This document shows, in pieces, positions 1 through 64,000 of a stretch of DNA of 64,000 bases. The position numbers and the translations under genes are program-made. Source of the stretch: Nitrososphaerales archaeon (lineage in GTDB: Archaea; Thermoproteota; Nitrososphaeria; Nitrososphaerales; Gagatemarchaeaceae); the NCBI GenBank assembly GCA_032906765.1, contig JAJTZB010000006.1:1-64000 (forward strand), given 5' to 3'. The notes beneath the pieces are model-generated. The model was given only the letters and a program-made list of their open reading frames with translations. It was not told the origin of the DNA and did no database searches. The number at the start of each line of letters is the position of its first letter. The first letter of the stretch is position 1.

Positions 1-1
1 C

Positions 2-40
2 AACGAGCGGGAGTTCTGGACGAAGAAGGCATACCATTAG
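2..40 (+). CDS. C-terminal tail of a gene entering from the left
   Basis: A reading frame open at the left edge ends with a TAG at 38-40 and encodes only NEREFWTKKAYH. It has no start in the window. It could be the end of a real upstream gene or chance; the product cannot be named. Confidence 0.25.
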   Translation, partial: NEREFWTKKAYH

Positions 41-122
41 TCTGGCATTGGATTTTTCTCTTCGATAGAGGACCGCGGCAAGAAGAACCATATTGATCCA
101 CACTCAAGTCAACTTTCCGAAC

Positions 123-131
123 GCTTAAGTG
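123..131 (+). promoter_or_regulatory. TATA-like box for the BNR-repeat gene
   Basis: GCTTAAGTG lies about 30 nt before the ATG at 157, the distance expected for an archaeal promoter with a very short leader. Confidence 0.4.
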
Positions 132-156
132 CCGAGCATTTCATGGACGAGTCTGC

Positions 157-2019
157 ATGAATCGAAAATATGCATCCATACCAGTTCTAATAGCTCTCTT
201 TCTCATGACCTTCAGCTCTGTACCGGTCGTTGCGAACCAGAGCAATGATCTCAGCACCTTGGCAGGGAAAGTAGCCGCGATCAACAACACTCCGGGCCTC
301 TATCTGAGGGCCTCTGCTTTTGTAGAGCAAGAGGCAAACATGACAGACGCGCCCAACCCTGGCCCCTTCACGCCCATCACGCCGACGTACGTTCTTTCGA
401 GTCCCTTGGATGGGTCAAGCATACTAGCCCCTGAGGTAACAGTCAACCAGGACACGGCCGCTGCCACACAGAATGAACCCACCGTTGCAGTCGACCCCAA
501 CGACCCAAACAGGATTGTGGTCGGCATGAACGACTACGTCACGCGAACCTGGACATGCACAGTCGACGATACGCCATGCAGTGCCCTCGGTGACGGCTAT
601 TCTGGCACCTACTACTCTAACAACGGCGGAGCAACCTGGTGCTGTGCCAGCACGGACCCAACTCACCTAGGCACACTCATTCCGGGCGTCGAGAGGCTCA
701 CGGGTGGCATCTACGATGCTGGTGGAGACCCCGCAGTGGCCTTCGATAGCCAAGGAAACGTCTTCTATGCAGGTCTTGGGTTTGACAGAACGGCCCCACC
801 AAACACGGTCACCGCAAGCAAGGGCACCTTCGCCTCTGACGGAACATTGACCTGGGGTGCTCCGACGTTCATCAATCCTACAACATCTCCCGCCACGTTC
901 AACGACAAGGAATGGATCGGTGCCGATTCTAATCCCTCAAGCCCATTCCGCGACAGGGTCTACGTGAGTTGGACCCGATTCATATTCAATCCGGCTCTGG
1001 GCACTTACGTTCAGAGTCCGATTGCATTAGTTTACTCCAAGGACAGCGGCGCCACGTTCAGCTCCCCACAGCTCATAGTTGGCAACGTCCTCTATGACCA
1101 GGGTTCGCGCGTCGTTGTCGGGTCAGACGGGACGGTCTACGTCTTCTGGGAAGGTTCCACCCGTCTTGCCACACTGAACAGCATCTGGATGGTGAAGTCC
1201 ACTGACGGAGGAGTCACCTTCAGCGAACCGCTCCAAATTTCTCCTGTCGTCGACATCCTGACACCCCGCGACACAGTCTTCCGCGTCAACAGCTTCCCAG
1301 CCGCGGCAATCACTCCGACTGGTCAACTTTACATTGCCTGGTCTGCTGAGGTCCAGAACGGCGATCCTTCATACGACGCTGTCACCGGATGCGCGTACTT
1401 CATTGTCGGAGCAAGCACAGTGTACTCCGGTTGCCACGCAGCTGCAGTCTGGAGCACCTCGGCGGATGGAGGGGCGACGTGGAGCGCACCTCAGTACGTC
1501 TTCCCGGCAATGAACGCTGTCACGAGGACACCAATAGGCTATCCAGTCACCCAACCCTCAGAAACCACGCTAAACGCCCCCGCTGCCAGACCCATTGACA
1601 GCTTCTGGCCAGGCGTGGCCATCTCCTCCTCGGGCAGAGTCTACTTGTCGGCTTACTTGGCTGATGTCGAGTCGCCTTGGCAGAAATGCGCAACCCCTGC
1701 ATCACCAACTGCGGTGGGCAGGATAAACTGCCTTACGCTCGGCAACTACATCAACAACGGCAGGCTAGACTACGCTGTCAACGACCTGACTACGGGCACA
1801 ACAAACACGGTGACAACTCAGCCCATCAACTCGCGGTACCAGTTCGGCGGCGGATTCATCGGCGATTACACGAACATAGCTGTCGGGTCTGACAACGTCT
1901 TCCACGCCGTGTGGACAGACACGAACAACGTGCAGACTGTCGTCTGGTGGTACGGGTTCAAGTTTGTCCCCACACCGGTGCACCAACAGGACATAGCAAC
2001 TGCTGCAGGGAGCTTCTAG
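157..2019 (+). CDS. Secreted BNR/Asp-box beta-propeller protein (sialidase-like fold)
   Basis: The product is a 620-aa exported protein. Residues 1-26 form a signal peptide: a basic start, a hydrophobic core, then a VVA-type cleavage site. Four Asp-box (BNR) motifs are visible: SNNGGATW near residue 153, SKDSGATF near 295, STDGGVTF near 345 and SADGGATW near 435. They mark a six-bladed sialidase-like propeller. Such propellers occur in sialidases and in non-enzymatic adhesion or surface proteins. I see no complete sialidase catalytic set, so the substrate is unknown. The gene stands alone, has lower GC than the core genes, and looks accessory. Confidence 0.75.
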   Translation: MNRKYASIPVLIALFLMTFSSVPVVANQSNDLSTLAGKVAAINNTPGLYLRASAFVEQEANMTDAPNPGPFTPITPTYVLSSPLDGSSILAPEVTVNQDTAAATQNEPTVAVDPNDPNRIVVGMNDYVTRTWTCTVDDTPCSALGDGYSGTYYSNNGGATWCCASTDPTHLGTLIPGVERLTGGIYDAGGDPAVAFDSQGNVFYAGLGFDRTAPPNTVTASKGTFASDGTLTWGAPTFINPTTSPATFNDKEWIGADSNPSSPFRDRVYVSWTRFIFNPALGTYVQSPIALVYSKDSGATFSSPQLIVGNVLYDQGSRVVVGSDGTVYVFWEGSTRLATLNSIWMVKSTDGGVTFSEPLQISPVVDILTPRDTVFRVNSFPAAAITPTGQLYIAWSAEVQNGDPSYDAVTGCAYFIVGASTVYSGCHAAAVWSTSADGGATWSAPQYVFPAMNAVTRTPIGYPVTQPSETTLNAPAARPIDSFWPGVAISSSGRVYLSAYLADVESPWQKCATPASPTAVGRINCLTLGNYINNGRLDYAVNDLTTGTTNTVTTQPINSRYQFGGGFIGDYTNIAVGSDNVFHAVWTDTNNVQTVVWWYGFKFVPTPVHQQDIATAAGSF

Positions 2020-2028
2020 AGTAAGCGA

Positions 2029-2050
2029 GGAGCTGTGCGTGCACAGCTCC
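2029..2050 (+). terminator. Hairpin after the BNR-repeat gene
   Basis: A perfect inverted repeat, GGAGCTGTGC / GCACAGCTCC, lies 9 nt past the stop codon and is followed by CCCCTTTTG. It is a plausible transcript-end hairpin, although archaeal termination depends more on the T-rich stretch. Confidence 0.45.
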
Positions 2051-2109
2051 GACTCCCCTTTTGTGTGTTGCCAGAGCCTGAGCAAGACTTGGCCGGAGCA
2101 GAAGCTTAC

Positions 2110-2440
2110 TTTCAATCCCCATGGCAGCGGCGGCGGAACACCGCAGATGGTTGGTTGGAGACTGTCGCTCGATGCGGAAACCGGGTAGAACTGTTTAGAC
2201 GCGGTTGAATTGTAGCTCTGATTATAAGGAGACGGTGCCGGGCTCCCAGGGGTCGAAGACGGGTCGGCGGTGTAGGGTGACGAGTGAGCGGGTGCGACCG
2301 TATTAGGCACTGATTGACTGACAGATGCCCAGCTGGGATGATATCGCATTGCGAAAGAGGGCACTGAAACGGCGAGGCCCACGCTGACTGCCACTAAGGT
2401 CCGCGACCAATACCGTTAAGACGCTCATTTTGGTCTTCAT
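2110..2440 (-). pseudogene. Frameshifted, truncated secreted protein
   Basis: From an ATG at 2440 the minus strand reads MKTKMSVLTVLVA, the start of a signal peptide. One frame over, from 2394, it continues as VAVSVGLAVSVPSFA, the rest of a hydrophobic core and cleavage site. A Ser/Thr/Pro-rich segment follows until about 2110, after which the frame runs antisense through the BNR gene. The two halves together make a convincing signal peptide, so I read this as a broken gene with a frameshift near 2394-2400 and no recognisable catalytic part. Confidence 0.4.
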
Positions 2441-2509
2441 GATTTGCATACTCTAGTATAGAATGCCAAGCTTAAGGTTCACAGATTAGAACGCCTTCAC
2501 TGGAGCGGC

Positions 2510-2656
2510 TCATTCTTCGACTTCTTGTGAAACATGTTCAAATTCTTTCATAAGAACCGTAAGGTCCTCCATTGCTGAGTTGCGTATGAAATTCCCGCTG
2601 GCGTAGATGAAGGAAAGGTCGGCCAGAGATGGCGGCTGAAATCCCGGCGACCGCAG
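2510..2656 (-). CDS. Small ORF or gene remnant behind the S9 peptidase
   Basis: A 48-codon open frame starts 4 nt after the peptidase stop codon and ends with TGA at 2510. The peptide contains LADLSFIYASGNFIRN and ends in an acidic helix-like tail. No ATG, GTG or TTG sits at its 5' end (only CTG), and no ribosome-binding motif is visible. It contains the tRNA-3'-like repeat at 2639-2655. It may be the tail of a gene joined to that repeat rather than an intact gene. Confidence 0.25.
   Translation of the reverse strand: MRSPGFQPPSLADLSFIYASGNFIRNSAMEDLTVLMKEFEHVSQEVEE
2639..2655 (+). repeat. tRNA-3'-end-like repeat, copy 1
   Basis: The 17 bases AAATCCCGGCGACCGCA are identical to the end of the tRNA fragment at 20022-20038, and a shorter match lies at 21018-21029. 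This is the type of sequence left by integrases that use tRNA 3' ends as attachment sites. No T-arm precedes it here. Confidence 0.5.
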
Positions 2657-2660
2657 GTTA

Positions 2661-3944
2661 TTAGTTTCGAATCAGATGCTTTGAAAAGAATTCAGCGGCT
2701 GCTTTGTATGCCACAAACTCGTTCTTCCGCTTTGTAAACCTATGTCCTTCGTCTGGGAACACGATATACTCCACCTGCTGACCCCCAGCGCGGAGCCTTT
2801 CAACTAACTGGTCCGACTCGGCCTTTACGACTCTCGGATCGTGCGCTCCCTGTATGACCAGCAAGGGGCACTTGACGTTCTTGACAAACGTAATGGGTGA
2901 ACGACCGAGGAGGAAGTCCCCCTCCTTGTCTGGATTTCCAATCCAGTCGTCCATGAAGCGTTTCCAGAACTCGGGGACCGATTTAATGAAGGTAATCAGG
3001 TTGCTGGGCCCGAAGGCCTCAACTGCGGCACTCCAGTACTCCGGCAACCTCGTAACCGCGGAAAGTGCAGCGAATCCACCGAAGCTTCCTCCGAAGACAC
3101 CAATCTTGTCGGGGTCGACCCAGTCCAGATTCCTGAGATACCTCGCTGCATGCTCGATATCCTTCAGCTCACCTCCGCCCCAATCATGGTGGATAAGTCG
3201 CTGGTAGCTCCTCCCGTATCCTGTGCTTCCCCGAATGTTCGTAGCTAGAACCCCTATGCCCACGCTCACAAGGTACTGATAGAGCCCACCGCTGCGGTAC
3301 ATTGGACGTTCCTGAGCTTCCGGTCCGCCATGGATAGAAACCACGACAGGAGCACCCCGACCCTTCTTGACCATGGGTTTGTACAGAAAGGCAGGGATTT
3401 TTCTATCGAAGGAGGGGTACTTCACTAGTTTCGGTTGACACATTATCCTCTCTGGAACGTTTCCTATGAAACCGTTCGTGTATTTCTCAAATTTGGCTCC
3501 AGGAACATGGAGAACTTGAATTTCCATTGGTCTGATGGGCGTAGTCAGAAGGCAGACCAACCGCTTGCTGTCTGACGAAAACTTAATCAGCTTTCTGTTC
3601 TCAAACCACCCCTGCCAGAGAACTCCTCGAGTATCGACCGGCCGTCCGAGCCTCCTGCCCTCCCTGATATCTCTAAAGTGAATTTGCGAGAATCCGTCTA
3701 GGTTGCTTACCCACGCAAGAATCCTGCCATCAGGAGACAGAGAAACATCTTCGACATCGTAGTCTGGAGTCTCCAGCCATTTTATTTCACTTCCGTTCTT
3801 GAGAGTCAGATACCCCAAGCCAGAGAACTCGCGCCCCAAGTTGCTCAAGAGATAGAAACCCTTTCCGTCTGGACTCCACGGTCCTGGAAAATAGACGACT
3901 CTGTCTTTGTGCGGCGTCAGGTTTCTTTTCTGTCCTGTTTTCAT
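2661..3944 (-). CDS. S9 family serine peptidase, N-terminally truncated
   Basis: This is a prolyl-oligopeptidase/acylaminoacyl-peptidase type enzyme that cleaves short peptides. Residues 1-140 keep part of the beta-propeller gate (SPDGK and SPDGR repeats). Residues 180-427 form the alpha/beta-hydrolase domain with GGSFGG (Ser287), HDPRV (Asp369) and DEGH (His401), so the catalytic triad is complete. The frame continues upstream of this Met to about 4095 with more propeller-like sequence. It is then replaced by a tnpB remnant on the other strand. Full-length relatives exceed 600 aa, so several blades and the natural start are missing. It may be a decaying gene. Confidence 0.8.
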   Translation of the reverse strand: MKTGQKRNLTPHKDRVVYFPGPWSPDGKGFYLLSNLGREFSGLGYLTLKNGSEIKWLETPDYDVEDVSLSPDGRILAWVSNLDGFSQIHFRDIREGRRLGRPVDTRGVLWQGWFENRKLIKFSSDSKRLVCLLTTPIRPMEIQVLHVPGAKFEKYTNGFIGNVPERIMCQPKLVKYPSFDRKIPAFLYKPMVKKGRGAPVVVSIHGGPEAQERPMYRSGGLYQYLVSVGIGVLATNIRGSTGYGRSYQRLIHHDWGGGELKDIEHAARYLRNLDWVDPDKIGVFGGSFGGFAALSAVTRLPEYWSAAVEAFGPSNLITFIKSVPEFWKRFMDDWIGNPDKEGDFLLGRSPITFVKNVKCPLLVIQGAHDPRVVKAESDQLVERLRAGGQQVEYIVFPDEGHRFTKRKNEFVAYKAAAEFFSKHLIRN

Positions 3945-4095
3945 GTCAAGCAGATGGACGTTGTAGTCGTCCGTGCTCAGGTCTTCGAGGATCGTCGCGA
4001 ACCTTCCGTCTGGCGGCCACCGACCGAACTCGTACCCCTCGTCGGCGGCGACTACCAGAACTCGTTCCTGCGGAGCGACAATCTCAGAAGGGGTT

Positions 4096-4781
4096 CGGTG
4101 ACAATAACGCCAAATACGGTGGCCATCTCCTATTCACGATGTGTTGAGATTTCTCAACCCCGCATGGCCACGGCTTATGACACAAACGTGAAGAGTCTGG
4201 TGGGATTCGCGTCGGATGGGAGGGTTGAACGACACGACCTCTCCGTCATCGCTAGGATCAGGACCGAGGGCGCGGAGAGAAGAGCGAGGTTCAACGCAAC
4301 GCACTCGAACGACCGACGTGTTGTAGGTAGGGTATGTCGCAGAATAGGGAAGAGGGAGAGGGAACGTGTCAAGCGGATGCTCCATGAAGTGTCGAAGGCG
4401 GTGGTTCAAAGCGCGAAGAAGGAAGGGGGAGCCATCATTCTCGAGCGGCTGACCCACATACTCTCTCCCCGAAATGGGCGCGAAAGAGGCAGGACTACGA
4501 GAGTGATGCTTCACAGATGGAGTTTCGGAGAGCTGCACAGACAAATCAAGTACAAGGCAGCCTGGGATGGCGTGCCTGTGGAGTGCGTCAACCCTTGTAA
4601 CACTTCGAAGAAGTGCTCTCAGTGTGGAAGGCTGAACCGAGCCCTTCGAAACGAGAGGACGTGGCGATGCCCAAGCTGTGGTGCCACCCATGACAGGGAC
4701 GTGAATGCAGCGAAGAACGTACTCGCCCTGTCCAAACTAGGATGTCAGCTGTTGGTTCCAGCTGGAGCGCTTGGCAGGTGA
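4096..4781 (+). pseudogene. tnpB: Truncated TnpB (IS200/IS605 family) remnant
   Basis: The last ~225 residues of a TnpB are recognisable. They include a RuvC-I-like AYDTN, a RuvC-II segment AIILERL, a zinc ribbon (KKCSQCG ... CPSCG) and the RuvC-III motif DRDVNAAKN. The N-terminal helical and OB-like half is absent. The open frame extends upstream only through antisense peptidase sequence. TnpB is an RNA-guided DNase carried by IS605/IS1341-type elements; this copy should be inactive. Its left edge coincides with the break in the S9 peptidase. Confidence 0.8.
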
Positions 4782-4928
4782 AGAGTGGCTTTGAACAGAC
4801 AAGCCGCCAGATGCCAGGAAGGTATCGTTACCAGAACCTTAGTTTGCACAATTGTACCCGCCCCAGCCGACAGATTAGACGCTAACCTGTCGTTGGGTTC
4901 ATTGCGCCTCTGCCGGGAATCAGTTATC

Positions 4929-5360
4929 TTACCGGTATTCTCGAAGGAACTCGGCCCGCATCCGTACACCCTCCAATCCAAACAGGTCGCTGTCTGCCGT
5001 CACAATCAATCCTTCTCCTAGTGCTTCTCTCGTCTCGAAGAGATACCTGTCAGCCGCGGGGACTTTTGTAGACAAGTCTACTCCTATGTCTCTTCCACTT
5101 GGTAATACTACGCATTTCTTGGAGTTTTGGATAAACTGGAGTCTGAAGTACCTGGCTAGCCGACGGACCTTGACTCCCTCATCCTTCATCATGAGGGCAA
5201 GTATCTTATCAGCGAATGGACTCCCCCGCAGAATGGCAATCCTGTCGCATTTTCGAACCACGCGTCCGAGAAAATCCACCGCAACCCTTTGCGACTCTTC
5301 ACCATTGTCGCCTCTCAAATCGTGGATGAGCCATTCATCAGGGATAATTACATCGCTCAT
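4929..5360 (-). CDS. PIN-like nuclease partner of the adjacent ATPase
   Basis: A 143-aa protein. Near the C-terminus it has AADRYLFETREALGEG followed by LIVTADSDL, which matches the second half of a PIN domain (conserved Asp, helix, strand, TADxD). Asp and Glu residues near IPDEWLIHDLRGD could supply the first acidic positions. PIN domains are Mg-dependent RNases. The gene overlaps the upstream ATPase gene by 4 nt, so the two are almost certainly co-translated and act together. It differs from VapC in lacking a small DNA-binding antitoxin partner. The PIN assignment comes from motif reading alone. Confidence 0.5.
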   Translation of the reverse strand: MSDVIIPDEWLIHDLRGDNGEESQRVAVDFLGRVVRKCDRIAILRGSPFADKILALMMKDEGVKVRRLARYFRLQFIQNSKKCVVLPSGRDIGVDLSTKVPAADRYLFETREALGEGLIVTADSDLFGLEGVRMRAEFLREYR

Positions 5361-6562
5361 CGATTGTCTTTTGGCGAAAGAAACGCGGTCACATCCTCAA
5401 GTTCTGCCTCAACGAAAGACCTCAACCCACCCTCCACCTGACCATCAGCCTCTATTTTCTGACGTTCTAATCTCGTCTCAACCTCATCCTTGCTCGTAAG
5501 ATAGCATGAGATATCCTCTGGTCGAAGTCTATTTTGTGATACCATCCCTAGAATGGCAGTAAGTAGAACCTCGCTATGCGTGGTGATGATGAACCTCTTC
5601 GTGCCTTTCTTTGCGAGTTCGGCAATTCCTTGAGCGAGCTTCCTCACCGCCGAAGGATGAAGATGTATCTCTGGTTCTTCCAAACAGACTAGGTCAACGT
5701 CATCGCGTAGGGATTTTGCCAAGAGCCAAATCACCTGGTTCACCCCGAACCCGTCGTTTATGACGTCGACGGTGGTCCCTCCGGGTTTTTCGATGGTGAA
5801 CATAGAAAACGACGCCGTTCCTGGAATTACGTGGACCCGGAATTCCCTGTCCAAGATTTTCTCCAAGAATGTGCTAACCTTTCCTTGCAAGAACATGTTA
5901 TTCGCCAGATACGTTGCAACCTCGTCCTCGCCCAACAGTAACGGTGTCAATGGTACAGGGTTGTAATTCGGTTTTGAGAACCCGCGCTTAAGTGGGACGA
6001 ATTCAGTTCTTCTAAGTTCTTCGATGGGCCTATTGAGCAATTCGTTAACAGTCGTCGCTGTTTGCACAGATTCCGGAGATTGGTCCTTTGGGGTGACGGT
6101 GGCAGTCACGCCGTTCCAAGAAACATTGAGTGTCTTTCCGTCATATTCGATGTCCTTTTGGTCTCGCCCGTTCAATGGATAAGGGAATGTGCAAGGCACT
6201 TCCAAAGCAAGCTTAAGCGCCCCATCGGCTGTTAGTCTGAATTTCCCTTCAGTGCCGCGAATTGACGCTTCATACCTGAGCTTCACCTCAGATTGTTCAC
6301 TTTCGATTTCAAATGAGATGAAGTTACGCTGCTTATGGTCGTGAACTACTCGTTCGAAGTCCCCGAGGTTGGCAAACCCTACATTGAAGAATCCCAGCGG
6401 TTGTTGGTTGGGGTTAAGCGCGATATTTCGGAAGACGGCCATGGCATAGAGAAAGCTAGACTTGCCTGTCGAGTTGGGGCCATAGAATACAGTGATAGGA
6501 GCCACGCTGACAGTTTGACTCTTTACAGACCTGAAGTTTGATATCTTCACTGTACTAATCAT
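5357..6562 (-). CDS. AAA ATPase of the OLD/RecF-like (AAA_15/21) type
   Basis: A 401-aa ABC-class ATPase. The start matches SMC/RecF-like proteins (ISNFRSV), the Walker A is GPNSTGKSS (residues 28-36), and the Walker B LVCLEEPEIHLHP lies near residue 292, followed by the TTHSEVL switch. There is no C-terminal Toprim, so it is not a complete OLD nuclease. Such ATPases are commonly paired with a nuclease in defence or stress operons; here the partner is the overlapping PIN-like gene. A TATA-like GGTTTAACTG lies about 40 nt upstream on this strand. Function beyond ATPase is inferred. Confidence 0.75.
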   Translation of the reverse strand: MISTVKISNFRSVKSQTVSVAPITVFYGPNSTGKSSFLYAMAVFRNIALNPNQQPLGFFNVGFANLGDFERVVHDHKQRNFISFEIESEQSEVKLRYEASIRGTEGKFRLTADGALKLALEVPCTFPYPLNGRDQKDIEYDGKTLNVSWNGVTATVTPKDQSPESVQTATTVNELLNRPIEELRRTEFVPLKRGFSKPNYNPVPLTPLLLGEDEVATYLANNMFLQGKVSTFLEKILDREFRVHVIPGTASFSMFTIEKPGGTTVDVINDGFGVNQVIWLLAKSLRDDVDLVCLEEPEIHLHPSAVRKLAQGIAELAKKGTKRFIITTHSEVLLTAILGMVSQNRLRPEDISCYLTSKDEVETRLERQKIEADGQVEGGLRSFVEAELEDVTAFLSPKDNR

Positions 6563-7019
6563 CTTGACCCCACATTTAGGCAGGAGTTCTGTTGTCAGTT
6601 AAACCTTCGCCAAACAATCGTGTGATTCCCGAGAAAATCTGGGAAACTAGAACAACCAAGCAAAGTCAAAGTATTCACCACAACTTTTTCAAATGGTTCA
6701 GTCTTTTGGCATGGAATTGCACATGTTTCATCTCTAGCGACCGACTGCGCCTGACAACCGCGAACCTATGCCTTTGGTCAACACCTGAGCTCTGGTTCGA
6801 TACAACTTGTAACTCGCTGTGCGTTCTTGATGTTTAGAGAGAGGCTGATCGTCGCCGTACATAGTTCAGGTTGCGCTTCAGGCAGCGTCAGGAGACTGGC
6901 TGCAAAACTGTTCAACAGCTCCTAGCCCGAGCCGGAATGCGAGAAACTTTCCAGCTTACTCCAAGAAAACGGTGGATAAACAGTTATCAAGCCAATCAAA
7001 GCGGTCCACGCGGTTACCC
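6563..7019 (+). other. Gene-poor gap between the ATPase and aIF5A
   Basis: An AT-richer stretch with no convincing gene. An 81-codon frame at 6592-6837 has unusual composition and no recognisable motif. The left end holds the presumed promoter of the ATPase operon. The right end holds a GTG at 6972 in frame with aIF5A, which I do not take as the start. Confidence 0.5.
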
Positions 7020-7430
7020 GTGAGCAGGCCGGTCGACCTCGGCAGCGTGAAGGAAGGAAGCTACATCATCATAGACGGCGAACCGTGCAGGGTCGTGAGC
7101 CGCGAGCACTTCAAGCCTGGGAAGCACGGGAGCGCGAAGGTGCGCCTGGTGGCCATTGCGATATTCACCGGGTCCAAGAAGAATTACATCTCTCCAGCAG
7201 AGTCGAGGGTGGACATCCCGATGATAGACAAGCGCTCTGGCCAAGTGACCTCGGTGATGGACAACTCGGTCCAGGTGATGGACCTGCAGACTTTCGAGGT
7301 CTTCGAGATGCCGAAGCCCACACCCGAGGAGATGGCAGAGCTGAGCGGCACTCTAGGCCCGGGCGCAGAAGTCGAGTACTGGTCAGTGATGGGCCGGAAC
7401 AAGATAATGCGGATCAAAGGCGGCTCATAG
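7020..7430 (+). CDS. eif5A: Translation initiation factor aIF5A
   Basis: This factor binds the ribosome and relieves stalling; it needs hypusine on a conserved lysine. The loop FKPGKHGSAK carries the modification site Lys35. An SH3-like N-domain and OB-fold C-domain fill 136 residues, the family's usual length. I start it at the GTG at 7020 (reading M-SRPVDLGSVKEGSY), which fits the family. The longer GTG start at 6972 would add 16 atypical residues. Confidence 0.93.
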   Translation: MSRPVDLGSVKEGSYIIIDGEPCRVVSREHFKPGKHGSAKVRLVAIAIFTGSKKNYISPAESRVDIPMIDKRSGQVTSVMDNSVQVMDLQTFEVFEMPKPTPEEMAELSGTLGPGAEVEYWSVMGRNKIMRIKGGS

Positions 7431-7708
7431 CGCTCTATCTTTGGTTTGGCTCTTCATCGCGGCCCTCAGACGGCTCTTCCGAATCCCTTCATCTAGAGCG
7501 AGTAACAGCGGCTGTTTCGAAATATAGGCATGTCGGTTGGGATGCGGCGAATCGCTAGTGGATGTATGTCGCGCGCTGCGGTTTTGCGGTTCCGGCGGGC
7601 TTCTCAATCAGCTCACCAGAGCGCTTCAGCCTGAAGCAGACGGCATACGTCCTTTCAGCACGTAATTCTTTTCTGCAAGTGCCGCTTGGGGAGAAGACGA
7701 GGCGCAGC

Positions 7709-8917
7709 ATGAAGCTCAGGAGCGGGGTCGCGAGGAACTACTGGGGGTTTCTGGTCATAGCCGTGGTGTTGAGTTCTCTGGTCACCTACTCCACGGTGTC
7801 CATAATGGCCGCGCCCGCTTCGACTGCCGGCACTCAGCAGCTTCAGAGCCTCGTCAACGCCCTCCAAGCACAGAACTCGCAACTGCAGAGCCAACTGGCT
7901 TCGTTCAGGCTGGAGAAGAACATCACGACGTTCGGCATAAATCCAATCGCAATCTACGCCCAAGACTCGGCTAGCGTCGTCACGGTCGAGGGCGTCCAGG
8001 TCGGGGTGTTCGGGAACTCGTCGATCCTTGGGTCTGGCTTCGTCACCGACTTCCGGGGGACCCACTACGTCGTGACCAACTTTCATGTTGTGCAGAACGT
8101 CTCTGACTTGACGGTCGCCTTCTCCAACGGTGACGCGTACCTTGCGAAGGTCATAGGCACAGACCCCTACAGCGACCTCGCCGTGCTAAGCGTGACCGCC
8201 CCCTCGTCCGAGTTCCGCCCTCTTCAGATTGTGAGGTCCTCGACCCTGAGCGTCGGCCAGGCCGTCGTCGCCATAGGCAACCCGTTCGGCCTCTCCGGTT
8301 CCATGACGTTCGGTATCATCAGCCAGCTCGGTCGGACGATCTCAGAGTCGCTTGCAGGCAACTTCCCGATCGCCAACGTCATCCAGTTCAGCGCGCCGAT
8401 AAACCCCGGGAATTCTGGTGGCCCTCTGCTGAGCGCCAACGGCACTGTGGTCGGGATGACCACTGCTACGGTGCAGAGCTCTCAGGGACTGGGGTTCGCG
8501 ATACCATCCGACACGATACTCAAGGAGCTTCCGTCCTTGGTTCTCACGGGCTCTTACCAGATGCACGCCTACCTGGGGGTTTCGACGGCAGACATGAGCT
8601 ATCAACTCGCGCAGCTGCAAGGGACTAATGTGACGTATGGGGCCCTGGTGGAGAGCGTGGTGCCAGGGAGCCCAGCCGACAAGGCTGGCTTGAAGGCAGG
8701 TTCGAACACGGTTTCCGTCAATGGGAACCAGTACGTCATAGGAGGCGACATCATAATCGCTGTCAACGGGACCAAGATTGTCAACACCGACGCGCTGTCC
8801 TCATACCTCCAGGAGTTCGCGTTGCCAGGTCAGACAGGGGTCTTCCAGATCATACGGAGCGGACAGGTCATCACGCTGAATCTCGTCTATGGGGCCAGGC
8901 CGCCGGCTAGCGGCTGA
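7709..8917 (+). CDS. htrA: Membrane-anchored HtrA/DegP-type serine protease
   Basis: This is an envelope quality-control protease. With the start at ATG 7709, residues 11-33 form a membrane anchor, followed by a Gln-rich coiled coil (about 45-70). The trypsin-like domain carries His126 (TNFHVV), Asp156 (SDLAVL) and Ser236 (NPGNSGGPL). One PDZ domain covers about residues 290-395. The catalytic domain should face outside the cell. The upstream in-frame extension to 7562 is not protein-like. The gene ends by overlapping the convergent dph6 by 11 nt. Confidence 0.9.
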   Translation: MKLRSGVARNYWGFLVIAVVLSSLVTYSTVSIMAAPASTAGTQQLQSLVNALQAQNSQLQSQLASFRLEKNITTFGINPIAIYAQDSASVVTVEGVQVGVFGNSSILGSGFVTDFRGTHYVVTNFHVVQNVSDLTVAFSNGDAYLAKVIGTDPYSDLAVLSVTAPSSEFRPLQIVRSSTLSVGQAVVAIGNPFGLSGSMTFGIISQLGRTISESLAGNFPIANVIQFSAPINPGNSGGPLLSANGTVVGMTTATVQSSQGLGFAIPSDTILKELPSLVLTGSYQMHAYLGVSTADMSYQLAQLQGTNVTYGALVESVVPGSPADKAGLKAGSNTVSVNGNQYVIGGDIIIAVNGTKIVNTDALSSYLQEFALPGQTGVFQIIRSGQVITLNLVYGARPPASG

Positions 8918-9596
8918 CCTTGGGAACCGCCCTCGCTTCCCCGATTTCGAGGAAACCTGAATCCCCTTTCCAGTGCTTGGTGCTGGAGACGATTTCGATT
9001 CTCTTGGAGAAGAGCGGGCAGTCGAGGACGAATGTCTCTCCCTCTCCTCCCTCAAGGCCCACGTGAAACCTGTACTTGGCCCCGAGCTCAACCAGCTCGT
9101 CGACCGCGTGAGAGTCGAGCACCCTGCCGAGCCACCTCTCATCCAGCCCGAGGGCCGAGACGCTTACCACTTCCACGAGGAAGCCTTCGCGGAGCAGCGT
9201 CCGGAGGTGTGTCTCCGGGTCGACGTGCCATAGAGGGGAGACGCACTTGAGGCCAAGTTCCCGACAGATCCTATCCACGCGACTCTTCTGGTAGACGCTG
9301 GCGAGTGCGCCTGTGTATATGCCATCCAATCCGAACTTCTCTTTGGCTGAGAGGATTACGGCCGTCAGGTCGGCGAGCTCCTTTTCCTTGACGCCCGCAG
9401 TCTCGCCGACGACCTGAGGGACGCCGGCAGCCTCTGCTTGGAGCTTCGTCCACTTCACGTTGGGGTAGTGGAACATGTACGACTCATCGGTACTTGGAAA
9501 GACAGTCACAAGGCAGGCTAGTTCCTCTCGCTTGGAGGCAAGGTAAGCTGCGTATGTCGAGTCCTTGCCGCCACTAAATAATACTCCGACCTTCGT
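8907..9596 (-). CDS. dph6: Diphthine-ammonia ligase Dph6 with an apparent ACG start
   Basis: Dph6 amidates diphthine on elongation factor 2, the last diphthamide step. The N-terminal PP-loop GVLFSGGKDS is essential for ATP binding and is complete only if the gene extends past the GTG at 9509. The frame is closed by TAG just before codons CAG-ACG-AAG-GTC, and no ATG, GTG or TTG lies ahead of the PP-loop. ACG at 9594-9596 gives M-KVGVLFSGGKDS and 229 aa, the usual archaeal length. A GGTGA motif lies exactly 6 nt before it. A frameshift or sequence error is the alternative. Dph2 is encoded at 24291. Confidence 0.85.
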   Translation of the reverse strand, partial: TKVGVLFSGGKDSTYAAYLASKREELACLVTVFPSTDESYMFHYPNVKWTKLQAEAAGVPQVVGETAGVKEKELADLTAVILSAKEKFGLDGIYTGALASVYQKSRVDRICRELGLKCVSPLWHVDPETHLRTLLREGFLVEVVSVSALGLDERWLGRVLDSHAVDELVELGAKYRFHVGLEGGEGETFVLDCPLFSKRIEIVSSTKHWKGDSGFLEIGEARAVPKVSR

Positions 9597-9602
9597 CTGC
9601 TA

Positions 9603-9607
9603 TCACC
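9603..9607 (-). promoter_or_regulatory. Ribosome-binding motif GGTGA deciding the dph6 start
   Basis: Read on the minus strand, GGTGA is followed by the 6-nt spacer TAGCAG and then ACG. The spacing equals that before rpoF's ATG (13039-13052), supporting ACG as the initiator. Confidence 0.5.
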
Positions 9608-9703
9608 CGATTGCGGGAGCGCCGTCGAGCCTTCTATAATGGTTCGTCATGCCTCGGCCGAAGGTGTCCCTGTGGGTTACGGGGAGTTCGGACCGCTCCT
9701 AAT

Positions 9704-9712
9704 CTTTTAAGC
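9704..9712 (+). promoter_or_regulatory. TATA box of the SRP54 operon
   Basis: CTTTTAAGC lies about 40 nt before the SRP54 ATG, predicting a transcript start near 9735 and a leader of about a dozen bases. Confidence 0.55.
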
Positions 9713-9747
9713 AACCGATTGAGGTCGGTCCTCTTCGGGTTCGCGCT

Positions 9748-11070
9748 ATGCTAGATTCACTGAGGGAAGGCCTCCAGAATGCTGTAAAGAAACTGGTCGG
9801 AGTGAGCGTCGTGGATGAGAAGGCTGTCAAGGAGTTCGTCCGCGACCTCCAGAGGACTCTCATTCAGGGCGATGTCAACGTGAAGATTGCTCTGGAGGTG
9901 ACCGACAGGGTCCAGAGGAGAGCCCTTGAAGAGAAACCCACTGGAGGGGTGACAAGGAAAGACCAGGTCGTCTCCATCCTGTACGAGGAGTTGGCGCGCC
10001 TGCTCGGGGGAGAGGGCGGGCTGCAGCTCGACAAGACGAAGACAAGCGTCCTAGTCATGCTGGGCGTCCAGGGCTCCGGCAAGACCACTACCACCGCGAA
10101 GCTGGGGAGGCTCTTCACGAAGCGCGGGTTCAAGGTTGGTGTGGTCGCTGCGGACACGTTCAGGCCCGGCGCGGTGACGCAGCTCCGGACGCTCTGCGAG
10201 GCCTCGGGGGTGGACGTCTTCAGCAATGACAAGGAGAAGGACTCGGTCAAGATTGCGAAGGAGGGGAGGAAGCACTTCGAGGGGTCGAAGAACCTAATCA
10301 TCGTTGACACAGCGGGAAGGCACAAGGAGGAGTCTGGGCTCCTCAAGGAGATGAAAGAGATCGTTGACGGAGTGAAGCCAGACTACAGCGTCCTCGTTAT
10401 CGATGGGACGATCGGGCAGCAGTGCTACAACCAGGCGCTGGCATTTCACCAAGCTTCGCCCGTCGGTGGAATAATCGTAACGAAGCTCGACGGCGCGGCC
10501 AAGGGAGGCGGCGCTCTCGCTGCGTCTGCAGCCACTGGCTCGAAGATATTCTACGTCGGCACTGGGGAAAGGATAGACGACCTCGAGGAGTTCGTGCCGA
10601 CGCGGTTCGTGGGAAGGCTGCTCGGCATGGGCGACCTGAAGGCGCTCGTCGAGATGGTGAAGTCGGCCGAGATAGAAGTCGACGAGAAGAGGGTCCAGAG
10701 GATGATGTCAGGGAAGCTGACGATGGACGACCTGCTCTACCAGTTCGAGCAGGTGAAGAAGTTCGGCTCCTTCAAGAAGGTGATGGAACACATCCCAGGG
10801 TTGTCCGGCGCGGTGAACGTCGATGAGCTGGACAAGGCGGAGAGCAGGGTGAAGGTGTACAAGGCGATTATTCAGTCGATGACAGGCGACGAGCGGGCCG
10901 ACCCAGAACGGATCAACGCGTCCAGGGTCAAGAGGATAGCGAGGGGATCAGGAAGGACGGAGAAAGACGTCAGGGAGCTGCTCTCCAGGTACAAGCAGAT
11001 GAAGTCGCTGACGAAGAGTAGCAAGGGCCGCGAATTCAGACAGATGGTACGCCGAATGGGTGGTCAGTAG
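9748..11070 (+). CDS. srp54: Signal recognition particle protein SRP54 (Ffh)
   Basis: This is the GTPase of SRP; with 7S RNA it carries ribosomes making secreted or membrane proteins to the FtsY receptor. The N domain (1-90) leads to the G domain with GVQGSGKTTT (G1), DTFRPGA (G2), DTAGRH (G3) and TKLDGAAKGG (G4). The Met-rich M domain (about 300-440) ends in basic RNA-binding helices. At 440 aa it is full length. It heads the run srp54-pus10-(LAGLIDADG gene)-L21e-rpoF. Confidence 0.97.
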   Translation: MLDSLREGLQNAVKKLVGVSVVDEKAVKEFVRDLQRTLIQGDVNVKIALEVTDRVQRRALEEKPTGGVTRKDQVVSILYEELARLLGGEGGLQLDKTKTSVLVMLGVQGSGKTTTTAKLGRLFTKRGFKVGVVAADTFRPGAVTQLRTLCEASGVDVFSNDKEKDSVKIAKEGRKHFEGSKNLIIVDTAGRHKEESGLLKEMKEIVDGVKPDYSVLVIDGTIGQQCYNQALAFHQASPVGGIIVTKLDGAAKGGGALAASAATGSKIFYVGTGERIDDLEEFVPTRFVGRLLGMGDLKALVEMVKSAEIEVDEKRVQRMMSGKLTMDDLLYQFEQVKKFGSFKKVMEHIPGLSGAVNVDELDKAESRVKVYKAIIQSMTGDERADPERINASRVKRIARGSGRTEKDVRELLSRYKQMKSLTKSSKGREFRQMVRRMGGQ

Positions 11071-12175
11071 GTTGACCGAGGCGCTCGAGAGGTATCGCCT
11101 CTGCGAGGCTTGCTTCGAGCGTCAGGCTGGCAACGCCAAGGATTTCGAGGTTGTGCGCGGAAGCGACTGCTTCATTTGCGCCGGGCTGATGGACCGGGTC
11201 GAACCTGTGTCGGAGAGCGCGCGTCGCCAGGCTGCGCGCTACGAGTTCGGGACGTTCGGCGTGGGCGTGATGATGCCCGAGGGCGTCCAAGAGAGGGAGG
11301 ACGAAATCAGGTCGACGCTCCGACTGAAAGGGAAGCAGACCGTCAAGACACAGCTGTCGGCGCTCGTGGCCGCAAGGCTCGCGCAGGAGCTAAGGAAAAA
11401 GCAGAACAAGACGAACCCAGACCTGACGATCCTCGTGGACTTTGGAGGCTCTCAGATCAAGCTGCAATCGAGGCCCCTCTTCTTCTACGGAAGGTACGCC
11501 AAGCCCCGAGGCGTCGCTCAGAGACGGGAGCTGTGCAGGGTCTGCATGGGCAAGGGATGCGAGTCTTGCGGGCAAACTGGCTTCGACACCTCGCCGAGTG
11601 TGGAGGAGAAGGTGGGGAGGAAGTTGGTAGCGGCCACTGGCGCAAGCGGAGCCAAGTTCACCTGGATTGGAAGCGAAGACATGGAGAGCGCCGTGGGGGG
11701 AACCGGCCGGCCCTTCGTCGTCGAGCTGAAGAACCCGAGGGCTCGGAAGGTGCCGAAGCGATTCGTTGCGGGAGGCCGGGGGGGACGCGTTGCAGTCTCC
11801 CGTGGACGTATTCTTCCCTCCAAGCCGACCAAGCTGCCCACCTTCAGATTCCACACCCGAATCACCGCGATAGCCATCGCCAAAATCAACGACGAGGAGC
11901 TTGGAGAGCTGGCGAAGGCTTTCCGAAACGCGACCGTGGTCTTCGACAGGCCAAACGAGAGGCCCGTTTCGAAGACTGTGTACAGCGTCAGGGCCAAAGC
12001 TCGCGGGAGGACCCTGATGATAGACGCCGAGCTCGACGGTGGCCTCCCAGTCAAGAGGTTCGTAAGCGGCGAGCTGGTTTCGCCTTCGGTTTCGGAAGTT
12101 CTAGGAATCCAAGTTAGATGCCTGCGATTTGACATTATGAAAGTGGTAGAGAAGGGGGGGCTTATGTTTGCGTAA
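11060..12175 (+). CDS. pus10: tRNA pseudouridine synthase Pus10
   Basis: Pus10 makes pseudouridine at positions 54 and 55 of archaeal tRNA. The 371-aa protein has N-terminal Cys pairs (CEAC, CFIC), a further Cys cluster (CRVCMGKGCESCG) near residue 155, and the Pus10 signature KFTWIGSED ... GRPFVVELKNPR near 195-225. The GTG at 11060 overlaps srp54 by 11 nt; a TTG at 11072 just after the srp54 stop is an alternative start. Pus10 beside L21e is a familiar archaeal order. Confidence 0.9.
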   Translation: MVSRLTEALERYRLCEACFERQAGNAKDFEVVRGSDCFICAGLMDRVEPVSESARRQAARYEFGTFGVGVMMPEGVQEREDEIRSTLRLKGKQTVKTQLSALVAARLAQELRKKQNKTNPDLTILVDFGGSQIKLQSRPLFFYGRYAKPRGVAQRRELCRVCMGKGCESCGQTGFDTSPSVEEKVGRKLVAATGASGAKFTWIGSEDMESAVGGTGRPFVVELKNPRARKVPKRFVAGGRGGRVAVSRGRILPSKPTKLPTFRFHTRITAIAIAKINDEELGELAKAFRNATVVFDRPNERPVSKTVYSVRAKARGRTLMIDAELDGGLPVKRFVSGELVSPSVSEVLGIQVRCLRFDIMKVVEKGGLMFA

Positions 12176-12737
12176 GATAGTGTCACTACTGGAGATGTAT
12201 GGCGTGAGAACCTTGCCTGTTTGGTCTAACGAGGAAACGACCGCGATGGGGTGGTTCATGATTACCGAAGGGACAGTCGGTGTTCATAGGATCACTACCT
12301 CTGGAGTCGAAGTACCGATAATCAGAATGTGCAGTTTGGATTGTGGCCTTGTTGATTATGCATCGGCTAGGTTCGGTACTAAACCCGATGTCGTGACCAG
12401 GCAATCCAGAGGAGGAGGATTCTGTCTCACTGTTTATTGTGCGAGAGCTACGGGCACCCGAGCAACAGTATCTCTATTGAGGATGGGGCCCAAGATGCCC
12501 GAAGGAGCAAGGAAGCGAAGGTTCAGAGATTTCGTACTGAAAGAAGCTGTTCCGAGAACTTCGAGGGCGATTTCGTTGCCATATGTGGCACCAAGGCTTC
12601 CGAGTCTGGTAGGTATGAGCGCAGAAGAAATCAGGCGTGGCCTCGATGCGTGGGTCGTTGCCGAAAGCCACAAGCCCACGGAACCATGGCGGCAGAAGGA
12701 ACGCGAGGCGTGGTTGCGTTCAATACAGAGAAGTTAA
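12168..12737 (+). CDS. LAGLIDADG-like homing endonuclease
   Basis: The 189-aa product shows one degenerate LAGLIDADG motif, GWFMITEGTVGVHR (about residues 28-41). It is followed by the expected beta-strand pattern and a basic segment (EGARKRRF) near 115. A single motif would imply a homodimer. It starts at a TTG overlapping pus10 by 8 nt and fills the space before L21e. It is not in an intron or intein. GC is lower than in its neighbours, consistent with acquisition. The family call rests on motif pattern only. Confidence 0.55.
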   Translation: MRKIVSLLEMYGVRTLPVWSNEETTAMGWFMITEGTVGVHRITTSGVEVPIIRMCSLDCGLVDYASARFGTKPDVVTRQSRGGGFCLTVYCARATGTRATVSLLRMGPKMPEGARKRRFRDFVLKEAVPRTSRAISLPYVAPRLPSLVGMSAEEIRRGLDAWVVAESHKPTEPWRQKEREAWLRSIQRS

Positions 12738-12765
12738 GAACCTTTGAACGGTGGGGTTGCACTTA

Positions 12766-13050
12766 ATGGCCAAATCTCACGGCTATAGGCGAGGAACAAG
12801 GGCGCTTCTCAGCACGAACGAGAAGAAGGGTCTGAGCAGCCTACTCAGAGAGTACTCTCCGAACGACAGGGTTGTCATAAAGATAGACCCCTCACAGGTG
12901 AAGGGCATGCCCCACAGGAGGTTCAACGGCCTTGTTGGCGTTGTGACCGAGACTGGAAGGCGTACGATTACGCTCGAAGTACCTGTTGGTGACAAGATGA
13001 AGAAGGTCATAGCCAGGAAGGAACATGTGGCGCCGCTGGGTGGAAGCTGA
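12766..13050 (+). CDS. rpl21e: Ribosomal protein L21e
   Basis: A 94-aa large-subunit protein with the typical start AKSHGYRRGTRALLS and the SH3-like core KIDPSQVKGMPHRRF. ATG 12766 is chosen because it gives the canonical N-terminus; an in-frame GTG at 12751 adds five unneeded residues. The sequence AGTTAAGAAC about 30 nt upstream may be its own TATA box, useful given the intervening endonuclease gene. The stop overlaps rpoF by 1 nt. Confidence 0.95.
   Translation: MAKSHGYRRGTRALLSTNEKKGLSSLLREYSPNDRVVIKIDPSQVKGMPHRRFNGLVGVVTETGRRTITLEVPVGDKMKKVIARKEHVAPLGGS
13039..13043 (+). promoter_or_regulatory. Ribosome-binding motif GGTGG of rpoF
   Basis: GGTGG, six bases, then ATG at 13050. This normal start supplies the spacing reference for the non-AUG starts at 9596, 23788 and 27593. 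Confidence 0.55.
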
Positions 13051-13376
13051 TGTCAGAGAAACTGGTGAAGAAGGTGTTGACCATCCCGGAGGCCAACCAG
13101 ATTCTCCAGAAACTGAACGTGGAAAAAGCAGACCAGATTCAGAAGAGGACCCTGGACTACACAACCAAGTTCGCGAAGGCGACCCCTGAGGCTGCCAAGA
13201 AGATGAAGAAGGAGCTGGAAACAGAGTGCGGCCTCACGGAAGAGGAGGCGGTCGAGGTAATCAACGTCATGCCAAAGTCCATGGAGGAGCTGAGGACGTT
13301 CACGTCCGGCTGGAGGAAGCTCCTGCCCACAGAGACGCTCGAGAAGACCCTGAAGATACTGCGCCCGAAGTCCTGA
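13050..13376 (+). CDS. rpoF: RNA polymerase subunit F (Rpb4)
   Basis: Rpb4 forms the polymerase stalk with Rpb7 (RpoE). The 108-aa protein begins LVKKVLTIPEANQIL and has the HRDC-like helical C-terminus ending LEKTLKILRPKS. It overlaps L21e by a single base (TGATG), so the two are co-translated. Its usual neighbour DUF655 lies 0.75 kb further on, displaced by a small antisense ORF and a LAGLIDADG gene. Confidence 0.93.
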   Translation: MSEKLVKKVLTIPEANQILQKLNVEKADQIQKRTLDYTTKFAKATPEAAKKMKKELETECGLTEEEAVEVINVMPKSMEELRTFTSGWRKLLPTETLEKTLKILRPKS

Positions 13377-13421
13377 GCGGCTAAGAACGCGCGGCTGCTG
13401 AACCATTTATGAGGTCGGCGG

Positions 13422-13562
13422 TTAAATCGCGCTCGACTGGCGGTGCGACTCCCTCTCCTTCCTGAGTAGCCAGTGAATTACTTCGCAGAAGCTGACGACC
13501 CCCTTCTCGTTCCTCCTCAGCGTGTCCGATTCTGCATCTTTCACTTCTGGACCGAGGTGCAC
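13422..13562 (-). CDS. Small uncharacterised protein, 46 aa
   Basis: A GTG-started minus-strand frame gives a 46-residue peptide including RRNEKGVVSFCEVIHWLLRK. Codon choice (AGG, AAG, GAG, GTC) matches neighbouring genes, which argues for coding. No domain is recognisable and the start is uncertain. It lies between rpoF and the LAGLIDADG gene on the opposite strand. Confidence 0.35.
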   Translation of the reverse strand: MHLGPEVKDAESDTLRRNEKGVVSFCEVIHWLLRKERESHRQSSAI

Positions 13563-13613
13563 GCGTGGAGCTTAAAGAACTAACGCGAGTGACGAGGAGG
13601 TTGGCGGCCGGGA

Positions 13614-13988
13614 TTGCGCGAGCCGAACCCAAGGGAGTGGGACTTGCAAGATGTGGAAAACTGGTACGAGGCTGAGGGGACCATCGGCAAGACAGAGGGA
13701 AGGGTATTGATCTCCCAGAAGGACAGGGAGGTGCTGAAGAAGCTCTGTCAGGCGCTGAGGAGGGGGCTGGGGATAGAGAGGTGCCCCATATACGCAGCCG
13801 GGCTTGATGGGTACGAACTCCAGCTACCGATAGACGAGGCGGCGAAGTTTGTCAGATACTTCAAGGATAGGGTCAAGACGAAGAAGGCGAGGTGGGATAT
13901 GGAGGAACTTGAAAAGGCCATCCTGAGACCGGTCAGGCAGGTGAGGCAGGTTAGGAGAAGGGCGCGGGAGACTCTTCTCTTCGGCTGA
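13614..13988 (+). CDS. Single-motif LAGLIDADG-like endonuclease
   Basis: A 124-aa protein with the degenerate motif NWYEAEGTI (residues 16-24), a helical stretch ISQKDREVLKKLCQAL, the second strand pair (GYELQLP), and a basic C-terminus (RRRARE). This is the layout of a compact LAGLIDADG domain. It starts at TTG 13614, about 40 nt after a TATA-like GCTTAAAG. It sits between rpoF and DUF655, which are adjacent in many archaea, so it looks inserted as a free-standing gene. Confidence 0.55.
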   Translation: MREPNPREWDLQDVENWYEAEGTIGKTEGRVLISQKDREVLKKLCQALRRGLGIERCPIYAAGLDGYELQLPIDEAAKFVRYFKDRVKTKKARWDMEELEKAILRPVRQVRQVRRRARETLLFG

Positions 13989-13992
13989 CGCT

Positions 13993-14003
13993 TTTTTATA
14001 TAC
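13993..14003 (+). promoter_or_regulatory. TATA box upstream of DUF655/ksgA
   Basis: TTTTTATATAC is the strongest TATA-like sequence in this part of the window. It predicts transcription from about 14020, giving the DUF655-ksgA message a leader of roughly 100 nt. Confidence 0.6.
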
Positions 14004-14016
14004 GAATAGCATTACG

Positions 14017-14103
14017 ATGCCGCATAGGCAAGGCGAGACTTCGTGCACCAACCGACACTACCACATCCGAAGGAGCTGCGCTCCCGCTAGATTGGCTAGT
14101 TGA
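14017..14103 (+). CDS. Possible 28-aa leader peptide
   Basis: An ATG about 20 nt behind the TATA box opens a 28-codon frame with CTNRHYHIRRSCA. It ends 17 nt before the DUF655 start. It may be a leader peptide or chance; there is no homology I recognise. Confidence 0.2.
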   Translation: MPHRQGETSCTNRHYHIRRSCAPARLAS

Positions 14104-14120
14104 GGAAACGGTGCTGAAAG

Positions 14121-14678
14121 ATGCTCCCTGCCGACAAGAAATACGAAGAGTTCGCATACGTGCTTGACTTCCTCCCTAGGGGCAAGTCCGCAGTAATCAA
14201 GGGCAGGGAGGGGGCCATCGTGCAGGCCATCGGGGAGGAGAGGTTGACGCTGCTGGAGTTGCTGGCCATGGACAACCAAGACTTCGAGGTCGGGGAGAAG
14301 GTCAAGATTGGGAAGGAAGGGAGGGAGAAGATCGCGAGCGTGCTCGGGAAGCTTACCTTTGGCGAGCTCTCGCCCGAGTCGGTGAGCGCCCTGCAGCAGG
14401 TTGTCGAGACACTCGTGAAGGCGAGCGAGGCGAAGTACGTCGCCTACTTCAACGAGCTGCAGCCGCTGACGCCGAGGCTCCACGGTCTGGAGCTTATTCC
14501 CGGAATAGGCAAGACGTTCATGAAGGAGATCGTCGCTATGCGAGAGAAGCAACCGTTCTCGAGCTTCGACGACCTGCAAAAGAGGGTCGGGCTCAGGGAA
14601 CCGGCCAAGCTCATAGCCAAGCGCATAGTTCAAGAGCTGTCAGGCGACGAAAGGATCAACCTGTTCATAAGAAAATGA
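14121..14678 (+). CDS. DUF655 predicted RNA-binding protein
   Basis: A 185-aa protein conserved across archaea next to rpoF and ksgA. The N-terminal part (residues 1-70) has a beta-barrel pattern; residues 110-185 carry a helix-hairpin-helix (LELIPGIGKTFMKEIV) typical of nucleic-acid binding. Its place beside the rRNA dimethyltransferase suggests a role in rRNA or ribosome biogenesis, which is inference. The stop overlaps ksgA by 4 nt (ATGA). Confidence 0.88.
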   Translation: MLPADKKYEEFAYVLDFLPRGKSAVIKGREGAIVQAIGEERLTLLELLAMDNQDFEVGEKVKIGKEGREKIASVLGKLTFGELSPESVSALQQVVETLVKASEAKYVAYFNELQPLTPRLHGLELIPGIGKTFMKEIVAMREKQPFSSFDDLQKRVGLREPAKLIAKRIVQELSGDERINLFIRK

Positions 14679-15385
14679 AAAGGCGGAGGCTGGGACAGCA
14701 CTACCTCGTCGACGCCGCTGTGGTTGCGCGGCTCACTTCGCTCGCAAACATCCGGAGCGGCGAGAGGGTGCTGGAGATTGGAACGGGCAAGGGCGCTCTG
14801 ACTAAGGAGCTCTGTCGTACGTCGTCGCAGCTCGACGGCTACGAGGTGGACGAAGAGAACTATCGTCAGACACTCGACGTCGTTGGCAACAGCAGTGCGC
14901 GGATTCACCTCGCAGACGCCTTCGAGGAAAAACCGGAGTTCGACGTCCTGGTCTCGAGCCTTCCTTACTCCCGCTCCGCTTCGTTCGTTGAATGGATCAG
15001 CCAGCTCCGCTACGACAGAGCCGTGGTCCTCCTTCAGGAGGATTTCGTGAAGAAGGTTGTCTCGCCTCCGGGCAGCAGAGACTACAGGGCCATTTCGGTG
15101 GTCGCCCAGGCTTCGTCGGAGATCTCGGCCCTCGACAGAGTCCCCAGGTCGGCGTTCTCCCCAGAGCCCAAGGTCAACTCGGTCATCGTCGGGATGAAAC
15201 CTAAGATAGTTCTCTCTGCCATTCAGGTGGCCGGAATCAAACGCCTCTTCGCACTGAGGCGGAGGGAGGTTGCCGCGGTCGTTGCGAAGATTGGAGGCCG
15301 TCGGGTAGGAGGGTGGAGCCATCGGAGAGTGTATTCGCTGTCACCGAACGAAGTTCTAGCTCTCGTGGCGCAGCTGCAGAGCTGA
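14675..15385 (+). CDS. ksgA: 16S rRNA A1518/A1519 dimethyltransferase KsgA/Dim1
   Basis: The enzyme uses S-adenosylmethionine to dimethylate two adjacent adenines at the 3' end of small-subunit rRNA. Motif I LEIGTGKGALT and the catalytic SLPYS (family NLPY/F) are present, and GQHYLVD is the typical N-terminus. At 236 aa it is slightly shorter than most archaeal forms (about 250-270), with a compact C-terminal domain. It is co-translated with DUF655. Confidence 0.92.
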   Translation: MKRRRLGQHYLVDAAVVARLTSLANIRSGERVLEIGTGKGALTKELCRTSSQLDGYEVDEENYRQTLDVVGNSSARIHLADAFEEKPEFDVLVSSLPYSRSASFVEWISQLRYDRAVVLLQEDFVKKVVSPPGSRDYRAISVVAQASSEISALDRVPRSAFSPEPKVNSVIVGMKPKIVLSAIQVAGIKRLFALRRREVAAVVAKIGGRRVGGWSHRRVYSLSPNEVLALVAQLQS

Positions 15386-15695
15386 CACGAGGGATTTATG
15401 GTTCTGGCAACTTGTCGTCGGACAAGTTACCTTGGAGGCATCAGCTCTGAGGATTGGAGCCGTCGTCTGCTCGTTCCCCATCACAGCTTCACTCACCTCC
15501 CGCTCCTGAGCGAACCACACTCAGACATCCCATTGATTGACGCGAGATGGCACCCAGAGGGCATAGCCGCTCGCGTTCGATTGCCTTTCGACGGATAAGG
15601 CATAACCACCATAGCATGGCCAATGTTCGTATTTAGTCACCACTCGACGATAGGTTACCAGAACAGGATTTATCCAGCCGCATGCTGGCCTAGCC
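15386..15695 (+). other. 310-nt gap after ksgA
   Basis: No convincing gene. It holds a perfect 8-bp hairpin, AACTTGTC-GTCG-GACAAGTT, at 15409-15428 that could mark the end of the ksgA transcript. A GGATTTATGG at 15391 resembles a TATA box. An unannotated small RNA is possible but unsupported. Confidence 0.4.
15666..15675 (+). promoter_or_regulatory. TATA box for the SPOUT methyltransferase
   Basis: GGATTTATCC is centred 26 nt before the GTG at 15696, so the message is probably leaderless. Confidence 0.6.
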
Positions 15696-16412
15696 GTGAT
15701 TCCAAAAGGCTTCTCCGTCGCGCTGGTGGAGCCCAGGTACCCTGTCAACTTGGGCCAAGTGGCGAGGGTCGTGAAGAACTTCGGAGTGGCGAGACTCTAT
15801 CTTGTCAATCCGAAGGTGGACATGTCTGTGGCCACCGTGTATGCCGCGCACGCCGCGGATGTCCTCGAAGACGCGAAGGTCGTCACGTTTGGCAGGCTCA
15901 GGAGGAGCAACGAGCTGCTCGTGGCAACAACCGCGATCAGGGCTAGCAGGGGGTCGAACGTGATCAGGCGAATGGTCAGGCCCGAGTGGTTGTCGACGAT
16001 CGTGCGCGCTGCGAGGACAGCGTGCCTTGTGTTTGGAAGGGACACGACCGGCCTCACAAACGAGGAGATAGCGTCGTGCGATGTCACGACAGTCATAAGC
16101 ACGGGAACCGGCTACAGGACGCTGAACGTCGGCCATGCGGTGGCCATACTGCTCTACCTGACGCTGAGGGGCGGAAGTCGGAAGGTCGACCTTCAGAGCA
16201 AGAGAACCCGCGACGTGTTCGCCCAGAGCCTCCACGACCTGGCAGCCTCTGCGGGAATACCGGATTACAAAGTGAAGAACCTCCGCGAAGTAGGGAAACG
16301 GATTGCTGCCTCGTCGGAGCTCGCAGACCCCCAACTCAACCTCATGACAGGCGTGTTCAGGAAAGCGGTGCTGGCGCTGAAGGAAGGTCAGCGGCGCGAC
16401 TCGAAGACGTAG
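15696..16412 (+). CDS. SPOUT-family RNA 2'-O-methyltransferase (TrmJ-like)
   Basis: The 238-aa protein opens with ALVEPRYPVNLGQVARVVKNFG, which places it in the TrmH/TrmJ group of knotted methyltransferases. It has the knot elements LVFGRDTTGLTNEEI and TLNVGHAVAILLY. TrmJ methylates the ribose at tRNA position 32, but the exact target here is unproven. It starts at GTG 15696. Its 3' end overlaps the convergent methyltransferase gene by 25 nt. Confidence 0.8.
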   Translation: MIPKGFSVALVEPRYPVNLGQVARVVKNFGVARLYLVNPKVDMSVATVYAAHAADVLEDAKVVTFGRLRRSNELLVATTAIRASRGSNVIRRMVRPEWLSTIVRAARTACLVFGRDTTGLTNEEIASCDVTTVISTGTGYRTLNVGHAVAILLYLTLRGGSRKVDLQSKRTRDVFAQSLHDLAASAGIPDYKVKNLREVGKRIAASSELADPQLNLMTGVFRKAVLALKEGQRRDSKT

Positions 16413-17563
16413 ACCGCCCTCCGTATCCACCTCGTGCTCTCGAAGGAGAGCCGGACAGGATATTGAAAGGAGACGAGGCCGGGCTGGAACTGCCTCAGTC
16501 CGAGCGGAGCGCCGTCGAGGCTGATTGACACTTCGCTGCCTTCGGCCGTGCGGACTACGGGCACCACGATGACAATCCTTCCGCCCGGCCTCAGCGCGTC
16601 CGCCATGGAAGCCAGGGCGTGCGCATAGGTTTCCCCGGCTGGCTCGACAAGCTCGGTTGCGGTTGCAGTTCCCAGCCTTGACTCGATGCGAGGCAATAGG
16701 ACCGGCTCGGTGACCACCGCGTCGACCTTCTCGCTTCCCAAGGCCGACCCGAGGTTCGTGGCGTCTCCGAGCTTCAGTGCGAAGGTACCCCGTGCGCCCG
16801 AGTTCTTCGCCCACATGAGGTTCCTCTTCGCGTCGCGGAGGCGGCGCGGATTCGAATCCATCCCTATGCACGTGAACGACTTGAAGAGGCCTTCTGTGAG
16901 TATTGTCCCGGAACCGCAGAAGGGGTCGAGCAGCTTCTGCCCTGCTGAGAGACCGGAGAGGTTGAGCAACAACTGGGCCAGTCTCGGAGACAAAGAGATC
17001 TCTGGATGCGGCGATGGCTTGGCGAGATCCCTCTCCCTCATTTGCGCAGGGTCTGGAACCCACGCGGTCGGCCCCAGCCCGTAGCCGCCTTTGTACGGGA
17101 AAGCGATGATGTCGAGGGCGTCTCGTGAGACGACCTGCTCGGCCAGTAGCTCGCCGTCTCTCGGTCTGAGGAGCTTGACCTTCTTCGAGCCCGCGGCCCT
17201 GAAGGCGTCCAGCATGAACCTCGTGAGCGCCTCGTGGTCTCCCTCCGGCACCTCGTAGGCGCTGACAGCGAACCTCTCTACGTCGGTTTCCTTGAGAATC
17301 GTTCTGATCAGCTGGTCGATTACACCCTCGTCTCCTGTGAAGTGGGCCAGCAAGGGAGAGAGCTTGTGGACCCCCGCCAGCTTGGTCACCGAACGCTGGG
17401 ACTGAGGGTCGAGTTCGGCCACGCAGACGCGCTCGCATGGCATCTCGACCTTCCTTATTCCATCGACCTTGGAGCACGCTTCTAGCACTGAAAGCGCTCC
17501 GAAGACGAGGACCAGTGCCAGCCTGTCGGCGCTACTGATTGCGCGGGGGAGGACATACGGCAA
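16388..17563 (-). CDS. THUMP-type tRNA guanosine-N2 methyltransferase (Trm11/Trm-G10 family)
   Basis: A 391-aa protein with an N-terminal THUMP-like RNA-binding half (about 1-170) and a Rossmann methyltransferase half. Motif I is LDPFCGSGTILTEG near residue 235. The family makes N2-methylguanosine at tRNA position 10. The usual DPPY catalytic motif is replaced by VVTEPVLLPR near residue 300, a variant that may change activity. It begins at TTG 17563. Overlap with the SPOUT gene pairs two tRNA-modifying enzymes tail to tail. Confidence 0.8.
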   Translation of the reverse strand: MPYVLPRAISSADRLALVLVFGALSVLEACSKVDGIRKVEMPCERVCVAELDPQSQRSVTKLAGVHKLSPLLAHFTGDEGVIDQLIRTILKETDVERFAVSAYEVPEGDHEALTRFMLDAFRAAGSKKVKLLRPRDGELLAEQVVSRDALDIIAFPYKGGYGLGPTAWVPDPAQMRERDLAKPSPHPEISLSPRLAQLLLNLSGLSAGQKLLDPFCGSGTILTEGLFKSFTCIGMDSNPRRLRDAKRNLMWAKNSGARGTFALKLGDATNLGSALGSEKVDAVVTEPVLLPRIESRLGTATATELVEPAGETYAHALASMADALRPGGRIVIVVPVVRTAEGSEVSISLDGAPLGLRQFQPGLVSFQYPVRLSFESTRWIRRAVYVFESRR

Positions 17564-17587
17564 TTAGATTCTCTTGTAGGCTCGACG

Positions 17588-17827
17588 TCAGGCCTTCTTT
17601 AGTTTGACCTCAACGACGACAGCCTTGTGGTCATGTCGAAGAGATTTGATGAACCACTAAGGCAACAGAACTTGGGGACGTAGAATGTAATAGCCTCGTC
17701 GACACCGAAGCCGCGTTGAGGTACCGCCCTTCTCGAACATGACGGACTGGTCGGTGATGTGCAGGACTGCCTCTTCCCCATCCACTCTGACCCTGCTAGC
17801 CGTCTTCCCTTCTTCTGACCCTCCCAA
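17588..17827 (-). pseudogene. Small gene interrupted by one in-frame TAG
   Basis: From a TTG at 17827 (after AAGGTAGG) the minus strand reads 79 sense codons with a single TAG at 17657-17659. The first part contains SRVRVDGEEAVLHITDQS and the last part HKAVVVEVKLKKA. Both look like strands of a small beta-rich domain. The frame is otherwise intact, so the simplest reading is a recent nonsense mutation. No family is recognised. Confidence 0.4.
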
Positions 17828-17865
17828 CCTACCTTACGCTTCCCGAATCGTTGTGTGACTGTGCA

Positions 17866-17875
17866 ACATATAACC
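17866..17875 (+). promoter_or_regulatory. TATA box for the SRPBCC gene
   Basis: ACATATAACC is centred about 35 nt before the ATG at 17905. Its reverse (GGTTATATGT) could serve the minus-strand pseudogene. Confidence 0.5.
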
Positions 17876-17904
17876 ACCCCGCCCCGCCTTGAGTCGAGCT
17901 TCCC

Positions 17905-18312
17905 ATGCGATTCCTTGAGAGCTGCGAATTCAGCGGAGACCCAGGTCCGGTCTGGGGCAAGGTCTCCAACCTTGACGGAATCCCCGCCTATTGGCACGGG
18001 ACCAAGGAATTCAGAGTGACTGGAAGAGGGGAGAAGACCACGGCCGATGTAGTCTTCGCGTTCGGAGGAAAGGGAAAGGCGGAGGTCATTGTTGACGAGA
18101 AGAGCAGGATGCTCACAATCAAATACGTAGACGGACCGTTCAGGGGCAAGCAGACGGTGGCCGTCAAGGACGACGCAGTCGAAGCCGAATGGGACGTGAC
18201 GTTCAAAGGCGCATTCAAAATACTGGGGCCTTGGAATGCCTCTCACTTCAGGTCCGGGACCCGCAACGCGCTGAAGAGGCTCTGCGCAGGCTCAGCGGCT
18301 GCGTCTTCATGA
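17905..18312 (+). CDS. SRPBCC/START-like domain protein
   Basis: A 135-aa single-domain protein. The pattern beta-strand (RFLESCEFSGDPGPVWGKV), long loop, multi-stranded sheet and C-terminal helix (SHFRSGTRNALKRL) fits the SRPBCC (Bet v1/CoxG-like) fold, which binds hydrophobic ligands. The ligand is unknown. The gene stands alone with its own TATA box. Confidence 0.55.
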   Translation: MRFLESCEFSGDPGPVWGKVSNLDGIPAYWHGTKEFRVTGRGEKTTADVVFAFGGKGKAEVIVDEKSRMLTIKYVDGPFRGKQTVAVKDDAVEAEWDVTFKGAFKILGPWNASHFRSGTRNALKRLCAGSAAASS

Positions 18313-18396
18313 ACCTCCGCCACCGAAAACAGCTATGCGTCGGGCAGTCCCGCGCGCCAGCGGTGCCCAAGACGACGGGCCCGTCGAATGATGTTG

Positions 18397-18876
18397 CTAC
18401 CTCCGAATCAATAGCCTTCTAATCGCCTCGCCGATGCTCCAAACCTCGATTATCCCCGAATCCCTGATTCTGTCGAAATCCCTGTCGTTGGTGATCAGGA
18501 CAGCGCCCGACTGGAGGCATGTCGCCGCGTGTAAAATGTCTGCGGCTTCCCGTTCTGGGAGGTACGGCCTGCAGCGTGCCACAGCTTCCTCCCCGATTTC
18601 CATAACTCCGCGCATCTTCCCTGTGAGTTGCCCGAGAATCAATTCGCTTGTCTCGGAATTCAACTCCTCGGCTAGTCGCTTGTACTCGTCGAACAGCCAG
18701 AGGTTGCCGAATAGCTCCAGCTCGGTATCGGTGACCAATCTCATCAAGAGGGTCAGAGAACCGGTGTCAGTACGGGCTGTTCGGCTGAGCCTTGAGAAGG
18801 GCTTTATCGCTGAAACGAAGACGTTTGTATCAACCACGAAGCGTCTTGGGGCGCTCTCCCTTTCTGACTCGCTCAT
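18397..18876 (-). CDS. vapC: VapC-type PIN toxin
   Basis: A 159-aa PIN-domain RNase. The first acidic motif is VVDTNVF near residue 14; a conserved Glu lies mid-domain (FDEYKRL); EREAADILHAATCL and ITNDRDF supply the second and third acidic sites. VapC toxins cut tRNA or rRNA when free of antitoxin. Its start overlaps the upstream AbrB-type antitoxin gene by 47 nt; a later start near the VVDTN motif is possible. The catalytic residues are intact. Confidence 0.85.
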   Translation of the reverse strand: MSESERESAPRRFVVDTNVFVSAIKPFSRLSRTARTDTGSLTLLMRLVTDTELELFGNLWLFDEYKRLAEELNSETSELILGQLTGKMRGVMEIGEEAVARCRPYLPEREAADILHAATCLQSGAVLITNDRDFDRIRDSGIIEVWSIGEAIRRLLIRR

Positions 18877-19105
18877 TCGACTCCTCTTCGACTCTTCTGG
18901 CTATCGCACCCACATCTTTCCCCTTAAGCTCCACTCTGAGTCGATCTGCGATTTCCTTCATGTCGAGTTTCTTCAGGATTAGGACTCCCCTGCCTGTCTC
19001 TGCCACGAGAAGCGCGCTATCCTCCCTCAGATTCATCCTCTCCCTGATCTCCTTGGGAATCACCACCCTCCCCGCCTTGTCTATCGTCGTTATGGATTCT
19101 GCCAT
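18830..19105 (-). CDS. vapB: AbrB/SpoVT-type VapB antitoxin
   Basis: A 91-aa protein with an N-terminal swapped-hairpin DNA-binding domain (ITTIDKAGRVVIPKEIRERM), the hallmark of AbrB/MazE-like antitoxins. A C-terminal tail that should wrap the toxin follows. It is expected to repress its own operon. It lies directly upstream of and overlapping vapC. Short AT-rich repeats (CCATTATGG) just upstream may be operator sites. Confidence 0.85.
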   Translation of the reverse strand: MAESITTIDKAGRVVIPKEIRERMNLREDSALLVAETGRGVLILKKLDMKEIADRLRVELKGKDVGAIARRVEEESNERVRKGERPKTLRG

Positions 19106-19228
19106 TCTACCACTAATACCATAATGGCACTAGATAAGCGTACCTGTCGCGCGGGTCTTCCATGGCAAAGTGGGCGATTAAGTGCAGCAGGCAAATGGAA
19201 GTGAGCCTTGTGCGCGATCGTCTTCTAC

Positions 19229-19459
19229 ATGAAACTGATCAAGGGCAAGCTATACCCTAGGGCAGCTAGGACCGGCCCCTACGCCTTCGCCCAGGAGGTC
19301 AGCAGGGTGCACGGCAAGGTGGTCACGAGGTACATCGGCATCGCGAAGTTGCCAAAGAACGCGGCTGTAACAGAAAGCGGCAGCGAATTGGACGAGACGA
19401 ATGCAATAGAAAAGGGCGAGGAGCACAACAACCACAGCCGCGAACCCGAACAGGTTTAG
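19229..19459 (+). CDS. Small conserved-looking protein
   Basis: From ATG 19229 the 76-aa product reads MKLIKGKLYPRAAR, then SRVHGKVVTRYIGIAKLP. This resembles the short N-terminal beta domain that precedes the catalytic part in some IS4/IS1634-like transposases (Rv-GK-xxRYIG). No transposase follows. It may be a remnant or a stand-alone adaptor protein. A TTG at 19208 gives a longer version. Confidence 0.4.
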   Translation: MKLIKGKLYPRAARTGPYAFAQEVSRVHGKVVTRYIGIAKLPKNAAVTESGSELDETNAIEKGEEHNNHSREPEQV

Positions 19460-19586
19460 CAGGAACCGGTCCGAATTCAGGATCAGTCAAACAGAGGCAG
19501 AAGCCTCCTTCCTCGCCTCGCTCAACTGGTACGGCATAGCGGCGGAGCGCGACTGCAGGGTAGTCGATTGGTCTTCGTTAAGATGC

Positions 19587-19946
19587 GTGCGCTGCAAGGC
19601 GGAGTTCACTGTTGACGGCGGCGATGCCTTGATCATAGGTCCTCACGACCCGCTTCCCACTACCAAGTGTTTTGAGTGCGGCGGCGAGGCGGTTCCTAGG
19701 GCGTTCCTGCCGGACCTTGTCCTGAGCCGCAAGAGGAGGGTTGTAGTAGAAATCTCAGGCAAGAAAAGCTCCATCCACGACCGCGCCAAGGTCGATTTCT
19801 ACAACAGGGCGGGTGTCTGCTGGGTCGAGGTCACCAACGAAACAGCAAGGTCGCCCGATGCTGTGAAGGCAATCTGCCAAGCTCTGGCGCTATCAGTCGG
19901 GTCGTCACATCCAGAGAGGGTTTGGGCGTGCGAGGGGTTTTCGTGA
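19587..19946 (+). CDS. PD-(D/E)XK-like nuclease ORF, start missing
   Basis: The 119-aa frame from GTG 19587 carries CVRCKAEF and CFECGG Cys pairs, then a strand RRVVVEISGKKSSIHDRAKVD and VCWVEVTNE, resembling a restriction-endonuclease-like core with E-x-x-GK. The frame is open upstream to 19410 and that stretch also looks coding (TEAEASFLASLNWYGIAAER), but it has no ATG, GTG or TTG. The true N-terminus may lie there through a frameshift with the preceding ORF, or the gene may be broken. It ends close to the tRNA fragment. Confidence 0.4.
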   Translation: MRCKAEFTVDGGDALIIGPHDPLPTTKCFECGGEAVPRAFLPDLVLSRKRRVVVEISGKKSSIHDRAKVDFYNRAGVCWVEVTNETARSPDAVKAICQALALSVGSSHPERVWACEGFS

Positions 19947-19998
19947 AGAGAAGAGACGATCACGACGAGTGGGGACATCGACCCTCCAAAGAGAACCG

Positions 19999-20038
19999 GG
20001 GGGAGCAGGTAACCCGGGTTCAAATCCCGGCGACCGCA
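19999..20038 (+). pseudogene. 3' fragment of a tRNA gene
   Basis: A complete T-arm, CCGGG-TTCAAAT-CCCGG, followed by CGACCGC and discriminator A, is the 3' part of a tRNA. The matching 5' acceptor strand (GCGGTCG) is absent from the preceding 150 nt, as are a D-arm and an anticodon arm. It is a fragment rather than a gene, of the kind left at integration sites. Its last 17 bases recur at 2639 and partly at 21018. Confidence 0.7.
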
Positions 20039-20087
20039 CACTAACTTTGGTCAGATACATTATAGGCTCAAAGCAAGAGAGGAAGGG

Positions 20088-20912
20088 TCAATCTCGACCT
20101 ACTCCTTCAAGGAACTGTCTGGTCCTCAAAGGCTTCCAACCCAGTGTTTTCTCGATTTTTCTGGTTGATATGTAAGGCGCAGCACAAGCAATGTTGAAAA
20201 CTTGGCCGTAGGCTTTCTGGTTCAAAGTAGCAAGCAAGAATGCTCGAACGACGTCGTCGACGTGAATATTCGCACCGTCATCGACCTGCTTTTGATCTAC
20301 GAAAACGTACTCTATTCTGAAGACCGTGACCGGTAACCCGTACTGATGGTGATACATCAAGCAAAGCTTCTCAAGCGCCAGTTTCACAACTGCGTATGCA
20401 GGTCCAGGGTCTCCATCCCAAAGCTCGGGTCTGCACACCGCATCTTCGTCAGCGGCGTTCTCCGATAGAGGACGACCCCGGAGGGAAATCGTGCGTTGGG
20501 TATCCCCATAGACCGCAGAACTGCTCGAAAAGAGCAAGTGCTTCACTCTGTGGGACCGCGCTGCTTCGAGCAGATTGAGGGTGCCTCTGATGTTGGCCCC
20601 GAACAAGTCTGGAAGTGGGAGTCTGTGTCTCCAAGTAAAGCCGTCCCAGTTGATTGCAAGATGGTAAATGATATTCACCCCGCGTGTGGCTTCCTCAACG
20701 GTGCGCCTGTCCACCATTCCTCCATGCAACTCGTCTTTACCAATACCAAAGAATTCCATACCATCGTGTGACTTCAATTCACTGAGCTCTCCATACCTTG
20801 TGTCGAGAACCCTCACTTTCTGACCGTCGTCCAGCAATCTGCGCACAAGCCTAGATCCGAGGAGCCCAGATCCGCCTGTCACAAGAGAGACATTTCTTGT
20901 TCTGCTTGGCAT
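20088..20912 (-). CDS. NAD-dependent epimerase/dehydratase (extended SDR)
   Basis: A 274-aa sugar-nucleotide-type short-chain dehydrogenase. The NAD-binding glycine motif is TGGSGLLGSRLVRRLL near residue 12. SSSSAVYGD near 130 and YAVVK (about 173-177) supply the catalytic Ser and Tyr-Lys. It is slightly short at the C-terminus compared with GalE-like enzymes. The substrate is probably a nucleotide sugar, unproven. The gene is lower in GC than its surroundings and is flanked by tRNA-end-like repeats (20026-20036 and 21019-21029), so it may be a mobile cassette. Confidence 0.85.
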   Translation of the reverse strand: MPSRTRNVSLVTGGSGLLGSRLVRRLLDDGQKVRVLDTRYGELSELKSHDGMEFFGIGKDELHGGMVDRRTVEEATRGVNIIYHLAINWDGFTWRHRLPLPDLFGANIRGTLNLLEAARSHRVKHLLFSSSSAVYGDTQRTISLRGRPLSENAADEDAVCRPELWDGDPGPAYAVVKLALEKLCLMYHHQYGLPVTVFRIEYVFVDQKQVDDGANIHVDDVVRAFLLATLNQKAYGQVFNIACAAPYISTRKIEKTLGWKPLRTRQFLEGVGRD

Positions 20913-21017
20913 GCCTTAGCTTGCGCCGCATCGAAATCCATTAACCTTTACCCCTCTTACAAGCCGTCGTTAGGGTATCGCCTCGAATGGATTTCCACCC
21001 ATCTTGTTGGGTGGTAT

Positions 21018-21029
21018 TCCCGGCGACCG
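21018..21029 (+). repeat. tRNA-3'-end-like repeat, copy 3 (partial)
   Basis: TCCCGGCGACCG matches the core of the repeats at 2639 and 20022. It follows a 7-bp hairpin (CCACCCA ... TGGGTGG, 20992-21014). Confidence 0.45.
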
Positions 21030-21096
21030 TACCCATGCCTAGAGAGCAAATGATTCTCCGTTCGTTTCGTTAAATTCTTACAGGCTATTCCCCCAC

Positions 21097-21759
21097 GTGG
21101 TCCGAATTCTCTGGTTCAAGGAGACGAGCCGCTGGGCGAGGAGGGGAATACCTCTCAGGGTGGTCTGGGTCAGCCCGAGGCAGCTGGTGATCCTTCTCTC
21201 GTCCTTCTTGGTCGGCATGGTCTTCTCTTCCCCACTTCCGACGGCCACGCTGAAGCTAATCCCTGCCAGCTCGTTCCTTCTCGCCGGCCTGGTGCTGGCC
21301 TTCTGGAGGGTGAAAATGCTGACGCCGGAGCAGCTCATTCTGGTTAGGCTCCGCGGGCTCACGACGATTGCGCCTCGGGCGAAGGTGAAGGGGAGCGGCA
21401 GAGAGGAGGCTCTTGGGATGAAGCCTGAGGCGGAGGAAGAAATGGCCTTCCAGATGGAGGCCGACAGCGCGGAGTCGTTCACCCCGCTGTCCATAAGCGG
21501 AAGGTGGAAGAGGACGAAGCTCCCTAGGAAGGTCTCCCTCTGCGTGGACGGAGTGCCCAGGCCTGGGGCCGAGGCCCTGGCCACGCCCATCAGCGAGACT
21601 GAGAGCGGCTACACGATAATCTTCCCGCTGACCATCGCGGACATCGGCGTACACGAGCTAGAGGTGAGGGTCGAGGGCGAGGAGAAGCCCGTCTACAGGA
21701 GGAAGGTGGACGTGAAGGTGAAGGGGACGAGGTCGCTGGAGATGAAGTGGGTCTCTTGA
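21097..21759 (+). CDS. Two-TM membrane protein with cytoplasmic or surface C-domain
   Basis: A 220-aa protein. Residues 27-45 and about 52-70 form two membrane helices close to the N-terminus (PRQLVILLSSFLVGMVF; SSFLLAGLVLAFW), followed by a charged ~145-residue domain. The N-terminal layout is reminiscent of PrgI/VirB3-like inner-membrane proteins, but the likeness is weak. I do not recognise the family. The start is a GTG at 21097. Confidence 0.55.
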   Translation: MVRILWFKETSRWARRGIPLRVVWVSPRQLVILLSSFLVGMVFSSPLPTATLKLIPASSFLLAGLVLAFWRVKMLTPEQLILVRLRGLTTIAPRAKVKGSGREEALGMKPEAEEEMAFQMEADSAESFTPLSISGRWKRTKLPRKVSLCVDGVPRPGAEALATPISETESGYTIIFPLTIADIGVHELEVRVEGEEKPVYRRKVDVKVKGTRSLEMKWVS

Positions 21760-21788
21760 TCATCCTGCCAAGTCACTTGCACTGACGG

Positions 21789-22451
21789 CTAGGTTTCTCT
21801 CAGAATTCCGGCGATGTCCCTCCTAAGCTGCAGGACGGAACGAAATTGAAATGACCGCTTAATCCCAACTCGCACGGCCCCGACGACATTGGCCTCATTG
21901 TCGTCGATAAACACTGCCTGGTTAGGTGGTGCACCCACCTGCTTGAGAACGTGTTGGTAAGCCCGTCTGCTAGGCTTTACTGCTCCTATCTCGCATGAAG
22001 CAAATAACCCATCAAACAGCGTGTCCCACCCAAGTCTCCTTCCCATCTCGACATGAGGAGGAGAAGTGTTCGAGAGTGCGTATACCCTGTATCCCCTGTG
22101 CCGCAGCAGTCTGATGATTTCCACTGTTCCTCTCCTCAGTCTGGCGAGCCTCTGGATCGGGAATGTTAGGAGCCAATCCGCGTCATCTCCCTTCTTCATC
22201 TTCTTTCCCACTCTTCTGAGACAGGTAGCGATGTAATCATGAGAGGAGAGTCCGCCGGATTCAAATTCCACAAGGCCTTCTTCCATCACCTGTTTCATTC
22301 TGCCAAACGGAACCTCGTACCTATCGGCAACGAACTTGACGAGTGGATCGTTGTTCTTCCACTTGGTGACTACGCCTCCCATGTCAAAGATGAAGAGAGG
22401 TTGCGTTGATTTAGACTCGGTGAGTGCACCCAATCTTTTCTCAAGCTCCAC
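21789..22451 (-). CDS. HAD-superfamily hydrolase
   Basis: A 220-aa phosphatase-type protein of the DhlB/HAD-IA group: motif I is FIFDMGGVV near residue 19 (variant DxGGV form), motif II YALSNTSPP near 125, Lys in GAVKPSRRAY near 158, and motif III FIDDNEANVVGA near 186. The substrate is unknown. The GTG start lies beside a TATA-like element shared with the divergent ECW gene. Confidence 0.82.
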   Translation of the reverse strand: MELEKRLGALTESKSTQPLFIFDMGGVVTKWKNNDPLVKFVADRYEVPFGRMKQVMEEGLVEFESGGLSSHDYIATCLRRVGKKMKKGDDADWLLTFPIQRLARLRRGTVEIIRLLRHRGYRVYALSNTSPPHVEMGRRLGWDTLFDGLFASCEIGAVKPSRRAYQHVLKQVGAPPNQAVFIDDNEANVVGAVRVGIKRSFQFRSVLQLRRDIAGILRET

Positions 22452-22461
22452 CGTTAAATCG
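22452..22461 (+). promoter_or_regulatory. TATA box of the ECW/LAGLIDADG module (locus A)
   Basis: CGTTAAATCG is centred 26-27 nt before the ATG at 22483, predicting a leaderless message. Confidence 0.5.
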
Positions 22462-22482
22462 ATTCAATCCTCCTTTTTCAAG

Positions 22483-22903
22483 ATGTCCTATATCTATGAG
22501 GTCGGTCCCATCAACTACTTCAACCTCAGCGAGACCGAAAGGAACGCCGTTCTCTCAGGGTTCCATACAGGGTGCACGAGGTCTTCCCATACAAGGGCAG
22601 GTCGATCGTAGCAGACTACTTTCTTCCCAGGATGAACCTCGTGGTGGAGTGCTGGATGAGCGAGAGCAGGCGGGGGTCGCGCTGGGCTGGATGGAGAGGA
22701 ACGGCATCTACGTCGACTACATGTTCAGGAGGCTGAAAGAGGTGTACCCTGGGATCAAGTGCGGCGCCCTCGTGGAGGCCACTCAGATTGACCTTCCGTC
22801 GCTGAGGGAGTGGGTGGGTGCTGTTATGCCCCACGCGGATTGGATTGCGTTCACCATGGAGGAGTTCGCGTCGGTCATCGGAGGCGTTCTGGGTGCCGAG
22901 TGA
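22483..22903 (+). pseudogene. ECW-family nuclease-like gene, two frameshifts (locus A)
   Basis: Reading three frames in turn gives a protein similar to those at 36793 and 37224. It runs MSYIYEVGPINYFNLSETER, then VPYRVHEVFPYKGRS-IVADYF and NLVVECW, then GVALGWMERNGIYVDYMF and a tail ending EEFASVIGGVLGAE. The first shift lies near 22555. The second falls in a G-run (CGGGGGTCGC, about 22669-22678), where one missing G explains it. The Asp and Glu-Cys-Trp core of the family is kept. The downstream LAGLIDADG gene overlaps its 3' end by 11 nt. Confidence 0.6.
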
Positions 22904-23747
22904 AGGGACCAGGCCGCCTGTTCACAGCCCCGAGTTCAAGCCGTACTTCGAAGGCGTGATCAAATCGAGCAAAGGGCTGCTGGAAGCTGTGGAGAGGATG
23001 GGATACGGAGGTCCTTCGTCAGTACGGTATCATATGAAGAAGCTTGGTATCGAGGACCCTGACCATTGGTATGTTAGACCGCCTGCTTGGAGCCACAAGT
23101 TCGCGAGCTATTTCGAGGATATCGTGAAGACGAGCAAGAACGCCAGAGAGGCCGCGAACAGACTGGGCTACGCGGCACCGTGTATGATCTATCATCACGT
23201 GAAAAGGCTGGGAATCGAGACGCCGGAAGGATGGCTGTTGAAGCCGGGAGTGCGCAGGCAACGCCAGGGAATGGTGCCGGAGGTCATAATGCACGATGCA
23301 ATCGATAGGGCATGGTCGGGTGGTCTGGTTCAGGGAGAATCGGGCATCGTCGCTCACTATTCCAAGAGAACAGATGTCACGTCCCTCGAGCTTAGGACAG
23401 GAATGACGGAAGAGGCTCCGATTTTCAAACTTTGCGACTGCTTCGGAGTCGCCCGGCCGCAAAAACCGAGGCCTAGACATGGCAAGCTGAAGCCCATTTG
23501 GGAATGTGTGGCTGGAGGGTTGAGAGCTTACCGTGTCTTACAAGAGCTACTTCCTTTTCTTCTTGGTGGCAAGCTGAAAGAAGCCGAAAGAGCTTTGGAG
23601 TTCTTCGCCCCGGATGGGTACCACAAGGGTCATTTTGGAGGATATGATGTCTGGCCCCGGGACCAATTTCCGTCAAGATCAAAGGGGCGTCCAGCTCTAA
23701 CTCGCGAACAGCCTCGTCTACAGGAGGCGAAGCGGAATGAAGGTTAA
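22893..23747 (+). CDS. LAGLIDADG endonuclease with two N-terminal repeats (locus A)
   Basis: The 284-aa product starts at GTG 22893. Two ~45-residue repeats come first: PYFEGVIKSSKGL ... YHMKKLGIEDP and SYFEDIVKTSKNA ... HHVKRLGIETP. They look like helix-turn-helix units for DNA binding. A LAGLIDADG-like motif WSGGLVQGESGIVAHYS (near residue 137) and its downstream strands follow. The motif has Ser where Gly is usual. The order repeats-then-nuclease suggests a site-specific homing enzyme. It overlaps the ECW remnant, as HNH genes do at the other loci, and ends just before L10e. Confidence 0.6.
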   Translation: MPSEGTRPPVHSPEFKPYFEGVIKSSKGLLEAVERMGYGGPSSVRYHMKKLGIEDPDHWYVRPPAWSHKFASYFEDIVKTSKNAREAANRLGYAAPCMIYHHVKRLGIETPEGWLLKPGVRRQRQGMVPEVIMHDAIDRAWSGGLVQGESGIVAHYSKRTDVTSLELRTGMTEEAPIFKLCDCFGVARPQKPRPRHGKLKPIWECVAGGLRAYRVLQELLPFLLGGKLKEAERALEFFAPDGYHKGHFGGYDVWPRDQFPSRSKGRPALTREQPRLQEAKRNEG

Positions 23748-23776
23748 TTAGGAGTCCCCAGGGGCGGATTCTCGAA

Positions 23777-23781
23777 GGTGA
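23777..23781 (+). promoter_or_regulatory. Ribosome-binding motif GGTGA deciding the L10e start
   Basis: GGTGA, six bases (GGGATA), then ATC at 23788. An ATA three bases earlier is the only other candidate upstream of the conserved N-terminus. Confidence 0.5.
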
Positions 23782-23787
23782 GGGATA

Positions 23788-24294
23788 ATCCACGGAAGGA
23801 ACTATCGGGAGTGGAAAGGCCAGTTCTACAGCAAGAAGTTCGCGCCGGGAGCGCCAAACCCGAAGGTAGCACGCTTTACCACTGGGAAGTCTAGGCCCGA
23901 CTACGACGTGATGCTGAAGCTCATCTCGGAAGGGAGGGTCCAGATAAGGCACAACTCCCTGGAAGCCGCGCGGGTGGCTGCCAGCAAGAAGGTCGCGCTT
24001 TTGGGGGAGGAGAACTTCTACCTGAAAGTGGTCACATTTCCACACCTCGTGCTTCGCGAAAACAAGATGATTGCGACCGCGGGCGCGGACAGGCTCCAGG
24101 AAGGCATGAGGAAGGCCTTCGGCAAGCCGATTGGTCTGGCGGCCAGGGTGGAAGCCGGGAGCGTGATCTTGGAGATGAGCGTGATGGCGGAGAACCTTGA
24201 GAAGGCGAAGGAGGGCATGAAAGCCGCGTCGACCAAGCTCCCGATGAAGACGCACACCGAAGTGGTCAAGCTAGAGAAGCCGGTCACGCAATGA
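23788..24294 (+). CDS. rpl10e: Ribosomal protein L10e (uL16) with an apparent ATC start
   Basis: The large-subunit protein that shapes the tRNA-binding corridor. The conserved N-terminus HGRNYREWKGQFYS is encoded directly after ATA-ATC, with TGA closing the frame at 23779. No ATG, GTG or TTG lies ahead of it; the first ATG (23911) would remove about 40 conserved residues (APGAPNPKVARFTTGKSRPD). From ATC the protein is 168 aa, a normal length. GGTGA lies 6 nt before ATC. The stop overlaps dph2 by 4 nt. Sequence error remains possible. Confidence 0.88.
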   Translation: MHGRNYREWKGQFYSKKFAPGAPNPKVARFTTGKSRPDYDVMLKLISEGRVQIRHNSLEAARVAASKKVALLGEENFYLKVVTFPHLVLRENKMIATAGADRLQEGMRKAFGKPIGLAARVEAGSVILEMSVMAENLEKAKEGMKAASTKLPMKTHTEVVKLEKPVTQ

Positions 24295-25328
24295 CCGTCA
24301 GGATAGACGAGGCCAAAGTCTTCAGGCTCATAGAGGAGAAGAGGCCCCGGACCATCCTCGTCAACGCTCCAGGCGGGCTGCTCAGGCAGACGAAGGAGCT
24401 GATGGGAAGGGTTCGCGAGAAGTACGGCGTCACGTGCATACTCGCAGGCGACACCTGTTTCGGGATCTGCGACACGGTTGACGACGACGTGCCGAAGTTG
24501 CAGGCCGACATGGCGCTGCACATAGGGCATAACGCGACGGTCCAGACCGTCGGAGACTTCACGTACCTGATCGACGCTGTAGACGACGTGAAGTTCGACG
24601 GTGTGGCGGAGAAGGCGGCAAAGATGCTCTGTGGTTACCACAGGCTCGGCCTTGTGACGTTCAGCCAGCACATGCAAGAGCTTGATAGGGTCAAGGCCAT
24701 CTTTGAGGACGGTGGTTTCGAGGTGTCGCTGGGGAAGAAGAACAACCTCCTGATGGACAGCCAAGTTTTCGGCTGCGACTTCTCGACGATCTACCCACTC
24801 CGCGACTCGGTCGACGCCTTCTGCTTCCTGGGCGAGAGCGAGTTCCATGCGGTGGGAGTGGCGCTGGCTACCGGCAAGCCCACTTTCATGCTCGACCCGT
24901 ACCTCGACGAGGTGGTGAGCATGGAAGAGGCTGCCGGAGAGAGGAGGAAACGCGCTGTTCTTGCCGTTTACAAGGCCCTGGACGCGAGGGTTTTCGGCGT
25001 GATAACGGGGATGAAGGAGGGTCAGAGGATGCTCGGGAGGAGCAGGTGGATCTCCCAGAGGCTAGAGATGCACGGACGAAAGGTCGTACAGCTGGCCCTG
25101 AGGGACATAACTCCGGAGCGGCTCGCACCCCACAGGGAGATTGAGGCGTTCGTCCAGACGGCGTGCCCGAGGATATCGGTCGACGGGTTCACGTTCGACA
25201 GGCCGGTGTTGTCGATTCCCCAGGCAGACGCGCTCGTCGCCCTCCTCGAAGGAAGGGAGATAGGCGAGTTCTTGCAGAGACCGAAATGGATAGAGCTGAC
25301 CGTAGGCCTAGTAAAGAGAGTGAAGTAA
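24291..25328 (+). CDS. dph2: Diphthamide synthase subunit Dph2
   Basis: An archaeal homodimeric radical enzyme that transfers the 3-amino-3-carboxypropyl group of S-adenosylmethionine to the target histidine of EF-2. The 345-aa protein has the three spaced cysteines for the 4Fe-4S cluster: Cys in AGDTCFGICD (near residue 60), one near GCDFSTIYP (about 162), and one in QTACPRIS (about 288). It is co-translated with L10e. Dph6, the last enzyme of the pathway, is at 8907. Confidence 0.93.
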   Translation: MTVRIDEAKVFRLIEEKRPRTILVNAPGGLLRQTKELMGRVREKYGVTCILAGDTCFGICDTVDDDVPKLQADMALHIGHNATVQTVGDFTYLIDAVDDVKFDGVAEKAAKMLCGYHRLGLVTFSQHMQELDRVKAIFEDGGFEVSLGKKNNLLMDSQVFGCDFSTIYPLRDSVDAFCFLGESEFHAVGVALATGKPTFMLDPYLDEVVSMEEAAGERRKRAVLAVYKALDARVFGVITGMKEGQRMLGRSRWISQRLEMHGRKVVQLALRDITPERLAPHREIEAFVQTACPRISVDGFTFDRPVLSIPQADALVALLEGREIGEFLQRPKWIELTVGLVKRVK

Positions 25329-25329
25329 C

Positions 25330-25893
25330 ATGGAGAAGAAACCCGTAGCTCTGCCTGGAGACAAGCTGGCCGTGTCCGAGGAATACCTCCCTGGGCCGCA
25401 CGTCTACGACGATTCTGGTCTTCTGAGAGCCCTCGCCGTCGGCACTGTGCAGAAGGACCTTCGCAAGATGGAGATTTCGATAAAGCCGTCGGTGGACGCG
25501 GGAGTCCTGAAGACCGGCGACTACGTGACCGGCCAAGTGGAGAACGCCGCGACAAGCACTGCCGGAGTCAAGATCTATTACGTCAACGGCAAGCCCACGG
25601 ACAAGGGGTTCACGGGCACGGTCATGCTCCGCTCAAGGGAGGCGGGCAGGGGAGTGCGGGGGCCACCGCCGGTCAAGCTGGGTGACATAGTCAGGTGCGG
25701 AATCCATAGCACGATGAACGGCATCATCCACCTCTCGGTCGATGACGACAGGATGGGGGTCGTTTACGCCCTGTGCGGCAACTGCGGCAGGCCGATGCAG
25801 AAGGGAGGCAACAGGGCCAAGTGCGACGAGTGCGGGAACGTGGAAGAAAGGAAGCTCGCCAACGACTTCGGGCAGACGCCTATTCGGCCGTGA
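25330..25893 (+). CDS. csl4: Exosome RNA-binding subunit Csl4
   Basis: Csl4 caps the Rrp41-Rrp42 ring of the archaeal exosome and recruits substrates. The 187-aa protein has the N-terminal domain (LPGDKLAVSEEYLPG), an S1 domain (about 60-145) and a C-terminal zinc ribbon (CGNCG ... CDECG). The start lies 1 nt after the dph2 stop. Its TGA stop is formed exactly at the right end of an inserted IS (TGACATCCTCCCAC), so the natural last residues may have been replaced. Confidence 0.92.
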   Translation: MEKKPVALPGDKLAVSEEYLPGPHVYDDSGLLRALAVGTVQKDLRKMEISIKPSVDAGVLKTGDYVTGQVENAATSTAGVKIYYVNGKPTDKGFTGTVMLRSREAGRGVRGPPPVKLGDIVRCGIHSTMNGIIHLSVDDDRMGVVYALCGNCGRPMQKGGNRAKCDECGNVEERKLANDFGQTPIRP

Positions 25894-27162
25894 CATCCTC
25901 CCACAACTGAAGGTCGTGAGTTTCCAGCGACGAGCTTCTTGCTGGGTGGCATGATTCCCGTCGCGTATAGTTCCTGCTTCACCGGCCGGGTTTGCGCGTC
26001 CCGTTGCCGGGGCGGGTAGAGGCGCCGTCTCCACAGGCTTGAGTTCGGGCATGTCCTGCCCTACCTGAGCGAGTCCTCGCTTCAGCACAATCCAGGCCGC
26101 ATTGAAGTCGCGGTCCACTGTCCTCTTGCAACCCCGGCAGTCAAAGACGCGGACCCTGAGAGGGGTCTGGTTCAGCGCCCCGCAGAAGCAGCACTCCTGC
26201 GTCGAGTAGGCCGGAGGCACCCTGACTACGAGCTTCGCGGAGCGGGCCGCCTTGTACTCTGAGAAACTTCGAAGCTGGCCCCACCCGGCATCGGCGATGG
26301 ACTTCGCCAAGGCGTGGTTGCTGACCATGTTCCTGACCTTCAGGTCCTCGAAGGCGACCAAATCGTGCTTCCGCACCAGCTCAGCGCTCAGCTTGTGGTT
26401 GAAGTCCGCTCGCTGTCGGGCGACCTTGGACGACTGGATGGCTAGCCGCCTGCGCGCCTTCTTCCTGTTCTTCGAGCCTTTCCGCGTCCTGGAGAGTTTC
26501 CGCTGGAGGCTCTTCAGCCGCCTCTCGGCCTTCCTGAGGAACTGCGGGTGAGGGATCTTCACCCCGTCCGTCGTGGCCATGAGCGACTTCAGGCCCAAGT
26601 CTATACCGAGAGGCGAGGTGAATGCCTTCACAGGTTCCGGTATCTGCACGTCGTCTTCGTACATCAGCGAGGCGTACCATTCACCGTTCGGTTCCCTGAC
26701 CATCGTGCAGGTCTTCAACCTCTCAGAGGGCGGCATCTCCCTGTGGAATACGACCTTGATATTCCCTACCTTCGAGAGGAAGAGCCTCTTCCGAGCCACG
26801 TCGGGTTTCACCGACCCGTTGTACGCCTGGGGATAGGTGAACGAGCCTGATGCGGAGAACTTCTTGAATCTCGGGTACCTGGCGCGGCCCTCGAAGAATG
26901 CCTTGAAGGCCTTGTCCAAGCGCTTGAGTATCTCCTGTCCTGCCTGCGAGTAGAGCCCTCCCAACAATGGGTCTGCGTGCCTCTCTGCAGTGAAGATCCA
27001 GCATTGCTGGCTGTATGAGGTGGAGAGCCGTTTCTCCTCCCAGCGCCGCTTTCGGTGAACCAATGCGTCGTTCCAGAGTCGCCGCGCGGCCACGACCATC
27101 CTCAGCAGCTTCCGCTCCTGCCTGCGGTTCGGATACAGACGGAACCGGAACGCTGACTTCAT
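25633..27162 (-). CDS. tnpB: TnpB RNA-guided endonuclease, reading through the IS end
   Basis: TnpB is a RuvC nuclease guided by an RNA from the element's right end. The N-terminus KSAFRFRLYPNRRQ is typical; RuvC-I is GIDLGLKS, RuvC-II VAFEDLKV, the zinc ribbon CCFCG ... CRGC, and RuvC-III DRDFNAAW, all intact. From ATG 27162 the frame does not stop inside the IS. It continues about 87 codons antisense to csl4 to 25633, giving 509 aa against the usual ~400-430. The tail is unlikely to be functional. Confidence 0.85.
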   Translation of the reverse strand: MKSAFRFRLYPNRRQERKLLRMVVAARRLWNDALVHRKRRWEEKRLSTSYSQQCWIFTAERHADPLLGGLYSQAGQEILKRLDKAFKAFFEGRARYPRFKKFSASGSFTYPQAYNGSVKPDVARKRLFLSKVGNIKVVFHREMPPSERLKTCTMVREPNGEWYASLMYEDDVQIPEPVKAFTSPLGIDLGLKSLMATTDGVKIPHPQFLRKAERRLKSLQRKLSRTRKGSKNRKKARRRLAIQSSKVARQRADFNHKLSAELVRKHDLVAFEDLKVRNMVSNHALAKSIADAGWGQLRSFSEYKAARSAKLVVRVPPAYSTQECCFCGALNQTPLRVRVFDCRGCKRTVDRDFNAAWIVLKRGLAQVGQDMPELKPVETAPLPAPATGRANPAGEAGTIRDGNHATQQEARRWKLTTFSCGRMSRPNRRLPEVVGELPFFHVPALVALGPVASLLHRPAAVAAQGVNDPHPVVIDREVDDAVHRAMDSAPDYVTQLDRRWPPHSPARLP

Positions 27163-27240
27163 GCCACCCAGAAGATAGTACACGTCATTTCACTTAAGCC
27201 CCAATGCGATTCATCCCATGGCTGAAGGAGGTGGGCTTTC
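25894..27240 (-). mobile_element. tnpB-only IS200/IS605-family element (IS1341 type)
   Basis: The right end at 25892-25925 carries the family hairpin; on the element's strand it reads CACGAC-CTTCA-GTTGTG followed by GGAGGATGTCA. The left end near 27197-27240 reads AAAGCCCACCTCCTTCAG ... CATGGGATGAATCG, the family's left-end hairpin. No TnpA is present, so movement needs TnpA in trans. It separates csl4 from rpoL. The exact left junction is uncertain by a few bases. Confidence 0.75.
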
Positions 27241-27296
27241 TCGACTAATTTGGTAAGACGAGAGAATCCTTATCAACTTGACAAGAAGGGGCGGTT

Positions 27297-27596
27297 ATGC
27301 AAAATATGCAGATTCAGACTACCAGCGATGACGAAAAGGGCCTCACGGTTGAGATAACAGGGGAGGACTACTCTCTGGCGGAGATTGTCCATCACGAACT
27401 CCTGGAGGAGAAGAGCGTCACGTTCGCAGGAGTGCTCCCCCCACACCCGCTGATCAAGAAGCTTGTACTGAAGGTACGGTCCCAGCGAATAAAACCAGAG
27501 AAGGCGTTCGTCAACAGCGTCCAGCGCGGGGCGGAGACGACTCGGGAGCTCTACGAAAGCGCGCGGAAAGCCCTCGGCAGTGGTGGGTCGGGCTGA
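27297..27596 (+). CDS. rpoL: RNA polymerase subunit L (Rpb11)
   Basis: Rpb11 pairs with Rpb3 (RpoD) to form the assembly platform of RNA polymerase. The 99-aa protein has the family core EDYSLAEIVHHELLEEKSV and a helical dimer-forming C-terminus. The stop TGA overlaps the proposed tfs start (CTGA). The IS just upstream may have separated it from csl4, so its promoter probably lies between 27240 and 27290. Confidence 0.92.
   Translation: MQNMQIQTTSDDEKGLTVEITGEDYSLAEIVHHELLEEKSVTFAGVLPPHPLIKKLVLKVRSQRIKPEKAFVNSVQRGAETTRELYESARKALGSGGSG
27582..27586 (+). promoter_or_regulatory. Ribosome-binding motif GGTGG deciding the tfs start
   Basis: GGTGG, six bases (GTCGGG), then CTG at 27593: the same spacing as before rpoF's ATG. 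Confidence 0.5.
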
Positions 27597-27937
27597 AGTT
27601 CTGTCCAAAGTGTGGAACAAGGCTCAAGCTGAAGCAGGTAAAGACAGGGAAGGAGGTCGCGATTACCAACATATGCGACAACTGCGGATACCAGAACAAG
27701 GCTGGCAAGACCGTCACGAAGGCCACGGAGGAGGACCTCGCGACTGCCGCTCCGATAAAGGTCGTCGGGGACAAGGAGAACAAGCTCAACACGCTTCCGA
27801 CCACTAAGATCGAGTGCCCGAAATGCGGCCACAACGAAGCGATGTGGTGGTTCCTTCAGACCAGGAGTGGCGACGAACCGCCAACCCAGTTCTACAGGTG
27901 TGTGAAGTGCAACCACACCTGGAGAAGCTACTCTTAG
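27593..27937 (+). CDS. tfs: Transcript-cleavage factor TFS with an apparent CTG start
   Basis: TFS rescues backtracked RNA polymerase by stimulating RNA cleavage. The 114-aa protein has two zinc ribbons: KFCPKCGTRL ... CDNCGY at the N-terminus, and ECPKCGHNEAMWW ... CVKCNHTWRS at the C-terminus. The catalytic acidic pair appears in the hairpin as SGDEPP, where the family has RSADE. The frame has no ATG, GTG or TTG before the first Cys; CTG overlapping the rpoL stop gives the canonical MKFCPKCG. It overlaps the convergent GINS gene by 4 nt. Confidence 0.9.
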   Translation: MKFCPKCGTRLKLKQVKTGKEVAITNICDNCGYQNKAGKTVTKATEEDLATAAPIKVVGDKENKLNTLPTTKIECPKCGHNEAMWWFLQTRSGDEPPTQFYRCVKCNHTWRSYS

Positions 27938-28491
27938 GGCGCCTCGCGCGGCCTGACTTCGACGGCCTCTCCGCTCGCCACAAGCACGTCGGCGTTGGCT
28001 GCGGGAAGAGACGCCAGGTCTTCAGGCTCGAACGGCCCGTACCTGCGCATGTCCAGCCCGACGAGTTCGTTGACGTGTTTGACGAAGCGGACTGTCGTGC
28101 TCCTTTCAAGCTCGCTCTTGCGTGCGAGCTCGACTGCAGAGGGCTGGCCTGACGACACCGCGTCAACGAAGGCCCGCATCTTCAGGCCGTAGGTCTCACC
28201 GACCGAGGCGAGGTGCCTCTCCTCGGGGAGGAGTTGGGCGACCGCTTTGAGTGCCAGCGCCTTCTGCGCCCTGACTTCTAGCAACTTCCTGACCATTGAC
28301 TCGAGGAACTCAGACTGCCTGAGTATCAGGCGGTTCGCGACCTCCGAGTTGGCTGAACCAGCGGTCCTCCTGAGGAGTTGGGCGTAGGAGGCGACGTTGG
28401 TGTAGAGGTCGGCAGGGATCTGGGTGAGCTTCTCCGACTGTTCTTCGGCGTCGAGGTGCCTCTTCAGGTACTCCAGCGTGGTCTCGGCCAA
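27934..28491 (-). CDS. GINS complex subunit (Gins51/Gins15 type)
   Basis: GINS links MCM helicase and Cdc45/GAN in the archaeal replisome. The 185-aa protein is mostly helical (the A domain, residues 1-125) with a short C-terminal beta domain (RYGPFEPEDLASLPAANADVL). In several TACK archaea this subunit is encoded beside priS, as here: TTG 28491 follows the priS stop directly. Assignment to Gins51 rather than Gins23 rests on that context. Confidence 0.75.
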   Translation of the reverse strand: MAETTLEYLKRHLDAEEQSEKLTQIPADLYTNVASYAQLLRRTAGSANSEVANRLILRQSEFLESMVRKLLEVRAQKALALKAVAQLLPEERHLASVGETYGLKMRAFVDAVSSGQPSAVELARKSELERSTTVRFVKHVNELVGLDMRRYGPFEPEDLASLPAANADVLVASGEAVEVRPREAP

Positions 28492-29577
28492 CTAGGCGAC
28501 CTCCCCGAAGCCACGCGTTAATATGGAAATTGCCGCCCAAGTCGGCAAAGAGACTGTCTCCGACTTGAACGGGCCGAACACCTGCCCGTGGATTGAGAAC
28601 CTTGGGCAGAAGGACGTCCTGACGCTTGCTGGTTCGGCGCTCAGCACGACGGGATCAGTCTGGGGGTCGAAGCTCTCGAACGAGTTCATCCTCATCTTCG
28701 CCATCCCGGTGTTGCCGTGTAACGTCCCGGCCAGCCTGAAGACCCTGTGTATGTCTGTGGTCACGGAGGCGTCTATCAGTGCCCTCTGCGAGGACGTGGC
28801 CTCGGAGACGAGCTTCTGCAGCGTTCCGGTGTAGCCAGACTTCGCTTGGGTGTACGTGGTGATTCTCCTCATCCAGCCGTACGCCGCGGTCGCCTGTGCA
28901 GCCGACCTCCGCCTGAGCAGCGAAGCGATGCTCTGGCTCGCGGGCAGAGACAGCCCCAGCATGTAATCTGCGACCTCGGCCCGGCCCGTTTGGTCGAGCG
29001 GCTCGAACCTCTTGTCGTAGACTTGGATGTGATACCCCCTGTTCCCCGAGAAGTATACTCTGACGTCGTCCTTGGAGACAGCGAAGTCGTCCGTCAGGAA
29101 GTCGAGCACGCGGAGTGCGTGGTCCTTGGCTGCGCTCAGGCACGTCCCGCACGTCCCGTGGAACTCGAGGGTCGGCCCCTTGCACTTCGGGCAGGTTGCT
29201 GGCTTGGGGAGCTTCCCGGTCGCGTGGCAATTTTCGCAGTACCAGACGTCGTGGGTCTTCTTGCAGGGAGTCGGGATGTCCGTGGCATCTATGTCGAAGA
29301 TCAGTTCGGCCCCCATCCAGCCCTTCTCCTCCATGGGGAGGGTCGGAGATGCGTACCTCGCGTTCGAGCAGTAGACCGACGACGGGGATTGCCTCAGGAT
29401 CTCGGCTGCGGCTTCGCCAGCGCTCTTGAACGACATGTGACGGACCATGCCGCCGCCGAAGGGGATGTAGCCGAACTCCCGGGAGTGAATCTGGTCAGGA
29501 AACTCGATCGCATTGCTACGGTTGAAATAATATTCTCTGAATGTTTTCCGTAGGAAATTGATGGTGGCGTCGTTCAA
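28492..29577 (-). CDS. priS: DNA primase small (catalytic) subunit PriS
   Basis: PriS synthesises RNA primers with PriL. The 361-aa protein carries the catalytic aspartates in IFDIDATD (near residue 95), the nucleotide-binding SGNRGYHI (near 175), and a Cys-rich zinc site (CENC, CPKC, CGTC) between about 110 and 145. The C-terminal Asp lies in the FDPQTDP region. It starts at TTG 29577 behind a GGTGA, and forms an operon with the GINS gene. PriL is not in the window. Confidence 0.93.
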   Translation of the reverse strand: MNDATINFLRKTFREYYFNRSNAIEFPDQIHSREFGYIPFGGGMVRHMSFKSAGEAAAEILRQSPSSVYCSNARYASPTLPMEEKGWMGAELIFDIDATDIPTPCKKTHDVWYCENCHATGKLPKPATCPKCKGPTLEFHGTCGTCLSAAKDHALRVLDFLTDDFAVSKDDVRVYFSGNRGYHIQVYDKRFEPLDQTGRAEVADYMLGLSLPASQSIASLLRRRSAAQATAAYGWMRRITTYTQAKSGYTGTLQKLVSEATSSQRALIDASVTTDIHRVFRLAGTLHGNTGMAKMRMNSFESFDPQTDPVVLSAEPASVRTSFCPRFSIHGQVFGPFKSETVSLPTWAAISILTRGFGEVA

Positions 29578-30084
29578 CGTGTCCTTTCACCGGGCCCATC
29601 AGATAAGTAATCCTATGTCTCTGGATTCATCCGGTGGTTGGGAGAATCCAGCCAAACCATTCATCCTCGTTTGATTATCGATTAAGAAGCGGCCTCTGAT
29701 GAGCCAACCTGCGCGTTCCAAAGAGAACTGGCGTACTTGTCATTCTGATCAAAGTTGTGTAGAATCGAATTGGGTGTTGTTTTTGGTTCGTTCAGCTTAC
29801 CTGACGCGCATCCTCTTGTGGAACACACACAAGCATCAATCATTCTTTCTCCCTCGATTGCTCTTCCCGCCTACTTCAAGTGAATTATGGCGGTCGTGGC
29901 ATCAAGAACTCCAAGTAGACCGAGGTATCGCTTGAGCGAGATTGCTGAATTGCTGTCCATCGCCATTCCTGCGTTTGCTAATGTGCTTGCGTATCCCTAG
30001 CAAGTGTTCTCAGGCGAGTTTCTCAAGTAGTTCCTCCTGACACCTTCGCCGCAGCCCATGTCGACTAGTCTACAATCGATTGAG
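29578..30084 (+). other. Gene-poor gap with an IS-end-like sequence
   Basis: No gene I can support. GGATTCATCCGGTGG at 29624-29638 nearly matches the left-end motif of the IS at 55855-55895 (GGATTCATCTGGTGG), so this may be a relic of the same IS family. A 78-codon frame at 29699-29935 lacks protein-like features. Confidence 0.4.
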
Positions 30085-30312
30085 TAGTAGACAATCCGCT
30101 CACAGAGGTCCGAGAGAATAGTGGCCGATGAAATTCCGTGTCGGGGATGCATCGCTCTGGTGGAGGTGGTGCGTGCTGAGCCAGATGTTGTGGGGAGATA
30201 CGTAGGGGCGGTTATGGAGCGTACGGACGTACTGACGTGCAGCATAGAGGGGTTGGCAAGCATGGCTTGGGCGTGGTGCGAGATTCCGGAAAAATGGGTG
30301 CGACGTGTATGA
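30085..30312 (+). pseudogene. ECW-family remnant, C-terminal part (locus B)
   Basis: From about 30121 the frame reads CIALVEVVRAEPDVVGRYVG, then AVMERTDVLTCSIEGLASMA. It aligns with the last 55 residues of the intact copy at 37224 (SIALVEVAQAKVDLVREYVE ... TLCCSMDELAET). The upstream half with the Asp/Glu-Cys-Trp core is missing or unreadable, with traces of frameshifts around 30070-30120. The TGA stop overlaps the HNH gene's ATG by 4 nt, preserving the coupling seen elsewhere. Confidence 0.6.
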
Positions 30313-30980
30313 CCGTTGAACAGATTCCATGTCAATGTTGCGGACAGTCGTACCTGCGGAAGAACAAGAGGCAAAGATACTGTCCGCGGTGTCAGGCAAT
30401 TGAGAAACAGGAGTACAGGCGCCTGTACGCGGCCACCTACAGGCGAAAACACCCCATCAAAGCGAGGCAAGCCGTCAAGCGAGCATGGAAGAAGAACCAC
30501 GATTATTACCTAAAAGCCAATAGAAAATATGGGTACAGATACAGGAAAGATGTGATTCAGAAAGTGATGGGGCATTACTCGCGGGGAACTTTCGCATGCG
30601 CATGTTGTGGCGAATCGGAACGTGATTTCCTTACAATCGATCATATCGAAGGAAAGGGCATTAAGCATCGAACGTCGCTGTTCGGAAGGCCGAATTCGGG
30701 AGGTCACATGTTCTACCGATGGTTGATTAAGAATGGTTTCCCGTCTGGTTACGCCGTGCTTTGCATGAACTGTAATTTCTCGAAGGGGAAACATAAGGTC
30801 TGCATTCATCAAACCCGTGCAACGCGTCGTCTGGCTGGAAACTCTACCTTGGAGCGGAGGGTCGGGTCAATCGATAATGTCGGTTCTGCGAATGCCCTGG
30901 TCCAAGACCACCGACGCTTTTCAACAGCACATGAACCGCCACTTGGTTTGGTGAGTCGATATTACTTCTCAGGTGGCTAG
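30309..30980 (+). CDS. HNH endonuclease (locus B)
   Basis: A 223-aa nuclease. An N-terminal zinc ribbon (CQCCGQSYL ... RYCPRC) leads to a basic helical linker. The HNH domain follows: CACCGESERDFLTIDHIEGKG, then LFGRPNSGGHMFYRWLIKNG and LCMNCNFSKGKH, with both CxxC-type metal positions and the DH motif intact. The last ~50 residues beyond CIHQT have no counterpart in the other copies and may be read-through. It is coupled by ATGA to an ECW remnant. Close relatives are at 37706 and 47456. Confidence 0.8.
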   Translation: MTVEQIPCQCCGQSYLRKNKRQRYCPRCQAIEKQEYRRLYAATYRRKHPIKARQAVKRAWKKNHDYYLKANRKYGYRYRKDVIQKVMGHYSRGTFACACCGESERDFLTIDHIEGKGIKHRTSLFGRPNSGGHMFYRWLIKNGFPSGYAVLCMNCNFSKGKHKVCIHQTRATRRLAGNSTLERRVGSIDNVGSANALVQDHRRFSTAHEPPLGLVSRYYFSGG

Positions 30981-31286
30981 GAGATAAGGAATCGGCTATT
31001 TGGCTGGGTCACACGAGGGTTCGCTGTGCCTTCGCTTGGGAGCCCATTTCGCTTTGGGTGGGGCTGATTGACGCTCAAGATTATTAGTTGAGCTCTATCA
31101 CTAGCCAGCTCTCTGTCGCCCTGAAAGTGCGGCGGCCCAGTGCCTGAAAGAACGCCATGATGTTGAGCCCGGGCCCAGGCATTTCGCTGACGGGACACCC
31201 CGATTGTACCTCGTACGTCGGGCCCATGCGTTGTCGAGGGTCGTGAGGGGTCGACCCCGAGTCCGCAACGGATGCTGGTGGTCTAA
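30981..31286 (+). other. Gap between the HNH gene and the DinB gene
   Basis: I see no gene here. It is mixed-composition sequence; the right end leads into the DinB promoter. Confidence 0.5.
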
Positions 31287-31296
31287 GCTTATACAA
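31287..31296 (+). promoter_or_regulatory. TATA box for the DinB-like gene
   Basis: GCTTATACAA is centred 26-27 nt before ATG 31318, supporting that start and a leaderless message. Confidence 0.6.
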
Positions 31297-31317
31297 CAAC
31301 ACAACGTGGCCGGTCTT

Positions 31318-31800
31318 ATGGATGCTGTCAGCCTCTACAACTATTCCGCGAAAGTGAGGAGAAAGTTCGGGGACAAGCTGGCGGAGCTCCCGTGGGAAGG
31401 TGTACAGAAGAACAGAGAAGCCAGCTACTACAGCATGAAGAACATCTTGGTGCACATGATAGACAATGAGGACTGGATAGTCAGTTGGGTAATCAAGGGC
31501 AGACCGAGGGACTACAAGAGGGAGAGGAAGTCTGAGGAGTATACTGACATGAAGATGGTCTTGGACCACCTGAATCAGGTGGAGTCGGGGACGCGCTCCT
31601 ACCTGTCCGGCGTCGGCAAAGCTGAGCTCTCGAGGCGCGTGGATTTCGTTCTCCAATCAGGAGAGAAGTTCGACATGACGGTGGAGGAATGCCTCTTTCA
31701 GACCTTCACCGAGCAGCTGTATCACGTTGGGGAGTTGATCGCGCTGCTCTGGCAGGAGAACATCGAACCGCCTAGAATGCAGTGGTTCTACAACAGGTGA
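31318..31800 (+). CDS. DinB-superfamily protein
   Basis: A 160-aa four-helix-bundle protein of the DinB/YfiT group, which includes metal-dependent thiol transferases. The metal-binding histidines are in NILVHMIDNEDW (near residue 48) and EQLYHVGELIALLW (near 140). An in-frame extension to 31204 is rejected because the TATA spacing and homology point to ATG 31318. The substrate is unknown. Confidence 0.75.
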   Translation: MDAVSLYNYSAKVRRKFGDKLAELPWEGVQKNREASYYSMKNILVHMIDNEDWIVSWVIKGRPRDYKRERKSEEYTDMKMVLDHLNQVESGTRSYLSGVGKAELSRRVDFVLQSGEKFDMTVEECLFQTFTEQLYHVGELIALLWQENIEPPRMQWFYNR

Positions 31801-31851
31801 CCGAAGGGCGGACAGTGAGGCCTGCCAGGTTCTGCCAGCGCTATCTGGTTG

Positions 31852-32328
31852 TCAGCCGAATCGAATTGTCGTCCCGACGTTTATTCCATTCATTCTGGCG
31901 AACCCAGCCTTCGCTTCGATGACGTAGTTCGCAAGGGCGGTGGGGTAGTAGTTCGGGCACCCGACTGGGAGGTAGCAGCTCTGGGCCCCTGTCACTAGGT
32001 AGACGACGACCCCGGAGGTCCCGGTGGCGTTGATCCAGATTATGTCTAGGCTGGAGTTCGTGTCGTACATCCAGAACGGATAGTTACTAGGCTCTGGGAA
32101 GATGAAGAGCATCGTTGTCGTGTCTGTTATCTTCCTGTTCATCAGGCCGGCCTGCCTTTCGCTCTGGGTTGTGGCCAAGTATGTGATCTGGAATGTCTTG
32201 CCGTTCGCAGTGAAGCTTGACGGCAGCGGTGAGACGCGGGCGTTCCCGGGGGCGCTGAAGAGATAGTATCCGATGGCCAGCGACAGCGACACCACAATAG
32301 CGAGTGAGATGAGTGCCTTGGGGCTCAT
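31852..32328 (-). CDS. DUF192 secreted/anchored protein
   Basis: A 158-aa protein with one N-terminal hydrophobic segment (ALISLAIVVSLSLAIGYYLF, signal or anchor) and a DUF192 domain. The domain shows the family pattern YLATTQSERQAGLMNRK, then MLFIFPEP and FWMYDTNSSLDIIWIN. DUF192 proteins are small extracytoplasmic beta-barrels of unknown role. ATG 32328 gives a clean signal sequence; the longer frame overlaps the ABC permease gene. Confidence 0.8.
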   Translation of the reverse strand: MSPKALISLAIVVSLSLAIGYYLFSAPGNARVSPLPSSFTANGKTFQITYLATTQSERQAGLMNRKITDTTTMLFIFPEPSNYPFWMYDTNSSLDIIWINATGTSGVVVYLVTGAQSCYLPVGCPNYYPTALANYVIEAKAGFARMNGINVGTTIRFG

Positions 32329-32419
32329 CCGAGATGGCAGGCGGAGGGTGTTATGAGAATCTGCTTGGAACCATCGTCCCTTGGTCATAACGGCTGGTCG
32401 CTCGTTCCCCCCGGCTCTT

Positions 32420-33184
32420 CTAAGGTTCCCTCCACCTGGCCTTGAATAGGGCGAGTGATAGGAAAGCAACGGTGAGCGCTGGCAGTGCGAGCCAGCTGAG
32501 GGTCAGCTGCGAAGCGTTGACCTGTATCCCAATCGCGTTCTGCAGCAGAATCGAAGCGTGGGTCGTGGGTACGAGTTCAGCCAACCACCTGAACTGGCTT
32601 GGGATGACCTGGATAGGATAGAACACAGGAGGAAGAACAGACACGAGAATAGAAAGGAAAGAGATCGTGATGAAAGCCGTGCGTGTATTGAGAACATAGG
32701 TTGATAGGAAGAAGCCGATGGAGCTGGTCGTGATCCATGTTAGGAGTATCACTCCCAGTATCTCCAACAACGAGACTGCGGTAATTCCAGCCACGGTGTA
32801 CCCAATTATGATTAGGAGTATGATTAGCGGAGGTGAAGCGAAGGCGAGCTCGGAGAGAGCCACGGCGACCATGTACGTCATCGCTGAAACGGGAGAGGCG
32901 ACGACCATGGCCTGGAACTTGTGTTCGATCTTGAAGCTGGTAAGGTCCGCTCCAAGGATCAATCCCTGTTGAGCCACGGTCATGGCCATGGCGCCCGCCA
33001 GTCCGTATATGATGGCGTCGCCCCTTCCGGTGACGAACAGGATGAAGAGTATTGTGAAAGGTGTAGCGAAGACGAACGGCAGGAGGGTGGGTATCCTGAT
33101 TATCGGTAGTATGCCCGCGTAGTACGTCAGAGCCCCGATTGTCCTGAGCTTACGCCAGGCTCTCTGGAAAAACGGATCGCTCAT
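32420..33184 (-). CDS. ABC-2 type transporter permease
   Basis: A 254-aa integral membrane protein with six predicted helices (for example TLLPFVFATPFTILFILFV, LIILLIIIGYTVAGI, FITISFLSILVSVLPPVF), the ABC-2 export architecture. It overlaps the ATPase gene by 4 nt (ATGA), forming a two-gene exporter. The substrate (drug, lipid or polysaccharide) cannot be told from sequence. Confidence 0.85.
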   Translation of the reverse strand: MSDPFFQRAWRKLRTIGALTYYAGILPIIRIPTLLPFVFATPFTILFILFVTGRGDAIIYGLAGAMAMTVAQQGLILGADLTSFKIEHKFQAMVVASPVSAMTYMVAVALSELAFASPPLIILLIIIGYTVAGITAVSLLEILGVILLTWITTSSIGFFLSTYVLNTRTAFITISFLSILVSVLPPVFYPIQVIPSQFRWLAELVPTTHASILLQNAIGIQVNASQLTLSWLALPALTVAFLSLALFKARWREP

Positions 33185-34140
33185 TTCTGCATCACCCCGC
33201 CACCAGGCATCTCCTGGACTGTCTCCTCCTCGATGTCACTCCCTACCAGTTCCACGAATATGTCATCCAAGGTGATTGGTGAGATGGCTACAGCAGCCTT
33301 CCTTCGGAGCGCCTCCCTGCTGAGTTCTTCTGCCACTTTTTCCTCCACGAAAAGCCTCGAGAGGTAGCCTGCCTTCGTCACCTTGCCGTAGGCCTCCAGC
33401 TCGTCACTGGAGAACCCGTCGGAGACATCGACGCGAATCTTCGAGCTGAGGTGCTTGGAACGGATGTCCGCCATGCTCCCGTTTGTGAGTACTTTTCCTC
33501 GGTCGACAATCGCCAGCTCGTCAGAGATGGCCTCGGCCTCGTCCATGTAGTGGGTCGTGAGAACGATGGTCTTGCCCTCCTCTTTCGTCAGTCGTATCAA
33601 CTCCTTCCAGACTCGGCGCCTTCCCAGCGGGTCGAGACCTATCGTCGGCTCGTCCAGGAACAGAAGGTCGGCGTCACAGGCGATGCACATCGCTATGAGA
33701 ATCCGTTGACGCAATCCGCCGGAGAGGTCTTGCGAGGGCATCTTCGCGAACTCGCTGAGCTCCAGCGTGTTGAGGACCTTCTTCGCCTTCGTCATTGCCT
33801 CGGAATGGCTGTCCCCTCTCATCATCAGCGTCAGCATCACGTGATCGAGCGGGTTGAGCATCCAGAGAGGCCTGGCCTCCTGGGGAGTGATTGCTATTCG
33901 CCGCCTTACCTCGCGGGCCTCCTTGACCACGTCTTTGCCGAAGATGGTGACTCTCCCGGACGTCGGCAGCAGCTCCGTTGACGCTATTCTCAGGAAGGTG
34001 GTCTTGCCGGCGCCGTTCCGGCCGAGCAGGGTGAAGATCTGGCCTGGCTTAACTTTGAGCTGCAGGTTGTCGAGAGCTGGCTCCCGCTTGCCCTTGTAGT
34101 ACTTGACTAGTCCGTCCGCTTGTAGAATAGGGTTCGCCAA
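33181..34140 (-). CDS. ABC-2 exporter ATP-binding protein
   Basis: A 319-aa ATPase: Walker A LLGRNGAGKTTFLRI (near residue 37), Q-loop ITPQEARPLW, signature DLSGGLRQR, Walker B LLFLDEPTIGLDP and switch His in LTTHYMDEAEA. A C-terminal domain of about 100 residues follows, as in DrrA-like drug exporters. It drives the downstream permease. TAATATAC on the minus strand at 34180-34189 is a likely promoter. Confidence 0.92.
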   Translation of the reverse strand: MANPILQADGLVKYYKGKREPALDNLQLKVKPGQIFTLLGRNGAGKTTFLRIASTELLPTSGRVTIFGKDVVKEAREVRRRIAITPQEARPLWMLNPLDHVMLTLMMRGDSHSEAMTKAKKVLNTLELSEFAKMPSQDLSGGLRQRILIAMCIACDADLLFLDEPTIGLDPLGRRRVWKELIRLTKEEGKTIVLTTHYMDEAEAISDELAIVDRGKVLTNGSMADIRSKHLSSKIRVDVSDGFSSDELEAYGKVTKAGYLSRLFVEEKVAEELSREALRRKAAVAISPITLDDIFVELVGSDIEEETVQEMPGGGVMQK

Positions 34141-34179
34141 GCAGGGTCGACCTCATCGAGCGCTGCATATCTGTTCACC

Positions 34180-34189
34180 AGTATATTAG
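34180..34189 (-). promoter_or_regulatory. TATA box of the ABC exporter operon
   Basis: On the minus strand the sequence reads GCTAATATAC about 44 nt before the ATPase start. Confidence 0.45.
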
Positions 34190-34241
34190 CGGTCTCACAA
34201 GTGGCGGAAGGATTCCCGAGGGACTTCGCGGCGTATCGGGT

Positions 34242-36716
34242 TCATTGCGCATCTGAAGTGATGAATGCGAATGGGTTAGGAGTAGCCGATGGTACTGCAC
34301 CTCCAGTCAAGAACCCCAATAGGCTCGTGGCTGACTCCCTGTACGCTTCTACTAGGGTTAGCAGGCGATTCGCGTAGACCACCAGCGTCTCGTCCGCGTC
34401 CCTTCCTGCCCTGTCAAGAACCGTCCTGCCGCTGTCGGCCGGGTAGTAGAAGGTCGAACCGCGCCTATCCTTCTCCAGCCTGAAGTCCCTCCACGTGATG
34501 CCCCCGTTTAGAATGACCGTCAGGAGCACCTCCCTGTCTGCGAACTTGAAGGGGTCGATCATGTCGAGTAGCAGGCCCATCCCACGCGAATTGTAGTGCT
34601 CCCGGTGGAGGAAGCCGTCGCACGTCCCTTCGAATCCCACTTCCGCGTTTACGCGCTCGGCCTGCCGGAGCCTTCTCTGGTGGAGGTAGTTTATCGCAGC
34701 GTCCACTGCCGAGTACCCTCTCGCTCTCCCCGCCGGGTCCCCGACGTACTCCCGCACGAACCTTGACCTCTTCCTGGGGCCGAACCACTGGAGGGTCTTC
34801 TTCACTGCTAGATCATAACAGCGCCAATACTGTTTCATGATCAAGGCCTCGTAAGTGAGGAGGCTTGTCGGAGCGGCGTCCTTGATGATCGTTAGGTACT
34901 TCTCCTGCAGGGCGACGGCCTGACCCGCTTCGTGTGCGTCCAACTTCGCGAACGTCGCAATCCTTCGTGTAGCGTTCAATGCGTTCTGTGCCATTGCGAT
35001 TGAGAAGTGTCTGGCGATGTCCGTCGACAGGGCGAGCCTGTCTACTTTCTCCTGCAGGGCCTGATTGAACCGAGGCCATACGCGAGGTGGTTCTTCCGCC
35101 TGTTCTTCTGCTCCTACGGCCATCATGTCTAGGTCTTCGGCTTCCGTCCCCCTTTCGAGCATGCGGGGGAGCCTCCCAGCCATCTCCTGCTTCCAAGCTT
35201 CCAAATCCGCGTCGGCATCGCCCCCCGTCACCTCGCGGTACAGCCTGTCGTACTCATGGTTGTAGGCTGTCATGACCTTGACCCTGTCCCTGAACCTCAC
35301 GTATCTCGTCCCGCAGTTCCTGCACGTTGTCGCGAACCCACCCTGAGCAAGCCCTTCGCCACAGATTCCGCACTTCTCGGGGACCGCCTTCCTTGTGTGA
35401 TCTCTCTTCTTGTCGATAAAGCGCACGCACGCAGACGAGTGCGGTCCTATCCTCGAGGCATATCTCATCTTGTGAATCTCGAACAGCGTGACTGGAGATC
35501 CCGCCTGCTTCCACCTTTCGTCGAAGAACACCCGCTTCTTGTTGACCAGCCACCACAGCCTGCACCTCCCCCTCACAGGCACATAGAAGGCGCACTGGCC
35601 GCAGCGCTCCTCCAGGAAAGGTGCCTTGCCCGGTTGGAAGTAGGCAGCGGCGGGCCTGCCCACCTCCCTGAACCACGTGCGCGTTTCCAGCTTCCCCTCC
35701 GCAGCCAGGCCGTCCATCACCCTGCGGAGATGTCTCGTCGGCGGGTTGAGCAGCCCCAGCCACTGCCGGTCGCTGACGGAGTCCTGGCTCCTGTAGACCT
35801 TCTCGAGCCTCGGGTCACCGGCCTTGTTCAGCTCGCCAAGCCACTTCGCTGCCTCCTCCGCCTCGTCCGGGACGGTCTCCCACCCCCTCCTTGCGACGTC
35901 CTGTAGCACCCTCTCCGCGAGCATTCCGTCGGGAACCTCCAGCTCCCGTCTGAACCTCCTCTCCCGCCCGAACCGCTGCTCGATTTGCCCAGGCTTGCCG
36001 TCGACGTAGTCTCCTGGGATAGCTGGCACCATGCCCTGCACTAGCTCCTCGTCTAGCTCGTCGAGGCGGAGACGCGGGTGGTCCTTCGAGATGCGCCAGT
36101 GGTACCTGTACCGCTCCATCGTCTTGTCCAGTAGCTCTCTGGGGATTGAGACGAACGTGTGTGACGCCAGCCCCGTCAGCTCCGGCCGCGACAACCTCGT
36201 GCCGTAGAGAAGCGCCCTCAGGACCTCCATGGCCCTGGTCTCGTCAGGCGCCGAGAGTTCGCCGCGGGCTGGCTTCGCGACAACTACTACCCGGCGCACC
36301 TTCGCCATCAGCCTCACAAGCAGGCCGTCGATGTACCCTCCACGCTCCTTGTCTGAGACGGCGGAGAGCGGTTCGATGAGGATGATTGTGTGGAATGCCC
36401 TGAACCGCTGGGTGCGCATGTACCATCGGAACCACTCCTCGTAGCTGCCGACGAGGACACGTCGGTGAGGATAGCCGAACCTCTTCTGCGCAAGCACGCC
36501 CGACCAGTGGTAGTCCTTCTCCGGCTCGAGGTGCTCAGAGCCCAATCTCGGAAGTGCCTCCAGGACAGCCTCGTCGACCATTAGCGCCACCCTGCTCAGT
36601 TTTCTAATCTGCAAACTCTCGAAGACGGTCCTCGCCAACTCCTCGGCGGGGAAGCTCCCGTCGGCCTTGAAGCGGATGAGACGCACGGAAGCGCCCCGTT
36701 TAGGCTCAAATGGCAA
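34242..36716 (-). CDS. Large stand-alone Cas1-domain protein
   Basis: An 824-aa protein whose residues ~555-745 match the Cas1 integrase helical domain. The Cas1 Glu motif is LLTYEALIMKQYW (Glu623). The His motif is DGFLHREHYNSRG (His704), and the Asp motif is MGLLLDMIDPFKF (Asp718). His-Asp spacing is 14, as in Cas1, and INYLHQRRL precedes. Residues 1-150 look Rossmann-like. A winged helix appears near 305-345. Cys372/375/385/430 and Cys449/452/465/468 form metal-binding clusters. Typical Cas1 is ~330 aa. No CRISPR array, cas2, cas4 or polB lies in the window, so it is neither a standard adaptation module nor a typical casposon. It starts at TTG 36716, divergent from the ECW pair. Confidence 0.75.
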   Translation of the reverse strand: MPFEPKRGASVRLIRFKADGSFPAEELARTVFESLQIRKLSRVALMVDEAVLEALPRLGSEHLEPEKDYHWSGVLAQKRFGYPHRRVLVGSYEEWFRWYMRTQRFRAFHTIILIEPLSAVSDKERGGYIDGLLVRLMAKVRRVVVVAKPARGELSAPDETRAMEVLRALLYGTRLSRPELTGLASHTFVSIPRELLDKTMERYRYHWRISKDHPRLRLDELDEELVQGMVPAIPGDYVDGKPGQIEQRFGRERRFRRELEVPDGMLAERVLQDVARRGWETVPDEAEEAAKWLGELNKAGDPRLEKVYRSQDSVSDRQWLGLLNPPTRHLRRVMDGLAAEGKLETRTWFREVGRPAAAYFQPGKAPFLEERCGQCAFYVPVRGRCRLWWLVNKKRVFFDERWKQAGSPVTLFEIHKMRYASRIGPHSSACVRFIDKKRDHTRKAVPEKCGICGEGLAQGGFATTCRNCGTRYVRFRDRVKVMTAYNHEYDRLYREVTGGDADADLEAWKQEMAGRLPRMLERGTEAEDLDMMAVGAEEQAEEPPRVWPRFNQALQEKVDRLALSTDIARHFSIAMAQNALNATRRIATFAKLDAHEAGQAVALQEKYLTIIKDAAPTSLLTYEALIMKQYWRCYDLAVKKTLQWFGPRKRSRFVREYVGDPAGRARGYSAVDAAINYLHQRRLRQAERVNAEVGFEGTCDGFLHREHYNSRGMGLLLDMIDPFKFADREVLLTVILNGGITWRDFRLEKDRRGSTFYYPADSGRTVLDRAGRDADETLVVYANRLLTLVEAYRESATSLLGFLTGGAVPSATPNPFAFITSDAQ

Positions 36717-36764
36717 GATTCTAGCTCTGTTTAGCTAGATGCGGAAGATAAAACCTTTGTGGTG

Positions 36765-36773
36765 CTTATTAAG
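36765..36773 (+). promoter_or_regulatory. TATA box of the ECW-ECW-HNH operon (locus C)
   Basis: CTTATTAAG is centred 24-26 nt before ATG 36793. On the other strand GTTTTATCTTCC (36747-36757) may serve the Cas1-domain gene, so both promoters share the 76-nt intergenic region. Confidence 0.5.
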
Positions 36774-36792
36774 AGCGTTTCTATTCTCTTTC

Positions 36793-37227
36793 ATGTCTTC
36801 AAGCTGGATGTCGAAGATGCACGCGCTGGTGCCTCTAACCGAGCAAGAGGAGTCGGTCCAGGACTTCCTGAATCTGAAAGCCATCCCGTACGCCGCACAC
36901 AGGGTCTTCCCCGTCGCGCAGCGTGTCTATGTGGTCGACTTCTACTTGCCGTTGCAGAAGCTCGCCGTTGAATGCTGGAGGAGCAACAGCCGGAGAGGGG
37001 TCGCTCTCACCTGGGTCGAGAAGAATGCCTGCTACGTCGACTGGAAATTCGAACGAATCAAGGGGACCGACCCCACCATCAGCTGCCTGGCCTTCGTGCA
37101 AGTCGTGAGCGCGGGAGCGGAGGTGGTCAGACAATACATTGGACCAGTGCTGGATCACGCCGACGCCGTCTGCTGCTCCATGGAGGAGTTCGCCGAGACG
37201 TTGAGGGCCTGGTGCGGGGTCGAGTGA
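36793..37227 (+). CDS. ECW-family nuclease-like protein 1 (locus C)
   Basis: A 144-aa protein with LTEQEESVQDFL, HRVFPVAQRVYVVDFYL, LAVECWRSNSRRGVALTWVE, KNACYVDWKFERIK and a C-terminal EEFAETLRAWCGVE. The order strand-Asp-(10)-Glu-Cys-Trp resembles the VDFYLP ... LAVE core of PD-(D/E)XK nucleases (Vsr/DUF559-like), but Trp replaces the catalytic Lys. I do not know a named family; 'ECW' is my label. ATG 36793 fits the TATA box. The stop overlaps the next ECW gene by 4 nt. Confidence 0.6.
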   Translation: MSSSWMSKMHALVPLTEQEESVQDFLNLKAIPYAAHRVFPVAQRVYVVDFYLPLQKLAVECWRSNSRRGVALTWVEKNACYVDWKFERIKGTDPTISCLAFVQVVSAGAEVVRQYIGPVLDHADAVCCSMEEFAETLRAWCGVE

Positions 37228-37703
37228 CGGAGCCGGGAGCGTTCGACGGTCTGCGCTGCGTGGATGATGGACGTGACGTGGGTGCGGCGCCCGTTGTGAA
37301 CACCGCTACGCTGACCGAGCAGGAGGAGCAGGTTGATGACATCCTCCTCCAGTATGGGGTGACCCACCTGACACACGCGGTCTTCCCTGTCAAGAACAGG
37401 ATGTACGTGGTCGACTTCTTCCTAAGCGGCAGCAGAACGATTCTGGAGTGTTGGAGAAGCATCAACAGGAGGGGCGTCGCCCTGACATGGGTCGAGAAAA
37501 ACGCAGCCTATGTCGATTTGAAGTTCAAGAGGATCAAAGCCGCTTATCCAGACATTCGATCTATCGCGCTTGTGGAAGTGGCACAGGCGAAGGTCGACTT
37601 GGTGAGGGAGTACGTGGAGCCGGTGATGGAGCACGCGGATACTCTCTGTTGTTCGATGGACGAGCTAGCCGAAACCATCAGGCGTTTGTGTGGAGTCGAA
37701 TAA
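37224..37703 (+). CDS. ECW-family nuclease-like protein 2 (locus C)
   Basis: A 159-aa paralogue of the preceding gene, co-translated with it (GTGA overlap). It has LTEQEEQVDDIL (near 30), HAVFPVKNRMYVVDFFL with Asp64, TILECWRS with Glu75, RRGVALTWVEKNAAYVDLKF, a strand SIALVEVAQAKVD, and the tail CCSMDELAETIRRLCGVE. The ~29 N-terminal residues are extra. The two copies differ by roughly half their residues, so they are old duplicates and may form a heterodimer. The HNH gene starts 2 nt after its stop. Confidence 0.6.
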   Translation: MTEPGAFDGLRCVDDGRDVGAAPVVNTATLTEQEEQVDDILLQYGVTHLTHAVFPVKNRMYVVDFFLSGSRTILECWRSINRRGVALTWVEKNAAYVDLKFKRIKAAYPDIRSIALVEVAQAKVDLVREYVEPVMEHADTLCCSMDELAETIRRLCGVE

Positions 37704-37705
37704 GA

Positions 37706-38545
37706 ATGCCAGGACCGCTGAAGTGTCTGAGAAGCTGTGTTACCTGTGGTCAACAGTTCCGACCTAACAACTGGAAACAACGGTACTGCGTGTCATGCGG
37801 CCGAATCCACGAGACAGAGCACGTAAGAGAATATGAAAGAACCTACCGCGAAGCACATGAAGAAACCATCAGGACGCAGGCAAGAGCGCGGTGGGCAGAA
37901 CGAAAGGCAGGGCGACCACTGAAAATGAAAGGGCACCGCCGCAGTGTACCGAAGTTGCTCAAGACTTGCTTGCGCTGCGGCGTGGACTATTTGCCAGGCA
38001 ACGGCAATCAGAAGTTCTGCGGACCCTGTCGACCACTAGCTTTCAAGGAGTTGCGCCGTGCAGACCATCAGGAATGGCTCAAGAGGAACCGGGAGAAGGC
38101 CAGGCAGTCGAATTTGAAATACTGCGCGAGGGAATCCGTTCGTGCCAAGATGAAGGCGTACCGCGTCGAGTACGAAGACAAGATTAGGCGGGCGGTGCTG
38201 GGTCACTACTCCAACGGAACGTTGGCTTGCGTGTGTTGTGGAGAGTCGGAGATTGATTTCCTGACCTTGGATCATGTGAACAACGACGGCGGAAAGGTGA
38301 GGAGGCAGCTTTTCGGGAGACCCAATACGGGCGGAGTTCCGTATTATCGCTGGGTTCTCAAGAATGGCTTCCCGAGTAACCTTCAGACACTGTGCTACAA
38401 CTGCAATTGCAGCAAAGGAAAACACGGGGAGTGCGTCCATAAGCACAAGGGGCCTCTGGCGGATGAGGGAGCGATGACTCTTGATAGGTGGGCGGAACTC
38501 AGCCAGGAACCAGGACGCGCCCGGGAGCCGGCCCCGTCGATTTGA
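37706..38545 (+). CDS. HNH endonuclease (locus C)
   Basis: A 279-aa nuclease with two N-terminal zinc ribbons (CVTCGQQF ... YCVSCGR and CLRCGVDY ... FCGPC) and a long basic helical linker. The HNH domain follows: CVCCGESEIDFLTLDHVNNDG, then LFGRPNTGGVPYYRWVLKNG and LCYNCNCSKGKHGECVHK. Metal ligands and the DH pair are intact. It ends the ECW-ECW-HNH operon. Relatives are at 30309 and 47456 (minus strand). It is not within an intron or intein; PCNA follows. Confidence 0.82.
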   Translation: MPGPLKCLRSCVTCGQQFRPNNWKQRYCVSCGRIHETEHVREYERTYREAHEETIRTQARARWAERKAGRPLKMKGHRRSVPKLLKTCLRCGVDYLPGNGNQKFCGPCRPLAFKELRRADHQEWLKRNREKARQSNLKYCARESVRAKMKAYRVEYEDKIRRAVLGHYSNGTLACVCCGESEIDFLTLDHVNNDGGKVRRQLFGRPNTGGVPYYRWVLKNGFPSNLQTLCYNCNCSKGKHGECVHKHKGPLADEGAMTLDRWAELSQEPGRAREPAPSI

Positions 38546-38648
38546 ATCGAGTACGAGACACTTTCAGCCAGATGATCTCTCGGATGAAGACTGACGACGA
38601 ATCCTTATTATCTGTTGCAAACGAGCCTGTTTGAAATCGGGTTAGAGT

Positions 38649-39401
38649 TTGTTCCTGGCCAAGTCCGCGTCTGCCTCTGAATGGAAAGCTGTCGCCGCAG
38701 CTATCAAAACCCTTGTGGAGGAAGCCACTTTCGAGGCGACCACTGAAGGAATCACATTTAGGGCAATGGACCCCTCCCATGTCGCCCTCATCGACCTCCT
38801 GATGCCTGGACCGAGCCTCGAGAAGTTCGAGGTCGATAAGCCGTTCAAGTTTTCTGTTCGGGTAGAAGACCTTGTCAAGCTGATTGGAAGGGCTGACGCC
38901 AAGGATAGCGTAGAGATTTCTGCTGGCGAGAATGATAGCATCATGATCCGCTTCGTCAACGGCTACAAGCGCGAGTTCACCATACATCTGATAGAGAGCA
39001 GCAGCGGCGCAGCCCCCCTGCCGAAGCTGGAATTTGATGTGAAGGCAACACTCACCAAATCGATATTCGAGCGCGTCCTCGGCGACATCTCTGCAGTATC
39101 CGACCAAGTGACCATAGAGGCGCAGAAGGACAAGCTTTCGTTTTCGGGCAAGTCTGACATAGGCAAGGCAGCCATCGCTCTAGAGAAGAACGACGCCGAT
39201 CTCCTAGACCTGCAGGTGAAGGCAGACAGCAAGGCGACGTACTCGGTTGATTATCTCGCGAATGTGGTTAAGAGCGCAGGCAGCGCCTCTGACACGTTAG
39301 TCTTCAGCTTTAGCACGAAGAAACCGATTTTGGCCGAGTTTAAGCTCAACGACTTGGGGACAAGAATACACTTCTTTCTCGCCCCGCGCGTATCGGACTA
39401 G
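38649..39401 (+). CDS. pcn: Sliding clamp PCNA
   Basis: The trimeric DNA clamp that tethers polymerases, ligase and FEN1. The 250-aa two-domain protein shows the conserved FRAMDPSHVALIDL region near residue 40 and the C-terminal IHFFLAPRV. Start TTG 38649 gives MFLAKSAS, the expected N-terminus; a TATA-like CTTATTATC lies about 43 nt upstream. It is intact and full length. Confidence 0.95.
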   Translation: MFLAKSASASEWKAVAAAIKTLVEEATFEATTEGITFRAMDPSHVALIDLLMPGPSLEKFEVDKPFKFSVRVEDLVKLIGRADAKDSVEISAGENDSIMIRFVNGYKREFTIHLIESSSGAAPLPKLEFDVKATLTKSIFERVLGDISAVSDQVTIEAQKDKLSFSGKSDIGKAAIALEKNDADLLDLQVKADSKATYSVDYLANVVKSAGSASDTLVFSFSTKKPILAEFKLNDLGTRIHFFLAPRVSD

Positions 39402-39432
39402 GCCGCGTACCTCTACAAGGAACCCGCGCAAA

Positions 39433-39441
39433 GGTATAAAC
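39433..39441 (+). promoter_or_regulatory. TATA box of a small gene after PCNA
   Basis: GGTATAAAC is a strong TATA match, centred about 36 nt before GTG 39473. Confidence 0.55.
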
Positions 39442-39472
39442 ACGCCCAAGAGGAATTGAAAGGTGGATAGTA

Positions 39473-39604
39473 GTGGATAAGCTCACCGAAAGGAAGAAGG
39501 CCGAGTTGCGGCTCATAGCGGAGTTGACGCTAGACGCCACGCTGGCAGCGGAGGGTAAGCTGTCGAAGCTAGCGGGAAGGACCGAGCCGGCGTCGCGTTC
39601 CTGA
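39473..39604 (+). CDS. Small 43-aa helical protein
   Basis: GTG 39473 opens a 43-codon frame whose product has an amphipathic helix (KKAELRLIAELTLDATLAAE). It has its own TATA box, and codon use is like the core genes. I do not recognise it. It could be a genuine small protein or the start of a truncated gene. Confidence 0.4.
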   Translation: MDKLTERKKAELRLIAELTLDATLAAEGKLSKLAGRTEPASRS

Positions 39605-39690
39605 TGCGTCGGGACAATGTTCGAGTCTGAACGCCTGAGGAAGAGCCGAGGCTGACAGCTTCGTAACCTAGCTTTCTGGATGGATGGCGG

Positions 39691-40353
39691 TCAAGATAGT
39701 CCCTGAATGAACCTCAGGACAGGGAAGAGGGTCCTGATTGAGCGATGGCGCACTCCCCTTTGTGTACAGAGTTGGTCGAGCTCCGAACCTTCGATTGCGA
39801 AGACCTCGTCGGCACTGGCGGCTGCGTGGAGATCCCCGGCGCCGTCTCCGACGAAGATCACGGCGTCGTTCATCTTCTTGCGGGAAACCACGACAGTCTC
39901 CTTGAAATCCGTGGCTGACAGAGGGCCTAGACTCGGGAACGCCAACTTGAATCCCTTCTTCCGTACAAAGGTGGTCTTGGGACACACGAGCTCAGGCAAG
40001 CGCGCGTTGTTTGCCCTGAATGCGGCTTCGATACAGAAGTCCAGACCGGCACTCACGATGGTAAGTGCCGTCTTGCCGCGTTCGCACCCTGAAACCAGTT
40101 CTTTGGCTCCTGGCCTGAAAGCCCAGAACTCGTTCACATAGTCTAGTATCTCCTTCCTACCACGGGCTGAAATCATCGCATATTGCTTTCGAACGCATTC
40201 TTCAGTCGTTATTTCGCCGGCCTTGAGCAGATCGTCATATTGCTGCCACCCTTTTGTGCCGAACCTCTTCAGCACTAATTCCGGAAGGTCCCATCTCGTC
40301 AAGGTCCCGTCGAAATCAGAGACAACGGCCAGATTTTCGTGTCCCACTGGCAT
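39691..40353 (-). CDS. HAD phosphatase (SerB/MtnX-like)
   Basis: A ~220-aa phosphatase: motif I SDFDGTLTRWD near residue 12, a helical cap with CVRKQYAMIS, motif II TIVSAGLDF, a Lys in VRKKGFK, and motif III IFVGDGAGDLHAA. The cap and motif set fit phosphoserine-phosphatase or MtnX-like enzymes; the substrate is not determined. I favour the ATG at 40353 (MPVGHENLAVVSDFDG); the frame is open to 40497. Confidence 0.8.
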   Translation of the reverse strand: MPVGHENLAVVSDFDGTLTRWDLPELVLKRFGTKGWQQYDDLLKAGEITTEECVRKQYAMISARGRKEILDYVNEFWAFRPGAKELVSGCERGKTALTIVSAGLDFCIEAAFRANNARLPELVCPKTTFVRKKGFKLAFPSLGPLSATDFKETVVVSRKKMNDAVIFVGDGAGDLHAAASADEVFAIEGSELDQLCTQRGVRHRSIRTLFPVLRFIQGLS

Positions 40354-40532
40354 TAGGCTTCGTAGAAGTGTGTTTCCTCCGTTCCTGAAAAAAGTTCTGG
40401 GGGCAGAGAGATGGTCGGCTGCCTCATGTAGGGGTCCATCGTGCTTCACCCGGAGAGTCGTCTGAGAGGGTTCCATGAGGATACTGCGAACTCGCATAGA
40501 GATGGAACAGACTGCTTTGTGCGTATACCTAA

Positions 40533-40541
40533 GTTTAAATC
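40533..40541 (+). promoter_or_regulatory. TATA box of a leaderless small membrane protein
   Basis: GTTTAAATC is centred 28-29 nt before ATG 40566. Confidence 0.55.
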
Positions 40542-40565
40542 AATACGCTTCGTACCTCTGACCTA

Positions 40566-40685
40566 ATGACCCTAGACGAAAAGATCCGATACGGCATGTT
40601 GGCCCTGACCGGAGCCAGCATTGTATTCGCCTCTCTCGGTCTGCACCTGGGTCCGCTCGATATAGCGGGCGGAATGGGACGTTAA
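40566..40685 (+). CDS. Small single-TM protein, 39 aa
   Basis: ATG 40566 gives a 39-residue peptide with one hydrophobic helix (GMLALTGASIVFASLGLHLG) flanked by a charged N-terminus. The TATA box at the right distance and a transcription-terminator-like pyrimidine run after the stop support expression. Short membrane proteins of this kind often modulate larger complexes; the partner here is unknown. Confidence 0.5.
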   Translation: MTLDEKIRYGMLALTGASIVFASLGLHLGPLDIAGGMGR

Positions 40686-40702
40686 GTCAGAAGGGGCGCT
40701 TC

Positions 40703-41863
40703 TTAGCCCCTACTCTCCTTTATTTTTAAAATCAGTTCGGCGAATCTGCTTTGCAAAGCAGGGGCGTCGAAGGTCCATCTCTGCGATTTCTGATTGTACC
40801 GTTTGTACGAAATCGTAAAAGCCAAAGCGCTCGTCTGGTCCGGCATATGCAATTCCGCTCTGTCCCTCACGGGTCCAAGAATCGATTCGAGGTGTTGCAT
40901 TGCCTCTGTAAGAAAATCGACTGGGAACGCAAACTGAGCAAAGTAATCCCTCCCGCCGGCTTCGGCCCAAACAAAAGGCAGCCTGTTGACTTTTGACACC
41001 AGCTCCATCCTCTCTACTTCGCTCAGGTTTCTGACAAGCAAGTCTATCCAGAAATATCTGTGCTGCCTATGCAGCGCCCTCTCGACTTTGAAGTTGTACT
41101 TGGTTCCTGGCCAGCGTAAGGTGTAACCTTTGATCAACCCGGACTTGACATGTTTGTTATAGTGCCATGCTAGCTTCTTGTAGTTCTCACCGAGTTTCCT
41201 CGATATCTCTATCAGAGGCCTTGAGGCGTCTATGTAGAGCTCCTTCAGAATGAGCAGATCAAGGAGGTCGAATCTTCCTCTTTCGGATGGAGTGTAGGCC
41301 GTAGTGTCAAAGCCCCCGGCAGTCCGGGTGGACCAGTCAAAGTCCCATCTTCCAGCGCTGAAATCGTAGAACTGCGTCCGCATTGGAATCCTTCTGAACC
41401 AGTCGAACGTGTGAACATTTACATGGGAGAATAGTCCCTTCTGTCGGAGTCCCAATATGAAGTCCATGTACTCGTCGACGAATTCCTCCGGGACGTCCGC
41501 ACCAACCATGTAATCACCCGTGGGGAAAATCTTCTCGAAACCGCTGACGTAGCAGAGTTCGCTCATTGCTATCAGTATCGTCTGGGCGTGTTCTCTGAAT
41601 TCTTCCGAAAAACCAACAAACATCTCCAGGTGTCTCAGCCCCAACCTAGAGTAATCCACTATTGCTTGGATGGCGAATCCTTTGTTCAGAATTTTTTCCT
41701 TGTATCTGTACCGGACCGATTCCTTGAACTGGCCGAGTCGCCTCGCAATCTCCGGTATGTCTGGGCCTATCTCGGAAATGAGCTGAACCATCTGCGCCGT
41801 TTTGAGGTTGATGTCCTTTGATTCCCCAGCCTCAAAAGCGCGATTCAAGCCCTTCCCGACCAT
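40703..41863 (-). CDS. Winged-HTH transcriptional regulator (AsnC/Lrp-like, two HTH units)
   Basis: A 386-aa protein with an N-terminal HTH (MVQLISEIGPDIPEIARRLG) and a second HTH near residue 210 (LLILKELYIDASRPLIEISRKLG), each followed by an alpha/beta domain. This is the doubled architecture of archaeal Lrp-like regulators. The effector is unknown. A TATA-like TTTATAG lies only ~15 nt ahead of the start, so the real start may be slightly later. Confidence 0.7.
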   Translation of the reverse strand: MVGKGLNRAFEAGESKDINLKTAQMVQLISEIGPDIPEIARRLGQFKESVRYRYKEKILNKGFAIQAIVDYSRLGLRHLEMFVGFSEEFREHAQTILIAMSELCYVSGFEKIFPTGDYMVGADVPEEFVDEYMDFILGLRQKGLFSHVNVHTFDWFRRIPMRTQFYDFSAGRWDFDWSTRTAGGFDTTAYTPSERGRFDLLDLLILKELYIDASRPLIEISRKLGENYKKLAWHYNKHVKSGLIKGYTLRWPGTKYNFKVERALHRQHRYFWIDLLVRNLSEVERMELVSKVNRLPFVWAEAGGRDYFAQFAFPVDFLTEAMQHLESILGPVRDRAELHMPDQTSALAFTISYKRYNQKSQRWTFDAPALQSRFAELILKIKESRG

Positions 41864-42128
41864 CCATTAGGAAAACTCTATAAAACTATGCGTATTCCAA
41901 ATCTATGGCCTGATTTTCACGGGATTGGCAAATGTGTCGTGAGGGCGCCTACTCACCGAACAGAGCCGAGTCCCAGCCTGACGATTGTGTCCTGCCACGG
42001 CTCAACGCAAGAGTGTTCGAGCCAATCTCGATGGACAGGAAGGCAGTCGAGTCGAGGTGGATTGAGGTTGCCTGGGGCAGGCGCGTCTTGGGACTAGCTG
42101 AAGTACAATTCCAAAGTTGAGGTGTGTC

Positions 42129-42138
42129 CTTAAATATC
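42129..42138 (+). promoter_or_regulatory. TATA box of a VapBC operon
   Basis: CCTTAAATAT is centred ~28 nt before ATG 42162. The inverted AATATTACTGATATTACTGG just downstream may be the antitoxin operator. Confidence 0.55.
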
Positions 42139-42161
42139 GGAATATTACTGATATTACTGGT

Positions 42162-42413
42162 ATGTCGAAACGAAGGGAGAAGCTTGTCAGGACCACCATA
42201 TCCCTGCCTGCGTCGTTGAAGGAGAAGATGTCGCGTGCCGACAGCAACTGGAGCGAGATCATCAGAGAGATGATCAGTCAGAGGCTCGAAGAGGAGGGCC
42301 AGCCGAGCATGGCGGAAGCGATTGTGTTGAACGAGAGGGTCAGGCGGCCTGCGCCAGAGAACTGGAGCAGCTTGGAAGTGATCAAGCGGTGGAGAAGAAG
42401 AACGAGTGGGTAG
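42162..42413 (+). CDS. vapB: VapB antitoxin (ribbon-helix-helix/CopG type)
   Basis: An 83-aa protein with the RHH strand-helix-helix start LVRTTISLPASLKEKMSRAD and a C-terminal toxin-binding tail. ATG 42162 matches the promoter; the longer frame to 42117 is not needed. It overlaps vapC by 25 nt and likely represses the operon. Confidence 0.8.
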   Translation: MSKRREKLVRTTISLPASLKEKMSRADSNWSEIIREMISQRLEEEGQPSMAEAIVLNERVRRPAPENWSSLEVIKRWRRRTSG

Positions 42414-42820
42414 TAGACTCGTCCATAGTGGCCAAGTGGTTCCTCAATGAGCCAGGGTCCGAACTGGCAATCTGGGTGAGGGACGAATTCGCCACGGGGA
42501 GGATGAAGTTGGCTGTGCCAACTCTTCTGTTCTACGAGGTAGTCAACGCCCTGAGGTTCAGCGGTCAGTTCGGTGAGACGGACCTCACCCTGGCGTCGAG
42601 GTCGCTGAGCAAGTACCAATTCGAAGTGTGGAGGCCGAGGGGAAGGCTGCTGGAGCTGTCGGCCCAGATAAGCTTGAGCAGGGATGTGACGGTTTACGAC
42701 GCCTGCTATGTGGCGCTGACTCGGCGCTTGGGCTCCAAGCTGATAACAGAGGACAAGGAGCTACTCGGCAAGTTCCCCACGCTAACCATACCGGTAGGTC
42801 GTTTCAAAGTTCCAAGCTGA
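42389..42820 (+). CDS. vapC: VapC toxin (PIN RNase)
   Basis: A 143-aa PIN protein: first Asp in WVVDSSIVAKWF, Glu in FYEVVNALRF, and the paired acids in VTVYDACYVALTRRLG and LITEDKEL. The acidic set is complete. It starts at GTG 42389 inside vapB. This is the second TA pair in the window. Confidence 0.87.
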   Translation: MEKKNEWVVDSSIVAKWFLNEPGSELAIWVRDEFATGRMKLAVPTLLFYEVVNALRFSGQFGETDLTLASRSLSKYQFEVWRPRGRLLELSAQISLSRDVTVYDACYVALTRRLGSKLITEDKELLGKFPTLTIPVGRFKVPS

Positions 42821-42865
42821 GGAGTCGTGGTTCCGCCACCGTGCGATTGGACTCTGGAACGAGTG

Positions 42866-43396
42866 CTATCTGGTTCCTTTCGCCTTTGAGTAGTGCTCGA
42901 ATGCCAAAATCGTGTCTGGAGTGAAGCTGAATGGGTCTTCTGACACCCTCCTTTTGAATTCTGGGAACGGTAGAAACATCCCCTCCTTCGTTTCGTCACT
43001 GAGTGTGATGGGGTCTGATACCACACTCTCGAAGATGCAGAGATACTCCCACTCGACGATGCCCCTGTACTTCCATTTGGGAGAAAGAACTTTGCCCAGG
43101 CTCGTCAGTTCGCAGTCGAGGCCTAGCTCCTCCTTGACCTCTCTTCTGGCGGCTTTTGTGTATGTCTCCCCAGATGAGACGTGGCCGGTGCACGAGATGG
43201 TCCATGACCCAGGATACCAAAGCATCGAGTCGGCCCTCCGCTGCAGGTACACTTCGCCTTTGGAATCGAAGAGGAATGCCGCGATTGCCCTGTGGAGTAA
43301 CCCCTCCTTCACGCACTCCCTTCCTGGCCTCCTGTCGATTACGTTGTCTTCCTCATCCACCACGTCGAAGTACTCGGGCAACCGGGTCTCGGTCAA
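42866..43396 (-). CDS. NUDIX hydrolase (isopentenyl-diphosphate-isomerase-like)
   Basis: A 176-aa protein with a perfect Nudix box, GHVSSGETYTKAARREVKEE followed by LGL. The N-terminus EYFDVVDEEDNVIDRRPG and overall length are like the IPP-isomerase/YfcD branch, so it may act on a diphosphate-containing small molecule or be an isomerase. It starts at TTG 43396 and is monocistronic. Confidence 0.82.
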   Translation of the reverse strand: MTETRLPEYFDVVDEEDNVIDRRPGRECVKEGLLHRAIAAFLFDSKGEVYLQRRADSMLWYPGSWTISCTGHVSSGETYTKAARREVKEELGLDCELTSLGKVLSPKWKYRGIVEWEYLCIFESVVSDPITLSDETKEGMFLPFPEFKRRVSEDPFSFTPDTILAFEHYSKAKGTR

Positions 43397-43490
43397 AGGC
43401 GCGACGCATATTAAGTAAAGTAGCGCAGGTGGTCTTGTCTCCCGTCGTCGCTTCGGTTCGTCCGACCGCCGAGGAATTCTATTAAGTGTC

Positions 43491-44060
43491 TTGGAGCGAC
43501 GAGACGCGCGGTTGATTCAAGGGAAACGTGTCTTCCTCAGGGGACTGGAGCGCGGCGACCTGAAGCTGCTCCACAAGATGATGAACGATGAAGAGGTGAT
43601 GGAATGGGCGCGGTTCCGCCCCGACCACACAATAAGCATGGAGGCGCTGGAGAAGATGTACGAAGAAGAGTTGAAGGGAGAGAGCGCCACGCGAAGGACC
43701 TTCGCCATAGTCGACAAGAAGTCAGGACATGTGATAGGCTGGTCGTCGATCAGGTGGTACAGGCCCTTCCACACGTCCGCAGACATCGGGCTTGCGATAG
43801 GGGACAAGAAGCACCGCGGCAAGGGCGTGGGGACGGAAGTGACGGCGCTCCTGACTGCCCTAGCGTTTGAGCAGTACAACATGCACAAGGTGGAGCTGTT
43901 CACCAAGGGAGACAACTTGGCGATGATCCGCTCCGCGGAGAAGAACGGGTTCAAGGTCGAAGGAAGGATTCGGGAGACGCTCTACTTCAACGGGAAGTTC
44001 CACGACGGGGTGCAGATGGGCGTCCTCAGGGAGGAGTTCGAAGCGGCGAGGAGCGCCTGA
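43491..44060 (+). CDS. GNAT acetyltransferase (RimJ/RimL-like)
   Basis: A 189-aa acetyl-CoA-dependent N-acetyltransferase. It has VFLRGLERGDLKLLHKMMND at the N-terminus, the acetyl-CoA loop KKHRGKGVGTEVTALLT near residue 105, and HKVELFTKGDNLAMIRSAEKN typical of RimJ/L. The substrate could be a protein N-terminus or a small amine. TTG 43491 starts it. Confidence 0.85.
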   Translation: MERRDARLIQGKRVFLRGLERGDLKLLHKMMNDEEVMEWARFRPDHTISMEALEKMYEEELKGESATRRTFAIVDKKSGHVIGWSSIRWYRPFHTSADIGLAIGDKKHRGKGVGTEVTALLTALAFEQYNMHKVELFTKGDNLAMIRSAEKNGFKVEGRIRETLYFNGKFHDGVQMGVLREEFEAARSA

Positions 44061-44114
44061 CGCCACTTTAGCGCTCGGGTCCTTGGTTCCCAAATCTGGT
44101 AATCGTCCATCTTC

Positions 44115-44123
44115 CCTTTATCC
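44115..44123 (+). promoter_or_regulatory. TATA box of the P-type ATPase gene
   Basis: CCTTTATCC lies about 35 nt before ATG 44154. Confidence 0.5.
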
Positions 44124-44153
44124 CCAATAGCTTGGCTTCGGGCCGAGTCGCAG

Positions 44154-46022
44154 ATGGAGAAGAGGAGGCCTTTGGCGTTGGTGCTGGGAGAGGCGGCAAG
44201 AGCGTACCCACTCCCATTCGTGGCGCTCGTCGGCCTCCTTGGCGGCGGAGTGCTGGAGGTTGCGCCGGGTTTGACGGGCTACGCCAATTGGATATGGTAT
44301 GGGGCGCTGCTAGTAGGAGGTGCCCCGGTCGTCTACGCCACGTTGCGAGGGATGCTGCGCGGAAAGTTCGCGGCCGACATCGTTGCCATGCTTGCAATCG
44401 TCACAGCCGTCCTGACGGATGAGGCGTTCGCCGGCGTCATTATTGTCTTGATGCAGACGGGCGGGGAGGCGCTGGACGATTACGGTTTCAGGCGGGCTTC
44501 GTCCTCTCTAGACGCGCTGATTGCGCGCGCCCCCAAGGTGGCGCACAGGAAGAAGGCCGACGGCTCAATCGAGGAGATGAGCGCGGGCGACGTCAAAGTC
44601 GGCGATGCCTTGGTGGTCCGCCCCGGCGACCTCGTCCCGGTCGATGGTAACGTGTTGCGCGGGCCTGCAGAAATCGACGAGTCGGCCCTGACAGGGGAAC
44701 CACTCCCGAGGACCAAAGGTGAGGAGGAGGGGCTGCTCAGCGGAAGCGTCAACGTGGGCCATGCGTTCGAAATGACAGCGACCAAGGTGGGGGGCGAGAG
44801 CCAGTACGCGAAGATCGTCGAGCTAGTGAAGCGCGCGCAGCTCGAGAAGCCTCCCATCCAGCGGCTCGCCGACAGGTACGCCGTCGTCTTCACGCCGCTC
44901 ACCCTCGCTGTCGCCGCGTTCGGGTGGTTCCTGACGTACAACGTCGCGACCGTGCTCGCCGTCCTCGTCGTCGCGACACCATGTCCCCTGATACTCGCGA
45001 CACCACTGGCGGTGATAAGTGGGATAAACAGGGCTGCCAAGGAGAGCATCATAGTCAAGAGCGGCGCGGCGATAGAGCAAATCGGGAAGGGGCGCGTCGT
45101 TGTCTTCGACAAGACGGGCACGGTGACATACGGCAACCCGGTCGTCGAGGAGGTGGTCGCCCTCGACGGAGACAGGGACGAGATCCTGCGAAAGACGGCG
45201 AGCGTCGAGCAGCTATCGTCCCACCCTGTCGCGAAGTCGCTCGCAAGCGAAGGGCGGGAGGCTTTCGGCGCGCTGGCGTCGCCGTCGAACTTCAGGGAGA
45301 CTCCTGGGCAGGGTGTCGAGGCAGACTTCGAGGGGGAGCACGTAGTAATCGGCTCCCAGGGGTTCTGCGAGACCAAGATCGGGAGGCAATTCGACGGAAG
45401 CGCGGCCGACCTGCTGCGCAGGGCACAGTCGCAGAGCAAGCTCGTCTCGTTCGTCGCGATCGACGGTCACCCAGCCGGGGCAGTCGTCTTCAGCGACCAG
45501 CTGCGGCCCGGGGTGCCTGCGATGATGCTCCGCCTCCGCGAACTCGGCGTGGAGCAGACTGTGATGCTGACGGGAGACAACAAGGCGAACGCGGTGACGA
45601 TTGCTCTTGAGGCGGGAATCGGCAGGGTCGAAGCCAACCTCCTGCCCGCCCAGAAGGTCGCTGAAGTGAAGAAGCTGATCACGGAGTACGGGGTAGCGTT
45701 GATGGTCGGCGACGGAATCAACGACGCCCCGGCGCTTGCAAGCGCCACTGTGGGGATTGCGATGGGCGCCCACGGGACGGGGATATCTTCCGAGGCAGCC
45801 GACGTGGTCCTGCTAGTCGACGACGTGACGAAGGTGGCGGACGGGATTGCGATTGGTCAGAGGATGCTCCGGGTAGCGAAGCAGAGCATATTCTTCGGCA
45901 TTGGTGCGAGCGTCGTCCTTATGATTATCGCTAGTTTTGGATATGTCCAACCAGCGATGGGTGCGGTAATGCAAGAGATACTGGACGTTATTGTGATTCT
46001 CAACGCGCTGCGGGCGAGATAG
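44154..46022 (+). CDS. P1B-type heavy-metal ATPase with a TPCP motif
   Basis: A 622-aa metal pump. It has the actuator loop TGEPLP, a transmembrane metal site VVATPCPLILATP (near residue 277), the phosphorylation site FDKTGTVTYG, and hinge GDGINDAPAL. No N-terminal HMA or His-rich domain is present. The TPCP sequence differs from the CPC of Cu/Zn pumps and the SPC of Co pumps, pointing to a less-studied P1B subgroup; the ion is unknown. Six to eight TM segments flank the cytoplasmic domains. Confidence 0.9.
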   Translation: MEKRRPLALVLGEAARAYPLPFVALVGLLGGGVLEVAPGLTGYANWIWYGALLVGGAPVVYATLRGMLRGKFAADIVAMLAIVTAVLTDEAFAGVIIVLMQTGGEALDDYGFRRASSSLDALIARAPKVAHRKKADGSIEEMSAGDVKVGDALVVRPGDLVPVDGNVLRGPAEIDESALTGEPLPRTKGEEEGLLSGSVNVGHAFEMTATKVGGESQYAKIVELVKRAQLEKPPIQRLADRYAVVFTPLTLAVAAFGWFLTYNVATVLAVLVVATPCPLILATPLAVISGINRAAKESIIVKSGAAIEQIGKGRVVVFDKTGTVTYGNPVVEEVVALDGDRDEILRKTASVEQLSSHPVAKSLASEGREAFGALASPSNFRETPGQGVEADFEGEHVVIGSQGFCETKIGRQFDGSAADLLRRAQSQSKLVSFVAIDGHPAGAVVFSDQLRPGVPAMMLRLRELGVEQTVMLTGDNKANAVTIALEAGIGRVEANLLPAQKVAEVKKLITEYGVALMVGDGINDAPALASATVGIAMGAHGTGISSEAADVVLLVDDVTKVADGIAIGQRMLRVAKQSIFFGIGASVVLMIIASFGYVQPAMGAVMQEILDVIVILNALRAR

Positions 46023-46109
46023 CAGGTCAGTCTGTTTGCCAACAAGCGACGCTTGAAAGCAGGACGATGGGCGGGGCGGAAAGCTTCGGTCGAGGCTGCC
46101 ATGAGATTG

Positions 46110-46510
46110 TCAGGGTGCCCTAATGGACAGGGTCGAACCCCCGTACTCGATTCCCTTGAGCCCGAGCAACAGCCTGTCGAAAGTGAGCAACTCCTTGACT
46201 CCGCCAGTCAGGAAGCCTGCCAAGATCAGCGCGTCCCTTCCTCCGAGTTTGTGCGTCGCTGCCAAGTTCAACCCTACCTTCGTGGTTCTAAGTGTCTGGT
46301 TGAAGAAGGTGGTGCGGGGGTCTGAGCACGCCTCCAAGAGAGCGGCGCCCGCATCCTGCTCCCTCCACTTCATCTTGAAGACGAGAGTGTGATAAGCTTC
46401 ATGTATGATCGTGGGGTTCAGCGCGACCCCCCTGTTAGCCAACCATGCGACCTTCCTGTGGGAGGGATGGCCTCCGTCTAAGCCACCAAAACGTTGGTGT
46501 CTATTCCCAG
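46110..46510 (-). pseudogene. Frameshifted VapC-like PIN toxin
   Basis: The minus strand reads LGIDTNVLVA from 46510, then one frame over continues LDGGHPSHRKVAWLANRG. It proceeds to IIHEAYHTLVFKMKW and the downstream AATHKLGGRDALILAGFL and LLTFDRLL, a complete PIN pattern. A single missing base near 46478 explains the shift. The N-terminal Asp is separated from the rest, so the toxin should be inactive. It overlaps the AbrB-type antitoxin gene. Confidence 0.55.
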
Positions 46511-46743
46511 ATGCCCTTGATTTCTTCTGGGGTTGGCCATTCTGGCTTCGCTGTCCTGGTCGGCTTGAGGCCGTTCAGCTCCTTCCAAGGGCGGCGTCCC
46601 TGTCCGGCTCTGGCGATCAGAATCTCATCCCTCTCCCTCTTGAGATTCACGACCACGCCCTCGTCCAGCCCCAGCTCACGCCTGAGCTCGAGGGGTATCA
46701 GCACCCTTCCCCTTTCGTCCACTGTGGTCTCCATTTCCCACAT
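46501..46743 (-). CDS. AbrB/SpoVT-type antitoxin
   Basis: An 80-aa protein with the swapped-hairpin DNA-binding motif TTVDERGRVLIPLELRREL and a C-terminal tail ending PTPEEIKGIWE. It is the antitoxin of a VapBC pair whose toxin (just downstream, overlapping) is frameshifted. It may persist as a stand-alone regulator. Confidence 0.8.
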   Translation of the reverse strand: MWEMETTVDERGRVLIPLELRRELGLDEGVVVNLKRERDEILIARAGQGRRPWKELNGLKPTRTAKPEWPTPEEIKGIWE

Positions 46744-46763
46744 GTACGATGGGAATCATGGTT

Positions 46764-47390
46764 TTAAGTGTTGTCCGCGCCCGCGCTCATTTCTTCAGAC
46801 GATTCGCCCCGAGCGGCCTCCCACCAACTGTCGAGATGGCGCTTCAGCTCGGTCAGTGCGTCGGGGGAGAGCTGGAACTTCGCACCCACGGGTGCACCGC
46901 TTTCCCCTTCCCCAGTCCTAGTCGTCGAATAGACGTTGGCCGCGAACCGCATGACCGCTCCGGGGTCGGTCCTCCATTTTCGTTCGATTAGCCGCACGTC
47001 TGTTCTCCTGTGAAAGATTGGAGGGCAATCCAGAATCACGCTCAAGACAGATCTCGCCCTGACGTCGTCGTTGCTCAGTATTCCGACAGTGAAACTCGGT
47101 TGGCCCTCTCTTTCCTCGCTGGTCAGCTCCAAGTCAGGCACGATGTGCATGTAAACGAGGACTTCGGATTGCTGGTCAAGCTTGCGTATGGTTGCGTAGA
47201 AGAGAGTTCTGTCGTCCTGCCCCTTAATCTTGGGAAGGTACCAAAGGCGAAATCTGTCTCTCGATGCGTCCCACTCGCCTCTGGCAAGTAGACCCAGGTC
47301 TATGTCGAGCGGGGAGAAAGGGGCGGAGGCGACCAAGGAATAGACCTTGGTTCCTGCACCTTCGAGATAGTCGGCCAAGGGGATTCGCAA
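46764..47390 (-). CDS. Uncharacterised 208-aa protein
   Basis: A soluble mixed alpha/beta protein with no signal peptide. It includes FRLWYLPKIKGQDDRTLFYA, a strand-rich middle, and a C-terminal helix LTELKRHLDSWWEAARGE. I recognise no domain or active site. TTG 47390 starts it. It lies between a TA remnant and an HNH gene, an accessory setting. Confidence 0.5.
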   Translation of the reverse strand: MRIPLADYLEGAGTKVYSLVASAPFSPLDIDLGLLARGEWDASRDRFRLWYLPKIKGQDDRTLFYATIRKLDQQSEVLVYMHIVPDLELTSEEREGQPSFTVGILSNDDVRARSVLSVILDCPPIFHRRTDVRLIERKWRTDPGAVMRFAANVYSTTRTGEGESGAPVGAKFQLSPDALTELKRHLDSWWEAARGESSEEMSAGADNT

Positions 47391-47455
47391 ACATCATCAT
47401 ACTCCCGAGCGTCTGGACTCCATCCCTTTCAAAGGGAGGAGGCAATTAACCACCC

Positions 47456-48031
47456 CTATCGGGCGACGACTGTCGATTCCTCAGGCGTGACCAATGCAAT
47501 TGGAACTTTCTTGTGGACACACTCTCCATGTTTTCCCTTTGACACATTGCAATTGGAACAGAGGACTTGGAAGCCAGGAGGTAATCCGTTATGCGAAAGC
47601 CATTGGTAGAAGTTTCCTCCAGCCCTTCTAGGGTCTCCGAAAATCTCCCGCCTGTGTTTCGAACCTTTGCCATTGATATGATCGATTGTAAGGAAATCGA
47701 CCTCTCCTTCGCCGCAACAAGCACACTTGAAAGTGTCGTTTGAATAGTGACTGAGTATCCTCGATCTGATTCTTTCTCGCCTCTTTGACTGATTTTTCCT
47801 ACTTTGCTCGCGGTAGTAATCCATTCGCTTAGCCCGTGTTCTCTTGACAGACTCTGCCACTTTCTTGGGGTTTCTGCGATAGTACTCCATGTTCTGCTTT
47901 CTCGCGTATTCCCGATATGCGATTGGCTTGCATTTGAGGCAGTATTTCTGGCGCGGACCCCTACGTTCAAACGACGACCCGCACCTTTCACAAACTGCCC
48001 ACTGATCTTCTTTAGACACGCCCCGCGTCAT
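47456..48031 (-). CDS. HNH endonuclease, lone copy (locus D)
   Basis: A 191-aa relative of the HNH genes at 30309 and 37706. It has an N-terminal zinc ribbon (CERCGSSF ... YCLKC), a basic helix, CACCGEGEVDFLTIDHINGKG, then GGNFYQWLSHNGLPPGFQ and LCSNCNVSKGKHGECVHK. Catalytic and metal residues are intact. No ECW gene is recognisable beside it. GC is clearly below the ribosomal-protein genes that follow. It is not in an intron or intein. Confidence 0.82.
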   Translation of the reverse strand: MTRGVSKEDQWAVCERCGSSFERRGPRQKYCLKCKPIAYREYARKQNMEYYRRNPKKVAESVKRTRAKRMDYYREQSRKNQSKRRERIRSRILSHYSNDTFKCACCGEGEVDFLTIDHINGKGSKHRREIFGDPRRAGGNFYQWLSHNGLPPGFQVLCSNCNVSKGKHGECVHKKVPIALVTPEESTVVAR

Positions 48032-48231
48032 GATATATCATCTCCCACGCTCCAAGCCCCTGTCTCCCAATCACTTCGAATTAGCCAAGGCGACTGATTG
48101 TACAAAAACTCAACCTCAATTCCTTACGATTGGAATGGGGGGTGGATTGAATGTGTTAATCCTGAACTCTGCGGTGGTTGAAGAACTTCGAGGCAGGGCT
48201 GATTGAAAGCTAATTGCAAGAGCTGAGCCAA

Positions 48232-48242
48232 GCTTAAAAAGC
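48232..48242 (+). promoter_or_regulatory. TATA box of the L44e-S27e operon
   Basis: GCTTAAAAAGC lies about 48 nt before the L44e ATG, giving a leader of roughly 20 nt. Confidence 0.55.
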
Positions 48243-48284
48243 GTGTGTAAGGGCGGGGCATATCGCTTTCGGGTAGAGGAAGAA

Positions 48285-48563
48285 ATGAAGTTTCCAAAGG
48301 AAATGAATACGTTTTGCCCACATTGCAAGCGTCACACCCTGCATACGGTTTCGCTTTACAAGCGTGGCAAGGAACGCGCTGGGTCGTGGGGGGCGCGAAG
48401 GCAAGCTGGCAGGAAGAGAGGGTATGGCGGGCAAAAGTTCCCAGAATTGATACGAACAGCCAAGACCACGAAAAAAGCGACTCTAAGATTGAAATGCAAG
48501 GACTGCAACAAGGAGCTGATGAGGAAGGGGATTAGGCTGAGAAAGGCGGAGATCACAGAATGA
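48285..48563 (+). CDS. rpl44e: Ribosomal protein L44e
   Basis: A 92-aa zinc-binding protein of the large subunit near the E site. It has CPHCKRHTLHTVSLYKRG, the basic middle GSWGARRQAGRKRGYGG and the second zinc half KCKDCNKELM. ATG 48285 gives MKFPKEMN, the canonical start. It overlaps S27e by 4 nt. Confidence 0.95.
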   Translation: MKFPKEMNTFCPHCKRHTLHTVSLYKRGKERAGSWGARRQAGRKRGYGGQKFPELIRTAKTTKKATLRLKCKDCNKELMRKGIRLRKAEITE

Positions 48564-48757
48564 AGCGTGGCAGAGAGCCGATTCCGAGGCAGAAGAGCAC
48601 GTTCCTCCTGGTCAAGTGCCCAGACTGCGGCGAGGAGAGGATTCTGTTCTCTGCATCAACCAAGGACGTTGGCTGCAGGGGCTGCGGCAGGAAGCTCGCC
48701 GAGAGCAAGGGCGGGAAGGCCGTCGTCCTAGCCACGCTCGTGAAGAAGCTCGGCTGA
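48560..48757 (+). CDS. rps27e: Ribosomal protein S27e
   Basis: A 65-aa small-subunit protein with the zinc ribbon KCPDCGEERILFSAST ... CRGCGRKL. It is co-translated with L44e, a standard archaeal order; aIF2-alpha and Nop10 usually follow and do so here after a broken LAGLIDADG gene. Confidence 0.95.
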   Translation: MKRGREPIPRQKSTFLLVKCPDCGEERILFSASTKDVGCRGCGRKLAESKGGKAVVLATLVKKLG

Positions 48758-48819
48758 ACCGCGCTCGAAACCTCCAGAAACGCGTTTTCAGTTAGATGAA
48801 GGGGCTATGGCGAGAGAGC

Positions 48820-49508
48820 TCAGGCTCGAAGTTGTCTTGAGACTATCCGTGAAACATAGCTCTGTGAAACTCCATAGACTTCGGCTAGATTGCGCTGTGA
48901 TAAGCCAGATTCCTTGTAATCCTTCGTAATTCTCTCAGCAACGTCTGGCGTAATTAGTGCGTGTTTTTTCCTAGTCAACGCTGCCCGCTCCCTCCCAAGT
49001 AGCGCTCCTTCAGACTTGAAGAAGCGAAGGTCTTCAGGGAGTAGTCTTTTCCCCACCCTCTCTCCTATCTTCACTTGCTCGTTTATCCTCTTAGCGAACT
49101 CTGCACCGTCCATCTTGTCGTCAGATAATCGACAGCAGCCCGCGCTTCCTCGTGCTTCTTGTCCAGGTAAGGCAACATCGAGTTCAAGATATTTACTGTG
49201 TCTTCTCTCCTTCTCACCCTCAGACGCCAAAACTTCTTTCCCTTCGTTCTTTGCAGGGAGAGGGTGGAGAAGAAACCTCTTTCTTGCAAGAATGAGGCCA
49301 TGTGCTCGAGCAGCGGCTCGTAGTTATCGGCGAAGGCTAGTCCTATTGCGAAACCAAATCGCGTGACTGAGATGCTTATCGAACCATCCCCGTCAAAGTA
49401 TCCAGCGACTTGCTCCCAGGTAGAATAGGCATTATGGCGCCCATTTGGGGCAGACTTACAGGAGTAGGAATCCTTGTGTTCGTTCTCTTTCCTGATTAGG
49501 ACGTGCAC
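48820..49508 (-). pseudogene. Frameshifted LAGLIDADG-HTH homing endonuclease
   Basis: The minus strand encodes a clear motif VAGYFDGDGSISISV followed by NILNSMLPYLDKKHEEARAA, then shifts frame near 49115. It continues DDKMDGAEFAKRINEQ and a C-terminal HTH, YKESGLSQRNLAEVYGVSQS. Joined, the halves form a single-motif LAGLIDADG endonuclease with an HTH tail. One base change near the junction restores it. It sits on the opposite strand between S27e and aIF2-alpha. Confidence 0.65.
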
Positions 49509-49689
49509 GTCACGCTTCGCTGGCTAAATCGAAAAACTCACTTAAACACCGCGCACTCGAATCCTGCCAAGCTGGGTCTCGGCTTCGGTCCAGTTCAAGC
49601 AGCCGAAAATCCAATCGCCAAGCTGATTGACGTCAAGAGGCAGTTGCCCACCTCGGTTTGCACTTGAACGAGCTTGCCCCATCACTAAA

Positions 49690-49699
49690 CTATATACAC
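49690..49699 (+). promoter_or_regulatory. TATA box of aIF2-alpha/Nop10
   Basis: CTATATACAC is centred about 29 nt before ATG 49724 and supports that start. Confidence 0.65.
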
Positions 49700-49723
49700 C
49701 CACCTTGGTTTCGCAATGTTTGC

Positions 49724-50518
49724 ATGGAACGTTCGTTACCCGAGCCTGGAGAAATAGTAATCTGCACTGTGAGGGAGCTCACTTCGCACGGCATCTACGT
49801 CAACCTCGACCAGTACGGCGGGATGAACGGGTTCCTCCATGTCTCAGAGATATCGACGGGCTGGGTGAGGAACATCGAACGGGTCGCCAAGCCCCAGCAG
49901 AGGCTGGTGCTGAAGGTGATACGCGCGAACAGGCAGAGGCAGGAGATCGACCTCTCTCTCAGGCAGGTAACCAACGAGGAGAGGAGGGCCAAGGTCATTC
50001 AGTGGAAGAGGGAGGAGAGGGCGTTGGCGATAATGAACGTCGTGAAGAAGAAGCTCGCCCTGGACGACGCGACCCTGGCGTCTTACACGAGCAAGCTCGA
50101 GGAGGGGTTCGGGACGCTCTATGCGGCTCTCGAGGAGGCATCGAAGAAGGGCGAGAAGGCGCTGGCCTCGCTGGACCTGCCTCCGACGGTCGTGAAGGCA
50201 ACCTCAGAGGCGGCCGGGGAGAAGATCATTCCGCCGAGGTACGAGGTGGGAGCTCTGGTCGAGGTGTCGTCGCGGAGTCCTGAAGGGATAGAGCACATCA
50301 AGAAGACCCTCGAGGGCGCGATGGGTTCTGCGTCCGCCGAGGTCAAGATCACATACGCCGGTGCTCCGAAGTACAGGGTGAGGATAACTGCGGACGACTA
50401 CAAGCAGGCCGAGAAGGCGATGGACGCGGTGCTCGAGAAGATCAAGGACGGAGTGGGGAAGCACGAGGTGTTCAACTTCAAGCGCGAGATATCGCGGAAG
50501 TACGGCGGTCCGTCTTGA
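49724..50518 (+). CDS. eif2A: Translation initiation factor aIF2 alpha subunit
   Basis: Part of the aIF2 complex that delivers initiator tRNA. The 264-aa protein has an N-terminal S1 domain (GEIVICTVRELTSHGIYVNL ... GFLHVSEIS), a helical domain and a C-terminal alpha/beta domain. ATG 49724 is chosen over the longer frame to 49658 because it matches the family and the promoter. It overlaps the nop10 frame. Confidence 0.95.
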   Translation: MERSLPEPGEIVICTVRELTSHGIYVNLDQYGGMNGFLHVSEISTGWVRNIERVAKPQQRLVLKVIRANRQRQEIDLSLRQVTNEERRAKVIQWKREERALAIMNVVKKKLALDDATLASYTSKLEEGFGTLYAALEEASKKGEKALASLDLPPTVVKATSEAAGEKIIPPRYEVGALVEVSSRSPEGIEHIKKTLEGAMGSASAEVKITYAGAPKYRVRITADDYKQAEKAMDAVLEKIKDGVGKHEVFNFKREISRKYGGPS

Positions 50519-50523
50519 GGTCG

Positions 50524-50706
50524 ATGATGCTGAAGTGCGCCGAGTGCGGCAGGTACACGCTGAGCGAGAAGTGCCCCCATTGCGGAGGCCCGACTGTCAC
50601 AGTGCACCCGGCTCGCTATTCTCCTGATGACAGGTACGCGAGGTACAGGAGCCCGCTCGCCTACGAGGAGGCTAGTGGGTCACCTGGTAAACAAGAATCG
50701 CGTTGA
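50524..50706 (+). CDS. nop10: H/ACA RNP protein Nop10
   Basis: Nop10 works with Cbf5, Gar1 and L7Ae in RNA-guided pseudouridylation. The 60-aa protein has the zinc-ribbon pattern LKCAECGRYTLSEKCPHCGG and the conserved tail ARYSPDDRYARYR. ATG 50524 (or 50527) is the likely start; a TTG at 50515 overlaps eif2A. Its 3' end overlaps the convergent aglB gene by 35 nt. Confidence 0.92.
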   Translation: MMLKCAECGRYTLSEKCPHCGGPTVTVHPARYSPDDRYARYRSPLAYEEASGSPGKQESR

Positions 50707-53026
50707 AGCAGTTTATTCCCGAGTTGCCTGGGCACGCCGAAGGCGTCGACATGCTCGGCGAAGCGTAGGCAAGCCTGAAGGGCCCTGTGCTGTTGGTCCC
50801 GAAGAGGTACTGGGCAGGGTATGAGAACGCCTCCACGGTCCCGCCGGCGTAGGACGGGGAGAGCACTATCTGGGTCTGGCCCGTCGAGCTGGAGCTCTGG
50901 CTCTGCAGATAGCCCGAGAACCTGAACGGCAGGAGATTGGAGAAGAGCGAGTTCTGCAGGGCGAACGGGGTCAGGTTGTAATCATCGATGCCGGTGCACG
51001 TCGCCGAGAGCGACGGGCACTCCAAGTACTGCGACTCGTTAAGCCCCCCGATTCTTATGAACCACTGCTTCTTGCTCTCGTCGCCTCCGCCCGCCGTGAA
51101 GCCGCCCCCGGCCGGCACCTGGAGTATGTAATACTGACTGCCCGCGCTTGTCGGGAGAATGCTTCCAGTGATGAAGAGAAGGACGTAGACCGGCCTGTCG
51201 CCTGCAATCTTCCTCGCCGTGGCTGCGGCAGCCGTGGCGTTGGACATGAACATGCGACCGATCTGGGCTATGCGGGTGCCGTTGATCGTCGAGTTGTCTG
51301 CGGCGCTCGTCCTGTTGCCCATCACAGTGATCCAGTATCCGTAGTCCCACCACGAGATGACGACCGCGTTCGTCGGCGTGTCCTGCCTTATCCAGTTGAG
51401 CGTCTGGATCCAGTCGTTGAACGGCGACCTGGAGTAGGCGGTGGCGCCGTTGGCCAGGCTGACGCCCGAGTCGGCGGGGCTCTGGTCGCAGAAGTAGGAG
51501 TTGGTGCTGCTGCACTGAATCGGGTTTGGAATCCAGTAGGTGCCCGCAGGGATGGCGATCAGCGCTATCATGGCGACGGAGAAGACGACCTTCATCTCGT
51601 TCCTGGTCGTGTAGACCGGCTTCTTCTTCACCAGGGGAGTCGTGCTCGGCTTGACGAGGGCGAACGCAAGCTCGGCGAACCCGATTCCCCCGAGCAGGCC
51701 GAGGGCGACGGAGGAGTAGACGAGGAGGCGGGAGAAGGCGGCCGAGAAGTAGAGGCCGGTCAGGCCTATGATCAAGGCGTAGACCATCGGTATGCTCCTC
51801 CTCCTGAAGGCGACGAGCGCCCCGGCGACACCGAAGGAAAGCAGCATCAGGTAGGATGTGAAGTAGTCCTGGCCGGTGGGGTAGCTCTGCTCTGCCACTG
51901 ACTGAACCAGCGCGTTGCCGCTGCGGGCCCACGGCGCGATGACCGACAGGTACCTGACAGATATGCCGCCGACGAACCCGAAGCTGATGACGGCGAGGCC
52001 CGCGAGTACGAAGGCAAGGACGAACTTGACGAGCGTCCGCCTGTACTCCGCTGGCTTCACCCAAGTCTTCGACCATTGCGCCAGCAGGACGAAGACGGTG
52101 CCGCCTATGAGGGCCAACCCGACAGGGTTGGTCACTATGCCAACCCCCGGCCTCGGGAAGATCGCGCTAGCGAAGAGGTCGGCAGCGGTGAATGAGATAA
52201 TCGCAGGCGACAGGCTGGAGAGGTCCAAGTTCATGAATGGTAGGAGCAGGAACATCAGGCCGAAAGCCGCGCTGAAGTAGTCGCCTCCACCCCAGGCAGT
52301 GCTGGCGTAGCCGGCCAGGAAGCCCGCGGAGAGGCCCCGGAGGACGCGGCTGCGCAAGCTGCGCTCCTTGTCGAAGACTGTGAGCACCACGTAACTCGCA
52401 GCCACGAAGAGCAGTATCGCGAGTGGCTCGGACTTGAACCAGCCGAGGTTGCCCCTCTGTATCAGGGGAGGGGAGACGGCCACCATCATGGCGGAGAAGA
52501 GCCCGGCTGCGTCCCCCGCTATCCTCCTGACCAGGAAGAAGAACAGCACGGAGGTGATGGCGCCGAAGAGGACCGGCAGCAGTATGAGAAAGTCATAGAG
52601 CGAGATTTGGGCGCCGAAGATGTTGTGCGCCAAGAGGTAGAGGAGAGCCCCGCCGACTTGGAGGCCGTCCTGCGAACTAGCCGCCACGTTGCGGCCGTAC
52701 GGGAACCACGTGGTGACGTCGTGCCAGTTGAAGTACCCCTGCAGCGAGTGGCACGAAGTCAGTACGGCCGTGCCGCAGTCTTGCGGGTTGTTGAAGAGGG
52801 CGTAGAAGAGACCGTGCTGCTGCGCGAGCGTCACTATGTGGTTTGCAGCGTAGTAGTCGTAGTATGGGTCAAACTCGTTGAGGTAGAAGCCGTACTTCGC
52901 TGCGTAAGCCCTGATCGTCACTGCCACGGAGAACACTATCGCCAGCACCAGAGCGGTCATCGTCGCCCTCCTGGACACTGCCGGCCTTCGCAAGTTCAGG
53001 TGGAGCGGCCCCAACCCCAAGTCCAA
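50672..53026 (-). CDS. aglB: Oligosaccharyltransferase AglB (STT3 family)
   Basis: This enzyme transfers lipid-linked glycans to Asn in exported proteins. The 784-aa protein has a first TM helix, then the catalytic-loop motif EFDPYYDYY (near residue 52). About a dozen TM helices follow, then the soluble domain with SWWDYGYWI (near 558), the sequon-binding WWDYG signature. It is intact. TTG 53026 is the start, with an internal ATG 22 codons later as alternative. Confidence 0.93.
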   Translation of the reverse strand: MDLGLGPLHLNLRRPAVSRRATMTALVLAIVFSVAVTIRAYAAKYGFYLNEFDPYYDYYAANHIVTLAQQHGLFYALFNNPQDCGTAVLTSCHSLQGYFNWHDVTTWFPYGRNVAASSQDGLQVGGALLYLLAHNIFGAQISLYDFLILLPVLFGAITSVLFFFLVRRIAGDAAGLFSAMMVAVSPPLIQRGNLGWFKSEPLAILLFVAASYVVLTVFDKERSLRSRVLRGLSAGFLAGYASTAWGGGDYFSAAFGLMFLLLPFMNLDLSSLSPAIISFTAADLFASAIFPRPGVGIVTNPVGLALIGGTVFVLLAQWSKTWVKPAEYRRTLVKFVLAFVLAGLAVISFGFVGGISVRYLSVIAPWARSGNALVQSVAEQSYPTGQDYFTSYLMLLSFGVAGALVAFRRRSIPMVYALIIGLTGLYFSAAFSRLLVYSSVALGLLGGIGFAELAFALVKPSTTPLVKKKPVYTTRNEMKVVFSVAMIALIAIPAGTYWIPNPIQCSSTNSYFCDQSPADSGVSLANGATAYSRSPFNDWIQTLNWIRQDTPTNAVVISWWDYGYWITVMGNRTSAADNSTINGTRIAQIGRMFMSNATAAAATARKIAGDRPVYVLLFITGSILPTSAGSQYYILQVPAGGGFTAGGGDESKKQWFIRIGGLNESQYLECPSLSATCTGIDDYNLTPFALQNSLFSNLLPFRFSGYLQSQSSSSTGQTQIVLSPSYAGGTVEAFSYPAQYLFGTNSTGPFRLAYASPSMSTPSACPGNSGINCFNAILVYQVTH

Positions 53027-53057
53027 TTACGAATCGCGAACTTCCAGAAGGGCTATT

Positions 53058-53480
53058 TTAACGGTGCTGTTCGTCTTTGATGAGAGTGCCCAAGAATGAA
53101 TGGTATCCCTGGGCGTCGAGGAGGTTCCTGAGCTCTCTTGCCGCGTCGGCGGGCTTGACCTCGACGAGCCACCCCTCGGAGTACGGAGACTTGTTCACGA
53201 GTTCGGGCTGGGTGTTCAGTTTCTCGTTGACCCTGGTGACTGTCCCCGTGATTGGGGAGTAGAGCTCGGACACTGCTTTGATTGATTCGACAGTGCCAAG
53301 TGTCTTGAACTGCGTCACTTTGTCGCCGACCTTGGGGAGCGTCACGTAGACGACGTCGTTGAGCGTCTTGGCCGCATAGTCTGTGATGCCAATTAGCACG
53401 GAGGCGTCGGATGCCTTCGCCCATTCGTGCTCTTTCGTGTATTTTAGGTCGTCCGGCACGTCGTATTCGCCGAGTCTCAT
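53058..53480 (-). CDS. gcvH: Glycine cleavage system H protein
   Basis: The lipoyl carrier of the glycine cleavage complex. The 140-aa protein starts MRLGEYDVPDDLKYTKEHEW and carries the lipoylation site TVESIKAVSELYSP (Lys in SIKAV). The longer frame to 53552 overlaps gcvT and is not needed. It follows gcvT by 25 nt, an operon. GcvP subunits are not in the window. Confidence 0.93.
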   Translation of the reverse strand: MRLGEYDVPDDLKYTKEHEWAKASDASVLIGITDYAAKTLNDVVYVTLPKVGDKVTQFKTLGTVESIKAVSELYSPITGTVTRVNEKLNTQPELVNKSPYSEGWLVEVKPADAARELRNLLDAQGYHSFLGTLIKDEQHR

Positions 53481-53505
53481 CGGGGTCGTGTGTCTCCTTC
53501 TTGAC

Positions 53506-54621
53506 CTATTTACTCTTGCTTCCCCTCTTCCAGCCGTAGAGGCTTTCGTCATAGAATGGCGGTTTCACGTAGCGGCCAGGGAAGCTCGTCTCCCTTATCC
53601 TCACCCGTGCGCCAGAAGATTCGGGGATGTCCCTCCTAATCATCGCCAGCGCGATTCCTTTGCGGAGGACTGGGGAGAAAGTCCCGCTCGTCACCTGGCC
53701 TGCGACGCCTCCTTGGGCGTCGAGCACCTCGAAGCCGTGGCGCGGGATGCCCTCGTCAAGCACTATGCCCCTCCTAACCCGGGCTGGGGGAGACGCCCTC
53801 AGCCTTGAGACTGCGTCATAGCCGACGTATCCCGTCTTGTCTGCCGAGACGACCCACGAGAGGCCTGCCTCGAACGGGTTGGTCTTGTCATCGATGTCCG
53901 ACCCGTGAAGAGGAAAACCAGCCTCCAGCCTCAACGAATCCCTGGCCCCAAGCCCGCATGGCTTCGCGGGTTTCGCCAGCGCGTCCCAAACAGCTGCCGC
54001 CGCAGCTGGGTCGTCGACCGTGGTGTCGTAGACAATGACTTCGAAACCGTCTTCGCCTGTGTAGCCAGTCCTCGAAATTGTGCACCTCCTGCCAAGCGCT
54101 TCGCCATCGATGCTCCTGAACCTCTTCAACGCCATCAGGTCGACGGCGGTGAGGCGCTGCAGCGCTGCAGCAGCCTCTGGACCCTGCACAGCGATCATGG
54201 CCGTCCTCCCTGTCACGTCGTCTATCTGGACGTCGTATCCCCCAGAGCGCCTCCTGATGTGGTCGAGGTCGCGGGAAGCGTTGGCTGCGTTGACCACGAC
54301 TAGGAAGTCCGTCCCCGTCTTCCTCATGATGATGAGGTCGTCGATTATGCCTGCAGCCTCGTTCAAGAGCAGCGTGTAGAACGACTTGGCGTCCGGCTGT
54401 GACTGGACGCTGGTTGGAACCAGACCCTCAAGGAACCTGCCAGAATCCTTTCCCTGGACGGAGAAGCGGCCCATGTGAGACACGTCGAAGATACCACACT
54501 TGTTTCTGACAGCCATGTGCTCTTCGGTGATTGTCGTGTACCAGAGCGGCATCTCGTAGCCCGCGAACTCTGTCAGCTTGGCGTGCTTCGAGTGGTATTC
54601 GAAGAGCTGTGTCTTCTTCAA
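53506..54621 (-). CDS. gcvT: Glycine cleavage system T protein (aminomethyltransferase)
   Basis: GcvT moves the methylene group from the H protein to tetrahydrofolate, releasing ammonia. The 371-aa protein shows the family N-terminus YHSKHAKLTEFAGYEMPLWY, GIFDVSHMGRF, and the folate-site RTGYTGEDGFEV. TTG 54621 starts it. The upstream region is now occupied by the right end of an IS, whose GGTTTTAACC may act as its TATA box. Confidence 0.93.
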   Translation of the reverse strand: MKKTQLFEYHSKHAKLTEFAGYEMPLWYTTITEEHMAVRNKCGIFDVSHMGRFSVQGKDSGRFLEGLVPTSVQSQPDAKSFYTLLLNEAAGIIDDLIIMRKTGTDFLVVVNAANASRDLDHIRRRSGGYDVQIDDVTGRTAMIAVQGPEAAAALQRLTAVDLMALKRFRSIDGEALGRRCTISRTGYTGEDGFEVIVYDTTVDDPAAAAAVWDALAKPAKPCGLGARDSLRLEAGFPLHGSDIDDKTNPFEAGLSWVVSADKTGYVGYDAVSRLRASPPARVRRGIVLDEGIPRHGFEVLDAQGGVAGQVTSGTFSPVLRKGIALAMIRRDIPESSGARVRIRETSFPGRYVKPPFYDESLYGWKRGSKSK

Positions 54622-54639
54622 CGTGCGCGAACCGGCAAC

Positions 54640-55900
54640 AGATTCTATTGTGAACTACCACTGGTTAAAACCATTGGCTTCTTGCTTCACAGGAGAGAAC
54701 TTGCTTATCCTCGTTCGTTGGACAAGTAGAGGCCGCTCCTCCGCAGGGGCCCGTTCCAGGCCCCGCTTGAGTATGTTCCGTGCCGCGTTCTCGTCCCTGT
54801 CAACGACGAGACCGCAGTTCGGGCACGCATGAACCCGCACGGACAGGTCCTTGGGAACCGTCTCCGCGCACCCGGAGCATATCTGCGATGTCCCACTTGG
54901 GTCGACGAGTATTACTCGTCCACCACGCCTTTCTGCCTTGTAGGCAGTTAGTTGGCGCGGTTGGCCCCAAGAGGCATCCATTATTGCCGATGCCAGATTG
55001 TGGTTCCTCACCATGTTCGGAATCTTCAAGTCTTCGAAGACGATGGTTGAATAGTTGTAGGCCAGGTGACGAGAGACATTGTGGGCGTAGTCCCTTCGCT
55101 GGTTCCTGATGTGGCGGTGCGCCTTTGCTAGAAGCATCCTGGCCTTTTCCCTGCTGTGAGAACCTTTGTGCTTCCTTGAGAGGCTTCGCTGAAGCTTCTT
55201 GACACTGCTCTCTGCTGTCTTCAGGCAGCGAGGGTTATCGAATCGCGTGCCGTCGCTCAATGTTGCAACTCTGAGCACTCCAAGGTCCACGCCTATTGCA
55301 GGCTTGGGGCTTGGAGGTTGTCCGAGTTCGGGTTGCTCAACCATCACGCAGACGTACCACCGGTCAATGTCCCTGATGATAGCGCACCTCCTTGGAGTGC
55401 CTATGATCTCCCTGTGAAGTTTGATCTTCACAGAACCTATCCTTGAGAGTTTGAGGCGGTCGCCGATGATCTTGAACCCTCCTGGCTGCGTATATGTGAA
55501 TGAGTTGTACCTCCCGCTGCGCTTGAACCTTGGATGCCTCGCAAGGCCAGCAAAGAACGCCTGGAAGGCCTTGTCGAGCCTGATATTCACGTCCTGGAGG
55601 ACCTGGGAGTGGACAGCCCTCAGATACTTGCTGGCGCCCTTCCTTTCAACGAGGGAATGTTGCAGGTCGTAGAATCCTGTGCCGTCTTCATTCCTTTCGG
55701 CGAGGAGGTCGTTGTAGAGCCGCCTGCAGGTCTCCAAGGTCTGCTCCATCAAATGGGCTTGTGTCTTGTTTGGATACAGCCTGAACCTGTATGTGACGAT
55801 CATCCTTCAAGGGACGAAAGACGCTTTCATGATATAAGAACCAAGCTCGCTCTCATCCACCGGATTCATCTGGTGGAGTTCCCGCTCGAATTGTTTTAAG
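54640..55900 (-). mobile_element. tnpB-only IS200/IS605-family element, second copy
   Basis: The right end near 54645-54680 reads, on the element's strand, AGCCAATGGTTTTAACCAGT followed by GGTAGTTCACA, a typical right-end hairpin. The left end near 55850-55895 reads CTCCACC-AGATGAATC-CGGTGG. No TnpA is present. It lies between gcvT and cofE. End positions are approximate. Confidence 0.7.
54655..55803 (-). CDS. tnpB: TnpB RNA-guided endonuclease
   Basis: A 382-aa TnpB with the N-terminus TYRFRLYPNKTQAHL, RuvC-I GVDLGVLRVA, RuvC-II IVFEDLKIP, a zinc ribbon (CSGC ... CPNC) and RuvC-III VDRDENAARN, all intact. It should be an active nuclease if its guide RNA is made from the right end. It differs clearly from the tnpB at 25633 and from the one at 60061, so the three come from separate lineages. 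Confidence 0.92.
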   Translation of the reverse strand: MIVTYRFRLYPNKTQAHLMEQTLETCRRLYNDLLAERNEDGTGFYDLQHSLVERKGASKYLRAVHSQVLQDVNIRLDKAFQAFFAGLARHPRFKRSGRYNSFTYTQPGGFKIIGDRLKLSRIGSVKIKLHREIIGTPRRCAIIRDIDRWYVCVMVEQPELGQPPSPKPAIGVDLGVLRVATLSDGTRFDNPRCLKTAESSVKKLQRSLSRKHKGSHSREKARMLLAKAHRHIRNQRRDYAHNVSRHLAYNYSTIVFEDLKIPNMVRNHNLASAIMDASWGQPRQLTAYKAERRGGRVILVDPSGTSQICSGCAETVPKDLSVRVHACPNCGLVVDRDENAARNILKRGLERAPAEERPLLVQRTRISKFSPVKQEANGFNQW

Positions 55901-55924
55901 CCAGCGAGGGAACTGGCGCGTCCG

Positions 55925-56686
55925 TTGCTCACGCTCGCTCCGGTGCACGCCAAGCGCGTCTCAGAGAGGTTCGACGTGGTCGGGTTGATTGAGGGGCGGT
56001 TGCGGAAGAAGCTGCGGCGGGGCGACGTGCTGGTCATCTCGAGCAAGTTCCTGGCCATCTCAGAGGGAAGGGTCGTCAGGCTCCGCGACGTCGCCCCGGG
56101 TGCCAAGGCGAGGAACCTCGCGGCCGCGTACCGCATGGACCCGAGGCTCTGCGAGCTCGTGATTAGGGAGTCTGATACTGTGGTGGGGGGCGTCCCTGGC
56201 TTCCTGCTCACAATCAAGGACGGTCTGCTGACGCCGAACGCCGGGATAGACAAGTCGAACATCGGGCACGGGAAGGTCGTCCTCTACCCGAGGAAACCAG
56301 AGGTGCTTGCTCTCCGGATAAGGCAAGGCGTCAAGTTCTCCATGGGTGTAGACGTGGCTGTGGTTGTGTGCGACAGCAGGCTCATGCCGATGAGGCGAGG
56401 CACGACGGGAGTGGCCATCGCGAGCTCCGGTCTGGAAGCCATACTGGACCTGAGAGGGAAGAGCGACCTGTTCGGTAACATCCTGAGGGTGACGTCCCAG
56501 GCGATAGCCGACGACCTCAGCTCCGCGGCTCAAGTCTTGATGGGCGAATCAGACGAAGCCACACCGATGGTTCTTGTCAGGGGTGTTAACAAGAGGCTCC
56601 TGAAAGACGCAGAGTACCCTTCCGCGAAGTTCGCGATTCCTGCTGACGAGTGCGTGTACCTCAGGAGTCTCGGGTACGCGGCCTAG
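55925..56686 (+). CDS. cofE: Coenzyme F420-0:L-glutamate ligase CofE
   Basis: CofE adds glutamates to F420-0 using GTP. The 253-aa protein has the family features DVLVISSKFLAISEGRVVRL, TPNAGIDKSNI and DSRLMPMRRGTTGVAIASSG. The organism therefore probably makes F420. TTG 55925 starts it. Its likely TATA, TGTTTTAAGCC, lies at the edge of the adjacent IS. Confidence 0.9.
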   Translation: MLTLAPVHAKRVSERFDVVGLIEGRLRKKLRRGDVLVISSKFLAISEGRVVRLRDVAPGAKARNLAAAYRMDPRLCELVIRESDTVVGGVPGFLLTIKDGLLTPNAGIDKSNIGHGKVVLYPRKPEVLALRIRQGVKFSMGVDVAVVVCDSRLMPMRRGTTGVAIASSGLEAILDLRGKSDLFGNILRVTSQAIADDLSSAAQVLMGESDEATPMVLVRGVNKRLLKDAEYPSAKFAIPADECVYLRSLGYAA

Positions 56687-56736
56687 ACTCTCGGCCGTGA
56701 ATACGCTTTTCTAACGCGGTCTGCGCCCTCGGGCCA

Positions 56737-56913
56737 ATGACCTACGAGATAGCATGCTTGTCCTGCGGGAGCACATTGTATTCGGGCTTCGACCTCAGGT
56801 CCCCGAACGACGTGCTCAAGGTGTACGGATACAAGTGCAAGAAATGCGGCGCCAAACTGAGCCTGGAGAAGTTCAAGGTAGAAGTGAAGATGATAGACGG
56901 GTCTTTCTCGTAG
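56737..56913 (+). CDS. Small zinc-ribbon protein (RpoP-like)
   Basis: A 58-aa protein with two CxxC knuckles (IACLSCGST ... YKCKKCGAKL), then a short basic strand (LEKFKVEVKMID). It is built like the RNA polymerase subunit P zinc ribbon but is longer between the knuckles, so I leave it unnamed. It lies 16 nt before the topoisomerase gene, probably in one operon. Confidence 0.65.
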   Translation: MTYEIACLSCGSTLYSGFDLRSPNDVLKVYGYKCKKCGAKLSLEKFKVEVKMIDGSFS

Positions 56914-56929
56914 GTCCCCTTCGCGGGTC

Positions 56930-59017
56930 GTGGCGGACGACGTGAGCAGCGGCTACACGCTTGTGGTCTGCGAGAAGCCGGACGCGGCCAGGAGGGTCGC
57001 GGATGCACTCTCCGACGGCGCGCCGTCGAGCGCCATGATCGAAGGAGTTCAGACCTTCAGGTTTCGCAGGGGCGCGGAGGAGCTCGTTGTATGTGCGGCG
57101 CAAGGCCACGTCTACGCCGTCTCCGACCCGTTCGCCGAACGGTCGGTCTACCCAGTCTTCGATGTCGAGTGGTACGACTACGGCCTGGTGGAGAAGGAAG
57201 CCATGGGTGCGGCGCGCAGGATTGCTTCAATCAAGAAGCTCGCCGGCGGTGCCACGAAGTTCGTGAACGCGTGCGACTACGACGTCGAAGGCGAAACAAT
57301 CGGATTCAACATCCTCCGATACGCGTGCGGGGGGAAGGAGTCAGAGGCCAGAAGAGCCAAGTTCTCCACCCTGACAAAGGACGAGCTGTTGGAGGCATTC
57401 CGCGCGGCCGAGGTCCCGCCGTCGCATGGGATGGCCGACGCTGGCAGGACGAGGCACCTTGTCGACTTCGTGTGGGGCGTGAACCTCTCGCGGGCGCTCT
57501 CGCAGTCGGCTGTTGGTTCCGGCCACAGGTACAGGACGGTCAGCGTCGGGCGGGTGCAGGGGCCAACACTCGGCTTCGTCGTCGAGCGTGAGGGCGAGAT
57601 TCGCTCTTTCGTGCCTCGGCCATACTGGACAGTCAGAGGCATCTTTGAGAAAGACGGAGAGCGCCTCTTGGCCGCTTACTCGAAGGACAGGCTTGGCAGG
57701 AAGACAGACGCGGAGAAGGTGAAGGCCGAGTGTTCCGGACGAGAGGGCACAGTCAGCAGTGTTGTGAAGAGCGTCTCGGAGGTCATGCCGCCGGCGCCAT
57801 TCAACATAGGCGACCTCCAGAAAGAGGCGTATCGTGCCTTCGGCTACTCGCCGAGCCGCACCATGCAGATTGCGGAACGTCTCTACCTCGACGTCCTGAT
57901 TTCCTATCCTAGAACGAGCAGCCAGAGGCTGCCGCCTTCCATCGACTGCAGGAAGATCATGCGCGGCTTGGCCTCGTCGAAGGAGTACTCGATGCATGCG
58001 GAGAGGCTTTTGGCAGGAAGCCTCAGGCCAGCCCAAGGAGTGAAGGACGACCCAGCGCATCCCGCAATCCACCCCACAGGAGAAAAGCCAAGAAGACCTC
58101 TCGGAGCTCAAGAGGCGCGCCTCTACGACCTCGTGGTGAAGAGATTCCTCTCCACCTTTGCGCCCCCAGCCAAGAGGGAGAACGTGTCGGTCGACGTCTC
58201 TCTGAACGGACACTTGTTCAAGCTAGGAGGAAGGAGGACCGTCTATCAGGGCTGGCTGGAGTACTACGCGCCGTACAGCAAGAGCGCTGACGTGGACATA
58301 CCGCGGATCAGCGAGGGGGACAGGCTCAGGGTGCTCGCTGTCGACGTAGAGGAGAAGTTCGAGTCGAAGCCGCCGAGGTACAACCAGAGCAGCCTGCTCG
58401 AGAAGATGGAGCTGGAAGGCATCGGGACCAAGGCGACGCGGGCAGACATGATTGCGACGCTCGTCGACAGGGGATACATGGCGGGCGAGAGCCTGACCGC
58501 CAGCGAGCTCGGGTTCTCCGTGGTCGAGACGATGAAACTCTACGCCCCAGAGATAATCTCTACGGGACTGACGAGGTCTGTGGAGGAGAGGCTGGAGAAG
58601 ATCGAGGAGGGAACCGAGAGCCAGAAGGAACTCGTCAGGGAGACGGTGAGGTCCATCTCCAACCAGCTGATTATGCTGAACCAGAACGAAGAGCAGGTAG
58701 GCCGAGAAATCGACTTCGCTGTGTCTGCCTCCGTCGCCGACAGGTACGTCATCGGCGCCTGCCCTGTCTGCAAGACGGGGAAGCTGAGAATAATTCGTTC
58801 GAAGAAGACGGGGAAGCGGTTCGTCGGGTGTACCAACTACCCATCCGGCTGCAGGGCGTCGGCGCCCCTTCCCCAGAGGGGCACGGTCAAGGTCACGCAG
58901 AAATCGTGCCAGCACTGTTCCTGGCCAGTCGTCTATGTCATAGCCGGCAGGGCGCCTTGGAGGCTCTGCGTCAACCCCAACTGTCCGTCGAAGGCAGGTA
59001 AGAAACGTGGCGTGTAG
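56930..59017 (+). CDS. topA: Type IA DNA topoisomerase
   Basis: The enzyme relaxes negative supercoils through a transient 5'-phosphotyrosine. The 695-aa protein has a Toprim domain (VVCEKPDAARRVADAL ... CDYDVEGETIGFNIL), the active site LISYPRTSSQRLP (Tyr about 326) and the downstream GIGTKATRADMIATL. Two C-terminal zinc ribbons (CPVCKTGK ... GCTNYPSGC; CQHCSW) follow. There is no helicase domain, so it is not reverse gyrase. GTG 56930 starts it. Confidence 0.95.
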   Translation: MADDVSSGYTLVVCEKPDAARRVADALSDGAPSSAMIEGVQTFRFRRGAEELVVCAAQGHVYAVSDPFAERSVYPVFDVEWYDYGLVEKEAMGAARRIASIKKLAGGATKFVNACDYDVEGETIGFNILRYACGGKESEARRAKFSTLTKDELLEAFRAAEVPPSHGMADAGRTRHLVDFVWGVNLSRALSQSAVGSGHRYRTVSVGRVQGPTLGFVVEREGEIRSFVPRPYWTVRGIFEKDGERLLAAYSKDRLGRKTDAEKVKAECSGREGTVSSVVKSVSEVMPPAPFNIGDLQKEAYRAFGYSPSRTMQIAERLYLDVLISYPRTSSQRLPPSIDCRKIMRGLASSKEYSMHAERLLAGSLRPAQGVKDDPAHPAIHPTGEKPRRPLGAQEARLYDLVVKRFLSTFAPPAKRENVSVDVSLNGHLFKLGGRRTVYQGWLEYYAPYSKSADVDIPRISEGDRLRVLAVDVEEKFESKPPRYNQSSLLEKMELEGIGTKATRADMIATLVDRGYMAGESLTASELGFSVVETMKLYAPEIISTGLTRSVEERLEKIEEGTESQKELVRETVRSISNQLIMLNQNEEQVGREIDFAVSASVADRYVIGACPVCKTGKLRIIRSKKTGKRFVGCTNYPSGCRASAPLPQRGTVKVTQKSCQHCSWPVVYVIAGRAPWRLCVNPNCPSKAGKKRGV

Positions 59018-59234
59018 ACTGTGCGAGAGGCAGGCGGCGGACGATTTCTGCCGGTATCATGGCGATGCCAAGGCGAGGGTGGAGTCGGCTTACAGTAGCT
59101 GGAGCGAAGCGTATGGGTCCATGAGCTGGGCGGATTACTTGGAAGCGGTCGTCAAGAATGTGGAGACGGGAGAGTGGGCGGCCGAGGTCGCGGGGATGAT
59201 GCTCTCGGAAGCCAGGGCGCAGAATCGACCATAG
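59007..59234 (+). CDS. Small conserved-looking zinc-knuckle protein
   Basis: A 75-aa protein starting at GTG 59007 inside the end of topA (11-nt overlap). The N-terminus CRLCERQAADDFCRYHGDA could bind zinc (three Cys and His); the rest is helical and acidic. The overlap argues for co-translation with topoisomerase. The function is unknown. Confidence 0.55.
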   Translation: MACRLCERQAADDFCRYHGDAKARVESAYSSWSEAYGSMSWADYLEAVVKNVETGEWAAEVAGMMLSEARAQNRP

Positions 59235-59327
59235 TCGGCTGGAACCCGGCGCTCGGCTTCAAATCTTAAACGTAACCTCAGAACGGGGCAGTGGGCACAG
59301 GAAACAGCGGGTACAAGTGAGCATCTA

Positions 59328-59729
59328 GTGATAAGGGAGGTTCTCGAGAAGGGGTACAGCAGAACGGTAGGCGCGGCAAGGAACGTCCTCGCGAGGAGCT
59401 TCGGGACGATTACCAACCGTGGCGGGCTTGCCCGGCTCCTTTACGTCGTGGTCATAGTCGCCCTGATGGCAGGCTTCATTGACGCTGCCTTCTTCCCCGT
59501 TCCGAACCAAGCCCAGATAATCCTGCGCGGACCCGGAGCCCAGACCATCCCAGAAGCCCTCATCGACTCGTTCGTCATACTGCTCGGCGGTGCCGGAATC
59601 TACATCGCGTACATCAGCGGCAGGCAGACGACGAAGTCTAGGATGGTCAACCTCTATCTTGGGTTCGCGCTCCTCCTCATTGCGACCTCGATCTTCATGG
59701 GAATCTACCTATCCATTCTCAAGGGGTAG
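59328..59729 (+). CDS. Three-TM membrane protein
   Basis: A 133-aa protein with three hydrophobic helices (ARLLYVVVIVALMAGFIDAA; ALIDSFVILLGGAGIYIAYI; LYLGFALLLIATSIFMGIYL) and a basic N-terminus. The first loop between helices is about 30 residues. I do not recognise a named family; a subunit of a membrane complex is plausible. GTG 59328 is the start; TCTTAAACG at 59264-59272 may be its TATA. Confidence 0.6.
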   Translation: MIREVLEKGYSRTVGAARNVLARSFGTITNRGGLARLLYVVVIVALMAGFIDAAFFPVPNQAQIILRGPGAQTIPEALIDSFVILLGGAGIYIAYISGRQTTKSRMVNLYLGFALLLIATSIFMGIYLSILKG

Positions 59730-60060
59730 GGAACAGTAGCAACAATTGATACCATGTATGCCTAGACGTAGTCGCGAAGTCGGTCGGTTGGGCCCGCGAG
59801 GCGGAATCTGACTATACGGCGGCTCACCGATGGTTCCTCGCCTGAATTTCACCTTACCAATGCCCGGCAAGCGGATGCCGACAGGGACGATTCTCGTCTA
59901 TCCTCAGCCGCTACCTGACTCCCACCGGCGTGCTTGATTCTGCACGTCCATGTCTCGAATCACAAGGACCCGCAGTTGGTACGGCTGACTGATTGAGTGT
60001 GACGATGATAATGGTGGCGCTTTAATCCCGCACGCCTCTCTCTGCTCAGGAAAGGCGTGG
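59730..60060 (+). other. Gap ahead of the third tnpB, with a left-end-like hairpin
   Basis: No gene is visible. The last 30 nt contain CACGCCT ... AGGCGTG (60031-60037 with 60053-60059), an imperfect-loop hairpin directly before tnpB that may belong to the left end of that element. Confidence 0.45.
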
Positions 60061-61284
60061 TTGCAGGTCAATCGAGGTTATAGGACCGAGCTCAAACCGA
60101 ACAAGAACCAAGTCATTGGGTTCAAGAAGGCACGCGGCGCAGCGAGGACGGCCTACAACTGGGGGCTCGAGAGGAATAACAACGTCCGGCTCTTCAACCA
60201 GCTGCCGCACCTGCCCATCAGGTACGAATCACCCATCGATCAGCATAGGCTCTTGAATGAAAGAAAACGGAGGGACTGGGCCTGGATGTACGAGGTGTCG
60301 AAGTGCGCGCCCCAAGAGGCTCTCCGCGACTTGGGCAACGCGTTCCACAACTTCCTGAAGAGGCCAGACCACTTCGGGTGGCCCAGGTTCAAGAGCAAAC
60401 ACGACGATGTCCAGTCGTTCACACTGACGGGTGCGATTCACATCAAGAAAGATTCTATCCAGTTGCCGACGTTCGGCGAAGTCCGATTGAAGGAGTGCGG
60501 ATACCTTCCTGTTGGCCACCGCGTCCAATCTGCCACCGTCTCCAGCAGAGCAGGGCGCTGGTTCATATCAATCGGTGTGAGGAAGAGGATCAAGGTTCCT
60601 GAGAACTGCGGCCCCGTAGTCGGCGTGGACTTCGGCATCAAGCACCTGACCGCACTCTCCGACGGCACGATTATCGAGAATGGCCATCCACTCGGACGGA
60701 CAGAGCGCAGGCTGGAGCGTCTCCAGAGGAGCCTAAGCAGGAAGCAGAAGGGGAGCGCGAACCGCTGGAAGGCCAAGTTAAGGCTCCAGAGGCTCCACAT
60801 GAGGATATCAGACGCCCGCAAAGACGGACTGCACAAGCTGACCACGATGCTGACGAGAACCAAGTCTGTCGTCGTGGTCGAGGACCTGGCTGTCCAGAAC
60901 ATGACCAAGAGACACAGCCTCGCGAAGGCCATCCTAGACGGAGCGCCAGGGGAGATGCGGAGGCAGCTGGAGTACAAGGCTCGATGGTACGGGAGCAGGC
61001 TGGTGGTAGCACCAAGGAACTTCCCGTCCACCAAGATGTGCTCCAGATGCCACAGAGTCAAGGAGGAGATGCCTCTGTCTGAGCGCATCTACGAGTGCGA
61101 GAGGTGCGGCCTTGTCATCGACCGCGACCTGAATGCAGCGAAGAACCTGGAGTGGTGGTACGACCACCCCACCGTCGCCGGTAGTTCGCCGGAGACGCTA
61201 AACGCCTGTCTGAGGCAGGAAGTTGCAGGTCCGCAAGGACCGGTGCCTGTCGTTGATGCAGGAAGCGTTTGGAGGATGTCATAG
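60061..61284 (+). CDS. tnpB: TnpB RNA-guided endonuclease (third lineage)
   Basis: A 407-aa TnpB. It has YRTELKPNKNQVIGF at the N-terminus, RuvC-I VVGVDFGIKHL, RuvC-II SVVVVEDLAVQN, a zinc ribbon (CSRC ... CERC) and RuvC-III DRDLNAAKNLEWW, all intact. It starts at TTG 60061. A short palindrome (ATGGA-TG-TCCAT, 61285-61296) at the stop may be its right end. No TnpA is nearby. It sits between a membrane protein gene and the RadA-like gene. Confidence 0.92.
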   Translation: MQVNRGYRTELKPNKNQVIGFKKARGAARTAYNWGLERNNNVRLFNQLPHLPIRYESPIDQHRLLNERKRRDWAWMYEVSKCAPQEALRDLGNAFHNFLKRPDHFGWPRFKSKHDDVQSFTLTGAIHIKKDSIQLPTFGEVRLKECGYLPVGHRVQSATVSSRAGRWFISIGVRKRIKVPENCGPVVGVDFGIKHLTALSDGTIIENGHPLGRTERRLERLQRSLSRKQKGSANRWKAKLRLQRLHMRISDARKDGLHKLTTMLTRTKSVVVVEDLAVQNMTKRHSLAKAILDGAPGEMRRQLEYKARWYGSRLVVAPRNFPSTKMCSRCHRVKEEMPLSERIYECERCGLVIDRDLNAAKNLEWWYDHPTVAGSSPETLNACLRQEVAGPQGPVPVVDAGSVWRMS

Positions 61285-61295
61285 ATGGATGTCCA

Positions 61296-61904
61296 TCAAA
61301 CCGAGAACGGTAGGAAGAAGTCCCTATCGCGCCAGGCGTTACCCCGCTCGCACCGCATAGCAAGGCCGTCGGCTTTGCGGGAGACCGAGATTACAATGTC
61401 GAACATCTCGTAAAGCGACCTGGCCGTCTTCTTGCGCGTCGCCGTCCGGCGCTCATACGTGCTGGACAGGACCATCCTCGCGTTCGCCCGAGCCCAGCTC
61501 GACATCGCGGCCGCGAGGAATGCGAACTTCCTGCTGGACGGTCTTGGGTTCTGTGACGCTAGTAACTGGTAGAGGGTGTTGGTGCTGTCTATGATCAAAG
61601 GCCTGCTGGAAGCGTCGAGGAATATGTCCGCCAGCGTCCGCTCGATGTTCGAACCCGCTTCCGGGACTCGGAGCTCGATGCGCCCCAAGCGGCCGGAGGA
61701 AACGCGCGCCCCCACGACGTCGATGTTGGAAGAGTAGAGGGCGTCGAGGTCGAGGATGCTGCACCCCTCCTTGCCCTCGGCTAGAGAAGGAAGAATGGCG
61801 CTGGCGAGATTCAAGTTGGAACCCCTGTCCTCCAGCAGGAAGACGGCCGTCTTGCCCACGAGTGGGTCGAGGAGGAGCGCTGCCTTTTGGCTGCTAAAGC
61901 TCAT
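61296..61904 (-). CDS. RecA/RadA-superfamily-like protein lacking a clear Walker A
   Basis: A 202-aa protein. The N-terminus (KTAVFLLEDRGSNLNLASAI) occupies the place of a P-loop without GxxGxGK. Strands SILDLDAL and PLIIDSTNTLYQLL resemble RecA-fold Walker B strands, and MVLSSTYERRTATRKKTARS is basic. A degenerate RecA/KaiC-like fold is my best guess. It is divergent from the RuvC-like gene with 37 nt between starts. Confidence 0.4.
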   Translation of the reverse strand: MSFSSQKAALLLDPLVGKTAVFLLEDRGSNLNLASAILPSLAEGKEGCSILDLDALYSSNIDVVGARVSSGRLGRIELRVPEAGSNIERTLADIFLDASSRPLIIDSTNTLYQLLASQNPRPSSRKFAFLAAAMSSWARANARMVLSSTYERRTATRKKTARSLYEMFDIVISVSRKADGLAMRCERGNAWRDRDFFLPFSV

Positions 61905-61941
61905 TAGTGGCTGTTGGGTCTCGTGACGAGCCGTAAGATAA

Positions 61942-62562
61942 ATGAGCCGAATCTGCGTGATGACTGCCGACGGTAGGGCATACTACGCCATAGTTTCGAA
62001 GCTGAGAGGCGCGGGTCTGCCGTTCCTGAGCCTCGTGCCCGGGGACAGGAGCGACGAATGCGAGCTGGTGCTCACGACGAGGGCCGAGGCGGGGCTGTTC
62101 CGAACACCCACGATGGCCTTGGAAGACCTTGACGAGAACCTCGACGTCACCAGGGGCCAGATACTCGCCCGGCTCTCGGAGGGAGACAAGACTTTGCTGG
62201 TCGGGCTCGACCCGGGTTCGAGGATTGGGATGGCCGCCTTCCTCGGCGACGCGCGTATCGCCTCTCAGACATTCAACTCCAAGGTCTATGCCTGCAATGG
62301 AGTGATCAAGTTGGTGGAAGGAGTCTCCGCCAGAAGATCCTTCGTACGGATCGGCGACGGCGACCCGGGTATGGCGGCATGGCTCGCGGAGAACCTTTCG
62401 ACTAGGCTCCCGAAGACCGTCGTGGAGTTGGTGGACGAATCGGGGACGTCGAGGAAGTTGCGAGTGAAGGGTCTGCAGAAGGACCAGGGCTCGGCTGCGA
62501 AGATAGCGTTTCGCAAGGGCTCGCCGTTCAGGTACGACGACCGGACCTCCAGAAGTCCCTGA
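61942..62562 (+). CDS. RuvC/YqgF-like RNase H-fold protein
   Basis: A 206-aa protein. Near residue 90 LLVGLDPGSRIGMAAFLGD matches the first strand and loop of RuvC/YqgF-type nucleases (GIDPG). Further acidic positions appear in IGDGDPGMAAWL and VELVDESG. The N-terminal 80 residues form a separate small domain. It may be a nuclease or an inactive RNase H fold; no partner is known. A TATA-like AAGATAAAT lies at its start. Its 3' end overlaps the helicase gene by 35 nt. Confidence 0.5.
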   Translation: MSRICVMTADGRAYYAIVSKLRGAGLPFLSLVPGDRSDECELVLTTRAEAGLFRTPTMALEDLDENLDVTRGQILARLSEGDKTLLVGLDPGSRIGMAAFLGDARIASQTFNSKVYACNGVIKLVEGVSARRSFVRIGDGDPGMAAWLAENLSTRLPKTVVELVDESGTSRKLRVKGLQKDQGSAAKIAFRKGSPFRYDDRTSRSP

Positions 62563-64000
62563 CGATTGCTTGGACCTCCTGGGGCGCGAAGTCGCCGCTC
62601 CTGACGTCGCTGCGCAGCCATGAAGGCATCAGCTCTCTGACAACCTTCGCGTCGAAGCGGTCGTCGAGAAGGACGACGAGGCCGCGTTTGCCAGGGTCCC
62701 TGATGTGGCGGCCTGCGGCCTGGAAGGCCTTTCTCAGGGCAGGCAACCTGGAGAGCATCAGGAATGAGTCGGGTTCCCCTGCCTCCCTCAGGCAGGCGTA
62801 TTCGGCGTAGAGCATCGGGGAGGGAGGAGGGAGCGAGAGCCCGACGACGAAGACCGCGTCTATCAGGTCTCCCCTGAAGTCCTCGCCCTCCGAGAAGCGC
62901 CCGCCCTGGACTGCGAATAGGACCGAGCCCTTCTGCGAAGCCAGCGAGTCTACCGCGTCGGCTGCGTCCTGGTTCGACATTCCCCTGAACTCCTTGACCG
63001 TGTGCCTCTCCGGCAACCTCTTCGACGCCAACTCGGCTATCGGGTCCAGGAGCGCGTAGGAAGGTACGAACACGCAGGCCCCGTTCTCCACCACCTCGAT
63101 GACGGAGGTGATTTTGGCGGCTATCTTGGAGAACATCTGGGGGCCGCGGAGCCTGTATCGCGTGGTGACTCCTGTGTCGATTAGAGTCAGCACTGTCACG
63201 AACGACTCCGCCTGCGTCTCGTAGACCTCGGGACTACTCGAGTCAAGGCCCAGAGAGCGGAGGAACACGGAGGAGGGGTTGACAGTCGCTGACACGAGCA
63301 CAGAGCTCCTGAACCCTCCTAGGAAGTCTGGGAGCAGCTTCACCGGGTTCGGCTCAATCAGCCCGAGCGTGCTGTCCCACTTGGCGAGTACGCCGCTCTC
63401 TGACGAAGTGAGCGTCAGGAGGAAGTCGCCCACCTTCAGGACCGCGGAAGGCAGTCTCGCCTCGTAGGTAATGGACCTCCATGCCGCCGTTGAGCAAGAG
63501 TTCAGAGCGAATGTCAGGTTCTGCAGCCAGACTCCGCCCCGCTCCTCGGCTATCCTTCTGAGGAGGGAACCCCTGTCGATGTACCATCCAGCAGCCCTTC
63601 CCATCGTAGCCTCGACCTCCTGCTTGAGAATCCGCAGCGAAGAGGCGGCCTCGTCCATCAGCAGGGCCTCGGCTTCGTTGATGGCAGCCTCCATCTCGGC
63701 CAGCGTGATCTTGGCCGAGTGTATCCCCCTCATGAAGTCCCTGATGTTGTGCGCCTCGTCGACTACGAGTATCGAGTCAGAGGGCTCGATAGCGTTCTTG
63801 TCGAACAAGACGGGTTTGGAGCGGGGGTCCAGGACGTACTGGTATGGCACCACCACGACCTCCGCCTCCGCGGCGGCCAGCCTCACCAGCTCATAGGGAC
63901 AGACGTGGATAGACTCGGACCTGCGCAGCAGCTCGGGGTGTGGCGGGATGCTGTTCGCCACGCTCTCCACGGCCCGGTCGAGCTCGGCACCGAGCAGAGC
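62528..64000 (-). CDS. XPD/Rad3-type DNA helicase (partial, runs off the right edge)
   Basis: A superfamily-2, 5'-3' helicase of the XPD/DinG group, used in repair. The visible C-terminal ~490 residues include the last cluster cysteine (HVCPYELVRLAAAEAEVVVV), the DEAH box LVVDEAHNIRDF, FAVQGGRFSEGEDFRG (motif V) and QAAGRHIRDPGKRG (motif VI). The frame is open past 63970 to the edge. The Walker A and remaining Fe-S cysteines lie outside the window. Confidence 0.92.
   Translation of the reverse strand, partial: ALLGAELDRAVESVANSIPPHPELLRRSESIHVCPYELVRLAAAEAEVVVVPYQYVLDPRSKPVLFDKNAIEPSDSILVVDEAHNIRDFMRGIHSAKITLAEMEAAINEAEALLMDEAASSLRILKQEVEATMGRAAGWYIDRGSLLRRIAEERGGVWLQNLTFALNSCSTAAWRSITYEARLPSAVLKVGDFLLTLTSSESGVLAKWDSTLGLIEPNPVKLLPDFLGGFRSSVLVSATVNPSSVFLRSLGLDSSSPEVYETQAESFVTVLTLIDTGVTTRYRLRGPQMFSKIAAKITSVIEVVENGACVFVPSYALLDPIAELASKRLPERHTVKEFRGMSNQDAADAVDSLASQKGSVLFAVQGGRFSEGEDFRGDLIDAVFVVGLSLPPPSPMLYAEYACLREAGEPDSFLMLSRLPALRKAFQAAGRHIRDPGKRGLVVLLDDRFDAKVVRELMPSWLRSDVRSGDFAPQEVQAIVRDFWRSGRRT

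What the first reader, a model, noticed from the sequence alone, without database searches (positions are those of the whole stretch)
9594..27595. Three conserved genes with apparent ACG, ATC and CTG starts, each 6 nt after GGTGR
dph6 (ACG, 9596), L10e (ATC, 23788) and tfs (CTG, 27593) have no ATG, GTG or TTG before their essential conserved N-termini. In all three, GGTGA or GGTGG lies exactly 6 nt before the codon where homologues begin. The same GGTGG-6 nt-ATG arrangement precedes rpoF (13039-13052). Independent sequencing errors would not be expected to fall so neatly. This points to regular non-AUG initiation guided by a strong ribosome-binding site.
Basis: partly seen in the sequence, partly recalled or inferred. 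Interest (0 to 1): 0.74.

Follow-up and report, generated by a model that had tools for sequence, protein, structure and literature searches.

The report
Archaeal family with non-AUG start codons
In this family of soil archaea, a few percent of conserved genes, including core ribosome and transcription genes, appear to start on codons such as ACG, CTG, ATC or ATA instead of the usual ATG/GTG/TTG, helped by a strong ribosome-binding site; standard gene finders do not look for such starts.

Summary
dph6, L10e and tfs have no usable ATG/GTG/TTG, and each has GGTGR exactly 6 nt before the codon where homologues begin. It is not sequencing error. The genome belongs to Ca. Gagatemarchaeaceae (group I.1c Nitrososphaerota), and the same genes show non-canonical starts at the same column in independent genomes of that family. 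L10e: ATC/ACG/ATT/GTT in 14 of 30 distinct genes (12 with no alternative), against 0 of 53 outside. tfs: CTG in 23 of 30 loci. dph6: ACG in 12 of 27. Elsewhere in this genome 16 more conserved genes (TFB, RpoH, ThrRS, CofD, GcvPB and others) appear to start on CTG, ACG or ATA; some keep the same odd codon in a complete relative. Their Shine-Dalgarno pairing is much stronger than at canonical starts (median -8.9 versus -5.0 kcal/mol, p = 6.5e-6) and sits in the genome's preferred 4-7 nt register. The 16S 3' end is normal, and one normal CAU initiator tRNA was found. Best explanation: lineage-wide near-cognate initiation by Met-tRNAi, enabled by strong SD anchoring. The literal GGTGR-6 nt motif is not a general rule (2 of 341 canonical starts). 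Translation itself is untested, and what loosened start selection is unknown.

The parts
9594..9596 (-). ACG start codon of dph6 (diphthine--ammonia ligase)
   Evidence: In-frame TAG two codons upstream; profile alignment 2-222 to 2-218 of PF01902; ACG at this column in 12 of 27 family genomes read
8907..9596 (-). dph6 coding sequence
9603..9607 (-). Shine-Dalgarno GGTGA, 6 nt before ACG
   Evidence: Sequence; duplex with 16S tail -9.8 kcal/mol, register 6
23777..23781 (+). Shine-Dalgarno GGTGA, 6 nt before ATC; its TGA is an in-frame stop for the L10e frame
   Evidence: duplex -8.5 kcal/mol, register 6
23788..23790 (+). ATC start codon of ribosomal protein L10e (uL16)
   Evidence: 14 of 30 family L10e genes have ATC/ACG/ATT/GTT at this column, 0 of 53 outside
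23788..24294 (+). L10e coding sequence
27582..27586 (+). Shine-Dalgarno GGTGG (also codes the rpoL C-terminus), 6 nt before CTG
   Evidence: Same arrangement in four of four relatives with CTG whose DNA was read, and in the TTG relative
27593..27595 (+). CTG start codon of tfs (transcription factor S), overlapping the rpoL stop as CTGA
   Evidence: CTG in 23 of 30 family tfs loci read, never in same-order genomes outside the family
27593..27937 (+). tfs coding sequence
   Evidence: TransFacS4 profile aligned 1 to 1
27297..27596 (+). rpoL, upstream partner of tfs, canonical start
13039..13052 (+). rpoF: GGTGG, 6 nt, ATG (canonical comparison)

Best explanation
These genes are translated from near-cognate start codons. 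The 30S subunit is held by a strong Shine-Dalgarno duplex (AGGTGATC-type sequence with the 16S tail) 4-7 nt upstream, and the ordinary CAU initiator tRNA then pairs imperfectly with ACG, CTG, ATC, ATT or ATA in the P site, presumably inserting methionine. This is a heritable trait of the archaeal family Ca. Gagatemarchaeaceae. Some sites are kept across genera (tfs CTG); others turn over between ATG/GTG/TTG and near-cognates (L10e, dph6, ThrRS). Shown by sequence: no canonical start is available, the codon columns match between independent genomes, the trait is confined to the family in the genes sampled, SD strength is higher, and the 16S tail and initiator tRNA look normal. Inferred: initiation at these codons, methionine as first residue, and relaxed start selection in this lineage.
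For: L10e: 83 distinct genes; the 30 of the family form one clade (SH-aLRT 97); 14 non-canonical there (12 with no ATG/GTG/TTG in frame after the upstream stop), 0 of 53 outside, Fisher p = 5e-8; at least 6 changes on the tree. tfs: CTG in 23 of 30 family loci, never outside. dph6: ACG in 12 of 27; in 7 of the 12 an in-frame stop lies within 7 codons upstream with no canonical codon between. Sixteen further genes of the same genome, with the same codon in the complete relative G006 for RpoH (ATA), IPPK (CTG), QueC, DUF2203 and TRAM protein (ACG). SD duplex median -8.9 versus -5.0 kcal/mol for 341 canonical starts, p = 6.5e-6; p = 3e-5 without the three window genes; within L10e of the family -8.5 versus -5.2, p = 3.5e-4. 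Canonical 16S 3' end and a single initiator-like tRNA with CAT, A1:U72 and GGG/CCC stem. AAG and AGG, the weakest near-cognates in other systems (my own knowledge), were not seen at a secure site.
Against: No protein or ribosome-profiling evidence. All genomes except possibly the one-contig G006 are metagenome bins. The 16 further genes were picked by hand from a noisy two-genome comparison, and in some the exact codon is an inference. The second S10 copy (ACG) has almost no SD. GTT in three related L10e genes has two mismatches to AUG. Two of the 14 L10e cases (L123, L145) and two of the 12 dph6 cases (G027, G066) have an in-frame canonical codon a few codons upstream. For dph6, SD strength alone separates ACG from canonical only weakly (p = 0.06), though strength plus register does (p = 0.017). 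No molecular cause was identified.
Confidence: 0.86

Rival explanations
1. Sequencing or assembly errors, or pseudogenes, destroyed ordinary start codons.
For: The genome is a 13-contig bin; single errors in ATG also give near-cognates.
Against: The same columns carry ACG/ATC/ATT/CTG in independent assemblies from different projects, while outgroups never do; tfs keeps CTG in 23 loci; the genes are intact and universal; SD strength correlates with codon type.
Confidence: 0.03
2. Canonical starts lie further upstream (extended N-termini), or the genes are read by frameshift or coupling from the preceding gene.
For: tfs overlaps rpoL (CTGA) and the second S10 copy overlaps the preceding stop (TAACG). 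GTG/TTG lies 2-3 codons upstream in L145, G027 and G066.
Against: In-frame stops lie 0-4 codons upstream in most cases with no canonical codon between. Upstream DNA differs among genomes while the column is fixed. Termination-reinitiation would still need a start codon.
Confidence: 0.05
3. RNA editing converts these codons to AUG (C-to-U for ACG, A-to-I for ATA) or to UUG (C-to-U for CTG).
For: C-to-U editing of ACG starts is known in plant organelles (own knowledge). It would cover ACG and CTG.
Against: It cannot make ATC, ATT or GTT into a start codon (L10e), and it would not explain the link with strong SD.
Confidence: 0.03
4. A second initiator tRNA with another anticodon reads these codons.
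For: Several different codons are used.
Against: Only one initiator-like tRNA (CAT) was found in this genome by a simple pattern search that tolerates introns. The codons share a near-AUG pattern rather than one anticodon.
Confidence: 0.03

Closest known systems
Near-cognate (CUG, ACG, AUA/AUC/AUU) initiation in eukaryotes
   Same: Same codon set; initiator Met-tRNA with one mismatch; eIF1/aIF1-type factors normally suppress it (PMC6237735).
   Different: Here the start is placed by a Shine-Dalgarno duplex rather than scanning and Kozak context, and it is the only start of essential genes.
Bacterial single-gene cases such as infC with AUU (own knowledge)
   Same: Non-ATG/GTG/TTG codon, SD-dependent.
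   Different: infC is one autoregulated gene; here about 19 genes in one genome and many genomes of a family, without evident common regulation.
Standard SD-led initiation in archaea with ATG/GTG/TTG (PMC6237735 and references there)
   Same: Same 16S tail, same register, same initiator tRNA features.
   Different: Start codons outside ATG/GTG/TTG.
In-vitro discrimination against non-canonical starts by aIF1 in Sulfolobus (cited in PMC6237735 and PMC8211752)
   Same: Names the factor expected to oppose such starts.
   Different: Most family members keep aIF1 (40 of 46), so loss of the factor cannot be the general cause.

Membership tests
SD-led archaeal initiation | 16S 3' end carries CCUCC anti-SD | tested here: met
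   GGATCACCTCCTT
SD-led archaeal initiation | SD motif at a preferred distance | tested here: met
   17 of 19 non-canonical starts in register 4-7, median dG -8.9; preferred register of canonical starts 5-6
SD-led archaeal initiation | Start codon ATG, GTG or TTG | tested here: not met
   ACG, ATC, CTG, ATA, ATT
Near-cognate initiation | Codon differs from AUG at one position | tested here: met
   True for all codons except GTT in three related L10e genes
Near-cognate initiation | Protein begins with methionine at that codon | not testable with these tools
   Needs N-terminal proteomics
Near-cognate initiation | No canonical alternative start in frame | tested here: met
   12 of 14 L10e, 7 of 12 dph6 within 21 nt, tfs of this genome
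Initiation loosened by loss of aIF1 | aIF1 absent in genomes with such starts | tested here: not met
   Most such genomes keep it; this genome, G031 and G023 lack a detectable copy, a gap in the bins not excluded
RNA editing of start codons | Codon convertible to AUG/UUG by one editing type | tested here: not met
   ATC, ATT and GTT are not convertible

The most novel reading that the evidence does not exclude
The whole family has a relaxed start-selection machinery (altered or, in some members, lost aIF1 or another initiation factor), so near-cognate codons, perhaps even GUU, are ordinary start codons wherever the SD is strong: an archaeal parallel to eukaryotic near-cognate initiation.
Probability: 0.4. 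Interest if true: 0.82.

Novelty: new variant of a known kind. Interest (0 to 1): 0.72.

Why it matters
Prokaryotic gene finders allow only ATG, GTG and TTG, so universal genes of this soil archaeal family should be missed or truncated (L10e, TFS, TFB, RpoH), which would bias completeness estimates and marker-gene trees. It offers a natural system for asking how archaeal start-codon fidelity is set (aIF1, aIF1A, aIF2, SD strength) and how strong SD pairing can replace a proper start codon. I found no earlier report of lineage-wide near-cognate starts in archaea in the open-access literature searched.

Tried and rejected
An automatic census of starts by BLAST against G006 was too noisy to give a rate: shadow ORFs, and conserved promoter DNA aligning upstream of starts. 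Codon-by-SD enrichment around alignment starts gave no clear excess because coding DNA is rich in GGAGG-like words. Loss of aIF1 as the general cause was rejected: 40 of 46 genomes have it; aIF1A is present in all 15 good genomes, and G006 aIF1 looks normal. Altered anti-SD rejected. Second initiator tRNA: none found. Several forced ORFs were dropped as frameshifts or unclear (EF-2 on C1; C13:18238, where the column reads GCG). S10 first looked like a core-gene case, but the ACG copy is a second copy; the other copy at C1:244653 starts with ATG.

Full report
WHAT WAS CHECKED. The three sites read as stated. dph6 (- strand) has GGTGA-TAGCAG-ACG, with an in-frame TAG two codons before ACG. L10e has GGTGA-GGGATA-ATC, where the TGA of the SD is an in-frame stop, leaving only GGG, ATA and ATC before HGRNYR. 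tfs has GGTGG-GTCGGG-CTG; the CTG overlaps the rpoL stop, and the frame holds no ATG/GTG/TTG until 27814. Profile alignments start at residue 1-2 for dph6 and tfs.

WHOSE GENOME. Close L10e relatives are bins named Thaumarchaeota/Nitrososphaerales, including Ca. Gagatemarchaeum stordalenia bog_1369 and palsa_1368, which PMC10640624 places in one family, Gagatemarchaeaceae (group I.1c). The window's own genome is 1.77 Mb in 13 contigs. Nearly all of it was read, together with 1.1 Mb of a complete family member, G006.

SISTER GENOMES. L10e: of 83 distinct genes, the 30 from this family form one clade (SH-aLRT 97). Fourteen of them start on ATC (5), ACG (5), GTT (3) or ATT (1); outside the clade 0 of 53 do (Fisher p = 5e-8), and the tree needs at least 6 changes of state. 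In 12 of the 14 there is no ATG/GTG/TTG in frame after the upstream stop. tfs: CTG in 23 of 30 family loci read, else GTG (3), ATG (3, inferred because they match the pattern with any first base but not the one excluding A) or TTG (1); no CTG in same-order genomes outside the family. Where DNA was at hand, GGTGG/GGTGA-6 nt-CTG was kept in four of four relatives. dph6: ACG in 12 of 27 family genomes read, otherwise TTG, ATG or GTG at the same column, and no ACG in the few outgroup matches. In seven of the 12 an in-frame stop stands within seven codons upstream with no canonical codon between. ThrRS: CTG in this genome and in G025, ATG/TTG in the other 23 family genomes read. These columns are therefore true start columns, and the odd codons are inherited, not errors.

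OTHER GENES OF THE GENOME. Comparison with G006, followed by hand curation, gave 16 further conserved genes whose conserved N-terminus precedes any ATG/GTG/TTG: TFB (ATA), RpoH (ATA), ThrRS, an FAD oxidoreductase, CofD, an amidohydrolase, isopentenyl phosphate kinase, GcvPB, an Lrp-type regulator, a flavin reductase and one unknown (all CTG); QueC, a Cu-ATPase, a DUF2203 protein, a TRAM protein and a second S10 copy (all ACG). RpoH, IPPK, QueC, DUF2203 and TRAM keep the same codon in G006. Against 341 securely anchored canonical starts, this suggests a few percent of conserved genes.

SHINE-DALGARNO. Duplex energy with the 16S tail has median -8.9 kcal/mol at the 19 non-canonical starts and -5.0 at 341 canonical starts (p = 6.5e-6; p = 3e-5 without the three window genes), and 17 of 19 lie in register 4-7; the preferred register of canonical starts is 5-6. 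Within L10e of the family the medians are -8.5 and -5.2 (p = 3.5e-4); strong and in register: 10 of 14 versus 4 of 16 (p = 0.014). dph6: 10 of 12 versus 3 of 10 (p = 0.017), although energy alone gives p = 0.06. Sequences are related, so these p values are optimistic. The exact string GGTGR-6 nt precedes only 2 of 341 canonical starts: the three window genes are good examples of a strong SD, not of a genome-wide fixed motif.

MACHINERY. The 16S ends GGATCACCTCCTT. The initiator tRNA (C4:42199) has A1:U72, GGG/CCC, CAT and apparent introns, and no other initiator-like tRNA was found. aIF1, which discriminates against non-canonical starts in archaeal systems (PMC6237735), is found in 40 of 46 family genomes but not in this genome, G031 or G023, although all three are over 90% complete; aIF1A is present in all 15 good genomes. 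Most genomes with odd L10e starts keep aIF1, so its loss cannot be the general cause.

INTERPRETATION. The best-supported mechanism is near-cognate initiation by the ordinary initiator tRNA, made possible by strong SD anchoring, as a trait of the family. Absence of alternatives, conservation and SD association are shown; initiation itself and the reason for tolerance are inferred. Editing cannot explain ATC/ATT/GTT; errors and upstream starts are contradicted by the sister genomes.

Noticed in passing
whole genome (G000): No aIF1 (SUI1) gene detectable in this genome, nor in relatives G031 and G023 (all over 90% complete), while 40 of 46 family genomes have it.
   Followed up: partly
genome C4, about 190 kb, minus strand: The 16S rRNA gene appears to carry an insertion (intron-like, several hundred bases) before the ACACGTCAGCC region.
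   Followed up: no
genome C4:42199-42307: The initiator tRNA gene appears to hold two introns, one after the anticodon and one in the T loop.
   Followed up: no
genome C7:10981-11289 and C1:244653: Two different S10 genes in one genome; the C7 copy starts on ACG overlapping the preceding stop, the other on ATG. A contaminant contig is possible.
   Followed up: partly
window 25633-27183, minus strand: A TnpB/IS605 OrfB gene sits between the csl4-like gene and rpoL-tfs; relatives have tfs about 2 kb after L10e.
   Followed up: partly
window 12168-12737 and 22818-23747: Two ORFs without Pfam match, the first between pus10 and the L21e-type gene.
   Followed up: no
dph6 of G001, G002, G006, G007, G029: One in-frame stop inside otherwise full-length dph6 matches; position not determined.
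   Followed up: no
G038:C121:1874-1908: S10 of another family appears to read GTT at the start column where its relative G054 has ATG.
   Followed up: no

Follow-up and report, generated by a model that had tools for sequence, protein, structure and literature searches.

Background

The origin of CRISPR adaptation has been traced to Cas1 integrases outside CRISPR. The known Cas1-solo groups are the casposases and a group without the full active site (PMC4046053). Casposons described from thaumarchaea carry Cas1, HNH and HTH genes together with PolB, and their targets are EF-2, tRNA or other genes (PMC6563490). Here we examine a 64,000-nucleotide stretch of a Nitrososphaerales genome (contig JAJTZB010000006.1, positions 1 to 64,000; the window), in which a Cas1 domain with an active-looking site is fused to a long, different N-terminal region, and which thereby adds a third point of comparison. 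We estimate the probability at roughly 0.5 that this fusion and the neighboring nuclease-like gene, nucA, are a long-resident integrase-nuclease pair and represent a third CRISPR-independent Cas1 lineage, with a function that may lie in defence, recombination or selfish propagation.

The Cas1 domain and its active site

The 824-aa reading frame that a first-pass annotation had placed at 34242 to 36716 is real: it is encoded by the minus strand and begins at a TTG codon; the plus strand of the same interval is full of stops. The annotation had also named three Cas1 catalytic signatures (Glu623, His704 and Asp718) in the C-terminal third, and these held up. The C-terminus matches Pfam PF01867 (Cas1) at E=2.1e-7, over the curated cut-off, and the PADLOC Cas1 model at E=7.7e-10, while a match to TIGR00287 falls under that model's cut-off. 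When we aligned the protein with 52 Cas1 proteins, E623, H704 and D718 fell in the catalytic E/H/D columns of all 52, and D721 took the fourth acidic position of the active site. The Cas1 fold, which the annotation had proposed checking by structure prediction, was recovered by AlphaFold with a pLDDT of about 80-90 over the Cas1 part, and Foldseek placed only Cas1 and casposase structures among the top matches of this model (4n06 at E=2e-7; the casposase 6opm at E=3e-6). Taken from Pfam, AlphaFold, Foldseek and the alignment, the alpha-helical catalytic domain spans residues about 560-805 (34302 to 35039, minus strand) and holds E623, H704, D718 and D721. By sequence and predicted structure, the C-terminus of the fusion is a true Cas1 domain with a complete active site.

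We detected no N-terminal beta-domain, the dimerisation domain of Cas1, in the fusion: the Pfam match begins at profile position 96 of 283, and the fold model has helices, not strands, ahead of the catalytic domain where that beta-domain would lie. On this evidence the beta-domain seems to have been replaced. In addition, an arginine (R728) in an 'ADRE' motif marks the clade that the fusions form with two solo Cas1s, whereas all other aligned Cas1s have D or E there.

The N-terminal region

The first 540 or so residues had been described as unlike any Cas1, with a Rossmann-like region, an HTH or winged helix, and eight cysteines in two clusters. The region is indeed unlike known Cas1, and the cysteines were confirmed. 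They lie in a Cys-rich region at residues 366-520 (35157 to 35621, minus strand) with the pattern CxxC-x9-C-x44-C followed by CxxC-x12-CxxC, and all eight (C372, C375, C385 and C430; C449, C452, C465 and C468) are invariant in four homologues; this region probably binds metal. The winged helix was not confirmed: no part of the fusion matches any Pfam HTH or winged-helix family. Residues 1-190 (36147 to 36716, minus strand) form an alpha/beta region in the fold model that is weakly RecA/DEAD-box-like and has no Walker A motif, and the DEAD-box matches that Foldseek gave have E-values of 0.5 or more, so that the case for a Rossmann/RecA-like fold is weak. Residues 191-365 (35622 to 36146, minus strand) are mostly helical in the model and have no family match in Pfam. 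AlphaFold confidence over residues 1-540 is low (pLDDT mostly 30-65, with two stretches of 65-80), and searching PDB sequences with a profile of the fusion gave nothing useful. Cas6-RT-Cas1 and Cas4-Cas1 proteins are likewise large Cas1 fusions, but Pfam recognises no RT, Cas6 or Cas4 in the N-terminal region here.

We also considered whether the N-terminus could derive from a degenerate Hel308/Ski2 helicase, an idea that came from TYE..W and D..RG motifs picked out by eye and from the weak DEAD-box matches. In profile comparisons with 19 Hel308 proteins from Nitrososphaerales the N-terminus scored no better than shuffled sequence, and we rejected the idea. Hel308 itself appears to carry an intein-like insert, which opens with a CLPAGEE motif, in the source genome (L139 and other loci) and in several relatives.

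The partner gene nucA and the conserved intergenic element

Calling the protein a stand-alone Cas1, as had been done, is misleading, because it has a conserved partner gene and shares a divergent promoter region with it. The partner, nucA, is transcribed away from the fusion in a back-to-back arrangement. Its first copy (36793 to 37227, plus strand) encodes 144 aa and is followed by a tandem paralogue (37299 to 37703, plus strand; start uncertain) with 57% identity over 130 aa. Six of the seven genomes with a fusion have nucA; among the 39 without one, a single genome does, and there it is a remnant. The fold model of nucA, at a pLDDT of 90.9, shows the alpha/beta fold of a nuclease. Its structural matches include Can2, Mus81, AbaSI and Cas4-like proteins, the best at E=2.7e-3 with probability 1.00 and none under 1e-3. 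The model thus resembles the restriction-endonuclease-like, or PD-(D/E)XK, fold, and we predict that nucA is a nuclease. D49 and E60 are invariant, as is K90, but 'ECW' stands where the lysine of D...ExK is expected, and this absence of the usual catalytic lysine counts against the integrase-nuclease reading. The PADLOC model PDC-S69 aligns to nucA through its C-terminal part (E=3e-9). PDC-S69 is an unvalidated candidate defence protein with a 289-aa single-gene model; nucA, by comparison, is short and paired with Cas1.

Between the two genes lies a 27-bp element, GATAAAnCCnTTGTnGTGnTTAnTAAG, at 36747 to 36773 (strand not assigned). This core of their shared intergenic region occurs once in each of four genomes, always between the fusion and nucA, and nowhere else in the 46 genomes of the archaeal family, even though the fusion proteins of those four genomes are just about 35-64% identical. 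We interpret the element as a pair of TATA-like boxes set back to back, and so as putative promoters of both genes.

Distribution and phylogeny

The fusion was found in 7 of the 46 genomes, remnants included, at one copy per genome. We found it in this one family of Nitrososphaerales only; no further fusion turned up when the search was widened to 400 class and 329 phylum genomes, and none of the viral contigs, phages or plasmids searched held a relative. In a Cas1 tree in which casposases were recognised by their match to 6opm, the fusions cluster with two solo Cas1s (support 100/99), outside the sampled CRISPR Cas1s and casposases. One of the two is a 335-aa protein encoded elsewhere in the source genome, which joins the fusions at a node with support 99/98; the other is a partial sequence from another class. 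A long branch separates this clade, and its exact depth is unsure, which also counts against reading it as a third lineage.

The source-genome solo Cas1 lies on L023 (11760-12767, minus strand), with a complete E/H/D/D site and a GC3 z-score of -2.3; a NOB1-like gene lies downstream of it and an Sm-like ORF before it.

Comparison with CRISPR Cas1 and casposons

With CRISPR-associated Cas1, which works with Cas2 and Cas4, the fusion shares the catalytic domain, and its PD-(D/E)XK-type partner recalls Cas4. It differs in the undetected beta-domain, in R728 and in genomic setting. The source genome has just two Cas1 matches, both in the fusion/solo clade, and none of the seven fusion genomes, the source genome included, yielded a Cas2, although the same search finds one in the CRISPR-bearing G005. 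The cas2 that the annotation did not see was thus not found genome-wide either, and these observations support the view that the fusion stands outside any CRISPR adaptation module. We also found no repeat or tandem array within the window. The annotation had suggested a new integrase lineage or an undescribed mobile or memory system; the first part is supported, in that this is a distinct Cas1 lineage that appears to be neither a CRISPR module nor a casposase.

The resemblance to casposases (Cas1-solo group 2) extends to the catalytic fold, the E/H/D/acidic site, the lack of a CRISPR link and the homing and HNH genes nearby. A further reading takes the locus for what is left of a casposon or similar integrated element, now degenerate, whose polymerase and inverted repeats have been lost; the HNH and HTH genes that accompany Cas1 in thaumarchaeal casposons speak for it. 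We consider this very improbable. The fusion falls outside the sampled casposases, so that phylogeny supports its not being one, subject to the long branch; its 540-aa N-terminal region is an architecture unlike theirs, its inheritance looks host-like and vertical, and its coding sequence is still under constraint. We saw no C-terminal HTH in the fusion and no terminal inverted repeats around the fusion unit at three loci, and PolB was found neither among the neighbors scanned with Pfam nor, by reading, among the ORFs around the fusion loci. Cas1-solo group 1 of Methanomicrobiales is similar in that its Cas1 gene is unlinked to CRISPR and inherited without obvious transfer, but its active site is incomplete (PMC4046053) and that of the fusion is complete.

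Inheritance, chromosomal positions and homing genes

We compared the divergence and composition of the fusion with those of its neighbors. Between the source genome and G001 the fusion has a dN/dS of 0.22 (0.22 in the N-terminal part, 0.24 in Cas1 and, lowest, 0.16 in the Cys region). Its identity to the G001 and G015 proteins is 64% and 40%, respectively, against 63% and 40% for the neighboring TrmG10 gene. The fusion and most nucA copies have GC3 at or above the host level, the exceptions being the G030 fusion (z -3.9) and a nucA remnant near priS, whereas every homing gene is low in GC3 (z -1.5 to -6.5). Purifying selection on the fusion, a divergence like that of its neighbor and a host-like GC3, which the homing genes do not have, argue for a resident pair that has been passed on vertically and beside whose nucA the HNH and LAGLIDADG genes came in, probably as later arrivals.

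The same comparison bears on a domesticated role, in which Cas1, helped by nucA, would serve the repair of host DNA as a structure-specific nuclease. Cas1 proteins cut branched DNA, and the vertical inheritance and purifying selection of the fusion, together with the presence of PCNA, priS and SRP54 in its neighborhood, would suit such a role. However, 39 of the 46 genomes have no fusion; since most relatives have lost it, it is not essential. The partner nuclease, moreover, resembles a defence candidate (PDC-S69), and we regard the repair role as unlikely.

The position of the unit is not constant: it occupies three sites in the stretch from SRP54 to PCNA. It lies upstream of PCNA in the window and of rpl10e in G001, G013, G015 and G017; for G030 and G011 the corresponding gene is SRP54. 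In the window no more than about 30 kb separates these three landmarks. Several copies have decayed: the G017 fusion is frameshifted, G011 retains a remnant, and that of G030 is without its N-terminus. An HNH homing-endonuclease-like gene (37706 to 38545, plus strand; GC3 z -1.5) begins 2 bp past nucA copy 2 and lies immediately upstream of PCNA (38649). Two satellite cassettes of nucA and a homing gene occur in the window as well. At rpl10e (22521 to 23747), a frameshifted nucA remnant (22521 to 22900, plus strand) precedes a gene with HTH repeats that is LAGLIDADG-type by motif (22902 to 23747, plus strand; GC3 z -2.2), lies just upstream of rpl10e and has relatives that match phrog_5046. 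Near priS (30112 to 30980), a C-terminal nucA remnant (30112 to 30285, plus strand) precedes an HNH homing-endonuclease-like gene (30306 to 30980, plus strand).

The three positions and the extra cassettes suggest some mobility, and with the decayed copies they count against long residence. In a serious rival reading, the locus is a selfish homing-like element with one Cas1-bearing master copy per genome and dependent cassettes of nucA and homing endonuclease near essential genes (rpl10e, PCNA, priS). Nuclease cuts at sites that have no cassette would be followed by the insertion of copies, through Cas1 or host repair. Three kinds of homing genes directly follow nucA at several sites, the Cas1-linked copy has PCNA as its site in the window and rpl10e in the four genomes named above, and the fusion is patchy in presence and frequently decayed. 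A nucA tree did not resolve the copies by chromosomal site; in it the G001 rpl10e nucA groups, weakly, with the PCNA-type copies, which speaks for the rival. Against such an element stand the lack of terminal inverted repeats, the single fusion copy in each genome, the lack of relatives among viral contigs, phages and plasmids, and a fusion that diverges like chromosomal genes with host-like GC3 where the homing genes are foreign. On balance we find the selfish element less likely than the resident pair. The three positions and the decayed copies speak for the mobility raised in the original suggestion.

G017 carries, about 3 kb from its full rpl10e, a partial copy of the C-terminal part of that gene (L021 3319-3585 and 6546-6989, minus strand). 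The partial copy adjoins the Cas1/nucA/LAGLIDADG unit and resembles a scar left by integration or duplication.

Possible function of the pair

If the fusion and nucA are a long-resident integrase-nuclease pair, they may be divergently co-expressed from the conserved promoter region. nucA would make, cleave or trim DNA ends, and the Cas1 fusion would perform strand transfer or branch processing, joining or cutting them. The N-terminal region might pick the sites, as a DNA-binding or scaffold region with putative metal-binding Cys clusters. By analogy, the action would parallel casposon integration, or the step of CRISPR adaptation in which a nuclease works together with Cas1 (Cas4-Cas1); unlike in those systems, no array was seen with the fusion, and no element that bears a polymerase. 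Such a pair would serve defence or recombination as an accessory, frequently lost DNA-processing system. A bolder version, which we hold only tentatively and think doubtful, is a third biological use of Cas1, apart from CRISPR adaptation and casposon transposition: a Cas1-nuclease machine that would capture or rearrange chromosomal DNA in defence or programmed recombination and would be targeted by a fused region of its own. With its different N-terminal region, dedicated nuclease and conserved promoter, the fusion offers a testable system of Cas1 without Cas2, array or transposon.

Other genes in the window

Five homing-endonuclease-like genes of LAGLIDADG and HNH type, all with foreign GC3, lie in the window (22902-23747, 30306-30980, 37706-38545, 47456-48031 and 49083-49508), an unusual cluster around rpl10e, priS, PCNA and rpl44e. 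A small ORF at 19587-19946 (plus strand) has a restriction-nuclease-like D...E pattern and a Cys pair, with no Pfam match. The window also holds an IS605 OrfB/TnpB-type gene at 25633-27183 (minus strand), with similar-looking ORFs at 54655 and 60061.
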